Source of the DNA: Acheta domesticus
Lineage: Eukaryota; Arthropoda; Insecta; Orthoptera; Gryllidae
Reading direction: 5' to 3'
Assembly (NCBI GenBank): GCA_031308135.1
Contig: JAHLJT010008756.1
Span: 73,815,821-73,879,820, forward strand
Length of the DNA stretch: 64,000 nucleotides
Shown here piece after piece: positions 1 to 64,000 of the stretch. Numbering within the stretch: position 1 is the first letter of the stretch; each line of letters opens with the position of its first letter. The position numbers and the translations under genes were made by a program. The notes under the pieces were generated by a model. That model worked only from the letters and a program-made list of their open reading frames with translations, had not been told where the DNA came from and searched no databases.

Positions 1-340
1 ATATTGTTGACGAAGGATGTGGATAAGAGTACGTTAATTAAACATATGATGGTATGGGAATAACGTGATTAGAAATTTCGTGTTCACAGGGTACTCCCGT
101 GTCACACGAAAGGGGGGAATTGTTATAGATTAGTTTATTGAATGTCTTGTATACATTGTGGTATGGTTTTGTGTTGTAGAAACGAATGTATCCATCATTG
201 GGAGTAACTATGTACAAGAACTTTCATCTTTTTTCTGGAGTCCTAACCAGATGAATAAATGCCATGTGTTGAATTGGACGTCTGCGTATTATTCAAATAT
301 TATCCGTAATTGGTACGAATACCTAAGACAACGAGTTAGA
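1..340 (+). mobile_element. 3' end of a copia element (left copy): pol tail, polypurine tract and 3' LTR
   Basis: The first ~65 bases match the end of the copia pol frame at 23366-23431, including the last codons of the RNase H region. A purine run (108-118) precedes an LTR at 121-340. The LTR is the same as that at 23484-23705 apart from two missing bases, and it is followed by the same CATAT target duplication (341-345). The junction with flanking DNA is therefore the same insertion event as the second copy, not an independent insertion. The rest of the element lies left of the window. Confidence 0.85.
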
Positions 341-345
341 CATAT

Positions 346-2210
346 TTTCTAGATTTCAATGGAAAAATAGTTATTCAATTACGTTCTCTATGTTTCTCGC
401 GATAGTAAGTCAATTTCTCACGAAGGACACGATGAGCGATGAAAGCTCAAATCTACAGCTGATTTACTTTGCAAATAAGTTTTTATTATATGAAGCGAAT
501 ATTTTTCTAATAATTTTGCCAAACATGTCATTTCCATCTGCATTCAGAATTCATTTTTATATAGGTTAGAGTAGGAATTCCAGAATTAAAAAAAAATTTG
601 CACAGAATACTATACTACCCCATAATAGGGGACATAACATTTTGTATTTGAATTAAATAAATACATAAATAATAATAGAATACTGTATAGATGTAAAGCG
701 ACGAGCATTCCTTAATGTAATGGTATCTACTCCTAGACGACAAATAATAGCAGCATTTATTCCCGGAAGGTATGCACTAGTTCTTGATATTATTTGTATT
801 TGTAATTTGTGATATATTTTTCATTGGTATTAATTTTCCATTTAAAATTATGTTTTGAGCAAATTATGGACTGTACGAACATGACTATTACCAGCTGTGT
901 GTATAAACAATTAAAATAAAAACATACTTAGTGTCTATAGAAGGGTACATTTCCATATAATCAATCGTCTTTTGAAATTTCGAAGACAATCAATCGAACA
1001 GAATGTGAGGATAATCGAAAGAGAAATTTGTTACGACTACGACAAAGCTGTGCATGAACTGGTTTACAATGTCCAATGACCAAGAACATAGCGTTAGTCT
1101 TTGTGTTAAAAAAATGAATTGTTACAATGGAAAGAGGAGCAGAACTGGACCAGCTGATATGATCAATGATTTTCACATGTTCCTGAAAAATGCGGCACAT
1201 TTATCATTTTGGAAAATTTTGAGAACCGCTTTATCAAAATCCGTATGCGCACTATTGAGTTCTTCCGATTGTGGCTTCATTCTTTCCTCTGAAAAACAAT
1301 ATTTAAAAGCTGGATACGGGAAGTCCATCAATGGGTAAACTTGTGGAATATCATCCTTAGAAGTTCGGGTGAAGGGTTGCCGAACATCCAACGATCGAAG
1401 AAATAGCTATATTTTCTGATACACGTAACATTACCGATTCTTAAAATTAAATGCTTCTCTATCAATAATCCGATCTATCATCTGGTGTCTGAGACATCTA
1501 AAAAAGGAATTAATTGTAAAATTGTGGATGTTTTTCTTGTTTGAACTTATTTCTGTGTACATTTTGAGCACAAAACATTAGCATTGACAATAGGATATAC
1601 AGTGTAATGCAATATGTTACAATTTCATGATAACTGGAAATTTCAAAGTACTCAACATAAACGTTATATAAAATTAAATATAACGAACGTTCAAACAAAA
1701 AATAAGGGATAATTAGATCTACTACATCACGTACCATCACTGCAGGTTCGACCAGTCATATATTGCACATGCGTTTCCAATTTGTCTAACAGCACCATGA
1801 GCACCATTTTCATGAATATCACTCAGAGTATTGAAGAATGTAAAAGGTATTTAGACCGCTTTAAAAGTGTCTCAGGAAAATTACTATTCGATTATAATAT
1901 TTATCATTGCCTACTGATAGTAAAAAATGTTTTTCTTCTGATTTTTTTTATAATATACGTAAAGCCAAGACTCGGACAGTAACAGTAATAGAAAAAAATA
2001 ATAAAAACTATTTAATAATCAAGAAGAAATTTACGACAAAAAATAGTAATAACGGAGATATAATAACTTCATCCATGGTACTATTCTTGGAAGGATTCTG
2101 CCCTAGTTCGATGACTCACCGCGATTCGGTTTGGTTGTTTGGAAAGTTTGTGTACGATGAGAAAAACCACTTTTTGGACATTTTAACCATCACGGTTAAA
2201 GAGTCCATCA
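346..2210. other. Unassigned flank of the copia insertion (left copy)
   Basis: AT-rich, with short open frames on both strands that are interrupted differently in the second copy at 23711-25600. An A-rich stretch with AAATA repeats lies near 650-680. I recognise no protein in the frames at 961-1391 or 1782-2410. Some translate to hydrophobic stretches, but they have no family signature. Confidence 0.5.
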
Positions 2211-2263
2211 CATTATTATTATTATTATTATTATTATATTATATATTATTATTATTATTATAC

Positions 2264-2826
2264 TCTGGGATAGGTAGAAAAGTGTGGGCTGATAGACATA
2301 GCAGTTGTAGATACCAACAACTCGACACAATATACAAAAAGAAAATTCAAAAGTACAGAGAAACTAACACAAGTTGTAAAGGAGCAGTGGCATGTATTGG
2401 ACATGGGTAATGTACCAATTTCCTCTCATCAACAGGTGTGATACCTACCGTCCTGCAGCACTCGCTGAATAATGCTAATAACTCGATGAACATTATCATC
2501 AATCTACAGAAAGCTGTAATCCTGAGCAAGGTACTTAAGAATTATTTACTGTTTAATTTATAAATTATTGAAGGTGTTTAAATTTATATTTGTAGATCTT
2601 TTACCTTTAATTAGTTCTAAAAAATTATATATGTATATATATATATATAATAATATACATCATATTTCCGTAGATTTTAACATATTATATATAATAATTA
2701 TTATATATATATATATAATATATATATTATATAATATGTTAAAATACTACGGAAATCATTTTTGATAGAAAAATCTGTGTGACTCCTGTAACATGTAAAA
2801 TCCGTGCAAATAAATAATAATAATAA

Positions 2827-2870
<44 letters not shown>
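2264..2870 (+). pseudogene. Non-LTR retrotransposon 3' fragment (left copy)
   Basis: This is the indel-damaged counterpart of 25656-26284. Broken reading frames encode the post-reverse-transcriptase C-terminal segment of a LINE, followed by a 3' UTR with an AT palindrome (2664-2756) and a TAA microsatellite tail (about 2811-2876). The frame is more disrupted than in the second copy, which is why the palindrome is imperfect here. Confidence 0.55.
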
Positions 2871-2871
<1 letters not shown>

Positions 2872-3942
2872 AATAATGTGTAAAAGAAAAATGACATCTC
2901 AAATTATTCTCATTCTAAGAGTGAAATAGGAGGGATGAGCGAATACGCAAGAGGGGGAGGCGGTATGGGGCGGGTGCAGCCGGCGCATGATGACAAATGA
3001 GAAACGGATCCCGAGTGCCGGTGGCCCGCGGCGGGCGTCGAACACGTTCTGTAAGTGGAATTCCCGGGCGGAGAGTGCGATAAAAAAACGATGGGGCCTC
3101 CATCAATTGCCTCAACATATTTGGCAGCGTAATTGAGCTTCTTCACTGGCTCCGAAGGAATGCGGGGTATAACTCAAACTCGCGCCTGCTCCGATGCTCC
3201 GTAGCCTTTGTGCATCTGTTTCATTCCTTCCGCGAAGCTGGATTAGAAGCTTGATACTTTTTAAACATTTTGTTGTCTTGTGTTGAGGTGAACACTTGTA
3301 ATCGCAGCTTGCGACAATTACCGTCAATCGACCTCACTAATCCGATCCTAGTACGATCCTTATGGACTGAGGTCGAATTGAGGGAAGTAGTAGTCCGAGA
3401 AACCCCGTCCATTGAAAGAGCCGATAGCACCTTATCTGCTTTTGTTTTTTATTAAATGTTATTTGCATTGACAAACAGTACAACGTTCAGCCGTGAGGTT
3501 CTTCAGTTGATGACCGAGTAATTTTGTATCAGGCGAAGTGTGAAGTGGGTAACTACTTGTCACGTCCCTGATTTCATTAGGTTATACCTTTAACCAAGGG
3601 TTTTCTAAGGGAAATTCTTTAACATTCGTTTGAGGGGGGATGACAGGGTTTAGAAAAGAATACGATTGAGAGAGGACAGGTAAATACCAGAAATGTTTAT
3701 CTTATCTAATGTCGGAGATATTTGAAGGAAAATGTGAAGTGCGAATCTGTTTCTTAGGCGAGAGAGAGGGGGGTTCATCAGTTTGTATCTCGTAAGCGAC
3801 TGTTCCTGGTACAAGATTTAAATTATTGAAGAAATTATGTGGACAATTCGTAATAAAGTAAGTAATCGGTTCGTGTGAAGTGCTTACTGCTGACATACCT
3901 GGAGGCATTTACTGTTATTCTTAAGATTGTTTTGAAAGATTT

Positions 3943-4212
3943 TCACTTATTAGTATGGTATAGTAATTAGTGATGTAGTGGGGCAGCTGAAATCAATACA
4001 GAGCGTACGCAAGTTAATATTGGGACGAAGAATAGATTGTAAATAGACGAATGGACGTTTAAAGATTTGTGGTTGAGAATCGGACGTGAAATAGCAACGT
4101 CTATTGGCTTCAATACTTCGGAGAGATGTGACTGTGCCAATTTAATCTGTGTCCATGGAGAACCGCCGATGATAACGAATAGATAATTTAAGAGGAATGA
4201 ATTTGGAGATCA
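3943..4212 (-). pseudogene. Jockey-like LINE reverse-transcriptase tail fragment (left copy)
   Basis: Counterpart of 27372-27650. On the minus strand the second copy reads a segment typical of the region just after the jockey reverse-transcriptase core (a YLGV motif, then a 'LRPILTY' stretch). Here the same frame is split by indels. Confidence 0.5.
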
Positions 4213-5576
4213 CCAGGGAATGATAGAAGAATATCTGGTTGAAAAATACCTCCAACCAGACTGGTCAGATCTGTAGGAGCTCAGTGTTATGACCAACCAG
4301 TAGAGAATATTTGCCTGGGAGAAGTGGAATTTTGGGACTTGCACAATCACAAGGGCTCGGTGTCACAATCAACAAAGAAACTAGAGCTAAAAAAACAACA
4401 CAATGATGTATTATTTTTTAACGGATAATATTACCGAATTTATTGTGACTATCAAATGGCAAATGCAATTTTAAATTATTCATAATACTTTTAAAAATAC
4501 TATCATAATGGTAAATGTAAATCAGATTGAGGAATTATTCAGAACTTATCAAAATCTTCACTCAAATTTAAAATTTCTTACGAGTTTCGTATACAGTTTC
4601 TGAGCAAGACTTTGTTAGTTCATGTTTATTCAATATTATGTTAAAGTCATTAAACTTTAACGCCATGGCATTTAAATCTACCTTATTACCTACGTTATCT
4701 GAGGATAGAAAATGGAATAACCAGCTGTATTTAATCGAATATTTTTTTCTCACTTGGTCATCAGGAGTCACTTAGCACTCGTGACAATAGTGTAGCACTA
4801 ATGTATGAAAAGTAAATCGTCTTCGGATTTTGCATGGTGTACGTCCTTTCTATCACTCATAACAGTTAGTGCTCAGCACAAGCTCAAATGACTCAAATTA
4901 TTCTGACAACGTACTACGAAATCTTCGAATGTAGTATGGATGTATAGGAAGTAACGTGTTATCCGAAACTATAATATCCTTGCCACTCTAACTTAGTAGT
5001 CGTTGCGCGTCAGCTTTATTAAAACTATTGGAGTTACACCTGAAACCTACGAGAGTACTTGAGAATTAATAAAACACAAAGGTACCGAGTGCATGGGATG
5101 TTGGTGAGATCAATTTAGGCAAATGAGTGAAACCGAGAACAGGGAACCGAAGTATCGTACTATATCAACTGCACGATAACCGAATGGGTATATAACGCTG
5201 GGTCAACATTTCGACGGAAAATGTTGAATAAATCGAATCGAACAAAAAACTATGGCATACGAAACCGACGGGTTGCGGTATATCTCGTCGAAAGAATAGT
5301 GCTGTTTTTGAGACATATAGTACCTACCTTAAAATAAAATGTTGAAAAACTAAATTCAAAGATCAAAAAATGTTTTTATTAAAAATTGTGGTTTATATAT
5401 TTTACAAAACATTATATACACATGTATAGCAAGGCATCTCTGGCGTTTCTAAAATAGATTCACGTGAACGCAGTATTAGCTCTGCAGTTCATACTAAAAT
5501 AGATTTTAGACACAACATTGTTCTTGACCGCCACCTTCAGGCACAGAGAATTACTTGAAAAATACCGTTAAAGGAA
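4213..5576. other. No recognisable gene (left copy of 27650-29036)
   Basis: Mixed AT-rich sequence collinear with the second copy. I see no conserved protein, RNA gene or terminal repeats. Confidence 0.5.
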
Positions 5577-6576
5577 NNNNNNNNNNNNNNNNNNNNNNNN
5601 NNNNNNNNNNNNNNNNNNNNNNNNNNNNNNNNNNNNNNNNNNNNNNNNNNNNNNNNNNNNNNNNNNNNNNNNNNNNNNNNNNNNNNNNNNNNNNNNNNNN
5701 NNNNNNNNNNNNNNNNNNNNNNNNNNNNNNNNNNNNNNNNNNNNNNNNNNNNNNNNNNNNNNNNNNNNNNNNNNNNNNNNNNNNNNNNNNNNNNNNNNNN
5801 NNNNNNNNNNNNNNNNNNNNNNNNNNNNNNNNNNNNNNNNNNNNNNNNNNNNNNNNNNNNNNNNNNNNNNNNNNNNNNNNNNNNNNNNNNNNNNNNNNNN
5901 NNNNNNNNNNNNNNNNNNNNNNNNNNNNNNNNNNNNNNNNNNNNNNNNNNNNNNNNNNNNNNNNNNNNNNNNNNNNNNNNNNNNNNNNNNNNNNNNNNNN
6001 NNNNNNNNNNNNNNNNNNNNNNNNNNNNNNNNNNNNNNNNNNNNNNNNNNNNNNNNNNNNNNNNNNNNNNNNNNNNNNNNNNNNNNNNNNNNNNNNNNNN
6101 NNNNNNNNNNNNNNNNNNNNNNNNNNNNNNNNNNNNNNNNNNNNNNNNNNNNNNNNNNNNNNNNNNNNNNNNNNNNNNNNNNNNNNNNNNNNNNNNNNNN
6201 NNNNNNNNNNNNNNNNNNNNNNNNNNNNNNNNNNNNNNNNNNNNNNNNNNNNNNNNNNNNNNNNNNNNNNNNNNNNNNNNNNNNNNNNNNNNNNNNNNNN
6301 NNNNNNNNNNNNNNNNNNNNNNNNNNNNNNNNNNNNNNNNNNNNNNNNNNNNNNNNNNNNNNNNNNNNNNNNNNNNNNNNNNNNNNNNNNNNNNNNNNNN
6401 NNNNNNNNNNNNNNNNNNNNNNNNNNNNNNNNNNNNNNNNNNNNNNNNNNNNNNNNNNNNNNNNNNNNNNNNNNNNNNNNNNNNNNNNNNNNNNNNNNNN
6501 NNNNNNNNNNNNNNNNNNNNNNNNNNNNNNNNNNNNNNNNNNNNNNNNNNNNNNNNNNNNNNNNNNNNNNNNNNNN
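5577..6576. other. Assembly gap of exactly 1000 N
   Basis: The run of N is exactly 1000 bases, which is a conventional placeholder length, so true distance is unknown. Sequence right of the gap (from 6577) does not continue the left flank: the equivalent of the left flank continues at 29037 instead. Any reading frame drawn through the Ns is meaningless. Confidence 0.99.
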
Positions 6577-7440
6577 GCTTCCAAATACTATGATTATATT
6601 ATTCATAATATTGGAATTTGTTATATTTTTTATACAAAGAAATTTTCAATAATTAAAACTTTTCAGAATATGTTTTTATTATTTTACAACTCAGAAACGA
6701 ATCATAGTTCAGAAAATATTAATTAAAACTGTAAAAAATGCAAAGCTGATGAATCCTATTGAAACGTGAAATAATTTTGGATAACGAAGATTATAAATTC
6801 CAAAAAACAATGTTGAAAGTGCTTTGTAGGAATACGAAGTAATAGTACATTACACTACCCTTTTGAAAAAAGGGAGTCCAAAAGAGAGTATTACTAAACG
6901 AGTTCTTGTACTCTCAAAAGAAGCTTTTGCGGCTTCGAAAATATAACGGCATCGGGCTGTTCGCGGGTTAAATTTCGATCCTGACAATGAATTTTCCAAG
7001 GCAAAAAAAAACACCGTACTCTGTATTTCGAGGGGGGGGGATAGACTGTTCCATGCTGGAGATTACTGCATGTAAAAGATCTTCAATCCTAAAGCAAACT
7101 TCTGAGCTACATTCAAATCATCTATTTCGTCGCTCAAGTGAATTGAAATGGCTTGCTACGTTCCCTGAAAGATAACTTGTTTTCCACTATACGGTGAAAA
7201 AATGTATGTCAGACGGAAGAGCAGTCTTAATAGCCTGAATCTCGCCACGTAAAATAATGCATCATTGAATTGAATTCAAAAGAGCACGGGAATCATAACA
7301 CTAATTCGCAGCAGGATTGTACATTAAATATGATTTTCGTGAACTCTATTGTGCAGAAATAGTGATGCAGCAGAAAATACCTTACTAGTTAAACTCGTGA
7401 ATCAATTTTCTTTATGTCACGAATCAAAGTGTACTACATT
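6577..7440. other. No recognisable gene between gap and LINE
   Basis: AT-rich with no convincing coding frame. The last 16 bases (7425-7440) loosely match the bases after the LINE tail (13023-13039) and may be one half of a decayed target site duplication. Confidence 0.5.
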
Positions 7441-7660
7441 CGACTCGTGGATTCCGTAGGGACAACATCGTTCTCGCTGCGTGTCCGCACCGAAGTCTGT
7501 GATACGAGTTTTGAAGTGTAAAGTGTCAAGGTATCTATTTATACGGAAAATCTACTGTACTAACTACAAGAATACAGTCAAGCCGCCTGCGTGTGCAGCT
7601 GGCTGGACTTATTATGCCAAATAGTGACTACAACAGCAACATAACCAAAGAATCTACCAC

Positions 7661-9075
7661 ATGACGAACAACCAAGAAGGTAAGAAGTCATATGCTAGTG
7701 TAGCTACAAGAGATGTATTCCCCAACAAGGATCAAGCTATAGTAATAGAATCAAAAGAAGGACTTACTATAAAAGACTATTTAAATAAGCTAGCCACAAT
7801 TGTTGACTCTACGAATATAAGGTTTATATAAGGATTTATAACAACAGAGTATGTGTTTTCTAAGCAGTAAGAAATTTCTGACTATTATAACTGATAATCA
7901 TAGTAATATTAATATCCAAAACCATATCTAACAGTCAGCCCCTAATAAGTAAACAAAAAGAGAAATTATCATCTCAAATGTCTGTCCTATCATACCTCAC
8001 GATGTAATTGAAAGAGAGCTAATCAAGAGAAACATACAAAATCACTTTAAAATTTCTTTCATCAAAGCAGGAGTTACAGAACCATGGTTTCTCACACATT
8101 ATGAGTTTTAGGAGGCAGATTTTTATTGATCCAGAGGACATTAACAAGGTACCCAGATTCAATGACCATATTTTATGACAATACAACATATAGGAATTTA
8201 CTTTACAAGTGACACCATGGCATGCTTCAATTGTAAACAAGCTGGTCATCTTGCCAACCAGTGCCCTACCAAGATCTCCACTTTAAAGGCCACTATGTTA
8301 GCCAAGAAGTTAAAAGAAAGTCATGAACAGGAGTCAGTGATAACACAAGAACTGTCACAAAACACACTGAACCAAAAGAAGAACATAGTATGATTAATAA
8401 CAAGAACTTACCAATTATCAATAAAGGAACTTTAACATCTGAATCTCCCTCTCAAGTTGATGATGATAACTGCACACCCAAAACTACTAATAATGGCACT
8501 TCAAAACAATGTCAAGAACAGGAGGCAATGATAACACAAGAAGTGCCACAACACAACTTGAACCAGATAGATGAGCAGAGTATGGTTAATAGCAGTAACT
8601 CACCAATTGTGAATAAAGATCTTTAACAAGTGAATCTTCCTCTCAACCTGATACTGATAATTGCACATCCAAAACTACTAATAATGACATCCCAAAACAA
8701 CCAATCAAGAAAAAGAAAAAAACTAAAAATGATAAAAGTGAAAACACAGTAACACAAGAAGACATTCAAATCAAATCTATCGATGAACTAATTAAGCCTA
8801 TCCAGAAGATCATTGATGAAAAACCTGAACAATTTCCACTCAATTACATACAATTTAAAAATTTCCTTGAAAACTCCTTTGGAGCTAAAAACCCTATTAT
8901 CATAGCTAAAGACTATCCCTGTGACACTCAGTCTATTATCCAGATGATGACTAATACATATCCTCTCCTAACAGAAAGATCCATTAAAAACAGGTTCACC
9001 AGAATTATAAACAAACTAAAAATCAGTAACCCACTTAATGAAGACTCAGGAAGTGATACTTCTACTTCTGTTTAA
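7661..9075 (+). pseudogene. LINE ORF1 (gag-like RNA-binding protein), broken
   Basis: The start at 7661 opens MTNNQEGKKSYASVA, the 'SYA' N-terminus common in LINE ORF1 proteins. The frame breaks after about 55 codons and resumes piecewise. A single zinc knuckle, C-X2-C-X4-H-X4-C, is readable at 8222-8265 (CFNCKQAGHLANQC). A low-complexity N/Q/S-rich linker follows, containing a partly repeated segment (8326-8400 against 8515-8600). The charged C-terminal segment ends with a TAA at 9073. ORF1 proteins coat the element RNA. At least three frame disruptions are visible, so no intact product is expected. ORF2 begins 21 bases downstream. Confidence 0.7.
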
Positions 9076-9096
9076 ATTTAATAAATAGAAATATAT

Positions 9097-12000
9097 TTGA
9101 TGAATATTCTACAGTGGAATACTAATGGTTTTCACCCTCGATATGAAAGAATACAGATTTTGTGTGAGAAATACAAACCTGAAATAGTATGTGTGCAGGA
9201 AACCAACTTCAAAGGAAATAAATCTGGTAAATTAAAAGGATTCAAGTGCTACAATAGAAATAGATCAACTTCTTCTATTGCAAGTGGAGGTGTTGCTATT
9301 TTTGTTAAAAATTATATAAAAGCAAACCACTTTTATATCAGATCCGATATTGAGGCAATAGCAATACAAATACAAGTTCCCTTTTCCATATGTATATGCA
9401 ACATATATATACCCAACAGCTATCAATTTGAAAAGAATGAAGTGAAGGATATCATAAAACAATTACCTAAGCCCTTTATTCTATTAGGTGATGTTAATTG
9501 CCATAGTACCCTCTGGGGATCGTATAAAACCGACTCAAGAGGCATCAATATGGAAGATATTATTGAAGAATCTGATTTGGTAGTACTAAATAACGGGCAA
9601 CCTACACACTTCAATATTAATAATGGACAGCTTAGTGCAATTGACCTCACACTCAGCTCCAGCAGCCTGGCCTCTAAATGCAATTGGTATGCACTGGATG
9701 AGCCTCACGACAGTGACCACTTTCCCATTTTCACGATTATCAGCGATTCTTCATGTATCTCGAATCCGCTGCAAGAGAATATTAAGTGGAACTACTCCAA
9801 AGCCAACTGGCTTAACTATCAGGAACAAATTAAAGTGAAAACATCTCAAATGGATATGTTTCAAGAACCCGACATTGACGTAATAATCAAATCGTTTACT
9901 GATGTCATAACAAACAGCAGCTAATGACTCACTAGAAATTATCAAACCCACAAAAAGAAGAAACGTGGTACCATGGTGGAACGAAAAATGTAAAAATGCT
10001 CTTAAACAGTCCAAACATGCGTTCAACCGGTACAAGAAACACCAAGAAATGGAAAATAAAATCGAATATAAAAAACTAGAGCTCTTACAAGAAGAATAAT
10101 TAAAGAAAGCAAAGCCAACTCGTGGATAAGTTATGATCCTCTATCAATGTGAATAATAACATTAAAGATTCTTGGAAAAAAATTAGTTCCATACCAGGTA
10201 ACAAAAGATTTAATCAAATACATTTACTGCTGTCCAGAAAATGCCCTAAGTTATTAATGAACCCGCTGATATCGCAAATGAGCTCGCCAACAAATTTGCC
10301 AGCAACTCGAGCTCTCAAAATTACTTCCAAGCCTTCCAACCTACAAAAGTGAACAAGAAAGGAACAGCTGATGGTGAACCACAGAAGCATGTCACATTCA
10401 AGAGCACCTTAACTTACCTATTTCAATGAAAGAACTTGTCACAACACTAGACGCCCTCCAAAAATTCTTCTCCCGGACCAGACAACATTCCAAATATCTC
10501 CTTAAAATCTCCACAGGAAGGGAAAGATATACTACTAAAAATATACAACTATATATGGATAGAAAAGACCTTCCCAAAAGTGTGGAAAGCGGCTATTGTG
10601 ATCCCCATTCCTAAGCCCGGAAAGACCCAACACTAAGTGGTAATTACAGGCCCATATCATTGACTTGCAATATGTGCAGATTTGGAAAAAATTGTTAATC
10701 GTCGGCTCAGATGGTATCTCGATTACAAGAATATAATATCTAGCAATCAGTTTGGATTTCGACCAGGACACTCAACGACCTCCCACCTGGTAAGCATAGA
10801 TACCTATATTCAAGAAGCTTTGCCAACAAACACATGTGTTAGCGTCCAACTTGGACATCGAAAAGGCATACGATATGGTATGGATGCATAGGTCCTACGA
10901 GAAGTTGAGCGAAATTGGAGTTCGAGACAACATATTTCAGTTTATCAAACATTTCACGGAAGATCGAGTCATGCAAGTGAGAGCAAATGGAACATTATCT
11001 ATGAAGAAAAGTATAGAGACCGGTGTACCTCAAGGATCCATCATAAGTGTTACACTTTCCTACTAGCAATAAATGACGCGGACGAAAAAATCAAACCACC
11101 CACTATCATTAGGAAATACGCCGATGATATTACTATAGCTTTGTAAAAGGAAGAATATTAAACTCAAGCCAAGAAATTATGCAAATCGCAGTAAATAGTA
11201 TTATGAATGGTCCACTCAAATCAGGGTTTAAATTTGCACCTTCAGAAAACGGAGTGTATTATATTTTCAAAGAAGAAAATTAACAACTTACCTACGCTTA
11301 CAATTGTAATCAGATCCTGAGCTTGTCACCAGTACCAAAATATTAGGAATGCACTTCGACACTAAACTGACCTGGAAGTTGCACATATTGAACACTATTA
11401 ACGAATGTAAAAGGAGAATCAACATACTTAAATGCCTGGCACACAACAACTGGGAGCAGATAGACAATTGCTATTTATTAACATACAAAGCACTTGTGAG
11501 ATCCAAAATAGACTACGGATCAATATATACAGATCTGCTGGTAAAAGTGACCTCAAAAAACTGGATACCAGTCCATAATCAAGGTCTCCGAATATGCACC
11601 GGATGTTTCCATACCAGTCCCATCGGAAGCATACTGATTGAAGCAAATGAACCCACATTATCTCATCGCAGAGAGGAACTAATAATCAAATATGCTTTAA
11701 AAGCAGCCACGTCCATCAATCCAATCATAGTACAGGACATATATCCTAAACCAACAGAGTACATAGAGCATTCGCGTTTTATACCTTTGTATGAAAACAC
11801 TAGAAGAGTACTTAGAGAACTTAATTTCGATCACAGAAACGTAGAAAAGAAGAGAAATTACAAAATCCCTCCTTGGATAATCTCGGATATCTCAGTAGAC
11901 TTATCATCTGGCGCTCATCAAGGAAATGGAACATCTGAGATAAACTCTGCACCGACCAACAATTACTACATGTTTTATCCTGTTTATGCCAAAGCAATTA

Positions 12001-12883
12001 AAACTACACATGGAACAGAAGCAACAGTGGTAACGAAAGATGTATCGGTGAAACACCAACTTAACTACTATGCCAGCCATCTTACTGCCGAATTATGCGC
12101 CATCTTGACCGCCATGAAACTTATTAAAAATAGTAACCACTCAAAGTTCATTTTATACTCAAATTCCCGCACTGCAATAAAAAGCATCAACAATAACGAA
12201 ACTTCTAGTGAAATGATTATTACAATTCAAGAACTGTATCATGGCATTACCACATTAGGTAAAGAAGTAATATTGGTATGGAATATGAATCAAGATACAG
12301 AAATGCAGACGGAAACTGACCGAGTAGTTAGTGGAAGTACAACTGATATCCCAAAACACTGTACTGGCAATTCGGAATACACTCTAAGATCTAGTGAAAC
12401 ATATTGGAAAATATTAGAAGAAAAATGGTTCTCTATATGGACTACGCTTAAAAGAAGCGACCTTCATAAAAACATAACCAATTTTCAAAGTCTGAAACAT
12501 AATAAAAAGCTCAACAGAAAGGAACAAGTGGCATAACGAGAACACGAACAGGTCACTGTAAGCTAAGCCATCTATATCTGATTGACGGATCCAATCCTCC
12601 ATCATGTGACCTGTGCAATACGGCTTGGTCCCTGTCTCACATAGTCAATCATTGCCCTACTTTCCAACATATCAGGCAGAGATATCTTCACGACACAAGT
12701 TGGAATGTATACTTGAATCTGAGAAGTATCAAGAAAGAATTATACAATTCTATAAGGAGAGTGGAATTTTCAGCCAAATTTGAACTTTGTTTTGATCTAT
12801 GTTTGTTGTTGTTTTTTTTTTTGTTTGCATGTCTCACTAAGTATTATTGTTACTACTCTTTCGGTTTTTTTGCAATCCTGTAA
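9097..12883 (+). pseudogene. LINE ORF2: AP-like endonuclease, reverse transcriptase, RNase H; broken
   Basis: An open 275-codon stretch (9097-9924) holds an endonuclease/exonuclease/phosphatase domain: an N-terminal QWNTNG, the catalytic QETNF, a GDVNCHSTLWG block and a terminal SDHFP. The reverse transcriptase follows in fragments: a NYRPIS-like block near 10640, GFRPGHST near 10750, a VPQGS motif near 11025 and the catalytic YADD at 11117-11128. A 395-codon open stretch (11349-12536) covers the thumb and an RNase H domain (TAELCAILTAMKL, then FILYSNSRTA). After another shift, a Cys/His motif (CDLC, then H and C, about 12608-12655) closes the protein as in I elements. I count at least six frame breaks. 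Confidence 0.8.
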
Positions 12884-13026
12884 CAATTATTGTGAATTAC
12901 TGTATATTGTACTGAATTTGTAAACCTCAATTAATCATGTATGAATTACTGTTATAATGTATTTTTTCTGAGTCGCTAATGACCCAGTTGTCGATGCGAC
13001 GTTAAATAAACAAACAAACAAACAAA

Positions 13027-13599
13027 GTTGATATACATTATCATAGAAAACATTGTTACGATTCTTAATATGCAAAGTTTTTTATTCGTGTCATGTACGC
13101 TATAAGGTCGTCTATAGAACGAGAGATCCACTACAAGAAATGCGGTTGTAGACAAATAGAACAAGTACTGCAAGAGGAATCAAAAATTCTCGTACTTTAA
13201 CTTTTACTTGACCTTTGCTAAGTTGTCCTTTGTATAAGCAGATTTACACAAAACGCCCAGTGTTAGTGCATGCCCTACTGTTACAATTCGTTTCCTCTAT
13301 CGTCTGAACACCGAATCGAAACAGTAAACCAAGTCGGGCATCAATATTCCCGACATCAACATCCTCGTAAATAAGGTATTCTTTCAAAATTTACAAGTTT
13401 TTCGAGCACAGTTAAGCATTTTCCAATAAGAAGTAAAATTGAAAGTGACGAGCAATTCCGTCAAGAGCTGGCAGTTTCTCATAAAAGACTAATAGTAACT
13501 GCATTTATCCAGATGTAAGCACTCCTACTTCATATTACGTACATAAGTCTGGCCAACTATCCCTAATATTCCGATTCTTTCTCTACATCGATCATCACT
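13027..13599. other. No recognisable gene
   Basis: A short intergenic stretch between the LINE tail and the Tc1 remnant. It presumably includes the untraceable 3' side of the Tc1 element. I could not find a matching terminal inverted repeat here. Confidence 0.4.
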
Positions 13600-14741
13600 C
13601 CGAGAGAAACAAGGCGAAGAATAGCAGTTCGACATGGCATGGGCTCAACAAGTCTTCGAAGTCCCAGCACAAAATATTGAGCAATGCCCTTTATCCATAA
13701 TTGAGAAAAATTGCGGTGCAGATTTTGTCACGAACTGACCTCTCAGTTATGTCCCAAATGTCGTTGGGATTTATGGCTGGCAAAATGGGTGTCCAAATCA
13801 TTCGTTCGAATTGTCCAGAATGTTTGTCAAGCCAATGCGAACAACTGTGGCCTTGCCATATAGCGCATTCATACATTAACATTCCTTCGTTGTTTAGAAA
13901 TTTGAAGTCCATGAAAGACTGCAAATGGTCTCCAAGTGGCTGAACATAACCATTTTAGTCAATGATCTCTTTAATTGGATCAGAGGACTCAGTCCATTCA
14001 TGTAAAAACAGCCCAAACCATTATGGAGTCATCACCAGCTTGCAAGTGCCTTGTTGACAACTTGGGTCAATGGCTTCAGGATCTGCGGCACACTCGAACC
14101 CTACTACTGCTCTAACAACTGAAATCGGGACTCATTAAACCAAGCCAAGATTTTACAGTCGTCAATGGTCAAATTGATATGGACACGAACCCAGGAGAGG
14201 CGCTGCAGGCGATGTCGTGCTTTTAGCGAAGGCTGTCAAAGGCACTCGAGTCGGTCTTCTGCTGATGTAGACCATAAAGCCAAATTTCGTCTGACTGGTC
14301 TATCGGATATCTGCGTCGTACGCCCCACATGGCAGCGGTTATTTCACCCAGTGTTGCTTGTCTGTTAGCACTGACAATTCTACGCAAACGCCGCTGTTCT
14401 CGGTCAGTAAGGCCCTCGACCACTGCGTGGTCCGCGTGAGAGGTTATGTCTGAAATTAGGTATTCTTGCGACACGCTTCATACTATGCATCTCGGAATAT
14501 TGAATTCCCTTACGATTTCCAAAATGGAACGTCTGTGAGTCTAGCCCAACTACCATTCCGCGTTCAAAATTTGTTTCCCGTCGTGCGGCCATAATCACGT
14601 CAGATACCTTTTCACATGAATCACATCAGTACAAAATGAATGCTCTGGCCATGCATTTCCCTTTTATACATTGTGAACGCGATACTTCGGCCATTGTATA
14701 TTTGCATATTGCTGTCCCATGACTTATGTCACCTCTGTGTT
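13600..14741 (-). pseudogene. Tc1-like transposon remnant with dead transposase
   Basis: Reading the minus strand from 14598, the fragments follow the order of a Tc1 transposase. First comes an N-terminal HTH segment (AARRETNFERGMVVGL), then the second HTH (REQRRLRRIVSANRQATLGEI, 14400-14340), a degraded 'W.DESRF'-type block as FNESRF near 14130, and the 'SPDLNPIEHVWD' block as NPNDIWDITERSVRD near 13745. The protein is split by frameshifts and stops. Upstream on the same strand, 14737-14715 contains a GGTGACATAAGTCATGGGA motif that I associate with the termini of insect Tc1 elements, so the right end probably lies near 14737. No left terminus was found, so the element looks truncated. Confidence 0.75.
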
Positions 14742-14954
14742 TTCAAATCAAACAATCTATGAAATAACAATTAACAAAACCTCTTCTCTATATGAAATTG
14801 CAAGAAAGATTATTATACAGTGGACAAATCCTTATATAGCATTTGAGTAACTCCGAGTGGCCGTCCGTCACACAGTTAGACCACTTCTCGTTCACCAATC
14901 GAATATACGAGTGTTCGACGCATTTGACTCCTCCTGGTGAACTGGTATTTTGTT

Positions 14955-15775
14955 TTCGGATCCGGTCAGAAGATGTCCGGGGAGCTTCATGTAAAATACC
15001 CCCACATTCGAAGAAAGTTTTTCAAAATCGCGGCGCCTCAAGTGGGACAGATCGACCGAGGAGTATTATTTTGGAAGAAATCGTACTTATGGTTGAGGCA
15101 CAAGGGTTGTTCACCGGTATCAAGTGTTATGTCGCGCCTATCACGTCGCGCATAACTCTTGGATTTGGCGCGCGAACAGCAAGACAGCGCGATCTGGCGG
15201 GAATCGGCGGCGGCAGTGGCAAGCCGTGGGCACGGTCTGTCAGGCTCGAGGCGTGGAGCGAGTCTCACCGCCTAGCATCGGCCCTTTAAAGGGAGCCGGC
15301 CGACACCCCTGGTGCAGTCTGGAGAGAGCCCCGAGAGAGTCACGAGTGGCGGTACGCGTCCAGTCCAGAGAACCAGCAGCCAGATGTCTATCGTCGTGGG
15401 CGACGATCTCAGCCAGCGTTAGCGCGAAACGTCCAGGAGCCGGACGTGTAGCGAAGCAGGGCATTGGAGATTGCCCGGACTGGCAGTATGGCTAGCTACT
15501 TTTGTAATGAATTAATTAATAAATTGTTGAATTAGCGTGCGATTTTCATTTATGGACATAACATCAAGGATCCATAAAACAGGGATTCTAGCTGCGCTAC
15601 AGGGGATTTAGGGGATTTTTTTCTTAATTTAGGAACTGGATTTATCCATTTTTTCGTGAGTACGGCACGGGAATGATTTTTTTCTGCCAAAATTCGCCGT
15701 TTTTTTTGCGCAGCATTACATAATTTTCCCTATGCTACATATGTACTCCGTAGATACGTACGTATACAGGAAAGT
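14955..15775 (-). mobile_element. Helentron-like non-coding element, copy C, truncated and split by a solo LTR
   Basis: On the minus strand, 15775 downwards aligns with the 5' part of the copies at 34538 and 56172. It shows the terminal ACTTTCC, the CGTATACGTACG palindrome, the 'AAAGTGGATAAA'-type block and the purine-rich run. The alignment then jumps over the LTR at 15125-15563 and resumes with TACGATTTCTTCCAAAAT and GATTTTGAAAAA blocks (15095 to about 14975). The 3' part is missing. The base outside the 5' end is T on the element strand, as in the other copies. Outside the LTR only about 380 bases of this copy remain. Confidence 0.8.
15125..15563 (+). repeat. Solo LTR (439 bp) with 5-bp target duplication
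   Basis: It starts TGTTATGTC and ends GACATAACA, a 9-base terminal inverted repeat of the TG...CA type. The 5 bases on each side are both TCAAG (15120-15124 and 15564-15568). It is much more GC-rich than its surroundings. A CTTTAAAG TATA-like motif lies at 15284-15291 and an AATAAA signal at 15518-15523, giving a U3-R-U5-like order and hence plus orientation. No internal retroelement sequence flanks it, so it is a product of LTR-LTR recombination (established mechanism). A 5-bp duplication suits Bel/Pao or Gypsy; the family is not assigned. Confidence 0.88.
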
Positions 15776-15821
15776 AAAATGTTGGAAAAAATTGGTGTTT
15801 CTGACTATTTTCAAATAGCAT

Positions 15822-17910
15822 TCCTGGTCTACGACCCATAGTGGTACACGCTGGAGGGAAAATAGGTTTTATTCCTAGTGTATTTCTTGCCTACTATGGC
15901 AAAGTAGGCTGTGTCAAGCTGGCACAACCACTATAGCACAATCACATCAAACCAAATGGAATATTTAGTATACTCATTATTACTAATTTATTACCCTCAA
16001 ATAAAATGTATTACTGTTGCAATTTATGGAAAAATAGAGGTTGTGCTGGTTTGACTGTCAAGAATTTCTGGCATGGTTGAATATGATTCAGTTTTTAACA
16101 ATATATTTTAATAAACGGCATCAGTAATAAAATTCTGTTTAGAGTAATAAATTAGTATGTAATGTGTGTTAAATTTTATTCTTGTTTTAGTTCGATGTGA
16201 TCGTTGGTTCTCTCTATAATCGTTCTTTTAATTTCTGGCATGGTGAATCTGATTCAATTTCAACAATATTTTCATAAACGGCAACGGTAAGAATTTTTGT
16301 TTTAAAAAATTATTATATAATATGTATTTAATTATGTTCTTAGTTTGGTTGATTGTGCTGTTTGTTTCTCAATAATCGTATTTGAAATTTTGGAAAGTGA
16401 ATAGTGTTCAGTTTTTAACAATGTTTTTTTTTAAACGGCAACAGTAATACATTTTGTTTGTGGTAATAAAGTAGTATATAAAGTTATTAATATGTTATTG
16501 GGTTGCTTTGATTTTGTTCTTGGTTCTCTCTATAATCGTATTTGAATATCTGGCATGACTGAATGATTCTATTTTTAACAATAGTTTTAATAAACGGCAA
16601 CAGTAATAAATTCTGGTTGTATAATAAGTTAGTATGTAATATGTGTTTAATTATGTTCTTGGTTTTGTTCGATTGTGCTCATTGGTTCTCTCTTTAATCG
16701 CGTGTGAATTTCGGGGGTGGTGAAATAACTATGATTTTTCTTTAAACCAAATTTTTCTAAAACAGGAACAGTAATAATTTTATGTTTATTGTAATATATT
16801 AGATATAATGGTATTTAAATGTTCTTGGTTTTGTTCGATTGTGCTCGGCGGTTCTCTCTAAAATTGTATTTGTAATTTTGCATTGGTGTCGTGTGGGTTG
16901 CTTATCTATGATAAGTTTAACAATTTTTGTTTCATAAACGGGGAGAGTAATCAACTTAACTTTTGGGTAATAAATTAGTAATAAATGAGTACTAAATATT
17001 TGTAATAGTTTGAATCGATTTTGCCAACTTTTTAAAATTGGTTGTGCTAGCGTGACTGTCACGCCAGAATAACCACTATTTTTTCATGAGTGGCAACAGT
17101 AATAAATTTAGTTTGGGGATAATAAATTAGTAATAAATGAGTACTAAAATATTCCAATTGGTTTGGTGTAGTTGTGCTATAGTGTTTGTGCCAATTTGAC
17201 ACAGCCGGCAAATTAAAGAAATCGATTATCTTGATGGAACGAATAGTGCAATTATATTAAATAGGTAAATAAATGCTCATACTAGGCTTGCCTAAAGGAA
17301 GATTTATTGTATTGGGCAATGCTCCTTATCACTAGAAGCTAGTAAACAAGAATTCCTTAGACGGTCGCAAGATAGCAGTTAAAATTGGGCTCCTCAAAAA
17401 ATATTAATTTTCTTCCAGAGATGTGAAGAGCTGAGCTATTAGCTTTAGTGAAGAGAAACCCTCCATCACCTGTGTATATACTTGACGAATATTGCAAGAA
17501 AACGATTTCGTTCCTGTGAGCTTACCTTCCTCTCATTCTGACTTGAATCCAATCGAATTGATTTGGTAGAGACGAAAATAAGTGGAAGTGATAGAGACAT
17601 AAATAAGTGAAAGAAACACGTATCGCTTTCTCACTTTAAAATCTCAACAGCAGATGCTACTAACAAAAACTTTAGGGAAGACCAGATGAAAGCTGTTGCT
17701 CACACTACTAACGTTGCGAATGAATATTGGGGGAAAGATACGCCGTTTGAAACAGCAGTTGAGGAACTAGTGATAAGAGAAGGGATCGGAAGTGGTGACG
17801 AGCTTTTCGAAGTCGAAAAAACTATCTCTGTAAAAAAATGAAGAAACTCTCTCAGTCAGTGACGATGAAATCCTTTCGGCTTCTGAAATAGATGGCGGTG
17901 GTAGTTAAAC
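15822..17910 (+). pseudogene. DDE (IS630/Tc1-superfamily-like) transposase remnant interrupted by a 1.3-kb element
   Basis: Two blocks flank the element at 15907-17206. Block one (15838-15906) reads IVVHAGGKIGFIPS. Block two (17216-17910) starts DYLDGTNS and continues with FIVLGNAPYH (17313-17342), ELLALVKRNPPSPVY, DLNPIELIW (17540-17566) and an acidic tail. This is the order of a transposase family common in insects and cnidarians, typically 'HAGG...DYHDEMN...VIVLDNASYH...LPPYHCELNPIELIW' (recalled, not searched). The second catalytic Asp is Gly here (LGN for LDN), and stops follow APYH and ELIW. The two blocks join across the insertion site, so the gene predates the insertion. The N-terminal half is gone. 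Confidence 0.7.
15907..17206. mobile_element. Foldback/MULE-like element with long TIRs and internal tandem repeats
   Basis: The two ends are inverted copies for about 150 bp: 15907-16061 against 17206-17053, starting GGCTGTGTCAA. They are flanked by a 9-base near-perfect duplication, GGCAAAGTA (15898-15906) and GGCAAATTA (17207-17215). Between the arms lie about seven diverged tandem units of 153-177 bp. Each is marked by an AAACGGCAACAGTAATA-like core, at 16113, 16276, 16433, 16592, 16759, 16936 and 17088. No coding capacity is visible. Long TIRs with sub-repeats and a 9-bp duplication are hallmarks of Foldback and related Mutator-like elements (family knowledge). Confidence 0.8.
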
Positions 17911-19070
17911 AGACACAGACCACGAAATTTAACATCCTGATATTTCTACTTCTGATTGAAAAAATACACTAACACTTCTAAATGTTAAATTCTAATTGTA
18001 AACTTGAAAACAGTTGATATTCAAAATATTTTTACAATCTATACACAAACTGTTTTTCACTTCTGTAATCTTATGAAAAAATGATAAGCAATATCCTTTC
18101 ATAAGAAAGTAAATATGGTACAATATTTACTAAACCCTATACGGTCTTTTCAAACTTGTAACAAAAACAATGTACAATTAACGTGTATCCTATGGTCACT
18201 GTACTCGTATTTCAATGAAATAATAATTCTGTTCTAAGAAAGAAGGCTCTTGTTTAGTGTTCTAAATTTACTTGTGTTATTACGTCAATATGAAATTTTA
18301 TATTGTGAGTTGAAATACTTGGAATTAATAAACTGATATTTGATATTCTAGAGTCACAAAGGTGTTTCACTTATCTAATTATGTGTCTACATACATTCAT
18401 AATTTATCTCCAATCATTCCATTTTTCAATATAATTAAAATTAATAAGAGAATGTTATAACTATTAATATGGCAGTGCAAAAAGTGATTTTAACCTTTCA
18501 TATTATTATTATTATTATTACTATTTTTATTGTTATTATTATTAATCTGTATATCAGTAATATTGATATTATGCTTTTAAAATGTTCATGTTGAAGGACT
18601 ATCAAATTCAGATCTCAATGGCAGAGGCAAAATGTTGCGTTTTTGAAATAGGAGAAAGACAAACCCTCTTTAAGCACATTTTCTCGTTTACTGCTGTAAG
18701 TGAAACTATATTAATTTTGAATATAAGTTGAAACAATTACCGGTAACTTAGTTTTCTCACAAGAAATGAGGGGTTGAGAAACCTCGGCACTGGCCTAACA
18801 TGGGTTCAACAGAATGGCACAGACTTTCTCGTATTATAGTTTTCTAAATTCCTTGGAAGTATTAATAATTTCAGCAATGATATTGAGTCTATAAATTACA
18901 ATTTGGACTACATAATTCTAAACAATCTGTAATAAGTATTGTACCTGAGCTTCTGGGTCAAAGCCTCCTTTACGGTCAGGTTTTTCGTCCAGTTTCCCAG
19001 GTCCTTCGAACGAATGCTGAGATGGCCTCTTGGTTTGCTTCTGATCATAAATGTAACTTCACTATCTGCG
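17911..19070. other. No gene; simple repeat and a possible Helentron-like end
   Basis: AT-rich intergenic DNA. An ATT/TTA microsatellite lies at 18499-18545. On the minus strand, 18850-18811 matches about 36 of 40 bases of the 3' subterminal region of the Helentron-like family (blocks AGAAAACTA and AAAGTCTGTGCCATTCTGT). The match stops before the CTAG end, so it is an isolated scrap. Confidence 0.5.
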
Positions 19071-19075
19071 CATAT

Positions 19076-19297
19076 TGTTATAGATTAGTTTATTGAATGT
19101 CTTGTATACATTGTGGTATGGTTTTTGTGTTGTAGAAACGAATGTATCCATCATTGGGAGTAACTATGTACAAGAACTTTCATCTTTTTTCTGGAGTTCC
19201 TAACCAGATGAATAAATGCCATGTGTTGAATTGGACGTCTGCGTATTATTCAAATATTATCCGTAATTGGTACGAATACCTAAGACAACGAGTAAGA
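19076..19297 (+). repeat. Copia 5' LTR
   Basis: 222 bp, identical to the 3' LTR except one base (A at 19294 against T at 23702). It should contain the element's promoter, but I see no strong TATA box. It is preceded by CATAT. Confidence 0.92.
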
Positions 19298-19300
19298 ATC

Positions 19301-19311
19301 TGGTAGCAGAG
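19301..19311 (+). promoter_or_regulatory. Primer-binding site (initiator tRNA-Met)
   Basis: TGGTAGCAGAG lies three bases after the 5' LTR. It is complementary to the 3' end of animal initiator methionine tRNA (including CCA), the usual primer family for copia-group elements. Confidence 0.8.
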
Positions 19312-19351
19312 CGTGGTTACCTCTTCGTTTGACTAAATCATTGCAAGAATC

Positions 19352-22300
19352 ATGACTGATGTAATGGCTTCATCGTTTGCAAGGATCGAGTTGCTGACGG
19401 ATCAAAACTACGACTTGTGGAAAATAAAGGTCAGTGCTTTAATTAAGTCTAGACATCTGTTCGATGAAGTAATAGTTCGAGACGAACCACGAAAGGTTGA
19501 AGGTAACGAAGAAGTGTTAAAAATTGGGAAACTTGGTCGAAGAAAAATGATGAAGTAATGGGCATTATAATTTTGACTCTCTCTAATGAACAAATTTTGG
19601 CTAGTAGAGGAGTCAATAATGCAAAAGAACTGTGGGATTTGTTAAAACGTCGTCATGAAGGAATTAATAAAAACAGATTAGTTAATTTAAAAATTAAATT
19701 AGCTAAATTGGAACTAATGAACAAAGAGTCAATAGACGATTTTTTAACAAGAGCGAGAGGTATAATATGTGAATTACATGAATTGGGTGCTAAAATAGAA
19801 GAAGAAGAATTGATTCAATATGTTCTTAATGGGTACCAAGAAATTATAATGAGGTAGCAACGGCATTATTGGCGAATCAACATCTCACGTATGAACACAT
19901 GCGCGAGAATCTTCTGCGTTTCGAAAGGAGGCAAAACTTATTTAATAGCGAAAAAGAAAATAACGCCTATAAAGTTAGGGAAACGAAAAAGTTGGCGTGC
20001 TACTTCTGCGGCAAATTAGGTCATATAGCTCGAAACTGCTGGCATAAAAAGGGAAATAGAGACAATGTTACTTACCGCAAGAATGATTCAAAAAACGAAT
20101 TTAATAAGACAGATAAAAAACTTACAGATGTCGATAACTGTAATGATTTAAAATCTCGAAAATTGAATTCTAAAAGGTATTGGGAAAAAGAACGGGTGTT
20201 AGTGGCCAATGAAACAAGAATTGAAGATGATGATAGACGAAAGAAAGTGTGGTATCTTGATTCGGGTTGCACGACACACATGACGTCAGAAATTGATTTA
20301 CTTCGGGATCCGATACGTGCGAAGATCGAAATTGAAACGGCAGAATCTGGGAGAAAAATATATTCAGATTTTGTTGGAAAAGTTAAAGGATATTGTGATA
20401 ATGAATTGGGGAATATATCTGAAATCGTCATGGAAAGGGTTTTGCATGTTCCACATTTGAATACTAATCTACTGTCGGCGGCAAGTATGGTAAAAAGAAA
20501 CAAGAAAATCGTACTTGACAATAAGGGTGTGAGAATATATGATACTTACAATGATCTCGTAGCGAATGGAACGTTTGATGGGAACAATTTTATATTTGAG
20601 ATGACTGTAGAAACTGGAAATAACATTAATGAAAATAACATAGGAGATAATGGTTCGAAATCTGCTGATGTATTATGTTTCAAATGTGAAAATGTCGTAA
20701 ATCTGTGGCACAGGCGGTTTTGCCATATGAATCGCAGTTATCTGGAAGAATTATGGAAGAAACAAATGGTTAGGGGCTTGAGTGACTTTGATGTCGAAAA
20801 AGATGATTGTGAAGCTTGTATACTTGGTAAATTTACTCGCGCTTCACATAAGAGTATTCATGGGGAAACCACGAAACAAATATTAGAGAGATTGCATGTA
20901 GACTTGCTTGGCCCAATGCCTGTTAAGACAATTGGAGGGAACAGATATATTTTGACTATTGTGGATGAGTACAGCAGACGATATTTTATTGAATTATTGA
21001 AGCATAAATCTGATTGTACTGAAAAAATTAAAGAATTTGTGACAAGAAGGGAAACTGAAACAGGTCTCAAAGTGAAAAACATAAGATCTGACAACGGGGG
21101 CGAATTCACAGGATCGGAATTAATTGATTTCTACGCAAAAAAGGGTATAAAGCACGAAAGAACAACACCCTACAGTCCTCAAAGCAACGGGATTGCTGAA
21201 AGAGCAAATCGCACTATTTTAGATATGACCAGAACGATTTTGATCGATTCGGGGCTACCAGCTAATTTTTGGGGAGAAGCGGCACAAACAGCAGTATACG
21301 TTCGTAATATTACGCCGAATTCACAAGACAAAGAGAAAGTTCCAATGGAAATTTGGTCAGAACGAAAACCAAACGTACAACATTTGCGAATATTTGGTGC
21401 AAAGGCTTTTTACGGAAACGTTGATGTTGGAAAAAATAAACTGAGTCCAAGAAGTAAGCCCGGTATCTTCGTGGGATACGCAAAAAACAGAAGAGCCTAT
21501 AGGATTTTCGACCCAAAGCAAAGTTGTATTATTGAAACGAGAGATGTTCACTTCTTGGAACATGTTATGGGTAGTAAAGACATGCAACGGATAAATAAAG
21601 ATAAATTGCGTGAATTCGATTATGATCGCATAACAAGTTATCAAATAAATGAAGATGAAGTTGATTCCAATAGCGATGCTTTTGTACACGTGGAAATTGG
21701 AAAAACATCTATAAATTCCGTTGGAAATGAAATAGGCGAAAGAGAACAATTGTACAATCATTTGACAGTTGAACCTGAAATTCAAAATTTACGAAATGAA
21801 GTGAATACTAATGAATTACGAAGGTCTTCCAGGTTGAGAACTCCCGTCATCAGGTATCAAGCGGCTGCCAGAATTGCTGGTGGTGAATTGGAGGAAAATT
21901 TACCTAAAACGTTCTATGAAGCTATGAATTGCATGGACAATTCTAATTGGAAGAGAGCAATCGAAAAGGAACTCGAATGTTTACAACGTTACGAAACGTG
22001 GGATTTAGTAGATCGTGATCAGATAGGAAACATGAAGATATTGAGAAGCAAATGGATTTTCAAGAAAAAAATCGACCAAGAGAATATTAAATACAAAGCG
22101 CGTTTAGTAGTTGATGGATCAAATCAAGAATGTGGTGTTGACTATGAAAGTGCTTACAGTCCAGTCATGAAATATGAAACGCTGAGAGTACTTTTATCTA
22201 TTGCGGCTACTAATAACTTTGTAATAAAATACGTAGATGTCGAAACGGCGTACCTCAACGGAACGTTGGAAAGAGATGTATATATGCAATTACCACAAGG

Positions 22301-23431
22301 ATTACAGAATGCGAAAAATAAAGTACTAAAATTGAAGAAAAGTTTGTATGGGCTCCCGGAGGCAGGCAGATGCTGGTATATTAAGTTGTGTAATATATTG
22401 AAAGATTGCGGTATGATGCCGTGTAAGTGCGATCCATGTGTTTTTAAAAGGGGAAGAGATGAAGATTTTTTGATAATTACCTTTTACGTCGACGACTGTT
22501 TAATTATTGGCAAGAATGTGAATCTGGTCAACGAATTAATTAATCAGTTGAAACATTATATCACCATTAAAGAAATAAGTGATCAGGATAAAGTGACATT
22601 TCTAGGGATTCGAATAATAAAAGACGAGGAGGGTTTTACACTCGATCAAGAAGATTTCGTAAAGGAAGTGTTAAATAAATTCAAAATGATTGATTGTCAT
22701 CCTGTGGGCACTCCAGGAGTTGCAAGTGTGAATCTCTATGATTTTGAAAATATAGAAAAGACCAACCCGAAAATTTATCAAGAAATGTTAGGCAATGTAG
22801 GGTACTTGGTCACTGCGACCAGACCGGATCTTGCATTCACATATAGTAAACTTTCTCAATTTTCAACCGACCCACGAATCAATCACTTCCAAGCACTTAA
22901 GCGCGTTTTTAGATATCTACAAGGTACGAAAAATGTCAAACTGAGGATTAATAAGGACAATGGTTATTTAAGAATATTCGCAGACGCAAGTTGGTGTGTG
23001 ACCAAAGACAGCAGGTCTTTCGCAGGGTATAATGTTAAAATCGGAAACAATCTGATAAGTTGGAAAAGCAAGAAAGAAAATTGGTAGCGCTCTCATCGAT
23101 GGAAGCAGAATTTATAGCATTATGTGAATCTGTTTGTGAAGGAAAGTGGTTAAAGGAGCTAATTAGAGAAATTGGTTTCGATAAGATTATCAAAAAGCCG
23201 ACTATAGTATACACTGACAGCAAGTCAATTATTGATTGGAGCAAAGAATTTAAGATAACAGCGAGAAATAAACATATGATGCGAAAAATTAATTTTATAA
23301 GAGAGGATATAGAATCTCAAGAAACAGAGTTGGTTTATTGCAAATCACAAAACTTAGACGCTGATATGTTGACGAAGGATGTGGATAAGAGTACGTTAAT
23401 TAAACATATGATGTCTATGGGAATAACGTGA
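19352..23431 (+). pseudogene. Copia gag-pol polyprotein with three frameshifts
   Basis: The start at 19352 (MTDVMASSFARIELL) is the first good ATG after the PBS and matches the N-terminal style of copia Gag. Domains in order: Gag; CCHC zinc knuckle (CYFCGKLGHIARNC, about 20000-20040); aspartic protease with DSG (about 20256); an HHCC integrase zinc finger (20705-20825); a DDE integrase core (HVDLLGP near 20898, RSDNGGEF near 21088, and the E in GIAERANR); reverse transcriptase with FYVDDCLI (YVDD at about 22485); and RNase H ending with KHMM-INF-I and an LTKDVD tail. The frame shifts by one base near 19510-19530, near 19845-19855 and near 23075. The first and last lie in A runs. Only the middle segment (19869-23087, 1072 codons) is open. 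Confidence 0.92.
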
Positions 23432-23469
23432 TTAGAAATTTCGTGTTCACAGGGTACTCCCGTGTCACA

Positions 23470-23482
23470 CGAAAGGGGGGAA
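23470..23482 (+). promoter_or_regulatory. Polypurine tract
   Basis: CGAAAGGGGGGAA directly precedes the 3' LTR; it would prime plus-strand DNA synthesis. Confidence 0.8.
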
Positions 23483-23483
23483 T

Positions 23484-23705
23484 TGTTATAGATTAGTTTA
23501 TTGAATGTCTTGTATACATTGTGGTATGGTTTTTGTGTTGTAGAAACGAATGTATCCATCATTGGGAGTAACTATGTACAAGAACTTTCATCTTTTTTCT
23601 GGAGTTCCTAACCAGATGAATAAATGCCATGTGTTGAATTGGACGTCTGCGTATTATTCAAATATTATCCGTAATTGGTACGAATACCTAAGACAACGAG
23701 TTAGA
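23484..23705 (+). repeat. Copia 3' LTR
   Basis: 222 bp, one mismatch to the 5' LTR, followed by CATAT (23706-23710). The homologous LTR at 121-340 has lost two bases but shares this 3' junction. Confidence 0.92.
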
Positions 23706-23710
23706 CATAT

Positions 23711-25606
23711 TTTCTAGATTTCAATGGAAAAATAGTTATTCCAATTACGTTCTCTATGTTCTCGCGATAGTAAGTCAATTTCCTCACGAAGGACACGATG
23801 AGCGATGAAAGCTCAAATCTACAGCTGATTTTACTTTGCAAATAAGTTTTATTATATGAAGCGAATATTTTTCTAATAATTTTTTGCCAAACATGTCATT
23901 TCCATCTGCATTCAGAATTCAATTTTTATATAGGTTAGAGTAGGAATTCCAGAATTAAAAAAAATTTGCACAGAATACTATACTACTCCCCATAATAGGG
24001 GACATAACATTTTGTATTTGAATTTAAATAAATACATAAATAAATAAATAGAATACTGTATAGATGTAAAGCGACGAGCATTCCTTAATGTAATGGTATC
24101 TACTCCTAGACGACAAATAATAGCAGCATTTATTCCCGGAAGGTATGCACTAGTTCTTGATATTATTTTGTATTTTGTAATTTGTGATATATTTTTCATT
24201 GGTATTAATTTTCCATTTAAAATTAATGTTTTTGAGCAAATTATGGACTGTACGAACATGACTATTACCAGCTGTGTGTATAAACAATTAAAATAAAAAC
24301 ATACTTAGTGTCTATAGAAGGGTACATTTCCATATAATCAATCGTCTTTTGAAATTTTTCGAAGACACATCAATCGAACAAGAATGTGAGGATAATCGAA
24401 AGAGAATTTGTTACGACTACGACAAAGCTGTGCATGAACTTGGTTTACCAATGTCCAATGACCAATGAACATAGCGTTAGTCTTTGTGTTAAAAAAATGA
24501 ATTGTTACAATGGAAAGAGGAGCAGAACTGGACCAGCTGATATGATCAATGATTTTCACATGTTCCTGAAAAATGCGGCATTTATCATTTTGGAAAATTT
24601 TGAGAACCGCTTTATCAAAATGCCGTATGCGCAGCTATTGCAAGTTCTTCCGATTGTGGCTTCATTCTTTCCCTCTGAAAAACAATATTTTAAAGCTGGA
24701 TATCGGGAAGTCCCATCAATGGGTAAACTTGTGGAATATCATCCTTAGAAGTTTCGGGTGAAGGGTTGCCGAACATCCAACGATCGAAGAAATAGCTAAT
24801 ATTTTCTGATACACGTAACATTACCGATTCTGTAAATTTAAATGCTTCTCTATCAATAATTCCGATCTATCATCTGGTGTCTGAGACATCTAAAAAGGAA
24901 TTAATTGTAAAATTGTGGATGTTTTTCTTGTTTGAACTTATTTCTGTGTACATTTTGAGCACAAAACATTAGCATTGACAAATAGGATATACAGTGTAAT
25001 GCAATATGTTACAATTTCATGATAACTGGAAATTTCAAAGTACTCAACATAAACGTTATATAAAATTAAATATAACGAACGTTCAAACAAAAAATAAGGG
25101 ATAATTAGATCTACTACATCACGTACCATCACTGTCAGTTGTTCGACCAGTCATATATTGCACATGCGTTTCCAAATTTGTCTAACAGCACCATGAGCAC
25201 CATTTTCATGAATATCACTCAGAGTATTGAAGAATGTAAAAGGTATTTAGACCGCTTTAAAAGTGTCTCAGGAAAATTACTATTCGATATAATTATTTAT
25301 CATTGCCTACTGATAGTAAAAAATGTTTTTCTTCTGATTTTTTTTATAATATACGTAAAGCCAAGACTCGACAGTAACAGTAATAGAAAAATAATAAAAC
25401 TATTTAATAATCAAGAAGAAATTTTACGACAAACAATAGTAATAACGGAGATATAATAACTTCATCCATGGTACTATTCTTGGAAGTATCTGCCCTATTT
25501 CGATGACTCACCGCGATTCGGTTTGGTTTGTTTGGAAAGTTTGTGTACGATGATGAAAAACCACTTTTTGGACCTTTTTAACCATCACGGTTAAAGAGGT
25601 CCATCA
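23711..25606. other. Unassigned flank of the copia insertion
   Basis: AT-rich. Open frames of 60-120 codons occur on both strands (for example 24386-24748 plus and 24938-25132 minus). Some are hydrophobic, but none shows a motif I can assign. The frames differ from those of the left copy because of indels. An AAATA-type repeat lies near 24025-24055. I cannot exclude a decayed exon of a membrane receptor, but nothing supports one specifically. Confidence 0.45.

Positions 25607-25658
<52 letters not shown>
25607..25658. repeat. ATT/TTA microsatellite
   Basis: About 16-17 uninterrupted ATT units. The left copy (2212-2262) is interrupted. Confidence 0.95.
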
Positions 25659-26025
25659 CTCTGGGATAGGTAGAAAAGTGTGGCTGATAGACATAGCAGT
25701 TGTAGATACCAACAACCTCGACACAATATACAAAAAGAAAATTCAAAAGTACAGAGAACTAACACAAGTTGTAAAGGAGCAGTGGCATGTATTGGACATG
25801 GGTAATGTACCAATTTCCTCTCATCAACAGGTGTGATACCTACCGTCCTGCAGCACTCGCTGAATAATGCTAATAACTCGATGAACATTATCATCAATCT
25901 ACAGAAAGCTGTAATCCTGAGCAAGTGTACTTAAGAATTATTTACTGTTTAATTTATAAATTAATTGAAGGTGTTTAAATTTATATTTGTAGATCTTTTT
26001 ACCTTTTAATTAGTTCTAAAAATTA

Positions 26026-26062
<37 letters not shown>

Positions 26063-26063
<1 letters not shown>

Positions 26064-26160
26064 TTTCCGTAGTATTTTAACATATTATATATAATATATA
26101 TATTATATATATATATATAATATATATATTATATATAATATGTTAAAATACTACGGAAAT
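26063..26160. repeat. 98-bp perfect palindrome
   Basis: The two 49-base halves are exact reverse complements. Each outer arm starts ATTTCCGTAGTATTTTAACA and the centre is AT alternation. It sits in the 3' UTR of the LINE fragment, between the stop and the TAA tail. It could form a long hairpin in RNA or a cruciform in DNA. The left copy at 2664-2756 is imperfect. Confidence 0.95.
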
Positions 26161-26216
26161 CATGTTTTGATAGAAAAATCTGTGTGACTCCTGTAACATG
26201 TAAAATCCGTGCAAAA

Positions 26217-26218
26217 TA

Positions 26219-26283
<65 letters not shown>
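26217..26283. repeat. TAA microsatellite (LINE tail)
   Basis: More than 20 TAA units after GTGCAAAATAAA. Simple trinucleotide tails end several LINE groups that do not use poly(A). Confidence 0.9.
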
Positions 26284-26284
<1 letters not shown>

Positions 26285-26285
<1 letters not shown>

Positions 26286-27371
26286 TGTAAAAGAAAAACT
26301 GACATCTCAAATTATTCTCATTCTAATGAGTGAAATAGGAGGGATGAGCGAATTACGCAAGAGGGTGGGAGGCGGTATGGGGCGGGGTGCAGCCGGCGCA
26401 TGATGACAAATGAGAAACGGATCCCGAGTGCCGGTGGCCCGCGGCGGGCGTCGAACACGTTTCTGTAAGTGAATTCCCGGGCGGAGTGCGATAAAAAACG
26501 ATGGGGGCACTCCATCAATTGCCTCAACATATTTTGGCAGCGTAATTGAGCTTCTTCCACTGGCTCCGAAGGAATGCGGGGTATAACTCAACTCGCGCCT
26601 GCTCCGATGCTCCGTAGCCTTTGTGCATCTGTTTCATTCCTTCCGCGAAGCTGGGATTAGAAGCTTGATACTTTTTAAACATTTTGTTGTCTTGTGTTGA
26701 GGTGAACACTTGTAATCGCATGCTTGCGACAATTACCGTCAATCGACCTCACTAATCCGATCCTAGTACGATCCTTATGGACTGAGGTCGAATTGAGGGA
26801 AGTAGTAGTCCGAGAAACCCCGTCCATTGAAAGAGCCGATAGCACCTTATCTGCTTTTGTTTTTTATTAAATGTTATTTTGCATTGACAAACAGTACAAC
26901 GTTCAGCCGTGAGGTTCTTCAGTTGATTGACCGAGTAATTTTGTATCAGCGAAGTGTGAAGTGGGTAACTACTTGTCACGTCCCTGATTTCATTAGGTTA
27001 TACCTTTAACCAAGGTTATTCTAAGGGAAATTCTTTAAACATTCGTTTGAGGGGGATGACAGGGTTTAGAAAAGAATACGATGAGAGAGACAGGTAAATA
27101 CCAGAAATGTTCTTATCTTATCTAATGTCGGAGATATTTTGAAGGAAAATGTGAAGTGCGAATCTGTTTCTTAGGCGAGAGAGAGGGGGGTTCATCAGTT
27201 TGTATCTCGTAAGCGACTGTTCCTGGTACAAGATTTAAATTATTGAAGAAATTATGTGACAATTCGTAATAAAGTAAGTAATCGGTTCGTTGTGAAGTGT
27301 CTTACTGCTGACATACCTGGAGGCATTTACTGTTATTCTTAAGATTTTGTTTTGAAAGATTTTTCACTTAT
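26285..27371. other. No recognisable gene
   Basis: It includes a GC-richer patch (26340-26500) whose open frames on the minus strand (26307-26591) are proline/arginine-rich and show no family motif. They are not conserved in frame with the left copy. Confidence 0.45.
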
Positions 27372-27650
27372 TTAGTAATGGTAGTAGTTAATTAGTGATG
27401 TAGTTGGGGCAGCTGAAATCAATACAGAGCGTACGTAAGTTAATATTGGACGAAGAATAGATTTGTAAATAGACGAATGGACGTTTAAAGATTTGTGGTT
27501 GAGAATCGGACGTGAAATAGCTAACCGTCTATTGGCTTCAATTACTTCGGACGAGATGTGACTGTGCCAATTTAATCTTGTGTCCATGAGAACGCCGAGA
27601 TAACGAATAGATAATTTAAGAGGAATGAATTTGGAGATCACCAGGGAATG
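27372..27650 (-). pseudogene. Jockey-like LINE reverse-transcriptase tail fragment
   Basis: An 89-codon open stretch on the minus strand reads SIRYLGVLMDTRLNWHSHI, then SIYKSILRPILTYVRSVL. This is the conserved region just C-terminal to the reverse-transcriptase core in jockey-type LINEs; the same region of the element at 29725-34243 reads KYLGVLLDKRLTW and ILPTMTYACPIWGG. The two are diverged, so this is a different, older element. No other part of it is visible nearby. Confidence 0.75.
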
Positions 27651-29711
27651 ATAGAAGAATTATCTGGTTGAACAATACCTCCAACCAGACTGGTCAGATC
27701 TGTAGGAGCTCAGTGTTATTACCAACCAGTAGAGAATATTTGCCTGGGAGAAAGTGGAATTTTTGGGACTTGCACACATCACAAGGTGTCTGGTGTCACA
27801 ATCAACAAAGAAACTAGAGCTAAAAAACACACACAACTGATGTATCTTATTTTTTAACGGATAATATTACCGAATTTATTGTGCCTATCCAAATGGCAAA
27901 TGCCAATTTTAAATTTATTTCATAATACTTTTAAAAATACTATCATAAATGGTAAATGTAAATCAGATTGAGGAATTTATTCAGAACTTTATCAAAATCT
28001 TCACTCAAATTTGAAATTTCTTTACGAGTTTCGTATACAGTTTCTGAGCAAGTACTTTGTTATGTCATGTTTATTTCAATATTATGTTAAAGTCATTAAA
28101 CTTTAACGCATGGCATTTAAATCTACCTTATTACCTACGTTATCTGAGGATAGAAAATGGGAATAACCAGCGTTATTTTAATCGAATATTTTATTTCTCA
28201 CTTGGTCATCAGGAGTCACTTAGCACTCGTGACAATAGTGTAGCACTAATGTATGAAAATAGTAAATCGTCTTTCGGATTTTCTGCATGGTGTACGTCCT
28301 TTCTATCACTCATAACAGTAGTGCTCGCACAAGCTCAAATGACTCAAATTATCTGACAACGTACTACGAAATCTTCGAATGTAGTATGGATGGTAGGAGT
28401 AACGTGTTATCCGAAACTATTAATATCCTTGCCACTCTAAACTTAGTAGTCGTTGCGCGTCAGCTTTATTAAAACTATTGGAGTACACCTGAAACCTACG
28501 AGAGTACTTGAGAATTAATAAAACACAAAGGTACCGAGTGCATGGGATGTTTTGTGTGAGATTCAATTTAGGCAAATGAGTGAAACCGAGAACAGGGAAC
28601 CGAAGTATCGTACTATATCAACTGCACGATAACCGAATGGGTATAAACGCTGGGTCAACATTTCGACGGAAAATGTTGACATAAATCGAATCGAACAAAA
28701 ACTATGGCATACGAAAACCGAGGGTTGTCGGTATATCTCGTCAAAAGAATAGTGCTGTTTTTGAGACATATAGTACCTACCTTAAAAATAAAATTGTGAA
28801 AAACTAAACTTCAAAGATCAAAAAATGTTTTATTAAAAATTGTGGTTTATATATTTTACAAAACATTATATACACATGTATAGCAAGGCATCTCTGGCGT
28901 TTTTTAATAATAGATTCACGTTGAAAGCAGTTATTTATGCTATGCAAGTTCATACTAAAATAGATTTTAGACACAACATTTTCCTGACTCGCCTACCTTC
29001 AGGCACAGAGAATTACTTGAAAAACTACCGTTAAAGGAACGTTTTTAATAAATTTGCATGCTTCATTAAACAACTGAGTTTAATAATTATCTACCTCATA
29101 AATATTGTCCCAAAGAGTCACGTAATGTAGAGAAGGTAGTGCAGTAATTATCAGCGTTACACCACTGAAGTAGCCTTGAAATTCTTCCGCACTATTCCAG
29201 AAGGTTCAGGCTAAAATTACTGCTAATCCAATGGTTTTGTCAAGTGGAATCGAATGAGATATTGATACCCATTTTAGAAGTTCTAAAATTTTCGATGTTT
29301 GGATGATAAAAAAACTTCTACGTATTTTTTTCAATTCTTTTAAAATGTTCTCCAAGAATCCACAAAAACATTAACAATTCTCCACGAAGATGCTGATATG
29401 CGCCAAATGACAACTGAATTGTCTCGATTGATGGACTGGAAAGGGTCTATCCGTGAAGGACGGACGGACAGACAGGCAGACAGACAGACACAGGTTTTTC
29501 GATTACTGCATAAGGATTACGTTATATTACTTAACTTTATTATGATACGGAAAGTAATGATTTACGAGGCAGAGGGGTTGACAACATAACGTAAAAAATC
29601 GATGCTTCAATGCTACTTACTTCATAGGCAGTACTCATTCAGTTTAGATCAGAAGTCGACCAGATACACTTGTGTTCCGAGCTGGTCTGTGATTTCTTGC
29701 TTTAATTACTC
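27651..29711. other. No recognisable gene; CAGA-type simple repeat
   Basis: 27651-29036 is shared with the left copy; 29037-29711 is not. A GGACAGA/CAGACAGA microsatellite lies at about 29460-29490. Nothing codes convincingly. Confidence 0.5.
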
Positions 29712-29981
29712 ACGAAAAATGTGTCCATTCCTTCGCCGACCACGGCACGGTCAACATCGCTCCGCGAACGTTGTCCCGCAGGCTTATCAGCTAAGGTTTC
29801 GCTTTCTGTGATAACGGTTTAGACTACCAGTATACTATTCTCAGTGTGCCTCACTTTATATGCAACAAATTGTTTAAAAGTGTTGATTTAAATAGTGCTT
29901 CGCAAGTGTCAGTGAAACTAAAATCAACAGAGCAAGCAGTTTCGTAGTACGCGACGGCTTCGGCCATCGCAACTACGCAAC

Positions 29982-31368
29982 ATGTCGACCATACCCAACC
30001 CTGCCGCTACCGAAGAACAACTAGCGCGTAATATGCAAATAGAGCAGTTAATTCAACAACAAAACTGCCTCCAACAACAACTGGCCGAGCTTCAACACCA
30101 GCAATGGCAACTGACACAACAGCTACCGCAGCCGTTGGCAGCCGTTCTCCCCAACCCTCAACTGAGTGGCGAGGCCGCCCCCGTCGCCATGGACACCTTT
30201 GCCCAGGGTCAAGGTATCTCCTCAGATCAACTACAGCTACAGCAATCAAAACAAGTAAGTGAAGTGCATTCAAATTTTGGTGCTGACAGTAAAAAACGTA
30301 AAATATACCATTCGGAAGAAAGTACAATCCAATACAACGTGCCAGTATCTTCCCGGTATAAAGCCCTGGAAAACTCTGCTATCGAGTCTCCAGTGCGCGA
30401 GACAGTCGTATTAAGTGAACCAGAACAAAACATCATCAAAATCCCCCCAATATTTGTCCATGAAGTTGACAACTTTGAAAAAATGATTCAAGACATAAAA
30501 AAATATTGCTCAAAAAGATTTCTCTACCAAAAACGTTAAGAACTCAGTGAAAGTGATGTTTAGTGACATAGAAGACTTTAGAAATTATAGAAGTTTTTGC
30601 GATGAAGAAAATATCGCTTATTACTCTTTCAGGGACCCTACGGTTAAACCTTTGTCAGTTGTCATCAAAGATATTCCCACTAGCTACTCCGAGGAAGCCA
30701 TCGAGGCCGAACTTTTACGGCTTAAATATCCTGTTACAAAAGTTAGTCGATTATACAACAAAGAGAGAAAACCCATTCACATTTGTGCTGTAGAACTAAC
30801 CAACAATAGTGAAGCAAGAAAAATTTTCGCCCTTAACAAATTTTTGTATAGTGTAATTAGAGTAGAGCAAAGATTTAATGCTAGAATAGTAATGTGCAAA
30901 AAATGTCAAAGGTACGGCCATTCTCAAGCCAACTGCGGTTTCCCTCCGAGATGTGTGAAATGTGTAGGTAATCACCACTATAAAGATTGTGGAAAAACTA
31001 GAGATTCTCTCCCCCAATGTGTTAACTGTAATGAATACCATGCCGCTAATTACCGCGGCTGTAAATACTATAAAACATACGTCAAAGAGAAGACAATGCC
31101 CTCTCCTAAAGAACGTTCCAATAATTCAAATAGTCATATATCCCCCAAAATGGCCCCTAACATAAATGACCCTCAAAATTATAAAAGAGGTTTCCCATCT
31201 CTCCCTCGTCGCTCTTATCGTGAAGCAATCCAATCTTCAAGTAGGGCACCACCATTAGATTGGTCAAGTATTATCTCCAATATAGTTTCACAAGTTGTAA
31301 CAGCTATAGTTCCTCAAATACAAAAAATGGTTGAGGGAATGGTGAGAACAATGTCTTACAATGGATAA
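29982..31368 (+). pseudogene. Jockey ORF1: gag-like nucleic-acid-binding protein, one frameshift
   Basis: ORF1 proteins bind the element's RNA and help target it. The N-terminal part is glutamine-rich and probably coiled coil (about residues 10-60: repeated QQ and LQQQLAELQHQQ). The second part (from 30547) has a PRE_C2HC-like region, then three zinc knuckles of the jockey kind: CKKCQRYGHSQANC, CVKCVGNHHYKDC and CVNCNEYHAANYRGC (30897-31065). The two halves are separated by one base in the A run at 30512-30516, most simply a sequencing or recent mutation error. The stop TAA (31366-31368) overlaps the ORF2 start by 8 bases. Confidence 0.9.
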
Positions 31369-34039
31369 AAATCTCGGAAAAGGCAATATCCTCAACTGGA
31401 ATGCAAACGGCCTTAAACGCCAAGAAAACACATTCAGAATTTTCTTACGTCAGCACAATGTCATTATTGCCTGCATCTCGGAAACTCACTTAATCCCTGG
31501 TGAAAGATTTAACATTCCAGGGTTCCAGTGCTATCGCTTCGATAGATTATCACCTCATGGAGCTTCAGGGGGAGTAGCTATATTAATTAATAAGCAAGTT
31601 AAACAAGAACAAATCCCCACTCCTTCCTCAGCCAACTTAGAATCTGTTGGAGTTAAAATTAAATTAAACAATCATCCCGTCCAAATCATAGCTGCCTACA
31701 AACCTCCTAACAAGGCGTTTCCTCAAAACGCTCTTCACGAAATTTTCAAAAATAATCATCCCACCATCCTAATGGGGGATTTAAATTGTAAAAACAGCGT
31801 ATGGGGATGTAACACTACGACATTTCAAGGCAAAAAACTATATGATTTTGCAGTTTCCAACAACGTGGAAATAACTGGTCCCAATGAACCAACAAGATAT
31901 CCTTCAAACACAAATATCATCCCAGACATTCTCGATATCACCCTGACAAAGAATATAAACTTCCCGCTTCATCAGAGTGTTATACCAGAACTAGACTCCG
32001 ACCACAGTCCGGTGATCATATCACTTTCTCCACAGATGTCCTTAAATTCTGGTTCAATCCATAGAGGTATTACAAACTGGGATAAATTCTCCAACCTGAT
32101 GAGTACCAACTATAAATTTCCTCAAAACCTCTCAAACTCCCAAGAAATTGATACTGAGATTGACAATCTCACCAAATCCATAATTTCAGCGGTAAAACAA
32201 TCAACGATAATGCTGCCCACCTTTAAACCAAAACCTATCCCGTTTAAAATATTAAACTTAATTAAATCTAAAAATAACCTGAGAAGATACTGGCAGATTA
32301 CAAGAAGAAAGGACATCAAACAGAAACTGAACAAACTCACAAGGATAATTAAGCAACGACTTGACCATTTTAGATATAATAACTATAAAACTTATTTATC
32401 TGAAATACATCCGAACTCAAGACATTTATGGTGTACGGTAAAACGACTGTTACGAACCAAAGCCACAATTCCTCCATTAAAATCAGGATCCTCATTGGCT
32501 TTCTCAGACGAAGAGAAGGCAAACGCAATTGCCCGACTTCTGGAAAATACTTTCCAACCCCACCCAGTTACAAACCTCGCATTCAACAGGCAAATAGAGG
32601 ACTACTTAAAACAAGAGAAAACCACAGTTGATGCAGCAACTAAATTCATATCACCTTCGGAAACCTTAAATATAATTAAACACTTGAAAGTCAGAAAATC
32701 CCCAGGTATAGATGGCATCAGCAACCTAAGCATCAAAATGTTAGATAAAAAAGTAATTACAGCTATAACAGCGATCTTCAACGCTGCTCTACGTCTCAAT
32801 TACTTCCCCGGAAAGTGGAAGAAGGCAGTAGTCCTACCGGTACTTAAACCTCACAAAGATCCTAAAGTCGCTGAAAATTACCGTCCCATAAGCCTTCTCC
32901 CCACCCTTTCTAAAATTTTTGAAAAGTTAATTCTAAACAGGCTCAACCACTTCCTTATAACCTCAAAAGCATTTCCGTCCTTTCAATTCGGTTTCAAGCC
33001 TAATCATTCAACCTCGCACCAATTACTAAGATTAACGGAAGGTATAGCTCACGGCTTCCACCGTAAAGAACACACAACTTCTGCCTTCTTAGATATGAGC
33101 CATGCTTATGATAAAGTATGGCATAGAGGCCTTGAGTATAAATTAAATGTTCTGGGTACTCCGAATTATCTAATCAAAATCTTAACAAGCTTCATCTCCA
33201 ACAGAGAATTTATAGTTCGAATCAACAATGCAACATCTAGCTCATTTCAAATCAACGCAGGCGTTCCGCAAGGATCAGCTCTTTCCCCTACGTTATTTAA
33301 CATATACTGCTACGACATCCCATCGGAAGGAGACGCAAAGATAGCACAATATGCTGATGATATAGCAATATATGCTACAAACTATGACATACTAGTGGCT
33401 AAAGATCACCTACAAGAAAGCATCAATAACTATGTCGAATGGACGCAAAATTGGAGAATTAGAATTAATCCAAGTAAGAGCAACTGCAAAATCTTCACTC
33501 TCCGCCGGCCCAAAAATCCGCCTGAAGTCGCAATCCAAGGTACTATAATCCCTTGGTCAACATCCCCGATAAAATACCTCGGAGTTCTCTTAGATAAAAG
33601 ACTCACATGGAAACCCCAAGTAAATGCTGTCATAGACAAAACTAAATGTAAAATATTTAATTTATCATCGATTATAAATCGCCGCACTCCTCTTAGACTA
33701 GAATGCAGTCTATTAGTATTTAAACAAGTCATATTGCCTACAATGACATACGCATGCCCAATATGGGGAGGCGCAGCATCAAGCACTATCGATAGACTTA
33801 GTAGACTACAAAATAAGTATCTAAGAACAACCCTCAACGCGCCATGGTTCATTCCCAACCATCAAATCAGACGGGAACTAGACATTCCTGATTTCAAGGA
33901 GACTGTAAATAAGCTTGCCAGCAATTTCTTCAATAACCTCCCAAATGCTCCATGCTCAGCCATATTCAACCTAGGAAGGAATTACAACAGCCCTCGAATC
34001 CTATCTAGATTCCCTAAAGATAAATTCAAACCTCCGTAA
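31361..34039 (+). CDS. Jockey ORF2: endonuclease and reverse transcriptase, intact
   Basis: An 892-residue open frame. The endonuclease domain (about residues 8-225) shows NWNANGL, the catalytic SETHL, GGVAIL, MGDLNCKNSVWG, DITL and the terminal SDHSP. The reverse transcriptase (about 470-750) shows NYRPISLLPTLSKIFEKLI, FGFKPNHSTSHQL, AFLDMSHAYDKVWH, GVPQGSALSPTLFN and the catalytic YADD (Y664-D667). The thumb region KYLGVLLDKRLTW and TYACPIWGGAASS follows. There is no RNase H, as expected for jockey. The enzyme nicks the target and copies the RNA at the nick (target-primed reverse transcription). The start ATG overlaps the end of ORF1 (ATGGATAA), an arrangement suited to reinitiation. Confidence 0.95.
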   Translation: MDKNLGKGNILNWNANGLKRQENTFRIFLRQHNVIIACISETHLIPGERFNIPGFQCYRFDRLSPHGASGGVAILINKQVKQEQIPTPSSANLESVGVKIKLNNHPVQIIAAYKPPNKAFPQNALHEIFKNNHPTILMGDLNCKNSVWGCNTTTFQGKKLYDFAVSNNVEITGPNEPTRYPSNTNIIPDILDITLTKNINFPLHQSVIPELDSDHSPVIISLSPQMSLNSGSIHRGITNWDKFSNLMSTNYKFPQNLSNSQEIDTEIDNLTKSIISAVKQSTIMLPTFKPKPIPFKILNLIKSKNNLRRYWQITRRKDIKQKLNKLTRIIKQRLDHFRYNNYKTYLSEIHPNSRHLWCTVKRLLRTKATIPPLKSGSSLAFSDEEKANAIARLLENTFQPHPVTNLAFNRQIEDYLKQEKTTVDAATKFISPSETLNIIKHLKVRKSPGIDGISNLSIKMLDKKVITAITAIFNAALRLNYFPGKWKKAVVLPVLKPHKDPKVAENYRPISLLPTLSKIFEKLILNRLNHFLITSKAFPSFQFGFKPNHSTSHQLLRLTEGIAHGFHRKEHTTSAFLDMSHAYDKVWHRGLEYKLNVLGTPNYLIKILTSFISNREFIVRINNATSSSFQINAGVPQGSALSPTLFNIYCYDIPSEGDAKIAQYADDIAIYATNYDILVAKDHLQESINNYVEWTQNWRIRINPSKSNCKIFTLRRPKNPPEVAIQGTIIPWSTSPIKYLGVLLDKRLTWKPQVNAVIDKTKCKIFNLSSIINRRTPLRLECSLLVFKQVILPTMTYACPIWGGAASSTIDRLSRLQNKYLRTTLNAPWFIPNHQIRRELDIPDFKETVNKLASNFFNNLPNAPCSAIFNLGRNYNSPRILSRFPKDKFKPP

Positions 34040-34257
34040 ACCGACAGCTTCCATATTCCCATCCTCCATTACATCATCCTTTAAAATAAGATCTGTAATC
34101 AAAACCCCATTATTATAGTAAGGAAACCAACCGTGACTTAAGGATGACCATATCCTAACAAGCTATTTATATTTCTGTATCTTAAAACCCTCGAAAGACA
34201 ATATTGTCGGACGAGAAGTAATAAATTAAAAAAAAAAAAAAAAACGAAAAATGTGTT

Positions 34258-34537
34258 TTAACCGATTCGAACAGCAGTTATTGAATGGTAGGAAATGATA
34301 TGGATTTTACGAGATTGACATCATTAAATCATCAAATAGTAATCTTACGTTATAGCTTCTTTAACAATTATCTTACTTTGGACATTTGTATTTCATGTTT
34401 TCTTTCTTCAAAATTATGTTTATTTTTTCCCATTTTATATTCCAATTTTTTCTATTTTCTTTAAAATCTATTTTTATTAAATTGATAATAATATTCTGTA
34501 ATAGCTAAAATTTTATTAGTAATTTAGATATATTTAT
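34258..34537. other. Short AT-rich spacer
   Basis: Original flank of the jockey insertion up to the start of the next element; no gene seen. Confidence 0.5.
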
Positions 34538-35821
34538 ACTTTCCCGTATACGTACGTATACACGGAGTGATATACGTAGTATAGGGAAAGTTATGTAATG
34601 CTGTGCGAAAAAATGGCGAATTTTCGGCGGAAAAAAATTCATTGCCCGGCCGTGATAACGAAAAAGTGGATAAAACCAGTTGCTGAATTAAGAAAAAATC
34701 CCCTAACACGTGGTGTAGCCAAAAACCCTCTTTTGTGGGTCCTTGATATCGAAAAACCAATTGAAAGGAAAACGTCCGTCTGTCCGTCTGTGAACACTGC
34801 TAGCGCCTAAACTATAGGTACGATTTCTTCCAAAATGGATCGTCGATCCATTTCCATCCCCAGTCGATCTGATTCTGGTTGAAAATTTGAGATTTTGAAA
34901 AAGATTCTTCAAAATTTGGAGGTACTTTATATGAAGCCCCCCCGGACATTTTCAACATTTTCTCAAAAACGGCTCCTAATTTTTTCTTTAAACTTTTGGT
35001 AGGGATAGTGGTAAATGTACTATATCAGATGACATAAAATTCACATTTCTCTATAGGTTGGTTTTTTCAACAATTACAAAAATGTAAATTTTTTCACGTT
35101 TCTCACGTCGACATTATTTACACTAGCGGCGATTTTTTCACATTATTATATTTACGAGTACATGTGCTTTAAATAATGTCAAGTGAAGTTTATCGAAAAC
35201 ACAACCGTTTTCTGTGGAACGTAGCTCAAATTACCGCATTTTCAGAAACGCTCAAACGCCATTTTCTCATAAATGGCTAAAGAAAACTCTTCAAACTTTT
35301 CGATCGGATAGTGCTAATGGCACTCTTTAATATGACCTATAGCTAATTTTGAGTTGTTTTTTTTTTCAAAAATTACATAATTGCAATTTTTTTGAAAGAT
35401 CTCTCACATCTTTAATATGCATATTTCCAGCAATTTGTAAACATTATTATATTTGTGAGTGTATGTGCTTCAAATAACATTAAATAAAGTATTTTGAAAA
35501 CTCAAAAATTTTGTGTGAAAATGAGCTTAAAATTTCGTATTTTTAGTAGCGCTAAAACGCAATTTTCTTTAAAACGGCACATATTTTTAAAAGAAAATTG
35601 CCACTTAGGACCAGGTTTTTGTGTTCTTTAATATTCTAAAATTAATATTTCCGTTCTACCAATAGGAAACCGAAAAGTTAAGAAAATTACAAAAAAATGT
35701 ACTTTTGGCGGTGATAGATGGCAGCTGGCAAGAGAATGTGGCAATTCCAAATAGCTAGCGGAGATCCAAAGAAATAGAAGACTAATAGGGGAAAGTCTGT
35801 GCCATTCTGTAGCACCACTAG
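34538..35821 (+). mobile_element. Helentron-like non-autonomous element, copy A (1284 bp)
   Basis: It starts ACTTTCCCGTATACG and ends CCACTAG. The base before and the base after are both T, consistent with T-T insertion without duplication. A terminal hairpin (34538-34591) pairs ACTTTCCC..TATAC with GTATA..GGGAAAGT. The inverse of the start recurs as ATAGGGGAAAGT (35785-35796), about 25 bases inside the 3' end. A small hairpin (GTGC...GCAC) follows, then CTAG. The interior has tandem units starting CATTTTCTC-like at 34956, 35260 and 35560 (period about 300). There is no reading frame. These traits together match non-autonomous Helentrons (DINE-1/HINE type). Confidence 0.72.
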
Positions 35822-35825
35822 TTAT

Positions 35826-35912
35826 CTTTGTAGCCCTGAAGATGGCCGCTATGCGACCTAAAAAGCTTTTCGCCAAAATAAACAACTATGACAAACCAAT
35901 GTTTCAAATCTA
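35826..35912 (+). repeat. Dispersed repeat segment with CTGAAGATGGCC motif
   Basis: About 85 bp matches 46903-46821 on the other strand: GTAGC-CTGAAGAT, then ATGCGACC, AAAAAGCTT, AAAATAAACA and ACGACAAACC-like blocks. The CTGAWGA, short stem and AAA order resembles the decayed end of Penelope-type elements (compare 43571-43600), but this is only a resemblance. Confidence 0.5.
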
Positions 35913-36369
35913 TTTCCTTGAAAGTTATTTAATATTGTTAGCTTGTCAGCTTCGAAGTTCGCAAAAAATACAATTTCCTGTTTGGATCTGTTTCATGCCA
36001 CAATTCAAATCTCTGTTCTTCCAAATGACTCATTAATATCAGCTCTCTTCATTGTAAAAGTAGTTTAATAGTCTTTCTAGTTAAAAAGAAAGATATGTAT
36101 TGCGGTAGCAAATTTAGAACTTTAATATTATACACATAATAAGTTTTTTTACGCGTAATTCAATTTATGGAATCTCGATTCACAGATCACCGGTGAATTA
36201 AAGTTATGAATTTATTTTATAACATCCATTTTTATTATTTTAGATACTTGTATTACATTATTCATTTATATAATGAATATTATTGTTATCTGTGATTCCG
36301 CTCAAATGAACTGCCGTATGGGTAATTTTTATTCATTCAGGTGTCATAATTACTCACCAACTTCCTTTT
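35913..36369. other. No recognisable gene
   Basis: AT-rich sequence without conserved frames or repeats that I could pair. Confidence 0.5.
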
Positions 36370-36379
36370 TTCCTGTTGG

Positions 36380-36716
36380 GTGACAACATTCCAAGTCTTT
36401 TTGGAATTGACCTTGGGGTAATTCTTGTCGGTCATACGTCAAGTCGTTAGTCATTGCCTTTTATCTCTATCGGCCAAGGTCTTGCTGCCGTTAGTATCTG
36501 AGTTCCCAAACGGTCACCCATTCAGGAACCCACAATAACTCGCAAAGCTTGGCTCAATTCGTATACAGATGCATGTAAATATAGTCAGTGATTGAGCTAT
36601 CCTTACCAAGAACGTAAAAGATAAATATTTTCCCTGGATGTGATTTGAGTCCAAAATCTTACGTTTACCAACCAAGCTGCGACGGCTTTTACGCAAGATG
36701 AAGACCACAGTCAATT
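36380..36716 (-). repeat. Candidate SINE with tRNA-like head and 5S-rRNA-like segment
   Basis: On the minus strand, 36690-36636 reads like a tRNA-derived Pol III promoter: GCAGCTTGGTTGGTAAA as box A and GGACTCAAATC as a diverged box B. Further along, 36552-36490 contains GGTTCCTGAATGGGTGACCG and TTGGGAA, close to the 3' half of 5S rRNA ('TACTTGGATGGGTGACCGCCTGGGAA'). The order and combination suggest a composite SINE or two small RNA-derived repeats side by side. No tail or target duplication was identified. Confidence 0.4.
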
Positions 36717-37240
36717 TGCGATGGAACTATCGTAGCTTTTATATTCATCTAATGTTCCGTAAACTTATCACTTGAAATAATTTCCGTCATTAGAAAACAT
36801 TGAGAAAAGATCAGTGTTGCTAGTACTGTTAAAGAGAAAATGTTTTGTACATCATCAGAATTGTAGAACAGAAGTTAACGCGGTCGCGGGACCTGTCGGA
36901 ATATAAACAAGGGTTTGGCTAAAGGTGTCCCATGAAAATTTAATTAACCGATACGTAGTTATAACAATTTAATTTGAATATTGTAATATATCAACATTCC
37001 GATAAGAACTGCAAATGTGCTAAGACGCTAATGGATAATGACAGTGTAGTTATTTTCCAAGTTTTCTTGAGCCTCGGAATCACTATCTCCACACATTTAT
37101 CAGCATTGGTTCAATTAAGAATAAAAGATAGCAAAGAATGTTGCTGGCAAACTCTTTATCGTTCCCATGTTAAAGAAACTAAATTGTTTCTTGCATAAAA
37201 AGCGGGCTACAACTTTAATTTCATTGTCATGTCGTCGAAA

Positions 37241-38248
37241 TAAGAGATATAGGTGTGTTCACTCCCAGTCTAAAATTGAAGCTCATGTGAGGCTAGTTCT
37301 CACAGTTCTCGCTATATAAGCGCTGCGAACGACTTGGGCATTTTTTGGGACAACATGGTAATCCATTTAATAGCTTTGTCACCAGCTGGTTTCAACGCAG
37401 TTAATAGTCATTTCGCGGTGGAATTTCTAGAGTCGTCTGGAGTGAATAGTTCAAAAAATGGGGAGTTTTTTTATAAAACACTGTGATAGTAACAGTGAAA
37501 AATGTCATTCGCAGGAAACTACTTTATTTCGTGTTCCGAAGTGAGAACATCTACGAAAGAAATGGATTGAAATTGTTCCCCCGAAGAAAAGACAATTAAG
37601 GCAAGGCGATTATGTTTGCGAAGAACATTTCAAAAGTGAAGAGATTATTGTTATGCAAAATTCTGTAAGTAACATTTCAAGAATTTATCATATACTGTTA
37701 ATGAGTTAATTGTAAAATAAGGTAAATAATTTGTAAAATCATACACAATCAATATTGAGAAGTGGACAAAAAGTGAAGTACAATGTACAGTGCAACGAAG
37801 TACAAGCCTATTGATTGATTGATTGATTGGTTACACGCTGGGTTTCTGAGCAAAGCAACATAACTCTCACTTGACTCTCACGTAAATCACGGTTGAATTT
37901 TTTTTCGTAAAAGTAATCTGTTTATTATTATTTTGTCTTTAGAATAACATCACCTCCTGCTTTAAAAAATACAAATCCTCATTCTGTGGTACATTAAAAA
38001 AAAACCTCCGACAAATATTATATAACGTCTTAAAAGACTTTAATACATTTTCATTACAGTTTCTCCGATTATGACAAAAATGCTGCACTGTGGAAACCAT
38101 ACTCTGGTGGAAGCCTCTAAATCGCGAGACGCCATCATGAATTCCCAACTCGATCATGCGCACCGTACGGACAAGCGAGGAACTAGCCTCAAACTGACTT
38201 CAAAAATTTTGTCCAAAAGGCGGCTAGTTGACACACCTATATATCTTA
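37241..38248 (+). mobile_element. P-like (THAP-bearing) transposon remnant with imperfect TIRs
   Basis: TAAGAGATATAGGTGTGT (37241-37258) is inverted at 38231-38248 with one mismatch. The similarity continues inward with gaps for about 70 bases (shared TGAGGCTAGTT and CTCGCT). Inside are a TATATAAG box (37313-37320), a THAP-domain exon ending in a splice donor, and a possible acceptor (TTTTGTCTTTAG near 37941). A THAP domain plus terminal inverted repeats points to the P superfamily. I could not find the 8-bp target duplication expected of P elements, so the exact ends are uncertain. Confidence 0.55.
37458..37664 (+). pseudogene. THAP zinc-finger exon, inactivated
   Basis: Starting ATGGGGAGT at 37458, the frame reads MGSFFIKHCDSNSEKC, TLFRVPK, a stop (37542-37544), then EHLRKKWIEIVPPKKR and DYVCEEHFKSEEI. 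It ends at a GTAAGT donor (37665). THAP domains bind DNA through a C2CH zinc site: here the C-terminal CxxH (CEEHF) and one N-terminal Cys (C9) are present. The first Cys, expected at position 5-6, is Phe. With the in-frame stop this is a dead copy. Exon length (69 codons) and the donor position suit a first exon of a P-type transposase or a THAP gene derived from one. Confidence 0.7.
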
Positions 38249-41200
38249 CACTACGGCGAGGTTTTTGTAAAGATTCGTTCGTTCTGGTTCAGTGAGAGTG
38301 ATGACAGCACGATCTGGTGGTAAGATTAATAGAAACCGAGGAGAAAATTTCTGTCAATGGTGACGTTTGGAGCTCAGTCCAGTCACTCTATGCTGTTTCA
38401 ATAAGCTGATTCGCCATCATTTAGGCTGGGAATGTGGTCTATCGTGTGGATTGAAGTTTTCTACAACAGTTATAAAACTGTGTATGAAACGGGCAGACGC
38501 ATTATTCACTACTTGCGCAAAGAAGCTATTCATGCTCATCTAGCCGTTCGCTTGGCGGTTTGACCTTGCTCGAGTAGCGATGGGCAGTGCCTGCTAGATC
38601 GCCAATAACCGAGTGCGTCGAAAAGCAAAAGACAGTTTCGGTTGCAGTGCCGTATCGGTTAGTTACGACATACTGCAATGCTTTAAGGTTTGTTCAGGTT
38701 CGAGTTCTCAATTGAGTTTCCATCGAACAGAGACTGTGACGGTACAAGCGCACAAATGTACTGCTCTTGCCAGGAGCGCTGTATTTTAAATTTGTTTTCC
38801 ATGCCAGGCAATCGCAAACCTTGGAAAGCTGCGTTCATCTTTGCAATGGACCTAGTCGTAGTCTAGTCGCAGATGTGAAGCCTACGAGTAGCAGAAGCAC
38901 AAATGACGTAAGCTGTGGTAACTCTTAAGAAAAACACACACTTCTGAACACTCAAAATCAAGATCAATTGCATTTGCATGAAAATTGAATTTACGAACTT
39001 AATAAGGAAAGTAGAAATGCTTTCACTAATTTTCAGGTTTGTGTTTTTCTTTGAAAAGTTTTCCAAAATATGTTTTGGTTAAAATTATGATAAGTTTTTT
39101 TTTAATTTGTGGTTAATGTTGCTCAGTGCATACCGTCCTCAAACAGTATTAATTCCCGTCTCAAAGAAATTTTTTTTGTGTGCGGCCTCCTTTCAAGAAG
39201 AGACTCGTTACTTTTTTTTTATGTCCAGGAACTGACACTTTTTGGTGTCGAGTAAAGGTATAAAATTAAGAATCGCTTTACAGTTCTTCAGAACCCGGAG
39301 ATTTTTGCGCTGATATGTATAGTTGAAGACGGTAATTCTAAATTAAAACGGTGTATACAGGCATAATATATGGTTCTATGAATATTTAATATTTAAACAA
39401 ATGTTTACTTGTGAATTTTTAGTGTTATTTATAGTTCAATGAGCGCTGAACGCAGAATCGGCAATCAAAATTTCAGAGGGTTTTTATCGGAGAATGAGCG
39501 TAAAATGATGCACAACCTTCAAACATATTTTTATCTTTTACATAAAATACCAACGAAAAGCAGCTGTCGTAGTAAGTTTATTACGGATTCGTACTTGTAG
39601 ATACTACAAATAAACAAATTCATCTGACCTTTCGATGGCTTCTTAGGGAACACTGAATTATCTCCTCTTGTAGCTGGTACGAATACATATCCTAATTAGT
39701 TATGCTGCCAATAATCAATGCACTTGATTCAACTTGACTAGAACAAAGTTAACAATCGGCGAAAATCCACTAGTTAATTGTGAAATAAATCGATCAAATA
39801 ATATTAAATTTATGTCACTGTAGCTTCGTAGGTCCCAATGATAGGTTCCATAATCACGAAACAATAAGTACGAGGCACTAGTTACTTTCCATCTTCATAA
39901 ACGTGTATTGATTTTTCTATTAAAGAACCACTTCACTTCACAACATGTCTTGAAAATTACTCTTATGATCTCATCCCTGCAAGTCTCCTTTCTTTTGCTT
40001 GGAAATAGCTTCGTATCACAAAAGGCGACTACCTGAAACAAAAATGTTGACTTGCATCATGTTAAAATCTAGATGAAAAAAGATTAAATACTGTTGTCTT
40101 TTGTAAGTACTCCGAGTATAACCAATGTTACAATAATCCTAGGTCGCATACTTTATTTATCCGTGCTGTTCAATGTATTACAAAGTACACAAGATACGTG
40201 ATAATTGACAACTCAATATTGTATCTTAATTTGCAAAGCTTCGAATTCCCTGAATTCGTTTCATTTACTAGAAGAACCCGGCAGGTGTTGTTCTGCTGAC
40301 TCTCCCCTCCCCCATTTTGTCCTCCTTTTCTCTCTCTCTCCCTCTCTCTCTCTCTTTCTCGACTCTCTTCCTTCCCTCCCTCTCTCCTCCTCTTTTTCCT
40401 CTTCCCCCTTCTTTCTTCGTTTATTAATTTGTTTAAAATGTATTTAAGTTATGAATTTGAAAAAAGTTTTTATCATAAAAAATGCCAGAGTCGCAACGCT
40501 AAGAGTTTTTAATATTTCTTACTTTAATCTTCAAAATTTTGAATGTGATTAAAAAATAATGAAAACGTTCAACGAATTATTCACTATTGTATTTAATTAT
40601 TCACATTCATTATTGTAAAAAAATATTGTAATTTGTAGAATATACAGATGGTACTGAAATACGACGAAGCCTCTGCAAAGTTGTTTCCTATTTACGGAAG
40701 GCTGCATTACATGAACATATTGGCCACTCCTTAAGTTTTCAAAATAATTTCGATTCCTAAATGAAAAGGCAAGGCAAAGTCAGTTTTCTTGATTCTATAA
40801 ACATAATTGGATAATCTGCGAAGTTTTTCTTCGGAGAATATAACGACATGACTCCATTGGGAATGAACATTCCTATATATACTCAGCGACTCGCGTAGAA
40901 AGCCACTGATTTTCATAAATTCTTTTGATAGCTTGGTACCTTTTAATTTCGTATTCAACTTCGATAAATAACAGTTCCATTTTTACAATCTAATCGCAAG
41001 GATCAACAATCTTTTAATTTTTCTCTCTGAAAAACAACGCTTTATATTATTTTGTAATTTGACCTCCGAAATCTCTTTCACAGTGGCACCTGCGTCTCGA
41101 CATTAATGAACTCGCGCTTTCCCCCACACAGACGTGTCTCGCACGTGAGCAGTGGCCATTGCTCGCAGGTGTGGCAGGAGTTCCCATGTGTGAGCCAAAC

Positions 41201-42618
41201 CGCAACTGGGTCGCGGTTTGACCCATCGGGTCGCGATGTGTAGCGGAGGGACAAGGTGCCATCGACAGCGCCAGCCGTCGCTCGAACCTCACCGCACACC
41301 GCTCAAATACGGACCGCCTTGGCGTTGCGATTGTAGGTCAGAGGAACGTGTTACAAGCCTATAATAAACTAGACCAGTCGAAAAGGGTAATCATTTAACA
41401 ACACTGATTATTTGTTCAGAATAGTTGTGTTCAAGCATGATAAAGTGAAACTAGTGCGCCGCCGCGAAATAGAAAGGCTGGAAAGAGCTATTCTCTCGTT
41501 TTGGTGAGAGGACCAAAAGGTAACAGTTTTTCAGCGCGCTCTAGCATCTAGACAGTTTTTCATGAATTTAAAGTAAGTGTATGTATTTTGTAGAAACTTG
41601 TATCTTCTTTAATTTTTTAAATAATAATAGTTCGATAAAACGCATAGTTTTGAAGATGAAAGCGAGAAACGAAAAAAAAATCCCTCAATAATATAAAACC
41701 TTTGTGAAAAAATTTCCGGAATTTTTTCATGTATCGCGCCGTTTTAAGCGGACTAGACTAAACGGCATTTCCACCAACAAGATATAATATAGAATATCTT
41801 ATCAAAATAATTTTTTGAGTTACGTACTTTTTTATTATTATTAACTTAAATGTACTGACCTTAAGGGCCCTTACGGGTCTGCAGTTTTTGTTCACGTATT
41901 GTTCGGAAGTAACCCTCGGAAGTTTCCCACGTTGCATTACTGAGTATTTAGGTTTGTGGTAAATCCTTTCATTTATCGTTTAGAGCTATTTTATTGCTAA
42001 AGAATTGCGATTTTTAAAAGATGACATGTGAGGGGTATCCGGGGAAGAGGTCGTGACGTAAGGTCTTGTCGTAAGTTGAAAATGGGGGGGGGGGTCGAAG
42101 GGGAGTAAAATGAAAATAGAAAAATAAATTATATATTTGGTGAATAATACGCTCATTTAAAGTATTTATGGGAAAGCCTGTATGTAGTTGGTAGCTGCGG
42201 CCATGCCATGGTGAACCTAATGCAGGGCGACGTGAAGTTTTGATAATGATGTTCGTGATGCTTCTCCGTGGTCAAACCAGACTCTTCCATAAAAGTATTT
42301 TGAACGGAGTTAAAACAAGGGAGCGATGCTGTGTAAGTGGTCGAAGAATGGCAACTCCTTATATTACTTTGCTAACCAAATAAACTATATGGGATCCATG
42401 TCAGTTTAGTATCTAGTTGAACTCCGAAGTACTAGATAATTGCTTTGAAGAAAAGGTGTGGTTATTGAACGAAAGTTGAAGGTCTGGAGAACATGGCCGT
42501 AAGAGAAAATTGTAATAACTTTCGTTGATATTGACATTCAAGTGTCACATTTTAGTCCGATTCGATATCGCAAAAGACATTTTATTTTCTGCTACGTAAA
42601 ATATCGTAACGGTTGTGT
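38249..42618. other. Long stretch without recognisable genes
   Basis: Short open frames only. A pyrimidine tract (CT/CCT-rich) covers about 40311-40423. A GC-rich patch at 41085-41330 contains repeated GGTCGCG-like words. A G10-11 run lies near 42085. I found no conserved protein or terminal repeats. Confidence 0.5.
40311..40423. repeat. Pyrimidine-rich (CT)n low-complexity tract
   Basis: More than 90% C/T, dominated by TCTC runs. It is unrelated to the flanking sequence. Confidence 0.9.
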
Positions 42619-43096
42619 GAATGGAATAAGAATATGATAGATATGAATGGAATAAGAATATGATAAGAATATGGTAGATAGAATATTTAGCGTATCAAAT
42701 AATGAAAATCACAAATATAATTTAAATAAAATTGAGAAAATTTTAATTGCTAATGACTATTCGGTAAAGTTTATTAGGAAATTTATTCAAAAAAGATTAA
42801 TGTTCCATAAAAATTTAAGCGTTTAGAATAAGTCTGATATTGAAGAAATAAATGGTAATAACACGTCAAATTTAGTCATTCCACATGTTCGTGGGATCAG
42901 TAATAAAATTCAGAATTTTGTTAGGAAGAGTTTCACGGGGAAATACAATCTTAGAAATAAAATCTTCAATAAAATTAATGTAATTAAGAATATTAAAGAT
43001 GTTATACCATATAAAGAAAGAGAAAATACTGTATATCAGATAACTTGTCAAACTTGCGACAAAAAATACTTTGGTCAGACGTAAAGAAAATTACAA

Positions 43097-43468
43097 ATGA
43101 GAATTAAAGAACATGAGAGGAATATTAGTGAGCCATTTACCAGACAGAACTCTGTAACGACTCATAGAATAGAAACTGGTCATAAGTTAGATTTTGAAAA
43201 CGTTAAAATTCTTGATAATGAAACCAGGAGATTCCCAAGAATCATTCCTGAAACTCTTCATATGAAATTAAATGAAACCATGAATTCGATGGTAGAATGT
43301 AACAACTTCACCAATGCATATGATAACATATTACGCAAAATCAAGTATTTATTATTTTCTTCGATTATCGACCCCTGCCTATGGTTACCTGACCCCCTGC
43401 CTCTTAATTCTATTCGTTTGTTTTACTTACGATTCACAAACTTAAAACTTATATCCAATATAAGGTAA
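43097..43468 (+). pseudogene. C-terminal part of Penelope GIY-YIG protein
   Basis: A 123-codon open stretch starting inside the domain. In Penelope elements this endonuclease nicks the target so the reverse transcriptase can prime. The upstream half of the domain (from about 43030, with the YQI and YFGQT blocks and a CxxC) is in the same frame but separated by one TAA. The stretch from LLFSSIIDPCLW on is probably read-through into the 3' UTR. Confidence 0.65.
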
Positions 43469-43570
43469 GCTTCCATTATTTAATATTGTTTTCTGCTTAT
43501 ATGATGTTTATAAAGATTCATTTCATCTATTCATATTTATGTAATAAATTAGATTTTAGCCAAAATGTAC

Positions 43571-43600
43571 CTGATGATGGAGACAAATGATCTCTGAAAC
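43571..43600 (+). ncRNA. Hammerhead ribozyme-like core in Penelope 3' region
   Basis: CTGATGA (43571-43577), then a GGAGA/TCTCT stem with a short loop, then GAAAC (43596-43600). This is the conserved spacing of a hammerhead core. After it, GTTG can pair with CAAC (43601-43604 and about 43616-43619), which could be a short stem III. I do not see a clean stem I, so activity is doubtful. Penelope elements are known to carry hammerhead motifs. Confidence 0.5.
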
Positions 43601-43715
43601 GTTGTAAAACTCCAACTTTGTTTCATATACAAACTTCAACCTTGTATGAAATATAGTTTATTATCACCTGATTGTCTATAATTAATGGAACATTTTTTTA
43701 TGGAATGGAATAAGA

Positions 43716-44112
43716 CCACGTCGTCAGCATTAAGAGCTTCAATAGGAAAAAAGCAAGTAGGGAATTCTTTATTTATTAGGGTGGCCCTTAGCTATAGGAC
43801 AAATATCTGAAAGTTGAAAATTTCCCACCCCTAGCCCGGTTTCAGTCTACAAGAAAATGATCTCTGCTAACTTTCAAACCAACAGGATCATTTCTAGACG
43901 ACCCCAAAACGCCTTGAAGTTGAAACATAGTATACGAAACAAATAATTCCAATCAAAAGCAGTGAACTATTCTCTCCCTAGCTCAATTTCTCTTTTCTCA
44001 ATTTATGTGGCTCATTCAGACAATCAGCAATTGTTAAAAAATATTCTAAAACAAATTATCTCTAGTTTATTCAGCAATTTCTGAAATAGCATGAAAATCA
44101 AAGATTTTTTTT
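43716..44112. other. No recognisable gene
   Basis: Short spacer with no conserved frame. Confidence 0.5.
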
Positions 44113-44290
44113 ACTTTCTCGCCTCAGGAAGTTCTTCTTAAGAGAGAGTTACATAATCATGTGCCGGAAAACGGCGAATTTTCTACAAAAAAACTCTTTA
44201 TTGCCGGACTCTGGTAACGAAAAAGTGGATAAATCCTGTTGCTAGAAAAAAATCTTTAAACACGTAATGTATCAAGAATCCATGTTTTGA
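44113..44290 (+). mobile_element. Helentron-like element, copy D, 5' end only
   Basis: It starts T|ACTTTCTC and follows the family through GTTACATAATC (GTTATGTAATG in A/B), GGCGAATTTTC, a TTGCCGG block and AACGAAAAAGTGGATAAA. Similarity fades by about 44290. It is more diverged than copies A to C and has lost the terminal palindrome's pairing, so it is an old fragment. Confidence 0.65.
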
Positions 44291-44349
44291 TAATTCACAT
44301 CTCTAAGAGAAACCCACGTTTATTTACAACATAGAAGAAAAATCAAAAC

Positions 44350-44640
44350 ACCATTTGGACGAACGAATTTTGAACATTCTGTTTTCTGAGAGGATGTAGT
44401 AGCAGTTGGGTATTACTTACGATCTTCAGCAACAATTTATGAAACATTGTTAGTTGTGAGGATGTTGTTATAATCCTGAATAAGTTTGACACCTCTTTCT
44501 GCAACGTCATTCACAACTATCTTCTCAAGTTTTTAAATTCCACTTTGTAACCAGGATCATCCTTCCACATTGATGGGTCTTTATTGAGAAAATGGGCATT
44601 GATAGAAAATTTCGTGAAGAAAGATTTTGTTTCAGGAATT
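44350..44640 (-). pseudogene. Fragment of a repeated arthropod protein family of unknown function
   Basis: On the minus strand, fragments read FFTKFSINAHFLNKDPSMW, then LEKIVVNDVAERGVKLIQDY and NNILTTN, then a degraded 'VAEDRKKYP'-like tail. I recognise this as part of a family seen in many copies in arthropod and cnidarian genomes, typically 'VVNDTAERGVALI..YN..LTKNEEQKQFLLQVV'. Its function is not known to me; its high copy number suggests it travels with a mobile element. Stops and shifts make this copy dead. Confidence 0.55.
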
Positions 44641-46989
44641 ACAAAAGATGAAAACTATATGTTTGTAAAGAAGGAAAGATTATTTTGAGGCAGAATGTAC
44701 CTCTTCTGTTTATTTTATTCTTCTGCCTCTTCTTCACCTTTGTCTCCTTCCAGTATAACTTGAGCCATTTTCGCCTTCTTCCATTGGGATACTCCTGTCT
44801 AAGAAGAATAGAGCCACAGTTTCTAGAACTATGTACCAGAGATGGTTTGAAAATTTGCAGCAGCTTCACAAATTTGTGTATCAATATTTTGATAATTTAC
44901 CAGTTGATAAATTATCATGTTGTGGTGCCTTAATTGCTTCTGATGGCAGAAACCAGTCTCGGATATACACTCGAGCAAAAGAAAATGTTCTTTTTAAAGA
45001 GTTATTCTTTTTACAAGACCTGAAATAGGTCTTTTAAATTTTGAAATTTACCTTGAAATAGGTATATTTTCAATACGTATGTAGCCTTTGCCATCTAAGA
45101 TGACTTATATCTCCTGGCGTAAGAAAAGATATCCCGTTCTTTGGAATGCCGCCAAGAAAGATTAACTCCAGCAATTCTCGGTAGTCATTTCGAGGCTACT
45201 TTCTCCAGAAAGGCAACTCTTAGTCTTGCAAATATAAAGAAATGTAATTGTGGTCTCTTCACATTGAATATTCACTTACGTTTGTGCATACATTACTTTT
45301 CATTAAGTTTGAGAGCAAAATGAACTACTTGTATCTACTAGAAATTGGAAATCCCCAAAAGAAACCAAACAACGCAAATATTTGAAGTGAACCCCAATTA
45401 GATAAAATGAGCAAAAAACGAAATGTCTTAGTTGAACCGTAATGTGGTATAAAATAAAAAGTTACTTTCATGTTTTCAGTGGTCCAGAACTCGTTTATTC
45501 ACACCGTTGGAAATCACGCGTAGTTAGGAAGTCCAACAAATAAAAAGCAGTGATAGTTACAGTACATATACGAAGTGGTGCAAGCATTCTATAATTCCAA
45601 ATATAAAAGTGACTCATTTCACGGTAAAATGTCTCGGTCGCAGAAATTTCCTTCACAAGTCTCGAACTTTTTTCTAATATATACAAAGAAACTCATCGCA
45701 TCTCTGAGTCAAAACACGAACGTACGTTTTCACGTAAACCACCCATCAACGTCTTAACCCGGATATTCCTAAATCATGTTGGTGATTATAGCGTACGACG
45801 TCTTGTCTTGCCCTTCCGGAAAAAAAACTTTCCAGGAAAAGCTCATCGACAAGGGGGTCGACTTCGACAAAAGACATTCAGGAACGGCATTTTATGCTCC
45901 TACGTATGCAGTATTGAAAATATTTGTATTCAAAAAAGTATTCGTACCTACGATACTTATTTTGTTTTTAATATGAAACTAATTTTAAATAATATAATGC
46001 TCGTACAGCTTATTGGACTCGAGAACATTGTGCTCTTAAACCCATGCATTTAAATTACAAACAATGTCAAATAGTCAATTTACTTTTATTACTCCGTCTT
46101 GCTGATCCAAACGCCAAACCTCCAAAAAATGTTTTATTTTGAATACTATGATCTAAGAAATGCAGGACCTCTGAGCCGGAAAACCGGGTTTTATAGCCTA
46201 AACGCATAGTTTTTTCTAGTTATGCGTGATGCTAACGTGTATTTCGGGTTCCGTGTGCCTTACGCTATTTTACAAAATTCAACATTTTTCATCACTTTGT
46301 TTGATGCCCTGGAGGCCATAAGAACACTTGCAACATCATCACATTTCTGGCTTCAAGTTTTAGATATGTTTAATGTTACAGCCTAAAACATGGAGCCAGA
46401 GTATCCTTGCAGGTGTCTTGAAATCGTGTGCTAGTTCAATTTTGAATAATCCTTCTCACTAATAAGTTTTACTGTCGACCCCGTGGCCGGGATGGCTAAA
46501 CCAGTAGAAACGTTGGGAAACTAGTTTTTAATTAAATGACCAACAACTATTCATTATTCCGAGAAAGAATTTTGAAATTTGTATTTGGTGTCTTACTTAA
46601 AACTGTTGATGGCTCAAAGTATCATTATGAATTGTATTTAAAATTTGAGAATAGTGCTCCTCATTCAATTGCAGATGTGGTTTTAAAGACGAAGGATTTG
46701 CATGTCTTGTCACATAGCTTCATGTTGCAGCCCACGTATGCCATATTTACCACCCAGTCCTTTAAAATGCGTTCATAATTATGTACCACTATAATATCGA
46801 CTTAACACACCTACAGAAATAGATATGAGACATGGTTTGTCGTAAGTGTTTATTTTTCCATAAAGCTTTTTTGGTCGCATTGTGGCTATCTTCAGTGCTA
46901 CGAAAATAACATAGAATATATTGTGATAAAATAATGAATGATGATTAATTTTATCTAATTTAATTTACTAGCTCAGTTCTTTGGGATCT
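44641..46989. other. No recognisable gene
   Basis: Small open frames (for example 44831-45028 and 45776-45976) show no family motif. A copy of the CTGAAGAT dispersed repeat lies at 46821-46903 on the minus strand. Confidence 0.45.
46821..46903 (-). repeat. Dispersed repeat segment, second copy
   Basis: Reverse complement of the segment at 35826-35912 with roughly 75-80% identity by eye. Confidence 0.55.
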
Positions 46990-46994
46990 ATATG

Positions 46995-47571
46995 TTGACA
47001 CACCTGCACGCTTACCTGCAGGCTGGTTGTCACTGGATTGCCCTCTACACAGAGAAGCCTGGAAGTCTGAAATTGTTTATGTCCCAAAGGAATTACACAC
47101 AACGTGGCACAACAATAATTTTGTTTATTAAGAATGGAATTTGAGATTAAAAATATAAAAATTCTCTTGCTTAATTTCATGCATTAAGTTCACTGTACCA
47201 AATTGTCTGGCGTTGTGCAACGATGGCCCCGCAGTTCGTAGCCCCTTGACTTCCGCGCCGAAAATCCGTCTGCTTCTTTCTTGCTGCTCACTTCTTGCAC
47301 ACTTGTTCCACAATTTGTCCTCCCTATTCGCGTCGATGTCCAACTTTAATAATTCAGGTTACATACGCGCCGCTACCACCAGGATGCCAGTCAACCACCA
47401 ACTCTCCCTCGTCCAGGGCCCCCTTCTCGCGCGTCAACAACCTTCGTTACCTAGTAACCGCGACCGTCCAGATTGAAGCGCGGCGTTTGTTTTGTAATAT
47501 TTTTGTATATTACAGCTCCGTCCGTCCAGATTAACGCGCGGCGTTTGTTCTGTAATATTTTGTATATTACA
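46995..47571 (-). repeat. Candidate solo LTR (577 bp)
   Basis: Flanked by ATATG on both sides (46990-46994 and 47572-47576). On the minus strand it starts TGTAATATAC, has a GC-rich U3-like part containing a tandem duplication, and has an AATAAA near 47127. It ends GTGTGTCAA rather than the canonical CA, and ATATG is a weak duplication in AT-rich DNA, so this is tentative. Confidence 0.4.
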
Positions 47572-47575
47572 ATAT
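47464..47575. repeat. 58-bp tandem duplication
   Basis: CCGTCCAGATT, GCGCGGCGTTTGTT, GTAATATTT and GTATATTACA blocks occur twice with a 58-base period (47464 and 47522). Confidence 0.85.
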
Positions 47576-47576
47576 G

Positions 47577-48343
47577 TTAGTATATAAATAGAAATAGAAT
47601 TTAAGCCCAATGGAAGAATATGAATATAAAATGCGAAAATAGAAATTAATAATTTTGAAGAAAGAATACATGAAATGACAAAAGTATTCTTTCTCCAAAA
47701 TTATTAAACTGGTACTGCCAGACGATTCTTTTCTAGGAATCCATGGTGTCTCGAATCGGCTAACGGCGCCGACGCCATTTATTTACATAGGTTTGTTTTT
47801 GAATACCAAATCCCTTTATATGGTAATTAATATATTTTATTTCATTGTTAAAATTAATATTTCTTTCCTTTTTGATGCTCGGTATAGTCTCTAAATATAA
47901 TTATAGAAACAGTTATGTAGCAGAAAAGATTTTACTTGGCACGTAAACTTACGTAGTTTAATGTCATCTGGCAATCTGCTGAAAAATAATATGCATGTAT
48001 TGTATGTAAATTTTTTGTTGTGATCTGTTGATACTGACACCTGATGAATATGATTACTACGTCGTCAATGATTACTAAGTCATTTTTACAAAACCAACTG
48101 ATGGTAATGGTAAAATTCCAAGATTAACAAAGATAAGCTTACAAGAATTACGTAGGTGGGATTTGTTTATTATTCGTACAATATTTTTTGTAATCTAAAG
48201 GTCTGTGAGTTATACGAAGTATTTTCCCAGAATATAATGCCACATCTCAGGTAGGAATGAACATTCGCGAAATATACATAATTAATAGTACAAAGACTAA
48301 ATTTGAAAGAACTATGAACGTGTAGCGAATGAACTTAATTGAA
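47577..48343. other. No recognisable gene
   Basis: AT-rich; nothing to annotate. Confidence 0.5.
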
Positions 48344-49510
48344 TCAGTCATTTGAGAACACATCTACATTTGTTTAAAATTGAGTTATACGTCCATTACA
48401 TGCAATCTCATCCATTACATGTAAAACATCACATCTCCAATGGAAAGATACATAACAATGAGATGTTAAAATTTGCAGTATTTTGAGGAACACCACATCT
48501 CCGGGAGATGTGTTTCTCAAATGACTTTGTAGTGAGTGGCAGCACTGGCGTCGAGCAGCAATAAGCAGTTGCATCTGTGGTTTTCTACAACGTATTCTGT
48601 GCAAAATGAGTTTTAATGAGAGTGATATGAAATCGCGCCATGTAAAGCGTAAAAAGGGATTGAATCAATGAGAATATAAGTGTGAACAATATGCAGAACT
48701 AACGCTTCCTTCTGTGAGGAACAGTAGTTCCTCACAAATTTCAAGTAGAACTTGGGGAAAGTGAAAAGGTGAAGGATTTTAATGATGGTGACCACAGTAC
48801 TATAAAAATAACGTATCGACTGAGACTCGAGCAAGAAGCATTTCAAGGGAAAACAAACAAAAATTCAACATTTCGAGTTTCATGGAACTCTCATATTCTA
48901 ACAAACATGTGAGTGAAGTTAAAGAAAAACATTCTATTGATTGACTAACTGAACACAGTTTTGACTTGAAAAAATTAGTTTGCGGCACTCCAGAACTTCT
49001 TAAAGCTTGTGCTTACCCACATCATTGTGTACCAATGGACATAAAAAAGGCAGTGATCGCAGAAAACTAAAATACTATATTCCTGAAGATAGAGTTAATG
49101 AATTTTGCTCAAATATTTGACTGGCCAACTGTCGACAAGGATGTGAAAAATTTATGAAAATAATACCAAAATATTGTCAGTAATGTTGTAACATTAATGG
49201 CATATCAAATATTTCTTGCAATAAATCTGTTTTCCCTTCTTATATTATTTCTTACCATTATTTTGTGCATATTAACTCCACGTTACGTCAGTCATTTAAG
49301 AAGCAACACATCTCCAATTAACTTTTTAGTTGATTTTGACACGTCTGTGTACATACATTTGTTTCTCTTTAAACAAGTGGAAGAACCCAAAATGCATATA
49401 TTTAAAATACAAAAATTATGAATATGACTTATATTAAAATCTTAGGACATTTTTTCTCAATTTACCGAAAGTTTACTTTTTTGGAGATGAGGTGTTTCCA
49501 AAATGTCTGA
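48344..49510. repeat. Cluster of terminal-repeat-like motifs, possible unknown DNA transposon
   Basis: Variants of GGAGATGTGTTTCTCAAATGA occur as an end motif at 48344-48365 (inverted), 48424-48440 (inverted, partial), 48481-48502 (inverted), 48504-48525 (direct, back to back with the previous one), 49288-49315 (inverted) and 49483-49510 (direct). The pair 48504 and 49315 would bound an 812-bp unit with inverted ends. A short decayed frame inside it (from 48607, MSFNESDMKSRHVKRKKG) has no match I know. Confidence 0.5.
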
Positions 49511-49599
49511 TTCAATTTTGTGTTCAACTCATATAAATGAACGTTCCATTTGAGGTTTCACTGAGTTGAGAGACCTAAAATTCTTTTTACCTTAATATC

Positions 49600-50029
49600 A
49601 GTCAATGGTACCTTTCATTTTCAATGAAGTAGAGCATTGTTTATTTGAAATGGAAAACAGCATTGAAACAGTTTCCTTTTCATTTACTATTAATTTTTTT
49701 ATTACGGAACCAATTTGGAAAACTGATACTGTACTATACGGTTTCTTTATTGCGAAGAATATTCGTATCATCCGCAAAGAGAACTGTTTTTTCCGTTTCA
49801 AATTCTCGAGGACATGTCTTTTGCGAATAGTAGGAAGATAATTGGGCCTAAAACCGAACCGTGCGGGACCCCTTGTGCGATTGGCATTGAACTGGAAAGG
49901 TGTGTAAGATACGAAGATAACAAATTTAGAACGAAACCGCGAATTCTATATGAAGGTAATTTTGAAAATAAAATGTTATGATAAATGACGTCAGAAGCTT
50001 TGGAAAGATCTACAATTATCCCCGTAGGT
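49600..50029 (-). pseudogene. LINE reverse-transcriptase fragment (CR1/L2-like), cut by a MITE
   Basis: The minus strand reads GIIVDLSKASDVIYHN (50025-49980; usual 'DLSKAFDVIDHN'), SKLPSYRIRGFVLN, a degraded 'GVPQGS' as GVPHG, then, after a shift, the catalytic LFADDTNIL (49782-49756). The spacing is that of reverse-transcriptase motifs 3 to 5. The fragment stops exactly at the start of the hAT-like MITE at 50030. Confidence 0.75.
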
Positions 50030-50314
50030 CAGGGGTTTTCGAACTTGTTTCGTCTACGGCTTCCTTGACCTAAACGAAACTTCCCGCGGCTCCCCTAGCG
50101 ACAATAAGTTTCAAACATAAGGGACAATAAGTTTCAAACATTAATTAGTAAAATAAATTATGTGCATTACAAATAACATTTAGTACGATAGTACAAAATG
50201 TTTTTGTGGACATAAATGACATAAGGATTAAAGTAAATCAAATCAAAAGATCATTTTTAATAAATCACTGCGACACCCATACCATACGGCCGCGACGCAG
50301 TATGAAAACCCTTG
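50030..50314. mobile_element. hAT-like MITE (285 bp)
   Basis: The ends are CAGGGGTTTTCGAACT and, inverted, CAAGGGTTTTCATACT (13 of 16 bases), close to the common hAT terminus CAGNGNTTC. Flanking octamers CCGTAGGT and CCATTGGA agree at 5 of 8 positions, so any 8-bp target duplication has decayed. The interior has a 23-base direct repeat (GACAATAAGTTTCAAACAT twice, 50100-50140) and no coding frame. Confidence 0.6.
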
Positions 50315-50639
50315 CCATTGGAGCTCAATTTTGATCCGTGGTCGAATCGGCACCTTTAAGAACAGAAAATATGGCTGTTTACGTAGATTTTGTAAACCTA
50401 TGTTGGCAATCTAAAAACGCTCCGTGTTTACTGAGAAAGGTTCACATTCGTACGTAAAAATAAGTATCTCTAATACTTTCGAAAAAAAAAACTGACAGAA
50501 ATTGGCCTATAATTCTTAATTTCATTTTTGTCCCTTAAGGTTCCCTTTAGCCCTGCTCCTTAAGGTCCAACCGTATTTATTATTGGAATCGTCTACTGCT
50601 TCGTAAACATCTTGTGATAAGAGTTGTTTTCCAATAGCT

Positions 50640-50930
50640 TCTTTTGCTCGCGCCACGTGTGCGATAAACAGGACGCCTCCCACCCGCTCCTTTGAGCGCA
50701 AGAAGCGCCGCGGCGCGCCGGCCTCTGCCGAGAGGCAGGCCGTAACTCGTCGCGCCCGCAAACAGAACACCTCCGCGCGCGGGTGACCGCAGGCAGGCGG
50801 GCGGGCGCGCGCAAAAAAGCAGAGCGGCGGAGGAAGAGCAGGAGCAGGAGGCGGAGGAAGCGTTGGCTGCTCGCCGAACGAGGAATGGGAAGGGGGACTA
50901 GAAGCTTGGAGGGCCTTCCACAGTGGAGCA
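50640..50930. other. CpG-rich island
   Basis: A sharp rise in G+C and CpG, with GCGCGC runs, in otherwise AT-rich DNA. Frames across it are arginine/alanine-rich on both strands, as expected of composition alone. It may mark a host promoter or first exon, but no gene was recognised. Confidence 0.5.
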
Positions 50931-52574
50931 GAATGAGTGACTCGAGTATCTTACGTTACAATCTCAAGAAAAAATGTGTAGTGACTTTCTTATGATACCC
51001 TCAGGTGTCTTGGGGACCGTGAAAAGATATTGAGGTGTTCTTTTTACTGAAATGAAACCTAAGATATATAATATTATCCTCAAGCTATTGTATTATTTAT
51101 TCCTAAAGCTATTTGAGAGAAATCGACACAACTTCGATGTTTTATACGGAAACCTACATATTTCTTTAGCGCATAATAACAATCGAATAGAAACTAGTTC
51201 ATACATATGCATTCTACATAAGTATATCAGAGAAACATAGAATTTTTATGACGCACGCCGATTATCAGTATTCCGCCAATACTGCAAGGGAACACGCTGC
51301 TAGGTTCATCTGCTACGTCTTTCCTTCAACTTTACTTCCGCCTCTCCTCCTACACATACATGAATTACACCACCACACATTTCAGGAGACCACTCGGGAG
51401 TTTCGAGCCTGTCACGGCTGAGGAGGTACCCCGTTTCCCGGAAGTGGAAATTTCCCGCAAGATGACATGTAAGTCGTCGCCGAATATCACGTTCTACAGG
51501 GGCAGGAAACCGTCACCTCCCGGTATATAACAAGCACGTCACTCTCGGGACTGAAGATGCAAGAAGTTTTCGTGCTTCAAATCAATACCTACTGAATCAT
51601 TCCTGATTTTTGAACAAGAATTTAATATTTATTAAGCTATCATTGAAATAGAATTTTCTTAATGATGAACCGAATGAAATATAATGCACATATCAATAAA
51701 TGTAATTAGTATGAAGGTTGTTACGGAATAATCCCAGCGCCTGTCCAACCTACAATTGTCACCGAACACTGTTGAGTACACGTCTTGTGGACAAGACTAC
51801 TCTTATACTGTACATCTTTTCGTTTCCCACAATATTTCGTAAGCTCATCCAATTCATTGTTATTGCAAACAAAGCAGTGTCGTGCTGCACTTCAATCACG
51901 TCTAGTTGGAGAAACGATTGTTGAAATCTACAACTGTTAATTCGGCAACAATGTAGTAAAAAGAATGAATGCCGCGAAGAGTCCTAGTAAGTAAATATCA
52001 GCCAAGATATCCGGTTAGGTTTTGCGAGCGTTCACAACAGTTCAACAGTTCAGAACGTGACAAACACAAACCTGTGACATGAACAAAATAGCGAATTTTA
52101 GCTCGTTTGTAACATGTTGGCCTCGTGCACATAAACTCATTTGATATTAGGTTTTTTATAGCGCTAGAGCGCGCCAGCGGCACACATTACGCACAATAAC
52201 GAATTAAAAGACGTTACACACAAAAAGTCACAGATCATTGCAGATTCGTATTAAATCTGGCCACGGTGCTCACTTGTGATATTTCTTTAGCTCACTTCGT
52301 AATACATGAATGTTGAGAATTCGTCACTGCGTGTGATGACAAACACGTCTTTGCGATTTAGGAGCGGCAGTTTAATACGTTATCATTGACAAGTCTCATA
52401 AGGAGCCACGTATGCCATCCAAGAAGTATCAATTGATCCTACAATTTTTGAATCCATATGTTTGGAGTGTTGCATCTATGTTCATATTTATTAACGGAAA
52501 AACCTACGTGCTAATCCTGCTGTTTACTAGACACGGCATCCATTATGATCTCTGCTGTACATAGTCTGATCTAC
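50931..52574. other. No recognisable gene; isolated TATA box
   Basis: A TATATAA at 51524-51530 follows a GC-richer stretch (51400-51520) and could be a promoter or part of an old LTR. No coding region follows. Confidence 0.4.
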
Positions 52575-52960
52575 GTTATGAAGTGAAGCGAAAGACCGTA
52601 CCTTACGCGTGGGGTTTGTCGTGTATGTTTTAACGTCAGTCACGTGACTAGAAGTGTGTTAAGTCACGAGGAGGTTTCAAATATGCTATACATCCGTATT
52701 CAGAAGCCATTTGGTTCAGGTCGTGGCAGCTTTAACAGCGGGGCTGTCCCCACATTATCTGGTTGAGTAAAACCCGTGTCGAATCGTTGTGAAGTGAAGC
52801 GAAAGACCGTGCCGGTACGCAAGGTTCGTCGTGACAGTTCTAACGTCAATCACGTGATTCGAATAATGTCAAGACGTTTCAAATGCACTAAAAATTCTGT
52901 CCAATTTTGTTCCTTTAACAGCGGGGCTGTGATCATATTTCCGGGCGGGTAAAACAAACG
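52575..52960. repeat. Diverged tandem duplication (about 180-210 bp unit)
   Basis: GAAGTGAAGCGAAAGACCGT occurs at 52580 and 52791; ACGTCA-TCACGTGA and TTTAACAGCGGGGCTGT occur in the same order in both units. Spacing differs (211 and 183 bases), so one unit has an indel. No coding frame. Confidence 0.8.
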
Positions 52961-53029
52961 TATCGTTTTGATCGGCTCGCCCATCGGGGCCGTCTAACCG
53001 TAATTCCATTTTCGTACATTTCCTCCGTT

Positions 53030-53320
53030 TTCAGCGCTTCCGAGTCCCTCTGTGCGGCGTCTGCAGCGGTGGCAGTGACGGCGGCGGCGCCCCGAAATAC
53101 CCGCGCGCGGCTAACGAACGCCAGAGCGGCGGCGCGCGCCGTAAATCATGCCAAAGAGCGGCGCGGGCTGCTCGTCGCCCGCCGTGCGCCACCGCGCCCA
53201 TTAGTCGCAGCTAAACGGCGCGCCGCGGCACGGGACCGGAGGCCGAAGGACGGCGGCCAGTGGCCGGACGGTGATGACGGGCCAGGGAAGCAAGAAAGCG
53301 ACCGTGGGCGTGCGCACAGT
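53030..53320. other. CpG-rich island
   Basis: Very GC-rich, containing GCGCCCATTAG, a word nearly repeated in the island at 60880-61150 (GGGCCCATTAG). The open frame 53069-53461 is alanine/arginine-rich and is probably compositional. Confidence 0.5.
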
Positions 53321-53457
53321 TTATTTATTTATTTACGTCAAAAACAGTTAAAAACTGTGTGTGACGAGCTATGGGGAGAAGTGAATTTTGTGCACGATTT
53401 CATAATTTCTGTGATCTCTATCCTCAACTATATTCTAAGTGTCCTACACTATATTCT

Positions 53458-53987
53458 ATAAGTGTCGTGTTAACGCACAGGCCCCAAGGGCCAGGGACCA
53501 GGGCCCGCGATAGTGTTTCAAAAAATATTTATTACTACTGTTTTCAAAAAAATAAAATAAAAACGTTTAAAATGTGATGTATGATTAAACTAGATGCAAA
53601 AAATAGGCCTAAAATTGATGTCACGCATCATTGAATAATTTTTATTTATAATGTGGACTGTTGCTGGTAGATTTTTCAATTTTATATCGTACAATTCAAT
53701 AAAAAATGAAAACTAATTTGTGGTCTTCTTCAATATAATTATAAATCTGTTATTCTTACTTATACAAACATGTTTAATTATTTTTGTTTGTATAATGTAA
53801 AATTGAAACACTAAGAAATACTTTCAAAATATTTTTTAAAAAATATAAAATACAATGTGAATTGATAGGATTTTCTGTATATTTCAGCATCAAAATTGGG
53901 GGGAAGATCGGTGAAAGTAATAATAGGGGGCCCCCAAATTAACCTAAGCCCAAGGGCCCCCAACACTGTTAAAACGGCCTTGCCTGC
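53458..53987. mobile_element. Candidate TIR element (about 0.5 kb)
   Basis: The left end (TAAGTGTCGTGTTAAC, then GGCCCCAAGGGCCAGG) and the inverted right end (CAAGGCCGTTTTAAC, then GGGGGCCCTTGGGC) share a spaced pattern over about 35 bases. The middle is AT-rich and non-coding. No target duplication was found. A hAT-type MITE is possible. Confidence 0.4.
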
Positions 53988-54658
53988 GCGTAGGGGAACT
54001 GAGGGGGGCGTGGTGTTTCGGATAATTTCGAAAGTTGCCCCGTAGTCTCTTCGAAAGGGGCTACATAATAAAATATTTTAGTTTCTTAACACGTTGAGTG
54101 CCAAGCGCTTGGTAACCGGTTGGGTCCCAGAACCCGAGGTATTTAGAGATATTTATTTTGGTCATCAGTAATTATTTTGGCATAAATCCTTACTTTTTTA
54201 GACAGTTTTTTTGTTAATTGAAAACAAATGAAAAATAAGTAGAAGTGCCATTTTATTTTATTGACATACTTGAATACATTACAAAATACAGTATGCAAAA
54301 TCTGAGCAACAATAACACATATTTTTCAGAATTAGAATTTTCACATATTTCATCCGAAGCTAATTTCCGAGTGGTTTTCCAAAAGGCCATAATTTTGTAG
54401 CATGCTCAACGTTCTAACCTCAAAACATATCCCCAATCAACGTTTACGATTGAGTTGGGACTTCAGCTTTAATATCTTTTTAAAATGCTATATAAGATAA
54501 GAATAAGGTCGTAAGCATAGGATCGTGGGCGCATGGGATCATAGGCGAAGCAATAAAAGCCTGTAGCGACGGACAATTTTTTAGAAAAATGATATTTAAA
54601 GACTACATTATTATGCTATGTCCGTTTTCAGTGAAACGCACTGATGTTGCATAAGGCA

Positions 54659-54692
<34 letters not shown>

Positions 54693-56171
54693 TTATTATG
54701 CGAATCACTTCATTAGAATTGAGTTGTTTCACATTAAAAATATTGGGATATTTCGGGCACACATACTCGCCTTCAGTCCCTCTGCTCTAGATGCTAAGGT
54801 AAGTGATATTCAGGGTCGAAGTGACGGCGATGGTAGATGCGGTGGCGGTGGCAATGATGAGAAACGAGATGTCTGGATGCTTGGCAGGGTTCGGGGTGCG
54901 GGAGACGTACGAAAGCGTCTTCGCAGAAGTGTGAGCTGTGAGAAGTTGGCGCGAGTCTGATAGAGGATTAGGCGAGAAGATGACATGTGGTTTCTCCGGA
55001 ACGCGATATTTTGGGTCGACGGGTAGGTGCGAATCTGAGATTTTGAAAAATGAGTGTGGAATGTTCTTTCGGAAAGCATCGTTGGTTTTCACTTGAGGAA
55101 TAGTCACCCGCGCCATCTAAAAGTTTAACTGTCGGCTGTGGCTGGTAGACCTACCGTTGATTTTTTTTCATATGATCCTTTTTAGGGAATTAAGTCATTG
55201 ATATTTTTTCAAATGTACTTTTCGTTCGTAATATGACGCAATTTACCACAAGTCTTTGTTATAATCTGATATTCTACAGATGCTTTGGCAATAGGTGAAA
55301 AAATTCCGGACTATTTACTCGAAAACTGAACATCCACCATAAATTTCGGAAACATTTGTATTATTTTGACTTACAGTTCAATACGTTACTATGTTATAAA
55401 CATACATCGAAGTTTTTTAACATCAAAATGTAATAGTTTGTCATTATATGCAAAATTCAAGCGTGTCGATTATTTTTTTTCATCTATTGAAGCAAAAATT
55501 GAGTATCGGTTGTTTGAATGAATACATGCATGTTATTATTTTTTAGCTTTTTTTTTTAAATTTATCAATATCGTCAAAAACATCGACAAAATTAAAATGT
55601 AAGTATTCACCTGACACACACACGTTGTCAATTCCAGGTTTCGATTTTAACAAGGATTCAGAAAGAAAATTAATTGCATTTTGTATTGCCATTAATAATA
55701 GCTAGTTTTTCTAGAATTCATTTGATATTGTTTTTAATGTCTTTATTTTGTTTTATCTTCCAAAGCTTTTAAATCCCTCTAATGTATTTTTGTTTGAGAA
55801 CTAATATGTTAATTTTTCACGACGTCTCCTCGAACTTTGTGGAAAAACGTTCGCTGAAGTGAAGTGTTTGTAACGCTTCCTTTCAGTGCTCTCTCTTGTC
55901 ATGAAATATTGTAAAATCCAAAGTCTTCCCATGAAGGGAAGAAAATGTACAGCTGTTGAGTCACTTGCGTACTCTGGAACTCATTGACAGAATACGCACG
56001 GTAATTTGAAGGAATATTGAAGTAAATAGTTTGTTTTAAAAATTTAAAGAAAATAACATGTCAAGCAATCTGGTTTTGCTCAACACAACCATTACGATTG
56101 ACTAAATTAAGTGTTCTATCACAATTCTCGTGATGGTCCATGTTTGCAAGAAACGCGGTAGTCCTATTTTT
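53988..56171. other. No recognisable gene; ATT microsatellite
   Basis: A TTA/ATT microsatellite lies at 54661-54695. Open frames at 54724-54960 (plus) and 54787-55116 (minus) overlap each other, and neither has a motif I know. Confidence 0.45.
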
Positions 56172-57771
56172 ACTTTCCCGTATACGTACGTATACACGGA
56201 GTGATATACGTAGTATAGGGAAAGTTATGTAATGCTGCGCGAAAAAATGGCCAATTTTCGGCGGAAAAAAAATTAATTGCCGGGCCGTGAAAACGAATAA
56301 GTGGATAAAACCAGTTGCTAAATTAAGAAAAAAAAATCCTCTATCTCGTGGTGTGGTCAAAATCCATGATTTGTTGCTTCTTTATACTTAAAAATAGATT
56401 AACGGCATTCCGTCCGTCTGTCCGTCTGTGGTCAACGCTAGCGCCTAAACCGTTCAGTCGATTTTCTTCAAAATTGATATTCCCCAATCGATCTGATTCT
56501 AGTCGAAGCTTTGTGATTTTGAAAAAGATTCTTTAAAATTTGGGGGTACTTTATATGAAGCCCCACGGGGATTTTCAACATTTTCTCAAAAACGGCTCCA
56601 AATGTTTTCTTTAAATTTCTTGTATGAATAGAGGAAAATACACTTTTTAACATGGCATAGGTCCGATTTTCACGTACAGCTCTGAATTTTCGAAAATTGT
56701 GAAAGTTTGAATTTTTTTCGGCGTCTTTCTCCAACTACAAAATTGAAGATAGAGATTTTTTCTTCAAATAAAATTTATTCTGCATATTGAGTTCTTTAAT
56801 AAAGGTCATGTAAATGTTTTTCACAATTTTGGTAGTTTTCGTGCAATATTGCGTGCAATATGTGCAATTTTAAAAAATTACAAAAACAACATTTTCTAAA
56901 AACGGCTCCGAATTTTTTCTTTAAACTTTTGGTAGGGATAGTGGTAAATGTACTCTATCAATGACATAAAAGCCATTATGGTCTATCGGTTGGTTTTTTC
57001 AAAAATTACCAAAATGTAAATTTTTTTACTTGTCTCTCACGTCGTTAATATTTACATTATCGGCGATTTTTTTACATTATTATATTTACGAGTATATATG
57101 CTTTAAATAATGTCAAGTAAAGTTTCTCGAAAACACTACCGTTTTCTGTGAAAAGTAGCTCAAATTTCGGCATTTTCAGAAATGCTCAAACGTCATTTTC
57201 TCGTATATGGCTGTAATTTTTTTCTTGAAACTTTTGTAACGGATAGTGCTAATTACACTCATTAGTATAGCGTGAAGTTTATTTTGAGTTTTCTTTTTGT
57301 TTTGTTTTTTTTCAAAAATTATATAAATGTAAATTTTTTGAAAGATCTCTCACATCTTTAATATGCACATTATCCGCAATTTGTAAAGATGATTATATTT
57401 GTGAGTGTAAGTGCTTCAAATAATTTCAAATAAAGTATTTTGAAAACTCAAAAATTTTCTGTGAAAATGAGCATCAAATTTCGCATTTTTAGTAGTGCTA
57501 AAACGCCATTTTCTCTTAAACTGCACATAATTTTTAAAAGAAAATTGCCATTTACGGCTAGGTTTTTGTGTTCTTTAATATTCTAAAATTAATGTTTCTG
57601 TTCTACCAATAGGAAACCGAAAAATTAAGAAAATGACAAAAAATGTACTTTTGGCGATGATAGATGGTAGCTGGCAAGAAAGAGTATGTGGCAATTCCGA
57701 ATAGCTAGCGAAGACCCAGGAAAATAGAAAACTAATACGGGAAAGTCTGTGCCATTCTGTAGCACTACTAG
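56172..57771 (+). mobile_element. Helentron-like non-autonomous element, copy B (1600 bp)
   Basis: Same ends as copy A: T|ACTTTCCCGTATACG and ACTACTAG|T. The 3' subterminal ATACGGGAAAGT (57735-57746) is an exact inverse of the first 12 bases, and GTGC/GCAC (57750-57764) forms the 3' hairpin. Internal units begin at 56579, 56890, 57194 and 57507 (spacing 304-313), one more than in copy A. The 316-base length difference equals one unit. No coding frame. Confidence 0.75.
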
Positions 57772-59457
57772 TTTCTACCAGTGACTGATTCCGTTGCTTT
57801 CAATTTAGATTTTGCCTTGGTATGACATTAATCCTATTCTAGTTAATTGCGATTTTTTTATCATTTTTGTCATCAAATAATGTTAAAAATTATATACTGC
57901 TTTTATAACGAGCCTGCTGTTTGTGTAGTTCCAATTTTTTGCGCCTGACCACTTCCCAAAGCCTTGACGTTCTGTTTGGAGTCAAACGAGTTATGGACGA
58001 CGAATAGCAGTCGCACCTGCTCACGGCCACACCCTCTTTTCTCGAATATGAATTTCCTCGATCCATCATCTATAATTTTCTTTTTCATTTACTCGCCATG
58101 GTGGCGGGGTATAATTCTGTCGTATAAATAATACGCAACTGATATTTAATATTTGCCGCCTTTAATTAATTGCATCTACGACCAGCAACATTTTTTATGT
58201 ATTATCAATTGCAGAGTTCAGTGCCTTGGTCAGTAACCAATTGCCAAAGTTTTGTTGTTTAAAGTGTACAGACATAGGGGAATTGCTTATGTACGTCAGT
58301 AACACACACTGGACCTTGTTTTTAACAGCTAAATGGTGGGAAATATTTGAATAGATAACGTTCAAGTTCAAGGTTATTCCAAGAAAATATTTGGAGAGAA
58401 TAATCTAATGTATTGGATCACGGAAGTTCCCAAATTCGTTTTTAGATGTGACTACTATTAACACAATGAAAGTAGAATGATTTTTTCTTCGGTTGCTTTC
58501 CAATACATACTTTTTAATTGATATCTAATAGTGACATGATTAACACTATTAAATGTTTGTGTAATTTGTGAACTTTGCATTTTTTGATTACTTAGTATTT
58601 CCGGATACACCAACTACTATTAGTGCTACTACCATCATTAGTGCAGAAAGTTTGGTCCAAAAACGACTGTTTTCTTTCCCCTCTGGATCGTGAAGTTATG
58701 TACCGATCTACATTTTAGACTGCGGAATTTTTACCGCTCCAAGAATCTCTCCAAGCGGCTCACCGCCCTAGCTTGAACAAGGTCGAGTCTACCGTTCTAT
58801 CTCTCTCTCGCTCGACCTTCGTCGTCTCTCTCTCTCTCTCACTCACACACACACACAAATGAACATTCCACCAATTCAGGAATCTTGGACGTCTTGGTTA
58901 GTAAAAATAATGCAAGTGCAATTATGGGCTTCTGTATTTACAATCAGTGGTGGTTGCTAGCAAGAATAATCTGCGAACCATGAAGTGCGCCCACGCGCCC
59001 AATGACGCTGGTGTCTGTGACTCGTGGCAACCAGTGGTCACGAGCACGAGAGTTTCGGTTTGAGCGAGAGTGCTTTAAGCAATAATCGTCATTTCCAGTC
59101 GCTTCGCAATGCACCGGTGGAACACTCTTTTAAGAGTACGTGGTAAGTTTTAAAGATGTATTGTTGTTTTATTTATAGGTAGAGAAAATATATTTCTAAA
59201 GTATTATCACGGTATGATTTCTGAATGCAATACTTCTGTCAAATATTTGCAACATTCACAATTCCATGCGCAAGACTTGATGCGTCTAGGTTTTTACTGC
59301 GTATGTTCATAATCCTTATATTCCAATCAATTCACCACACCGGATACTTTTAAGTCCTATCCAACTTTAAGAATCTCCACATTCGTGTTTAAAACATCAC
59401 CAAATCTTGACCTAACGAATATGCAACATAACACGCTCTTGTCATCTCGTATCAAGG
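57772..59457. other. No recognisable gene; CT and CA simple repeats
   Basis: CT and CA dinucleotide runs occupy about 58798-58858. No gene, RNA or terminal repeats seen. Confidence 0.5.
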
Positions 59458-60405
59458 TTAACCCTCTGTGTGCCATGGGGTCGTTGACGACCTCAATCTT
59501 CCGAAAACTTTACATAAATTCATTAAAAATCCGAACAGATTTAATTGTGGCTCAATGAATTTTTTATTTAAGGTATTTGTTCTCCTATTTCATTTACATT
59601 TTCATTGAATACATTTATATATGCCTTACGTGACGTAATGATTCCTAAAAACTGTGCTTGGGGTCCTTGCGAGATCCCCATTGTATTTTCTGTAACTTTT
59701 TTCAGAATAAAATGCTTGGTTTTGTTTCATAATATTGCGCTTCCAATAAGTGTAAACACAGAAGCGGTTCTCAGAAGTGATTATCCCTTAGTTCTATTGT
59801 TGTTATCATGATGTTCCGATAAATTAGGAGCCTAATTCAAAGCCCGTTCTTCTCGTTCAGTATTGCATCACTTGCAGCCAAGTTCAGTTCGAAATGAATT
59901 TTCTTCTTTTTCCAAGAGCAAGACGAATTATTGAGATGTTTAGATATGCCTTTCAGACAGTGAACCGGCTAGGGAAGATACACCAACGAGTTCATCAAAT
60001 GTTTCGAAGAAGCGATCACGTTGCTTCACGTGCCCAGGAAAAAGTGATGTAAAAGTTAATATTTTTTGTTCAGTGTGTAAAATGTTTATTTGTAAGGAAC
60101 ATCGCTATATCAATCAATATGTTTAAATTGTAAGTGATTTAGAGTTACGTTTTATACTTGTCTACATTTATACATTTCTGAATTTGTTACTTTTCGAAAT
60201 AAATATTTTTGTCCTCGAAATTTTAATTGTTATATATTTTTTTTAATTTGAACTTCTTTTTCCCATCGATCAAAGATACCAACTTCAGGGATTTTTAAGT
60301 TTCAATCAGAAAATGATTGTCAAAAAGTGAAATTCGAAATGGGGTCTCAAAAGGACCCCCATGGTATTTTACGTTCCAGTGACACCATGGCACTCGGAGG
60401 GTTAA
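59458..60405 (+). mobile_element. piggyBac-like element, internally deleted, with TTAA target sites
   Basis: TTAA flanks both ends (59458-59461 and 60402-60405). The ends CCCTCTGTGTGCCATGG and, inverted, CCCTCCGAGTGCCATGG differ at two positions. TTAA duplication with CCCT ends is diagnostic for the superfamily. At 940 bp it is too short for a transposase gene (about 600 residues), but it keeps the gene's 3' end, so it is an internal deletion derivative that could be moved in trans. Confidence 0.88.
59944..60126 (+). pseudogene. piggyBac transposase C-terminal cysteine-rich domain, remnant
   Basis: After a stop at 59941, the frame reads ICLSDSEPAREDTPTSSS, then SRCFTCPGKSD, IFCSVCKMFICKEHRY and a stop at 60124. 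The C-X2-C ... C-X2-C ... C-X2-H layout is the zinc-binding C-terminal domain that binds the element's own ends. The catalytic core is missing. The serine/acidic linker before it is usual for the family. Confidence 0.8.
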
Positions 60406-60879
60406 GATTATCACAAATATCACTACTAGGTTAGCATCTGTCCTAAAAATACAACTTTCAAGTAGGAATGTATTAAAGTAAAAAAGTATCTTGAATGCAT
60501 TTCAGACAGTTAACAATACAACATGCCTATCCCTTACCTATTATAGTTCACGTCAGTGTTTTGGAACTTATTACTTCAGGGGGTTTTGGAAAGATATGCC
60601 GCGGCACAGTGGTGAATCTCCGAATTACGAGTACGTGTGTGTGTGAAGCGAAATGAATTTACTAAGAAAAATATTAACGTATAAAACAAATAGTGCATGT
60701 CTTTATATTTTAGTTTTGTAAAAATGATTTACATTGAGACTCCACGTCTGCACAGTTGTTTACAAATTCACCATTTTTGGTAATTAATCGGAAATGTGAG
60801 CTTCTTTGTTTTCGTCCAATAGACCAATCTGGAAAGATTTTAACACGAGTACACCTGCTCTTAGAATTGCTCTATACAA

Positions 60880-61150
60880 CCCCACGCGACGCCGTTCGTC
60901 ATTCCCAGCCGCGACGACGAGCCCCAGACCCGGCAGCGCAGGTCGCGCCTATTTCCGTGACCGCGCGCGAGAACAGAGCGACGATCTCTCCGCGCCTAAC
61001 GAAGGCGCCAAGGCGGATAGCGGAGAGGCGCGGTAACTCATCTCCAGCGGCGCGCGGTGGCTGTTGGCTCTGGGGCCCATTAGCCGCGCGCGGCCACGCC
61101 TCGCTTCGCCCGCGACGCCACGCCTCGGACGCGCCCGCCGCCTCACAGCT
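60880..61150. other. CpG-rich island
   Basis: GC-rich with many CpG and GCGCGCGG words, and shares GGGCCCATTAGCCGCGCGCG-like text with the island at 53.1 kb. Reading frames through it are open on both strands because of composition. A host regulatory region or a repeated GC-rich element are both possible. Confidence 0.5.
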
Positions 61151-61193
61151 AGTGATGCGACATCGATAGCAAAACATCGATGTTACCACACAT

Positions 61194-62050
61194 TGGTGTT
61201 CGAAAATAAAACATCGATGTTCAGAAGTATAAAGGCAGAGAAATAGAACTTCAAATGTACTAGGAGAGGTATGATGTACTGGGGATAGGATACAGAAATT
61301 CAGGATCTAACTTTCTCGCTGCATCTCCGTAAAAACACAATGGAACCCTCTTGTTAGAATATTTATATGAAAGAATCGGTGATCATTGAATAAATAGTTG
61401 AGCTTTACCTGTATTGGGCGCGGGGAGAAACAGTGTGGCATTAATTTCGGCTACCAAATTAGTGATTAATACTTCAACACCATTTTTAAGCGGGAAAATG
61501 TCGTGCGCTCTTTGAATGGCCGACTGTCGGTACCCGTTGCCAACTGTCTTGAGTTTAAATCCAATTGGCATGGCACGCTAAAACACACGCAGTCATGCTT
61601 GCTTCCATATGCCGAGACCACGACTGCTATGAAATCACTGCTGTGGAGTTTAAATTTTATAACAGTGCTTTAGTCGCGTCTTGCACGAAATATAGAAGCT
61701 TATAGAATCATAATACTACGCTGTCTGGCTTGCCATGTGACCAGGAAGTGCTGTAGGCTGGCGGTCATGTTTGAAAGCATGAGCAAAGCAGTTGAAGATC
61801 TGTCGCCAAAGAACTTTGTCTCCCAAAGCACCTCGTCAAGGAAGTAATTCTGCTCCTTTCTTCAAAATTAGCGCGCGGAGTTTGGGGAAACCGCAGCGCG
61901 ACGTTTAAAATGTATGTTCTGAGCTAGTAATTAATGCCAAAGGATTGTTATAATATTTGATGTTCTCGGGCGGTGCCAAATTTGAATCATTTTTGGCCGC
62001 TCGTGCCAACAAAACAAAAGCATCGGTGTTCAAAATAAAACATCGATGTT
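61194..62050. repeat. Direct repeat pair around ACATCGATGTT
   Basis: GGTGTTC, AAAATAAA and ACATCGATGTT occur in the same order at 61194-61221 and 62025-62050. ACATCGATGT is itself palindromic. Confidence 0.6.
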
Positions 62051-63454
62051 GATAATACATGTTTTAAAGCTTGTTTACATGATGACATGATTTGATAATG
62101 ATACATGACATGATATATGATACGATGACATGATACATGATTTTTAAAGCTTGTTTAGTAATCTCTAATAAAATTTGAGCAATGAAATTGAATTTGACAG
62201 TGGCCGTGTTTATTAATTCATAATTTAAGATTTAACTGAAAACAAGGTTGAAAAATAATTAAAACTATGGACAAATGCGATTCTGAAGCGTGAGCGCTCA
62301 AGGGAGGCCCCACGATGGAAATTTCCATAATTAGAAGCCCTTCGCCCACAGTGAATACGTTGGCCGTCTCTCCATGTGTGAAATACGGAGAAAGACGTAA
62401 GAAATACCAAGACATCGGGGGTCAACTCGGGCAAGAGAGTTTGCTTGATAAATGTATTACAAGCAGAGTTCGTTTAATTCGAGCACCTAAACTATGTGTT
62501 ACCATCAGTTATTATTTCATATTTTAACTTTTACAATAGTGTGATATTGGGAATTTCTCATTCACAAAGAAAACATCAAAAACGTGAAAATATCGAGCAC
62601 AAAGCAACGATGTTAAAAACATCGGCTTTAATATATCTATCTTTAAAACATCTATTTAGTAAAGCCAATGTTTTCTCGACTTCGTTGTTTTGTTCACAAT
62701 GCTTTTACTATTCGATGTGTTGTTTGTGAATGAAAAATTCTCGTTAATATTTTTAATTGGTATTTAATATAATTAATTTCCCGCCAAATGTTTTTGAAAA
62801 AGCTCTCCAAGATAGGTATAGATGTGAACTATGTCTCATATTTTTTTTTAGAATTTTATCTCCGAGTAATGACATGAAAAAATCAAAAACCGATTTTTTT
62901 TTTATTTTTGTTCTTTCTTACAAAATAATCAGGCTGTCGCTCTGAGATTTTGGGAAAATTACTTTCAAAATAATACTAAATATGCCCTCTATTAAAAAAT
63001 TGAATTAAACTTGGGGGCATTTTACCTCCCCCCCCCCTATACTGTTAAAGCCTTTAAAAGAAAATTATTGCGTATTAATTGTTCGATATTGTTATCTTAA
63101 CATCTTATTACAATACTCTATTTGTTATGAAACTAGCACTAACGATCTCCTTTGATAACACAGGCCAACAAAAAAAGGGTTTCAAAAAACTTTTTAAATC
63201 TTAATAGCTGATTTTTATAGTTTTTTGAGTGCCGCATCTGAACTCTATTTCTTTCCATCACCCACAGTTTGGTTAGAATTTGATCTATTAAGATCAAATG
63301 GGATTGGGAAAATATGCTGTATATACTAATAAAGTGAAAAATAAACGCCCTCTAAAATACCAACAGAACTTTATTTAAACATAGAAGATGGTTTTATATT
63401 CTTAACATTACATTCTACAAAGTGTTTACGTGTCCATTGACGTATATTTTCTTT

Positions 63455-64000
63455 CTTTTCTTTAAAGCCCCTGAAATAGCTCTTTCTCCTCTACACCATT
63501 TGCTGACTCCCTCGGTGAAGTGACCAACAGTAATCTCTCATCATTTTGGTGTTCCAGATAACGTTTTTTCATCACTTTCAGATCTTAATGAAACCGCGCA
63601 CCTTGTTCTTCACTTACAACACCTAAATCATCCGGAAAGAATTGTAAATGACTGTTAAAGAAGTAAACCTTGAGGCTCATTAAATATCTCAATTTCTTCA
63701 AATCTTTCAGCATATTGGCAACAATTGCTCGATAATCTTGGTCTTTTTTGTTGGCCAGGAACTTATTAATAACGTGATTAAAAGCACTCTACGCTTCATT
63801 TTCATTTTCTGTCAAATGTAGTTCAAATTGGGGATTAAACATCACTTTTCTAATATCAGTCTCAATGAAGATACTCTCTTTTAATAATTTTGCTGCAGAC
63901 AAATTGCGTAAACTTTTCACAAAGGTACTTGAAACACTGCTCATCTTTAGGTAAGGAAATTGTTTCATGAGACCTAATTTTATGTGCAATGGAATGAGGA
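63455..64000 (-). pseudogene. Broken member of a repeated arthropod protein family, runs off the edge
   Basis: The minus strand reads LHIKLGLMKQF, then FIETDIRKVMF (63989-63789), a stop, then SAFNHVINKFLANKKDQDYR, MSLKVYFFNSHLQFFPDDLG, VVSEEQGARFH, a stop, DLKVMKKRY and a shifted 'MMRDYCWSLHR'-like block near 63505. I recognise the order ('LHIKLGLMKQF...SLKMHFLHSHLDFFPENLG.VSDEQGERFHQDI...YCW') from a family present in very many copies in insects and cnidarians. Its function is unknown to me. At least three breaks make it non-functional. The N-terminal half lies beyond 64000. Confidence 0.65.

Follow-up and report, generated by a model that had tools for sequence, protein, structure and literature searches.

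A non-coding, DINE-1-like repeat family with a T-run target and a variable central unit array in Acheta domesticus

Two complete copies of a non-coding repeat family lie in the window, the whole 64,000-nt stretch of Acheta domesticus DNA analysed here (contig JAHLJT010008756.1, positions 73,815,821 to 73,879,820, forward strand; Table 1). The coordinates given in a preliminary description are right for both, with copy A at 34538-35821 (1284 bp) and copy B at 56172-57771 (1600 bp), and the two align end to end. Positions 416-1284 of A and 716-1600 of B are 86.5% alike. Fragments C (minus strand, 15775-14969) and D from the same description are real, though partial. The insert that interrupts C is separate and measures about 0.44 kb by eye, and fragment D starts at 44113, with a BLAST match at 44141-44289. 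No stop-to-stop frame of at least 130 aa was found inside A or B. A search of B against the phage collection and exact-pattern scans of viral contigs both returned zero matches.

Table 1. Positions in the window of the family copies, their parts and their fragments
Feature	Position	Strand	Remarks
Copy A	34533..35821	+	two-unit form without unit 1; 5' TTTAT (decayed TTTTT) run included
A, 5' terminal hairpin	34538..34591	+	54 nt; ACTTTCCC is the 5' subTIR, GGGAAAGT the nested inverted repeat
A, GTCY microsatellite	34773..34792	+	CGTCCGTCTGTCCGTCTGTG; published DINE-1 block A trait
A, two central units	34956..35560	+	counterparts of B units 2 and 3
A, 3' end	35788..35821	+	3' subTIR GGGGAAAGT, 4-bp stem GTGC/GCAC, CTAG terminus
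Copy B	56167..57771	+	three-unit form; 5' TTTTT run included
B, 5' terminal hairpin	56172..56225	+	54 nt
B, GTCY microsatellite	56410..56430	+	
B, unit 1	56579..56889	+	311 bp; missing in A
B, unit 2	56890..57193	+	304 bp
B, unit 3	57194..57506	+	313 bp
B, 3' end	57735..57771	+	3' subTIR ATACGGGAAAGT (12-bp perfect inverse of ACTTTCCCGTAT), 4-bp stem, CTAG terminus
Fragment C	14969..15779	-	5' module only, split by a separate insert; match ends before the unit array
Fragment D	44109..44290	+	diverged sister type (ACTTTCTCGCC..., own 5' hairpin); 5' module only
3'-end remnant	18803..18857	-	subTIR to terminus; absent from the preliminary list
Family end pair as motifs			5' ACTTTCCCGTATAC / TTTTTACTTTCCCGTATAC; 3' GGGAAAGT...CTAG

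Copies A and B belong to one repeat family of the 2.33-Gb genome, whose ends recur at other loci. The 5' end is a T5 run followed by ACTTTCCC with the 54-nt hairpin, and the 3' end is a subterminal repeat followed by CTAG-TT. First-look searches gave 4,837 candidates with B as the query and 18,432 with A, a query biased towards copies that lack unit 1; 40 were scored per query. Other copies in the genome share these termini, in agreement with the preliminary description. The 5' hairpin is far above chance (-15.8 kcal/mol), with no equally stable fold among 200 shuffles of A or 200 of B. An inverse of the start does end 25 nt short of the 3' end, as first described. SubTIRs of at least 11 bp characterize HINE and DINE-1-like elements, and the pair here agrees at 12 of 12 positions in B (56172-56183 with 57735-57746) and at 11 of 12 in A. 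The 3' hairpin that had been proposed is present as a 4-bp stem, but 77/200 shuffles of A and 49/200 of B fold at least as well. Across 33 distinct tails scored by script, all four stem pairs are kept in 20 and three in eight, with five unscored; published HINE and DINE-1-like families have 3' stem-loops of 5-11 bp (PMC2374699, PMC4067079). Canonical Helitrons end in CTRR with a hairpin upstream; here most 3' tails listed terminate in CTAG, but behind a weak stem. The 3' ends come in two variants, the second of which is common to four loci (L073, L095, L096 and L100; 98-99% alike) and has a 5-bp stem by eye.

The T noted earlier at the flanks proved to be part of a wider pattern. TT follows the 3' end in all 24 two-ended copies, A and B included, and exactly five T precede ACTTT in 17 of them. 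Among distinct 3' tails, the first place past the end is T in 45/46, and so is the second (45/46). Paralogous empty sites could be read for two insertions, and in 16 of 20 the filled and empty junctions differ by two additional T alone; in the other four the length of the T run differs. At L029 the empty sites have T6 in seven of ten (T8 in the other three) against 6+2 T when filled, and at L020 they have T5 in nine of ten against 4+3 T. The proposed insertion between T and T is thus borne out as to a T-run target and a junction that is otherwise unaltered, while the net gain of two T fits an element-borne TT or a 2-bp TT duplication alike. The same two-T ambiguity has been published for DINE-1 (PMC2374699). 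Two simple alternatives, a host origin of every T and an element origin of all five, were rejected, since five T make up the 5' run in 17/24 copies and yet comparison with the empty sites shows a gain of just two.

The net gain in both sets of empty sites can also be read as the TT target duplication of a MITE-like, cut-and-paste element, and DINE-1 of D. yakuba was once interpreted in this way (PMC2374699). We consider such an element very improbable here. The family has no terminal inverted repeats, the 3' inverse repeat being 25 nt internal, and two different 3' tails finish in the same subTIR-stem-CTAG, as would be expected with a replication terminator.

The number of central units among copies is two, three or four, and the usual form has three units and is about 1.6 kb long. 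The unit counts first reported, two in A and three in B, are correct. The length difference of 316 bp is not exactly one unit, as had been stated: the missing unit 1 accounts for 311 bp and the rest is the net of small unrelated indels. The units are recognisable as tandem repeats, but they are weak ones: unit 1 has 52-57% similarity to the others and can be made out chiefly by its first ~45 nt. Tandem Repeats Finder (score at least 40) reported no array in A or B. Different units are 52-72% alike, compared with 85-89% for the corresponding unit in A and B. The array is therefore old, and we rejected the idea that it is freshly expanding. What stands of the suggestion that the array expands or contracts within the element is that it changes by whole units; A, in which unit 1 is missing, belongs to the minority of copies.

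The trees place more than one change of unit number. Five two-unit copies with inspected junctions fall on a 31-row tree with four changes, at least three of them forced by well-supported branches; a 42-row tree has six two-unit copies and six changes, again with at least three forced. A single clade of two-unit copies appeared in 0% of bootstrap trees in either set and was rejected. Both trees are star-like, and the two-unit label is no more clustered than shuffled labels, which scored as low in 500/500 trials on the 42-row tree and in 87/500 on the 31-row tree. One copy (L037) was scored as two-unit by BLAST layout alone and has ~60 nt unexplained at the unit 1 position. An extra unit was seen in one copy, L040. 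A single loss with two later regains could account for the three forced changes, and exchange among copies could look the same. Units would most likely be lost or gained by in-register exchange or a template switch between the ~40-bp boxes that open units 1 and 2 (CTCAAAAACGGCTCC.AATTTTTTCTTTAAA). Assemblers can collapse tandem repeats and a single assembly was seen, so that the one-unit difference might be an error in A; we regard this as extremely improbable, since inspected junctions show the same loss at five loci, and the 28-48% difference between unlike units is much greater than in repeats that assemblers usually collapse.

Thirteen of 54 3' ends sit inside another family copy, which fits a T5 target that is re-created by the insertions themselves. 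L002 and L074 are nested insertions, and L025 is a tandem in which two copies stand head to tail with the junction CTAG-TT-ACTTTCCC. As TTTTT usually remains at the 5' end of an insertion, each copy would supply a new target, which would explain this pair. Five loci (L011, L031, L033, L014, L016) have a composite structure in which a 5' piece is joined to an inverted 3' part. A composite spreading as a unit was rejected, as the five are 84-92% identical to each other and 85-93% identical to B. The preferred reading is that each arose when one copy inserted into a T run of another and a deletion around the inverted repeat so formed came afterwards. By eye, family sequence picks up again past the gap in L031 and L014, with L033 less clear; none was found there in L011 or L016. 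L016, L017 and L026 are near-identical and have common flanks, and thus represent one duplicated locus; no others do so. A broader and tentative proposal, which we hold to be rather unlikely as a whole, is that the family seeds itself, with non-T-TTTTT re-created at its own 5' end and inner T runs also serving, so that new copies prefer sites in or beside old ones and form pairs and nests, and that template switching in the course of rolling-circle replication also swaps central units and 3' ends as in-register modules.

We did not find an autonomous partner in the genome with the same ends and a Rep/helicase/endonuclease carrying the RG-S-PH motif among the 20 Rep domains read of at least 150 listed. 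Rep motifs were readable in 13 of these 20 stretches and all 13 are Helitron-type (RG-L). Neither of two full Rep/helicase ORFs shows an endonuclease domain, and matches of B to their loci do not exceed 26 bits. Helitron-type Rep domains are numerous: 150 of 674 candidates were scored, all 150 exceeded the cut-off, and several have long open frames. Copies A and B might accordingly be non-autonomous canonical Helitrons with a 5' end that is T-rich by chance, moved by these abundant Helitron Rep/helicases. The CTAG terminus would agree with this, and in the available part of its description Hel-2 of Lepidoptera joins a 5' inverted repeat, subterminal repeats and CTAG (PMC4344730). We think a canonical Helitron improbable, as the family starts with a T run and ACTTTCCC instead of 5'-TC, insertion takes place in a T run that gains two T rather than between A and T without base gain, and the subTIRs and GTCY block are DINE-1-like. 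The Helitron-like 3' end found at one Rep locus (L072), a hairpin CCGCTCAT/ATGAGCGG followed by CTAG, is unrelated to the A/B family.

The family of A and B probably (roughly 85%) consists of rolling-circle transposons of DINE-1/HINE (Helentron-associated interspersed element) type, which are non-coding and non-autonomous. The plan shared with DINE-1/INE-1 of Drosophila (Yang and Barbash, 2008; PMC2374699) consists of subTIRs with a second inverted repeat beside the 5' one, a block A that carries a GTCY microsatellite, central repeats (50-500 bp in DINE-1) whose number varies within a species, a 3' subTIR followed by a stem (a candidate one here), a T-run target whose gain of two T can be read in the same two ways, and no significant ORFs. 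The sequence and subTIR are different from those of DINE-1, the 3' stem is 4-5 bp here as opposed to 7-11, the end is CTAG, and the central units, which are old, differ greatly among themselves. HINEs of mite, mosquito and oyster (PMC4067079, PMC7492417) are likewise non-coding, with subTIRs, a 3' stem that has a weak counterpart here, short embedded satellite-like arrays and T-rich targets that are otherwise unmodified, and the oyster families also have no linked partner. The mite subTIRs are themselves palindromes without a nested inverted repeat, whereas the nested repeat here is DINE-1-like. A CTAG terminus is also found in the Hel-2/MITE01 Helitrons of Lepidoptera, and proto-Helentron-Pi has a 5' TT and 3' CTAG (PMC4067079). 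According to their descriptions, both have A and T at their flanks or insert between these two bases, unlike the T run and net gain of two T found here. The original Helentron/DINE-1-like assignment thus agrees with the overall structure, the T-run insertion and an array that changes by whole units, while CTAG and the weak 3' hairpin resemble Helitrons more; the name Helentron-like HINE has the support of the structure, though not of a partner. Movement of such an element would begin with a Rep/helicase made elsewhere nicking the T run beside the 5' hairpin. A single strand may then be peeled off as far as the 3' subTIR, stem and CTAG, and the freed strand joined into a T run of the target.

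The family is a further example of the known DINE-1-like plan. It is abundant and its activity looks recent, with young copies that include a group 97% alike to which B belongs. It offers a clean case of this plan outside Drosophila, in which empty sites occur naturally, unit changes can be counted and young copies are present. It can serve to study the gain and loss of internal repeats in rolling-circle elements, to annotate the host genome, and to find the Rep/helicase that moves DINE-1-like elements.

Copies A and B, with two and three units, respectively, were read directly and aligned to each other. The preliminary description is right about their coordinates and ends, and about the 5′ hairpin, the inverse repeat, and the flanking T. 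The 54-nt 5′ hairpin is far more stable than 200 shuffles in each copy. The 3′ stem of A and B is not more stable than 200 shuffles. A BLAST within the window matched A, B, and parts of C and D, and recovered an additional 3′ remnant. In the assembly (2.33 Gb), searches with A and B gave 18,432 and 4,837 first-look candidates, respectively, 40 of each being scored; the family is therefore abundant, and these totals are not a copy number. No element with these ends was found to be described in the literature by a word search (sequences, supplements, repeat libraries, and subscription journals lie outside its scope). The published work drawn on is PMC4067079, PMC2374699, PMC7492417, PMC4344730, and PMC9659126. 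The family is new but ordinary and well documented, and its kind is already known.

Features in the window and the alternative 3′ part of the family
Feature	Position	Strand	Remarks
Degraded LINE	8617-12536		endonuclease domain, weak reverse-transcriptase-like match
C, 5′-module fragment	14969-15779	minus	
Insert within C	15125-15563	minus	~439 bp, read by eye
Tandem array	16078-16880		~five 158-bp units, 71-79% matches; 319-bp period also seen
3′ remnant of family	18857-18803	minus	within-window BLAST
Copia-type LTR retrotransposon polyprotein	19830-23428		1085-aa open frame
LINE	29922-34039		PRE_C2HC frame, 897-aa endonuclease/reverse transcriptase frame
A	34533-35821	plus	two units
D, diverged sister-type fragment	44109-44290	plus	
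B	56167-57771	plus	three units
Alternative family 3′ part	L073 1671-2985		also L095, L096, L100

The insert within C has 9-bp ends (TGTTATGTC/GACATAACA) with CTTGA flanking each side, and resembles a small DNA transposon in its own right, one that duplicated 5 bp of its target. The Copia-type frame encodes zinc knuckle, integrase, and reverse transcriptase domains and is followed by a 130-aa frame with no Pfam match. The LINE at 29922-34039 stops ~500 bp ahead of A. Its protein (31346-34036) has named relatives in aphid, psyllid, and beetle at 36-44% identity and closer, nameless matches at up to 52%, which makes an insect the probable host.

Exactly five T precede the 5′ ACTTT in 17 of the 24 two-ended copies, and TT follows the 3′ end in all 24. 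The base preceding the five-T run is A in 10, C in six, and G in one. Joined flanks of nine of the 24 served as queries for empty sites. Paralogous empty sites were found for two genome loci, L029 (24 rows) and L020 (16 rows), which make up all 40 rows scored; the other seven flanks have no empty site among those 40. Ten sites were read for each locus. Empty L029 sites are CCC-T6-C in seven (the remaining three have T8 without the C), and the filled site is CCC-T6-element-T2-C. Empty L020 sites are ATA-T5-C in nine and T4 in one, and the filled site is ATA-T4-element-T3-C. The comparison that the preliminary description proposed thus shows insertion in a T run, with the element and two T added at the junction and nothing else altered at either locus. 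If this gain of two T holds for the 17 five-T copies, the target run was five T long in seven of them, six in nine, and seven in one, with a non-T base ahead of the run and two to four T remaining 3′. PMC2374699 reports a similar target pattern, WTTTT, for DINE-1 in D. yakuba. It likewise leaves the choice between an element-borne TT and a TT duplication open, an ambiguity shared by the present family.

Same-family or D-type sister sequence follows 13 of 54 distinct 3′ ends (58 ends minus duplicates and the L001, L017, and L026 rows), the D-type reference coming from L015, itself among the 13. Family sequence accounts for 3,491 of the 63,000 called bases of the window and holds 54 of its 463 T/A runs of 5-7 bases. 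Self-insertion thus stands at about twice the expectation from T-run supply, an excess that is suggestive only, since this single window is not a random sample. At L025, two copies lie head-to-tail with the junction CTAG-TT-ACTTTCCC, as expected if the second copy inserts into the first copy's own T5. The L002 and L074 copies are inserted in T runs of other family copies, with both sides present. Five further nested copies (L011, L014, L016, L031, L033) are without the inserted copy's 5′ end and the adjoining host-copy stretch; the missing parts surround the centre of the inverted repeat that insertion would have formed.

A profile search of the genome with Pfam PF14214 gave 674 candidates, and all 150 scored are above the cut-off. 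A Rep motif is readable in 13 of 20 domain stretches read, each time RG-L, which the rule given in PMC4067079 assigns to Helitrons. Two full ORFs contain Rep and PIF1 domains; at E 0.001 neither shows an endonuclease domain, and no match of B to their loci exceeds 26 bits. No Helentron-type partner is linked to the family among the 20 stretches read, and its probable membership in the Helentron branch is based on structure and target. Canonical Helitron Rep domains are numerous (L071 and L072; at least 150 PF14214 places), several within open frames of 1,439-1,477 aa, so the Helitrons of this genome also look recently active.

The units of B measure 311, 304, and 313 bp. A is without unit 1; its two units correspond to units 2 and 3 of B, at 89 and 85% identity. 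Different units are 52-72% identical, and the resemblance of unit 1 to the others is mainly confined to the initial ~45 nt; the array is therefore old. In the two-unit copies A and L002-L005, the 5′ module joins unit 2 via the box CTCAAAAACGGCTCC.AATTTTTTCTTTAAA, common to units 1 and 2. On a tree of units 2-3 and the 3′ module (31 rows), the five two-unit copies need four changes, three forced by well-supported branches, and 87 of 500 label shuffles are equally low. On a 42-row tree, with L037 added and L016 and L026 (near-identical to L017) dropped, six two-unit rows need six changes, three of them forced. All 500 shuffles are equally low; the label therefore shows no clustering whatever. 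Repeated loss of unit 1 is likely and not proved, since a single loss with two regains could also account for the three forced changes, and exchange between copies would give a like picture. L040 has a fourth, unit-2-like unit. Unit number thus varies in both directions, whole units at a time, as the preliminary description had it; its argument from a difference of exactly 316 bp fails. Within-species variation in repeat number is already published for DINE-1 (PMC2374699).

L073 matches B from 1 to 1537 (numbering from 56167) at 97% and continues in different DNA with a second 3′ end, CTAATACGGGAAAGTAAGTGCTGTTGTAGCACCACTAG. This tail recurs at 98-99% identity in L095, L096, and L100, all without a ~0.57-kb piece of the L073 tail; in L100 the first ~70 bp of the shared tail are unmatched. 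The B tail is found in L074, L097, L098, and L099. These eight loci were hand-picked from B-query genome matches and so give no proportion of the two tails. The subterminal inverted repeat (subTIR) and GTGC...GCAC..CTAG are the conserved parts of the two 3′ ends, suggesting them as the signals that the transposition machinery recognises. The chief interest of the family lies in a T5 target re-created by insertions, frequent self-insertion, and the proposed swapping, in register, of both units and 3′ ends.
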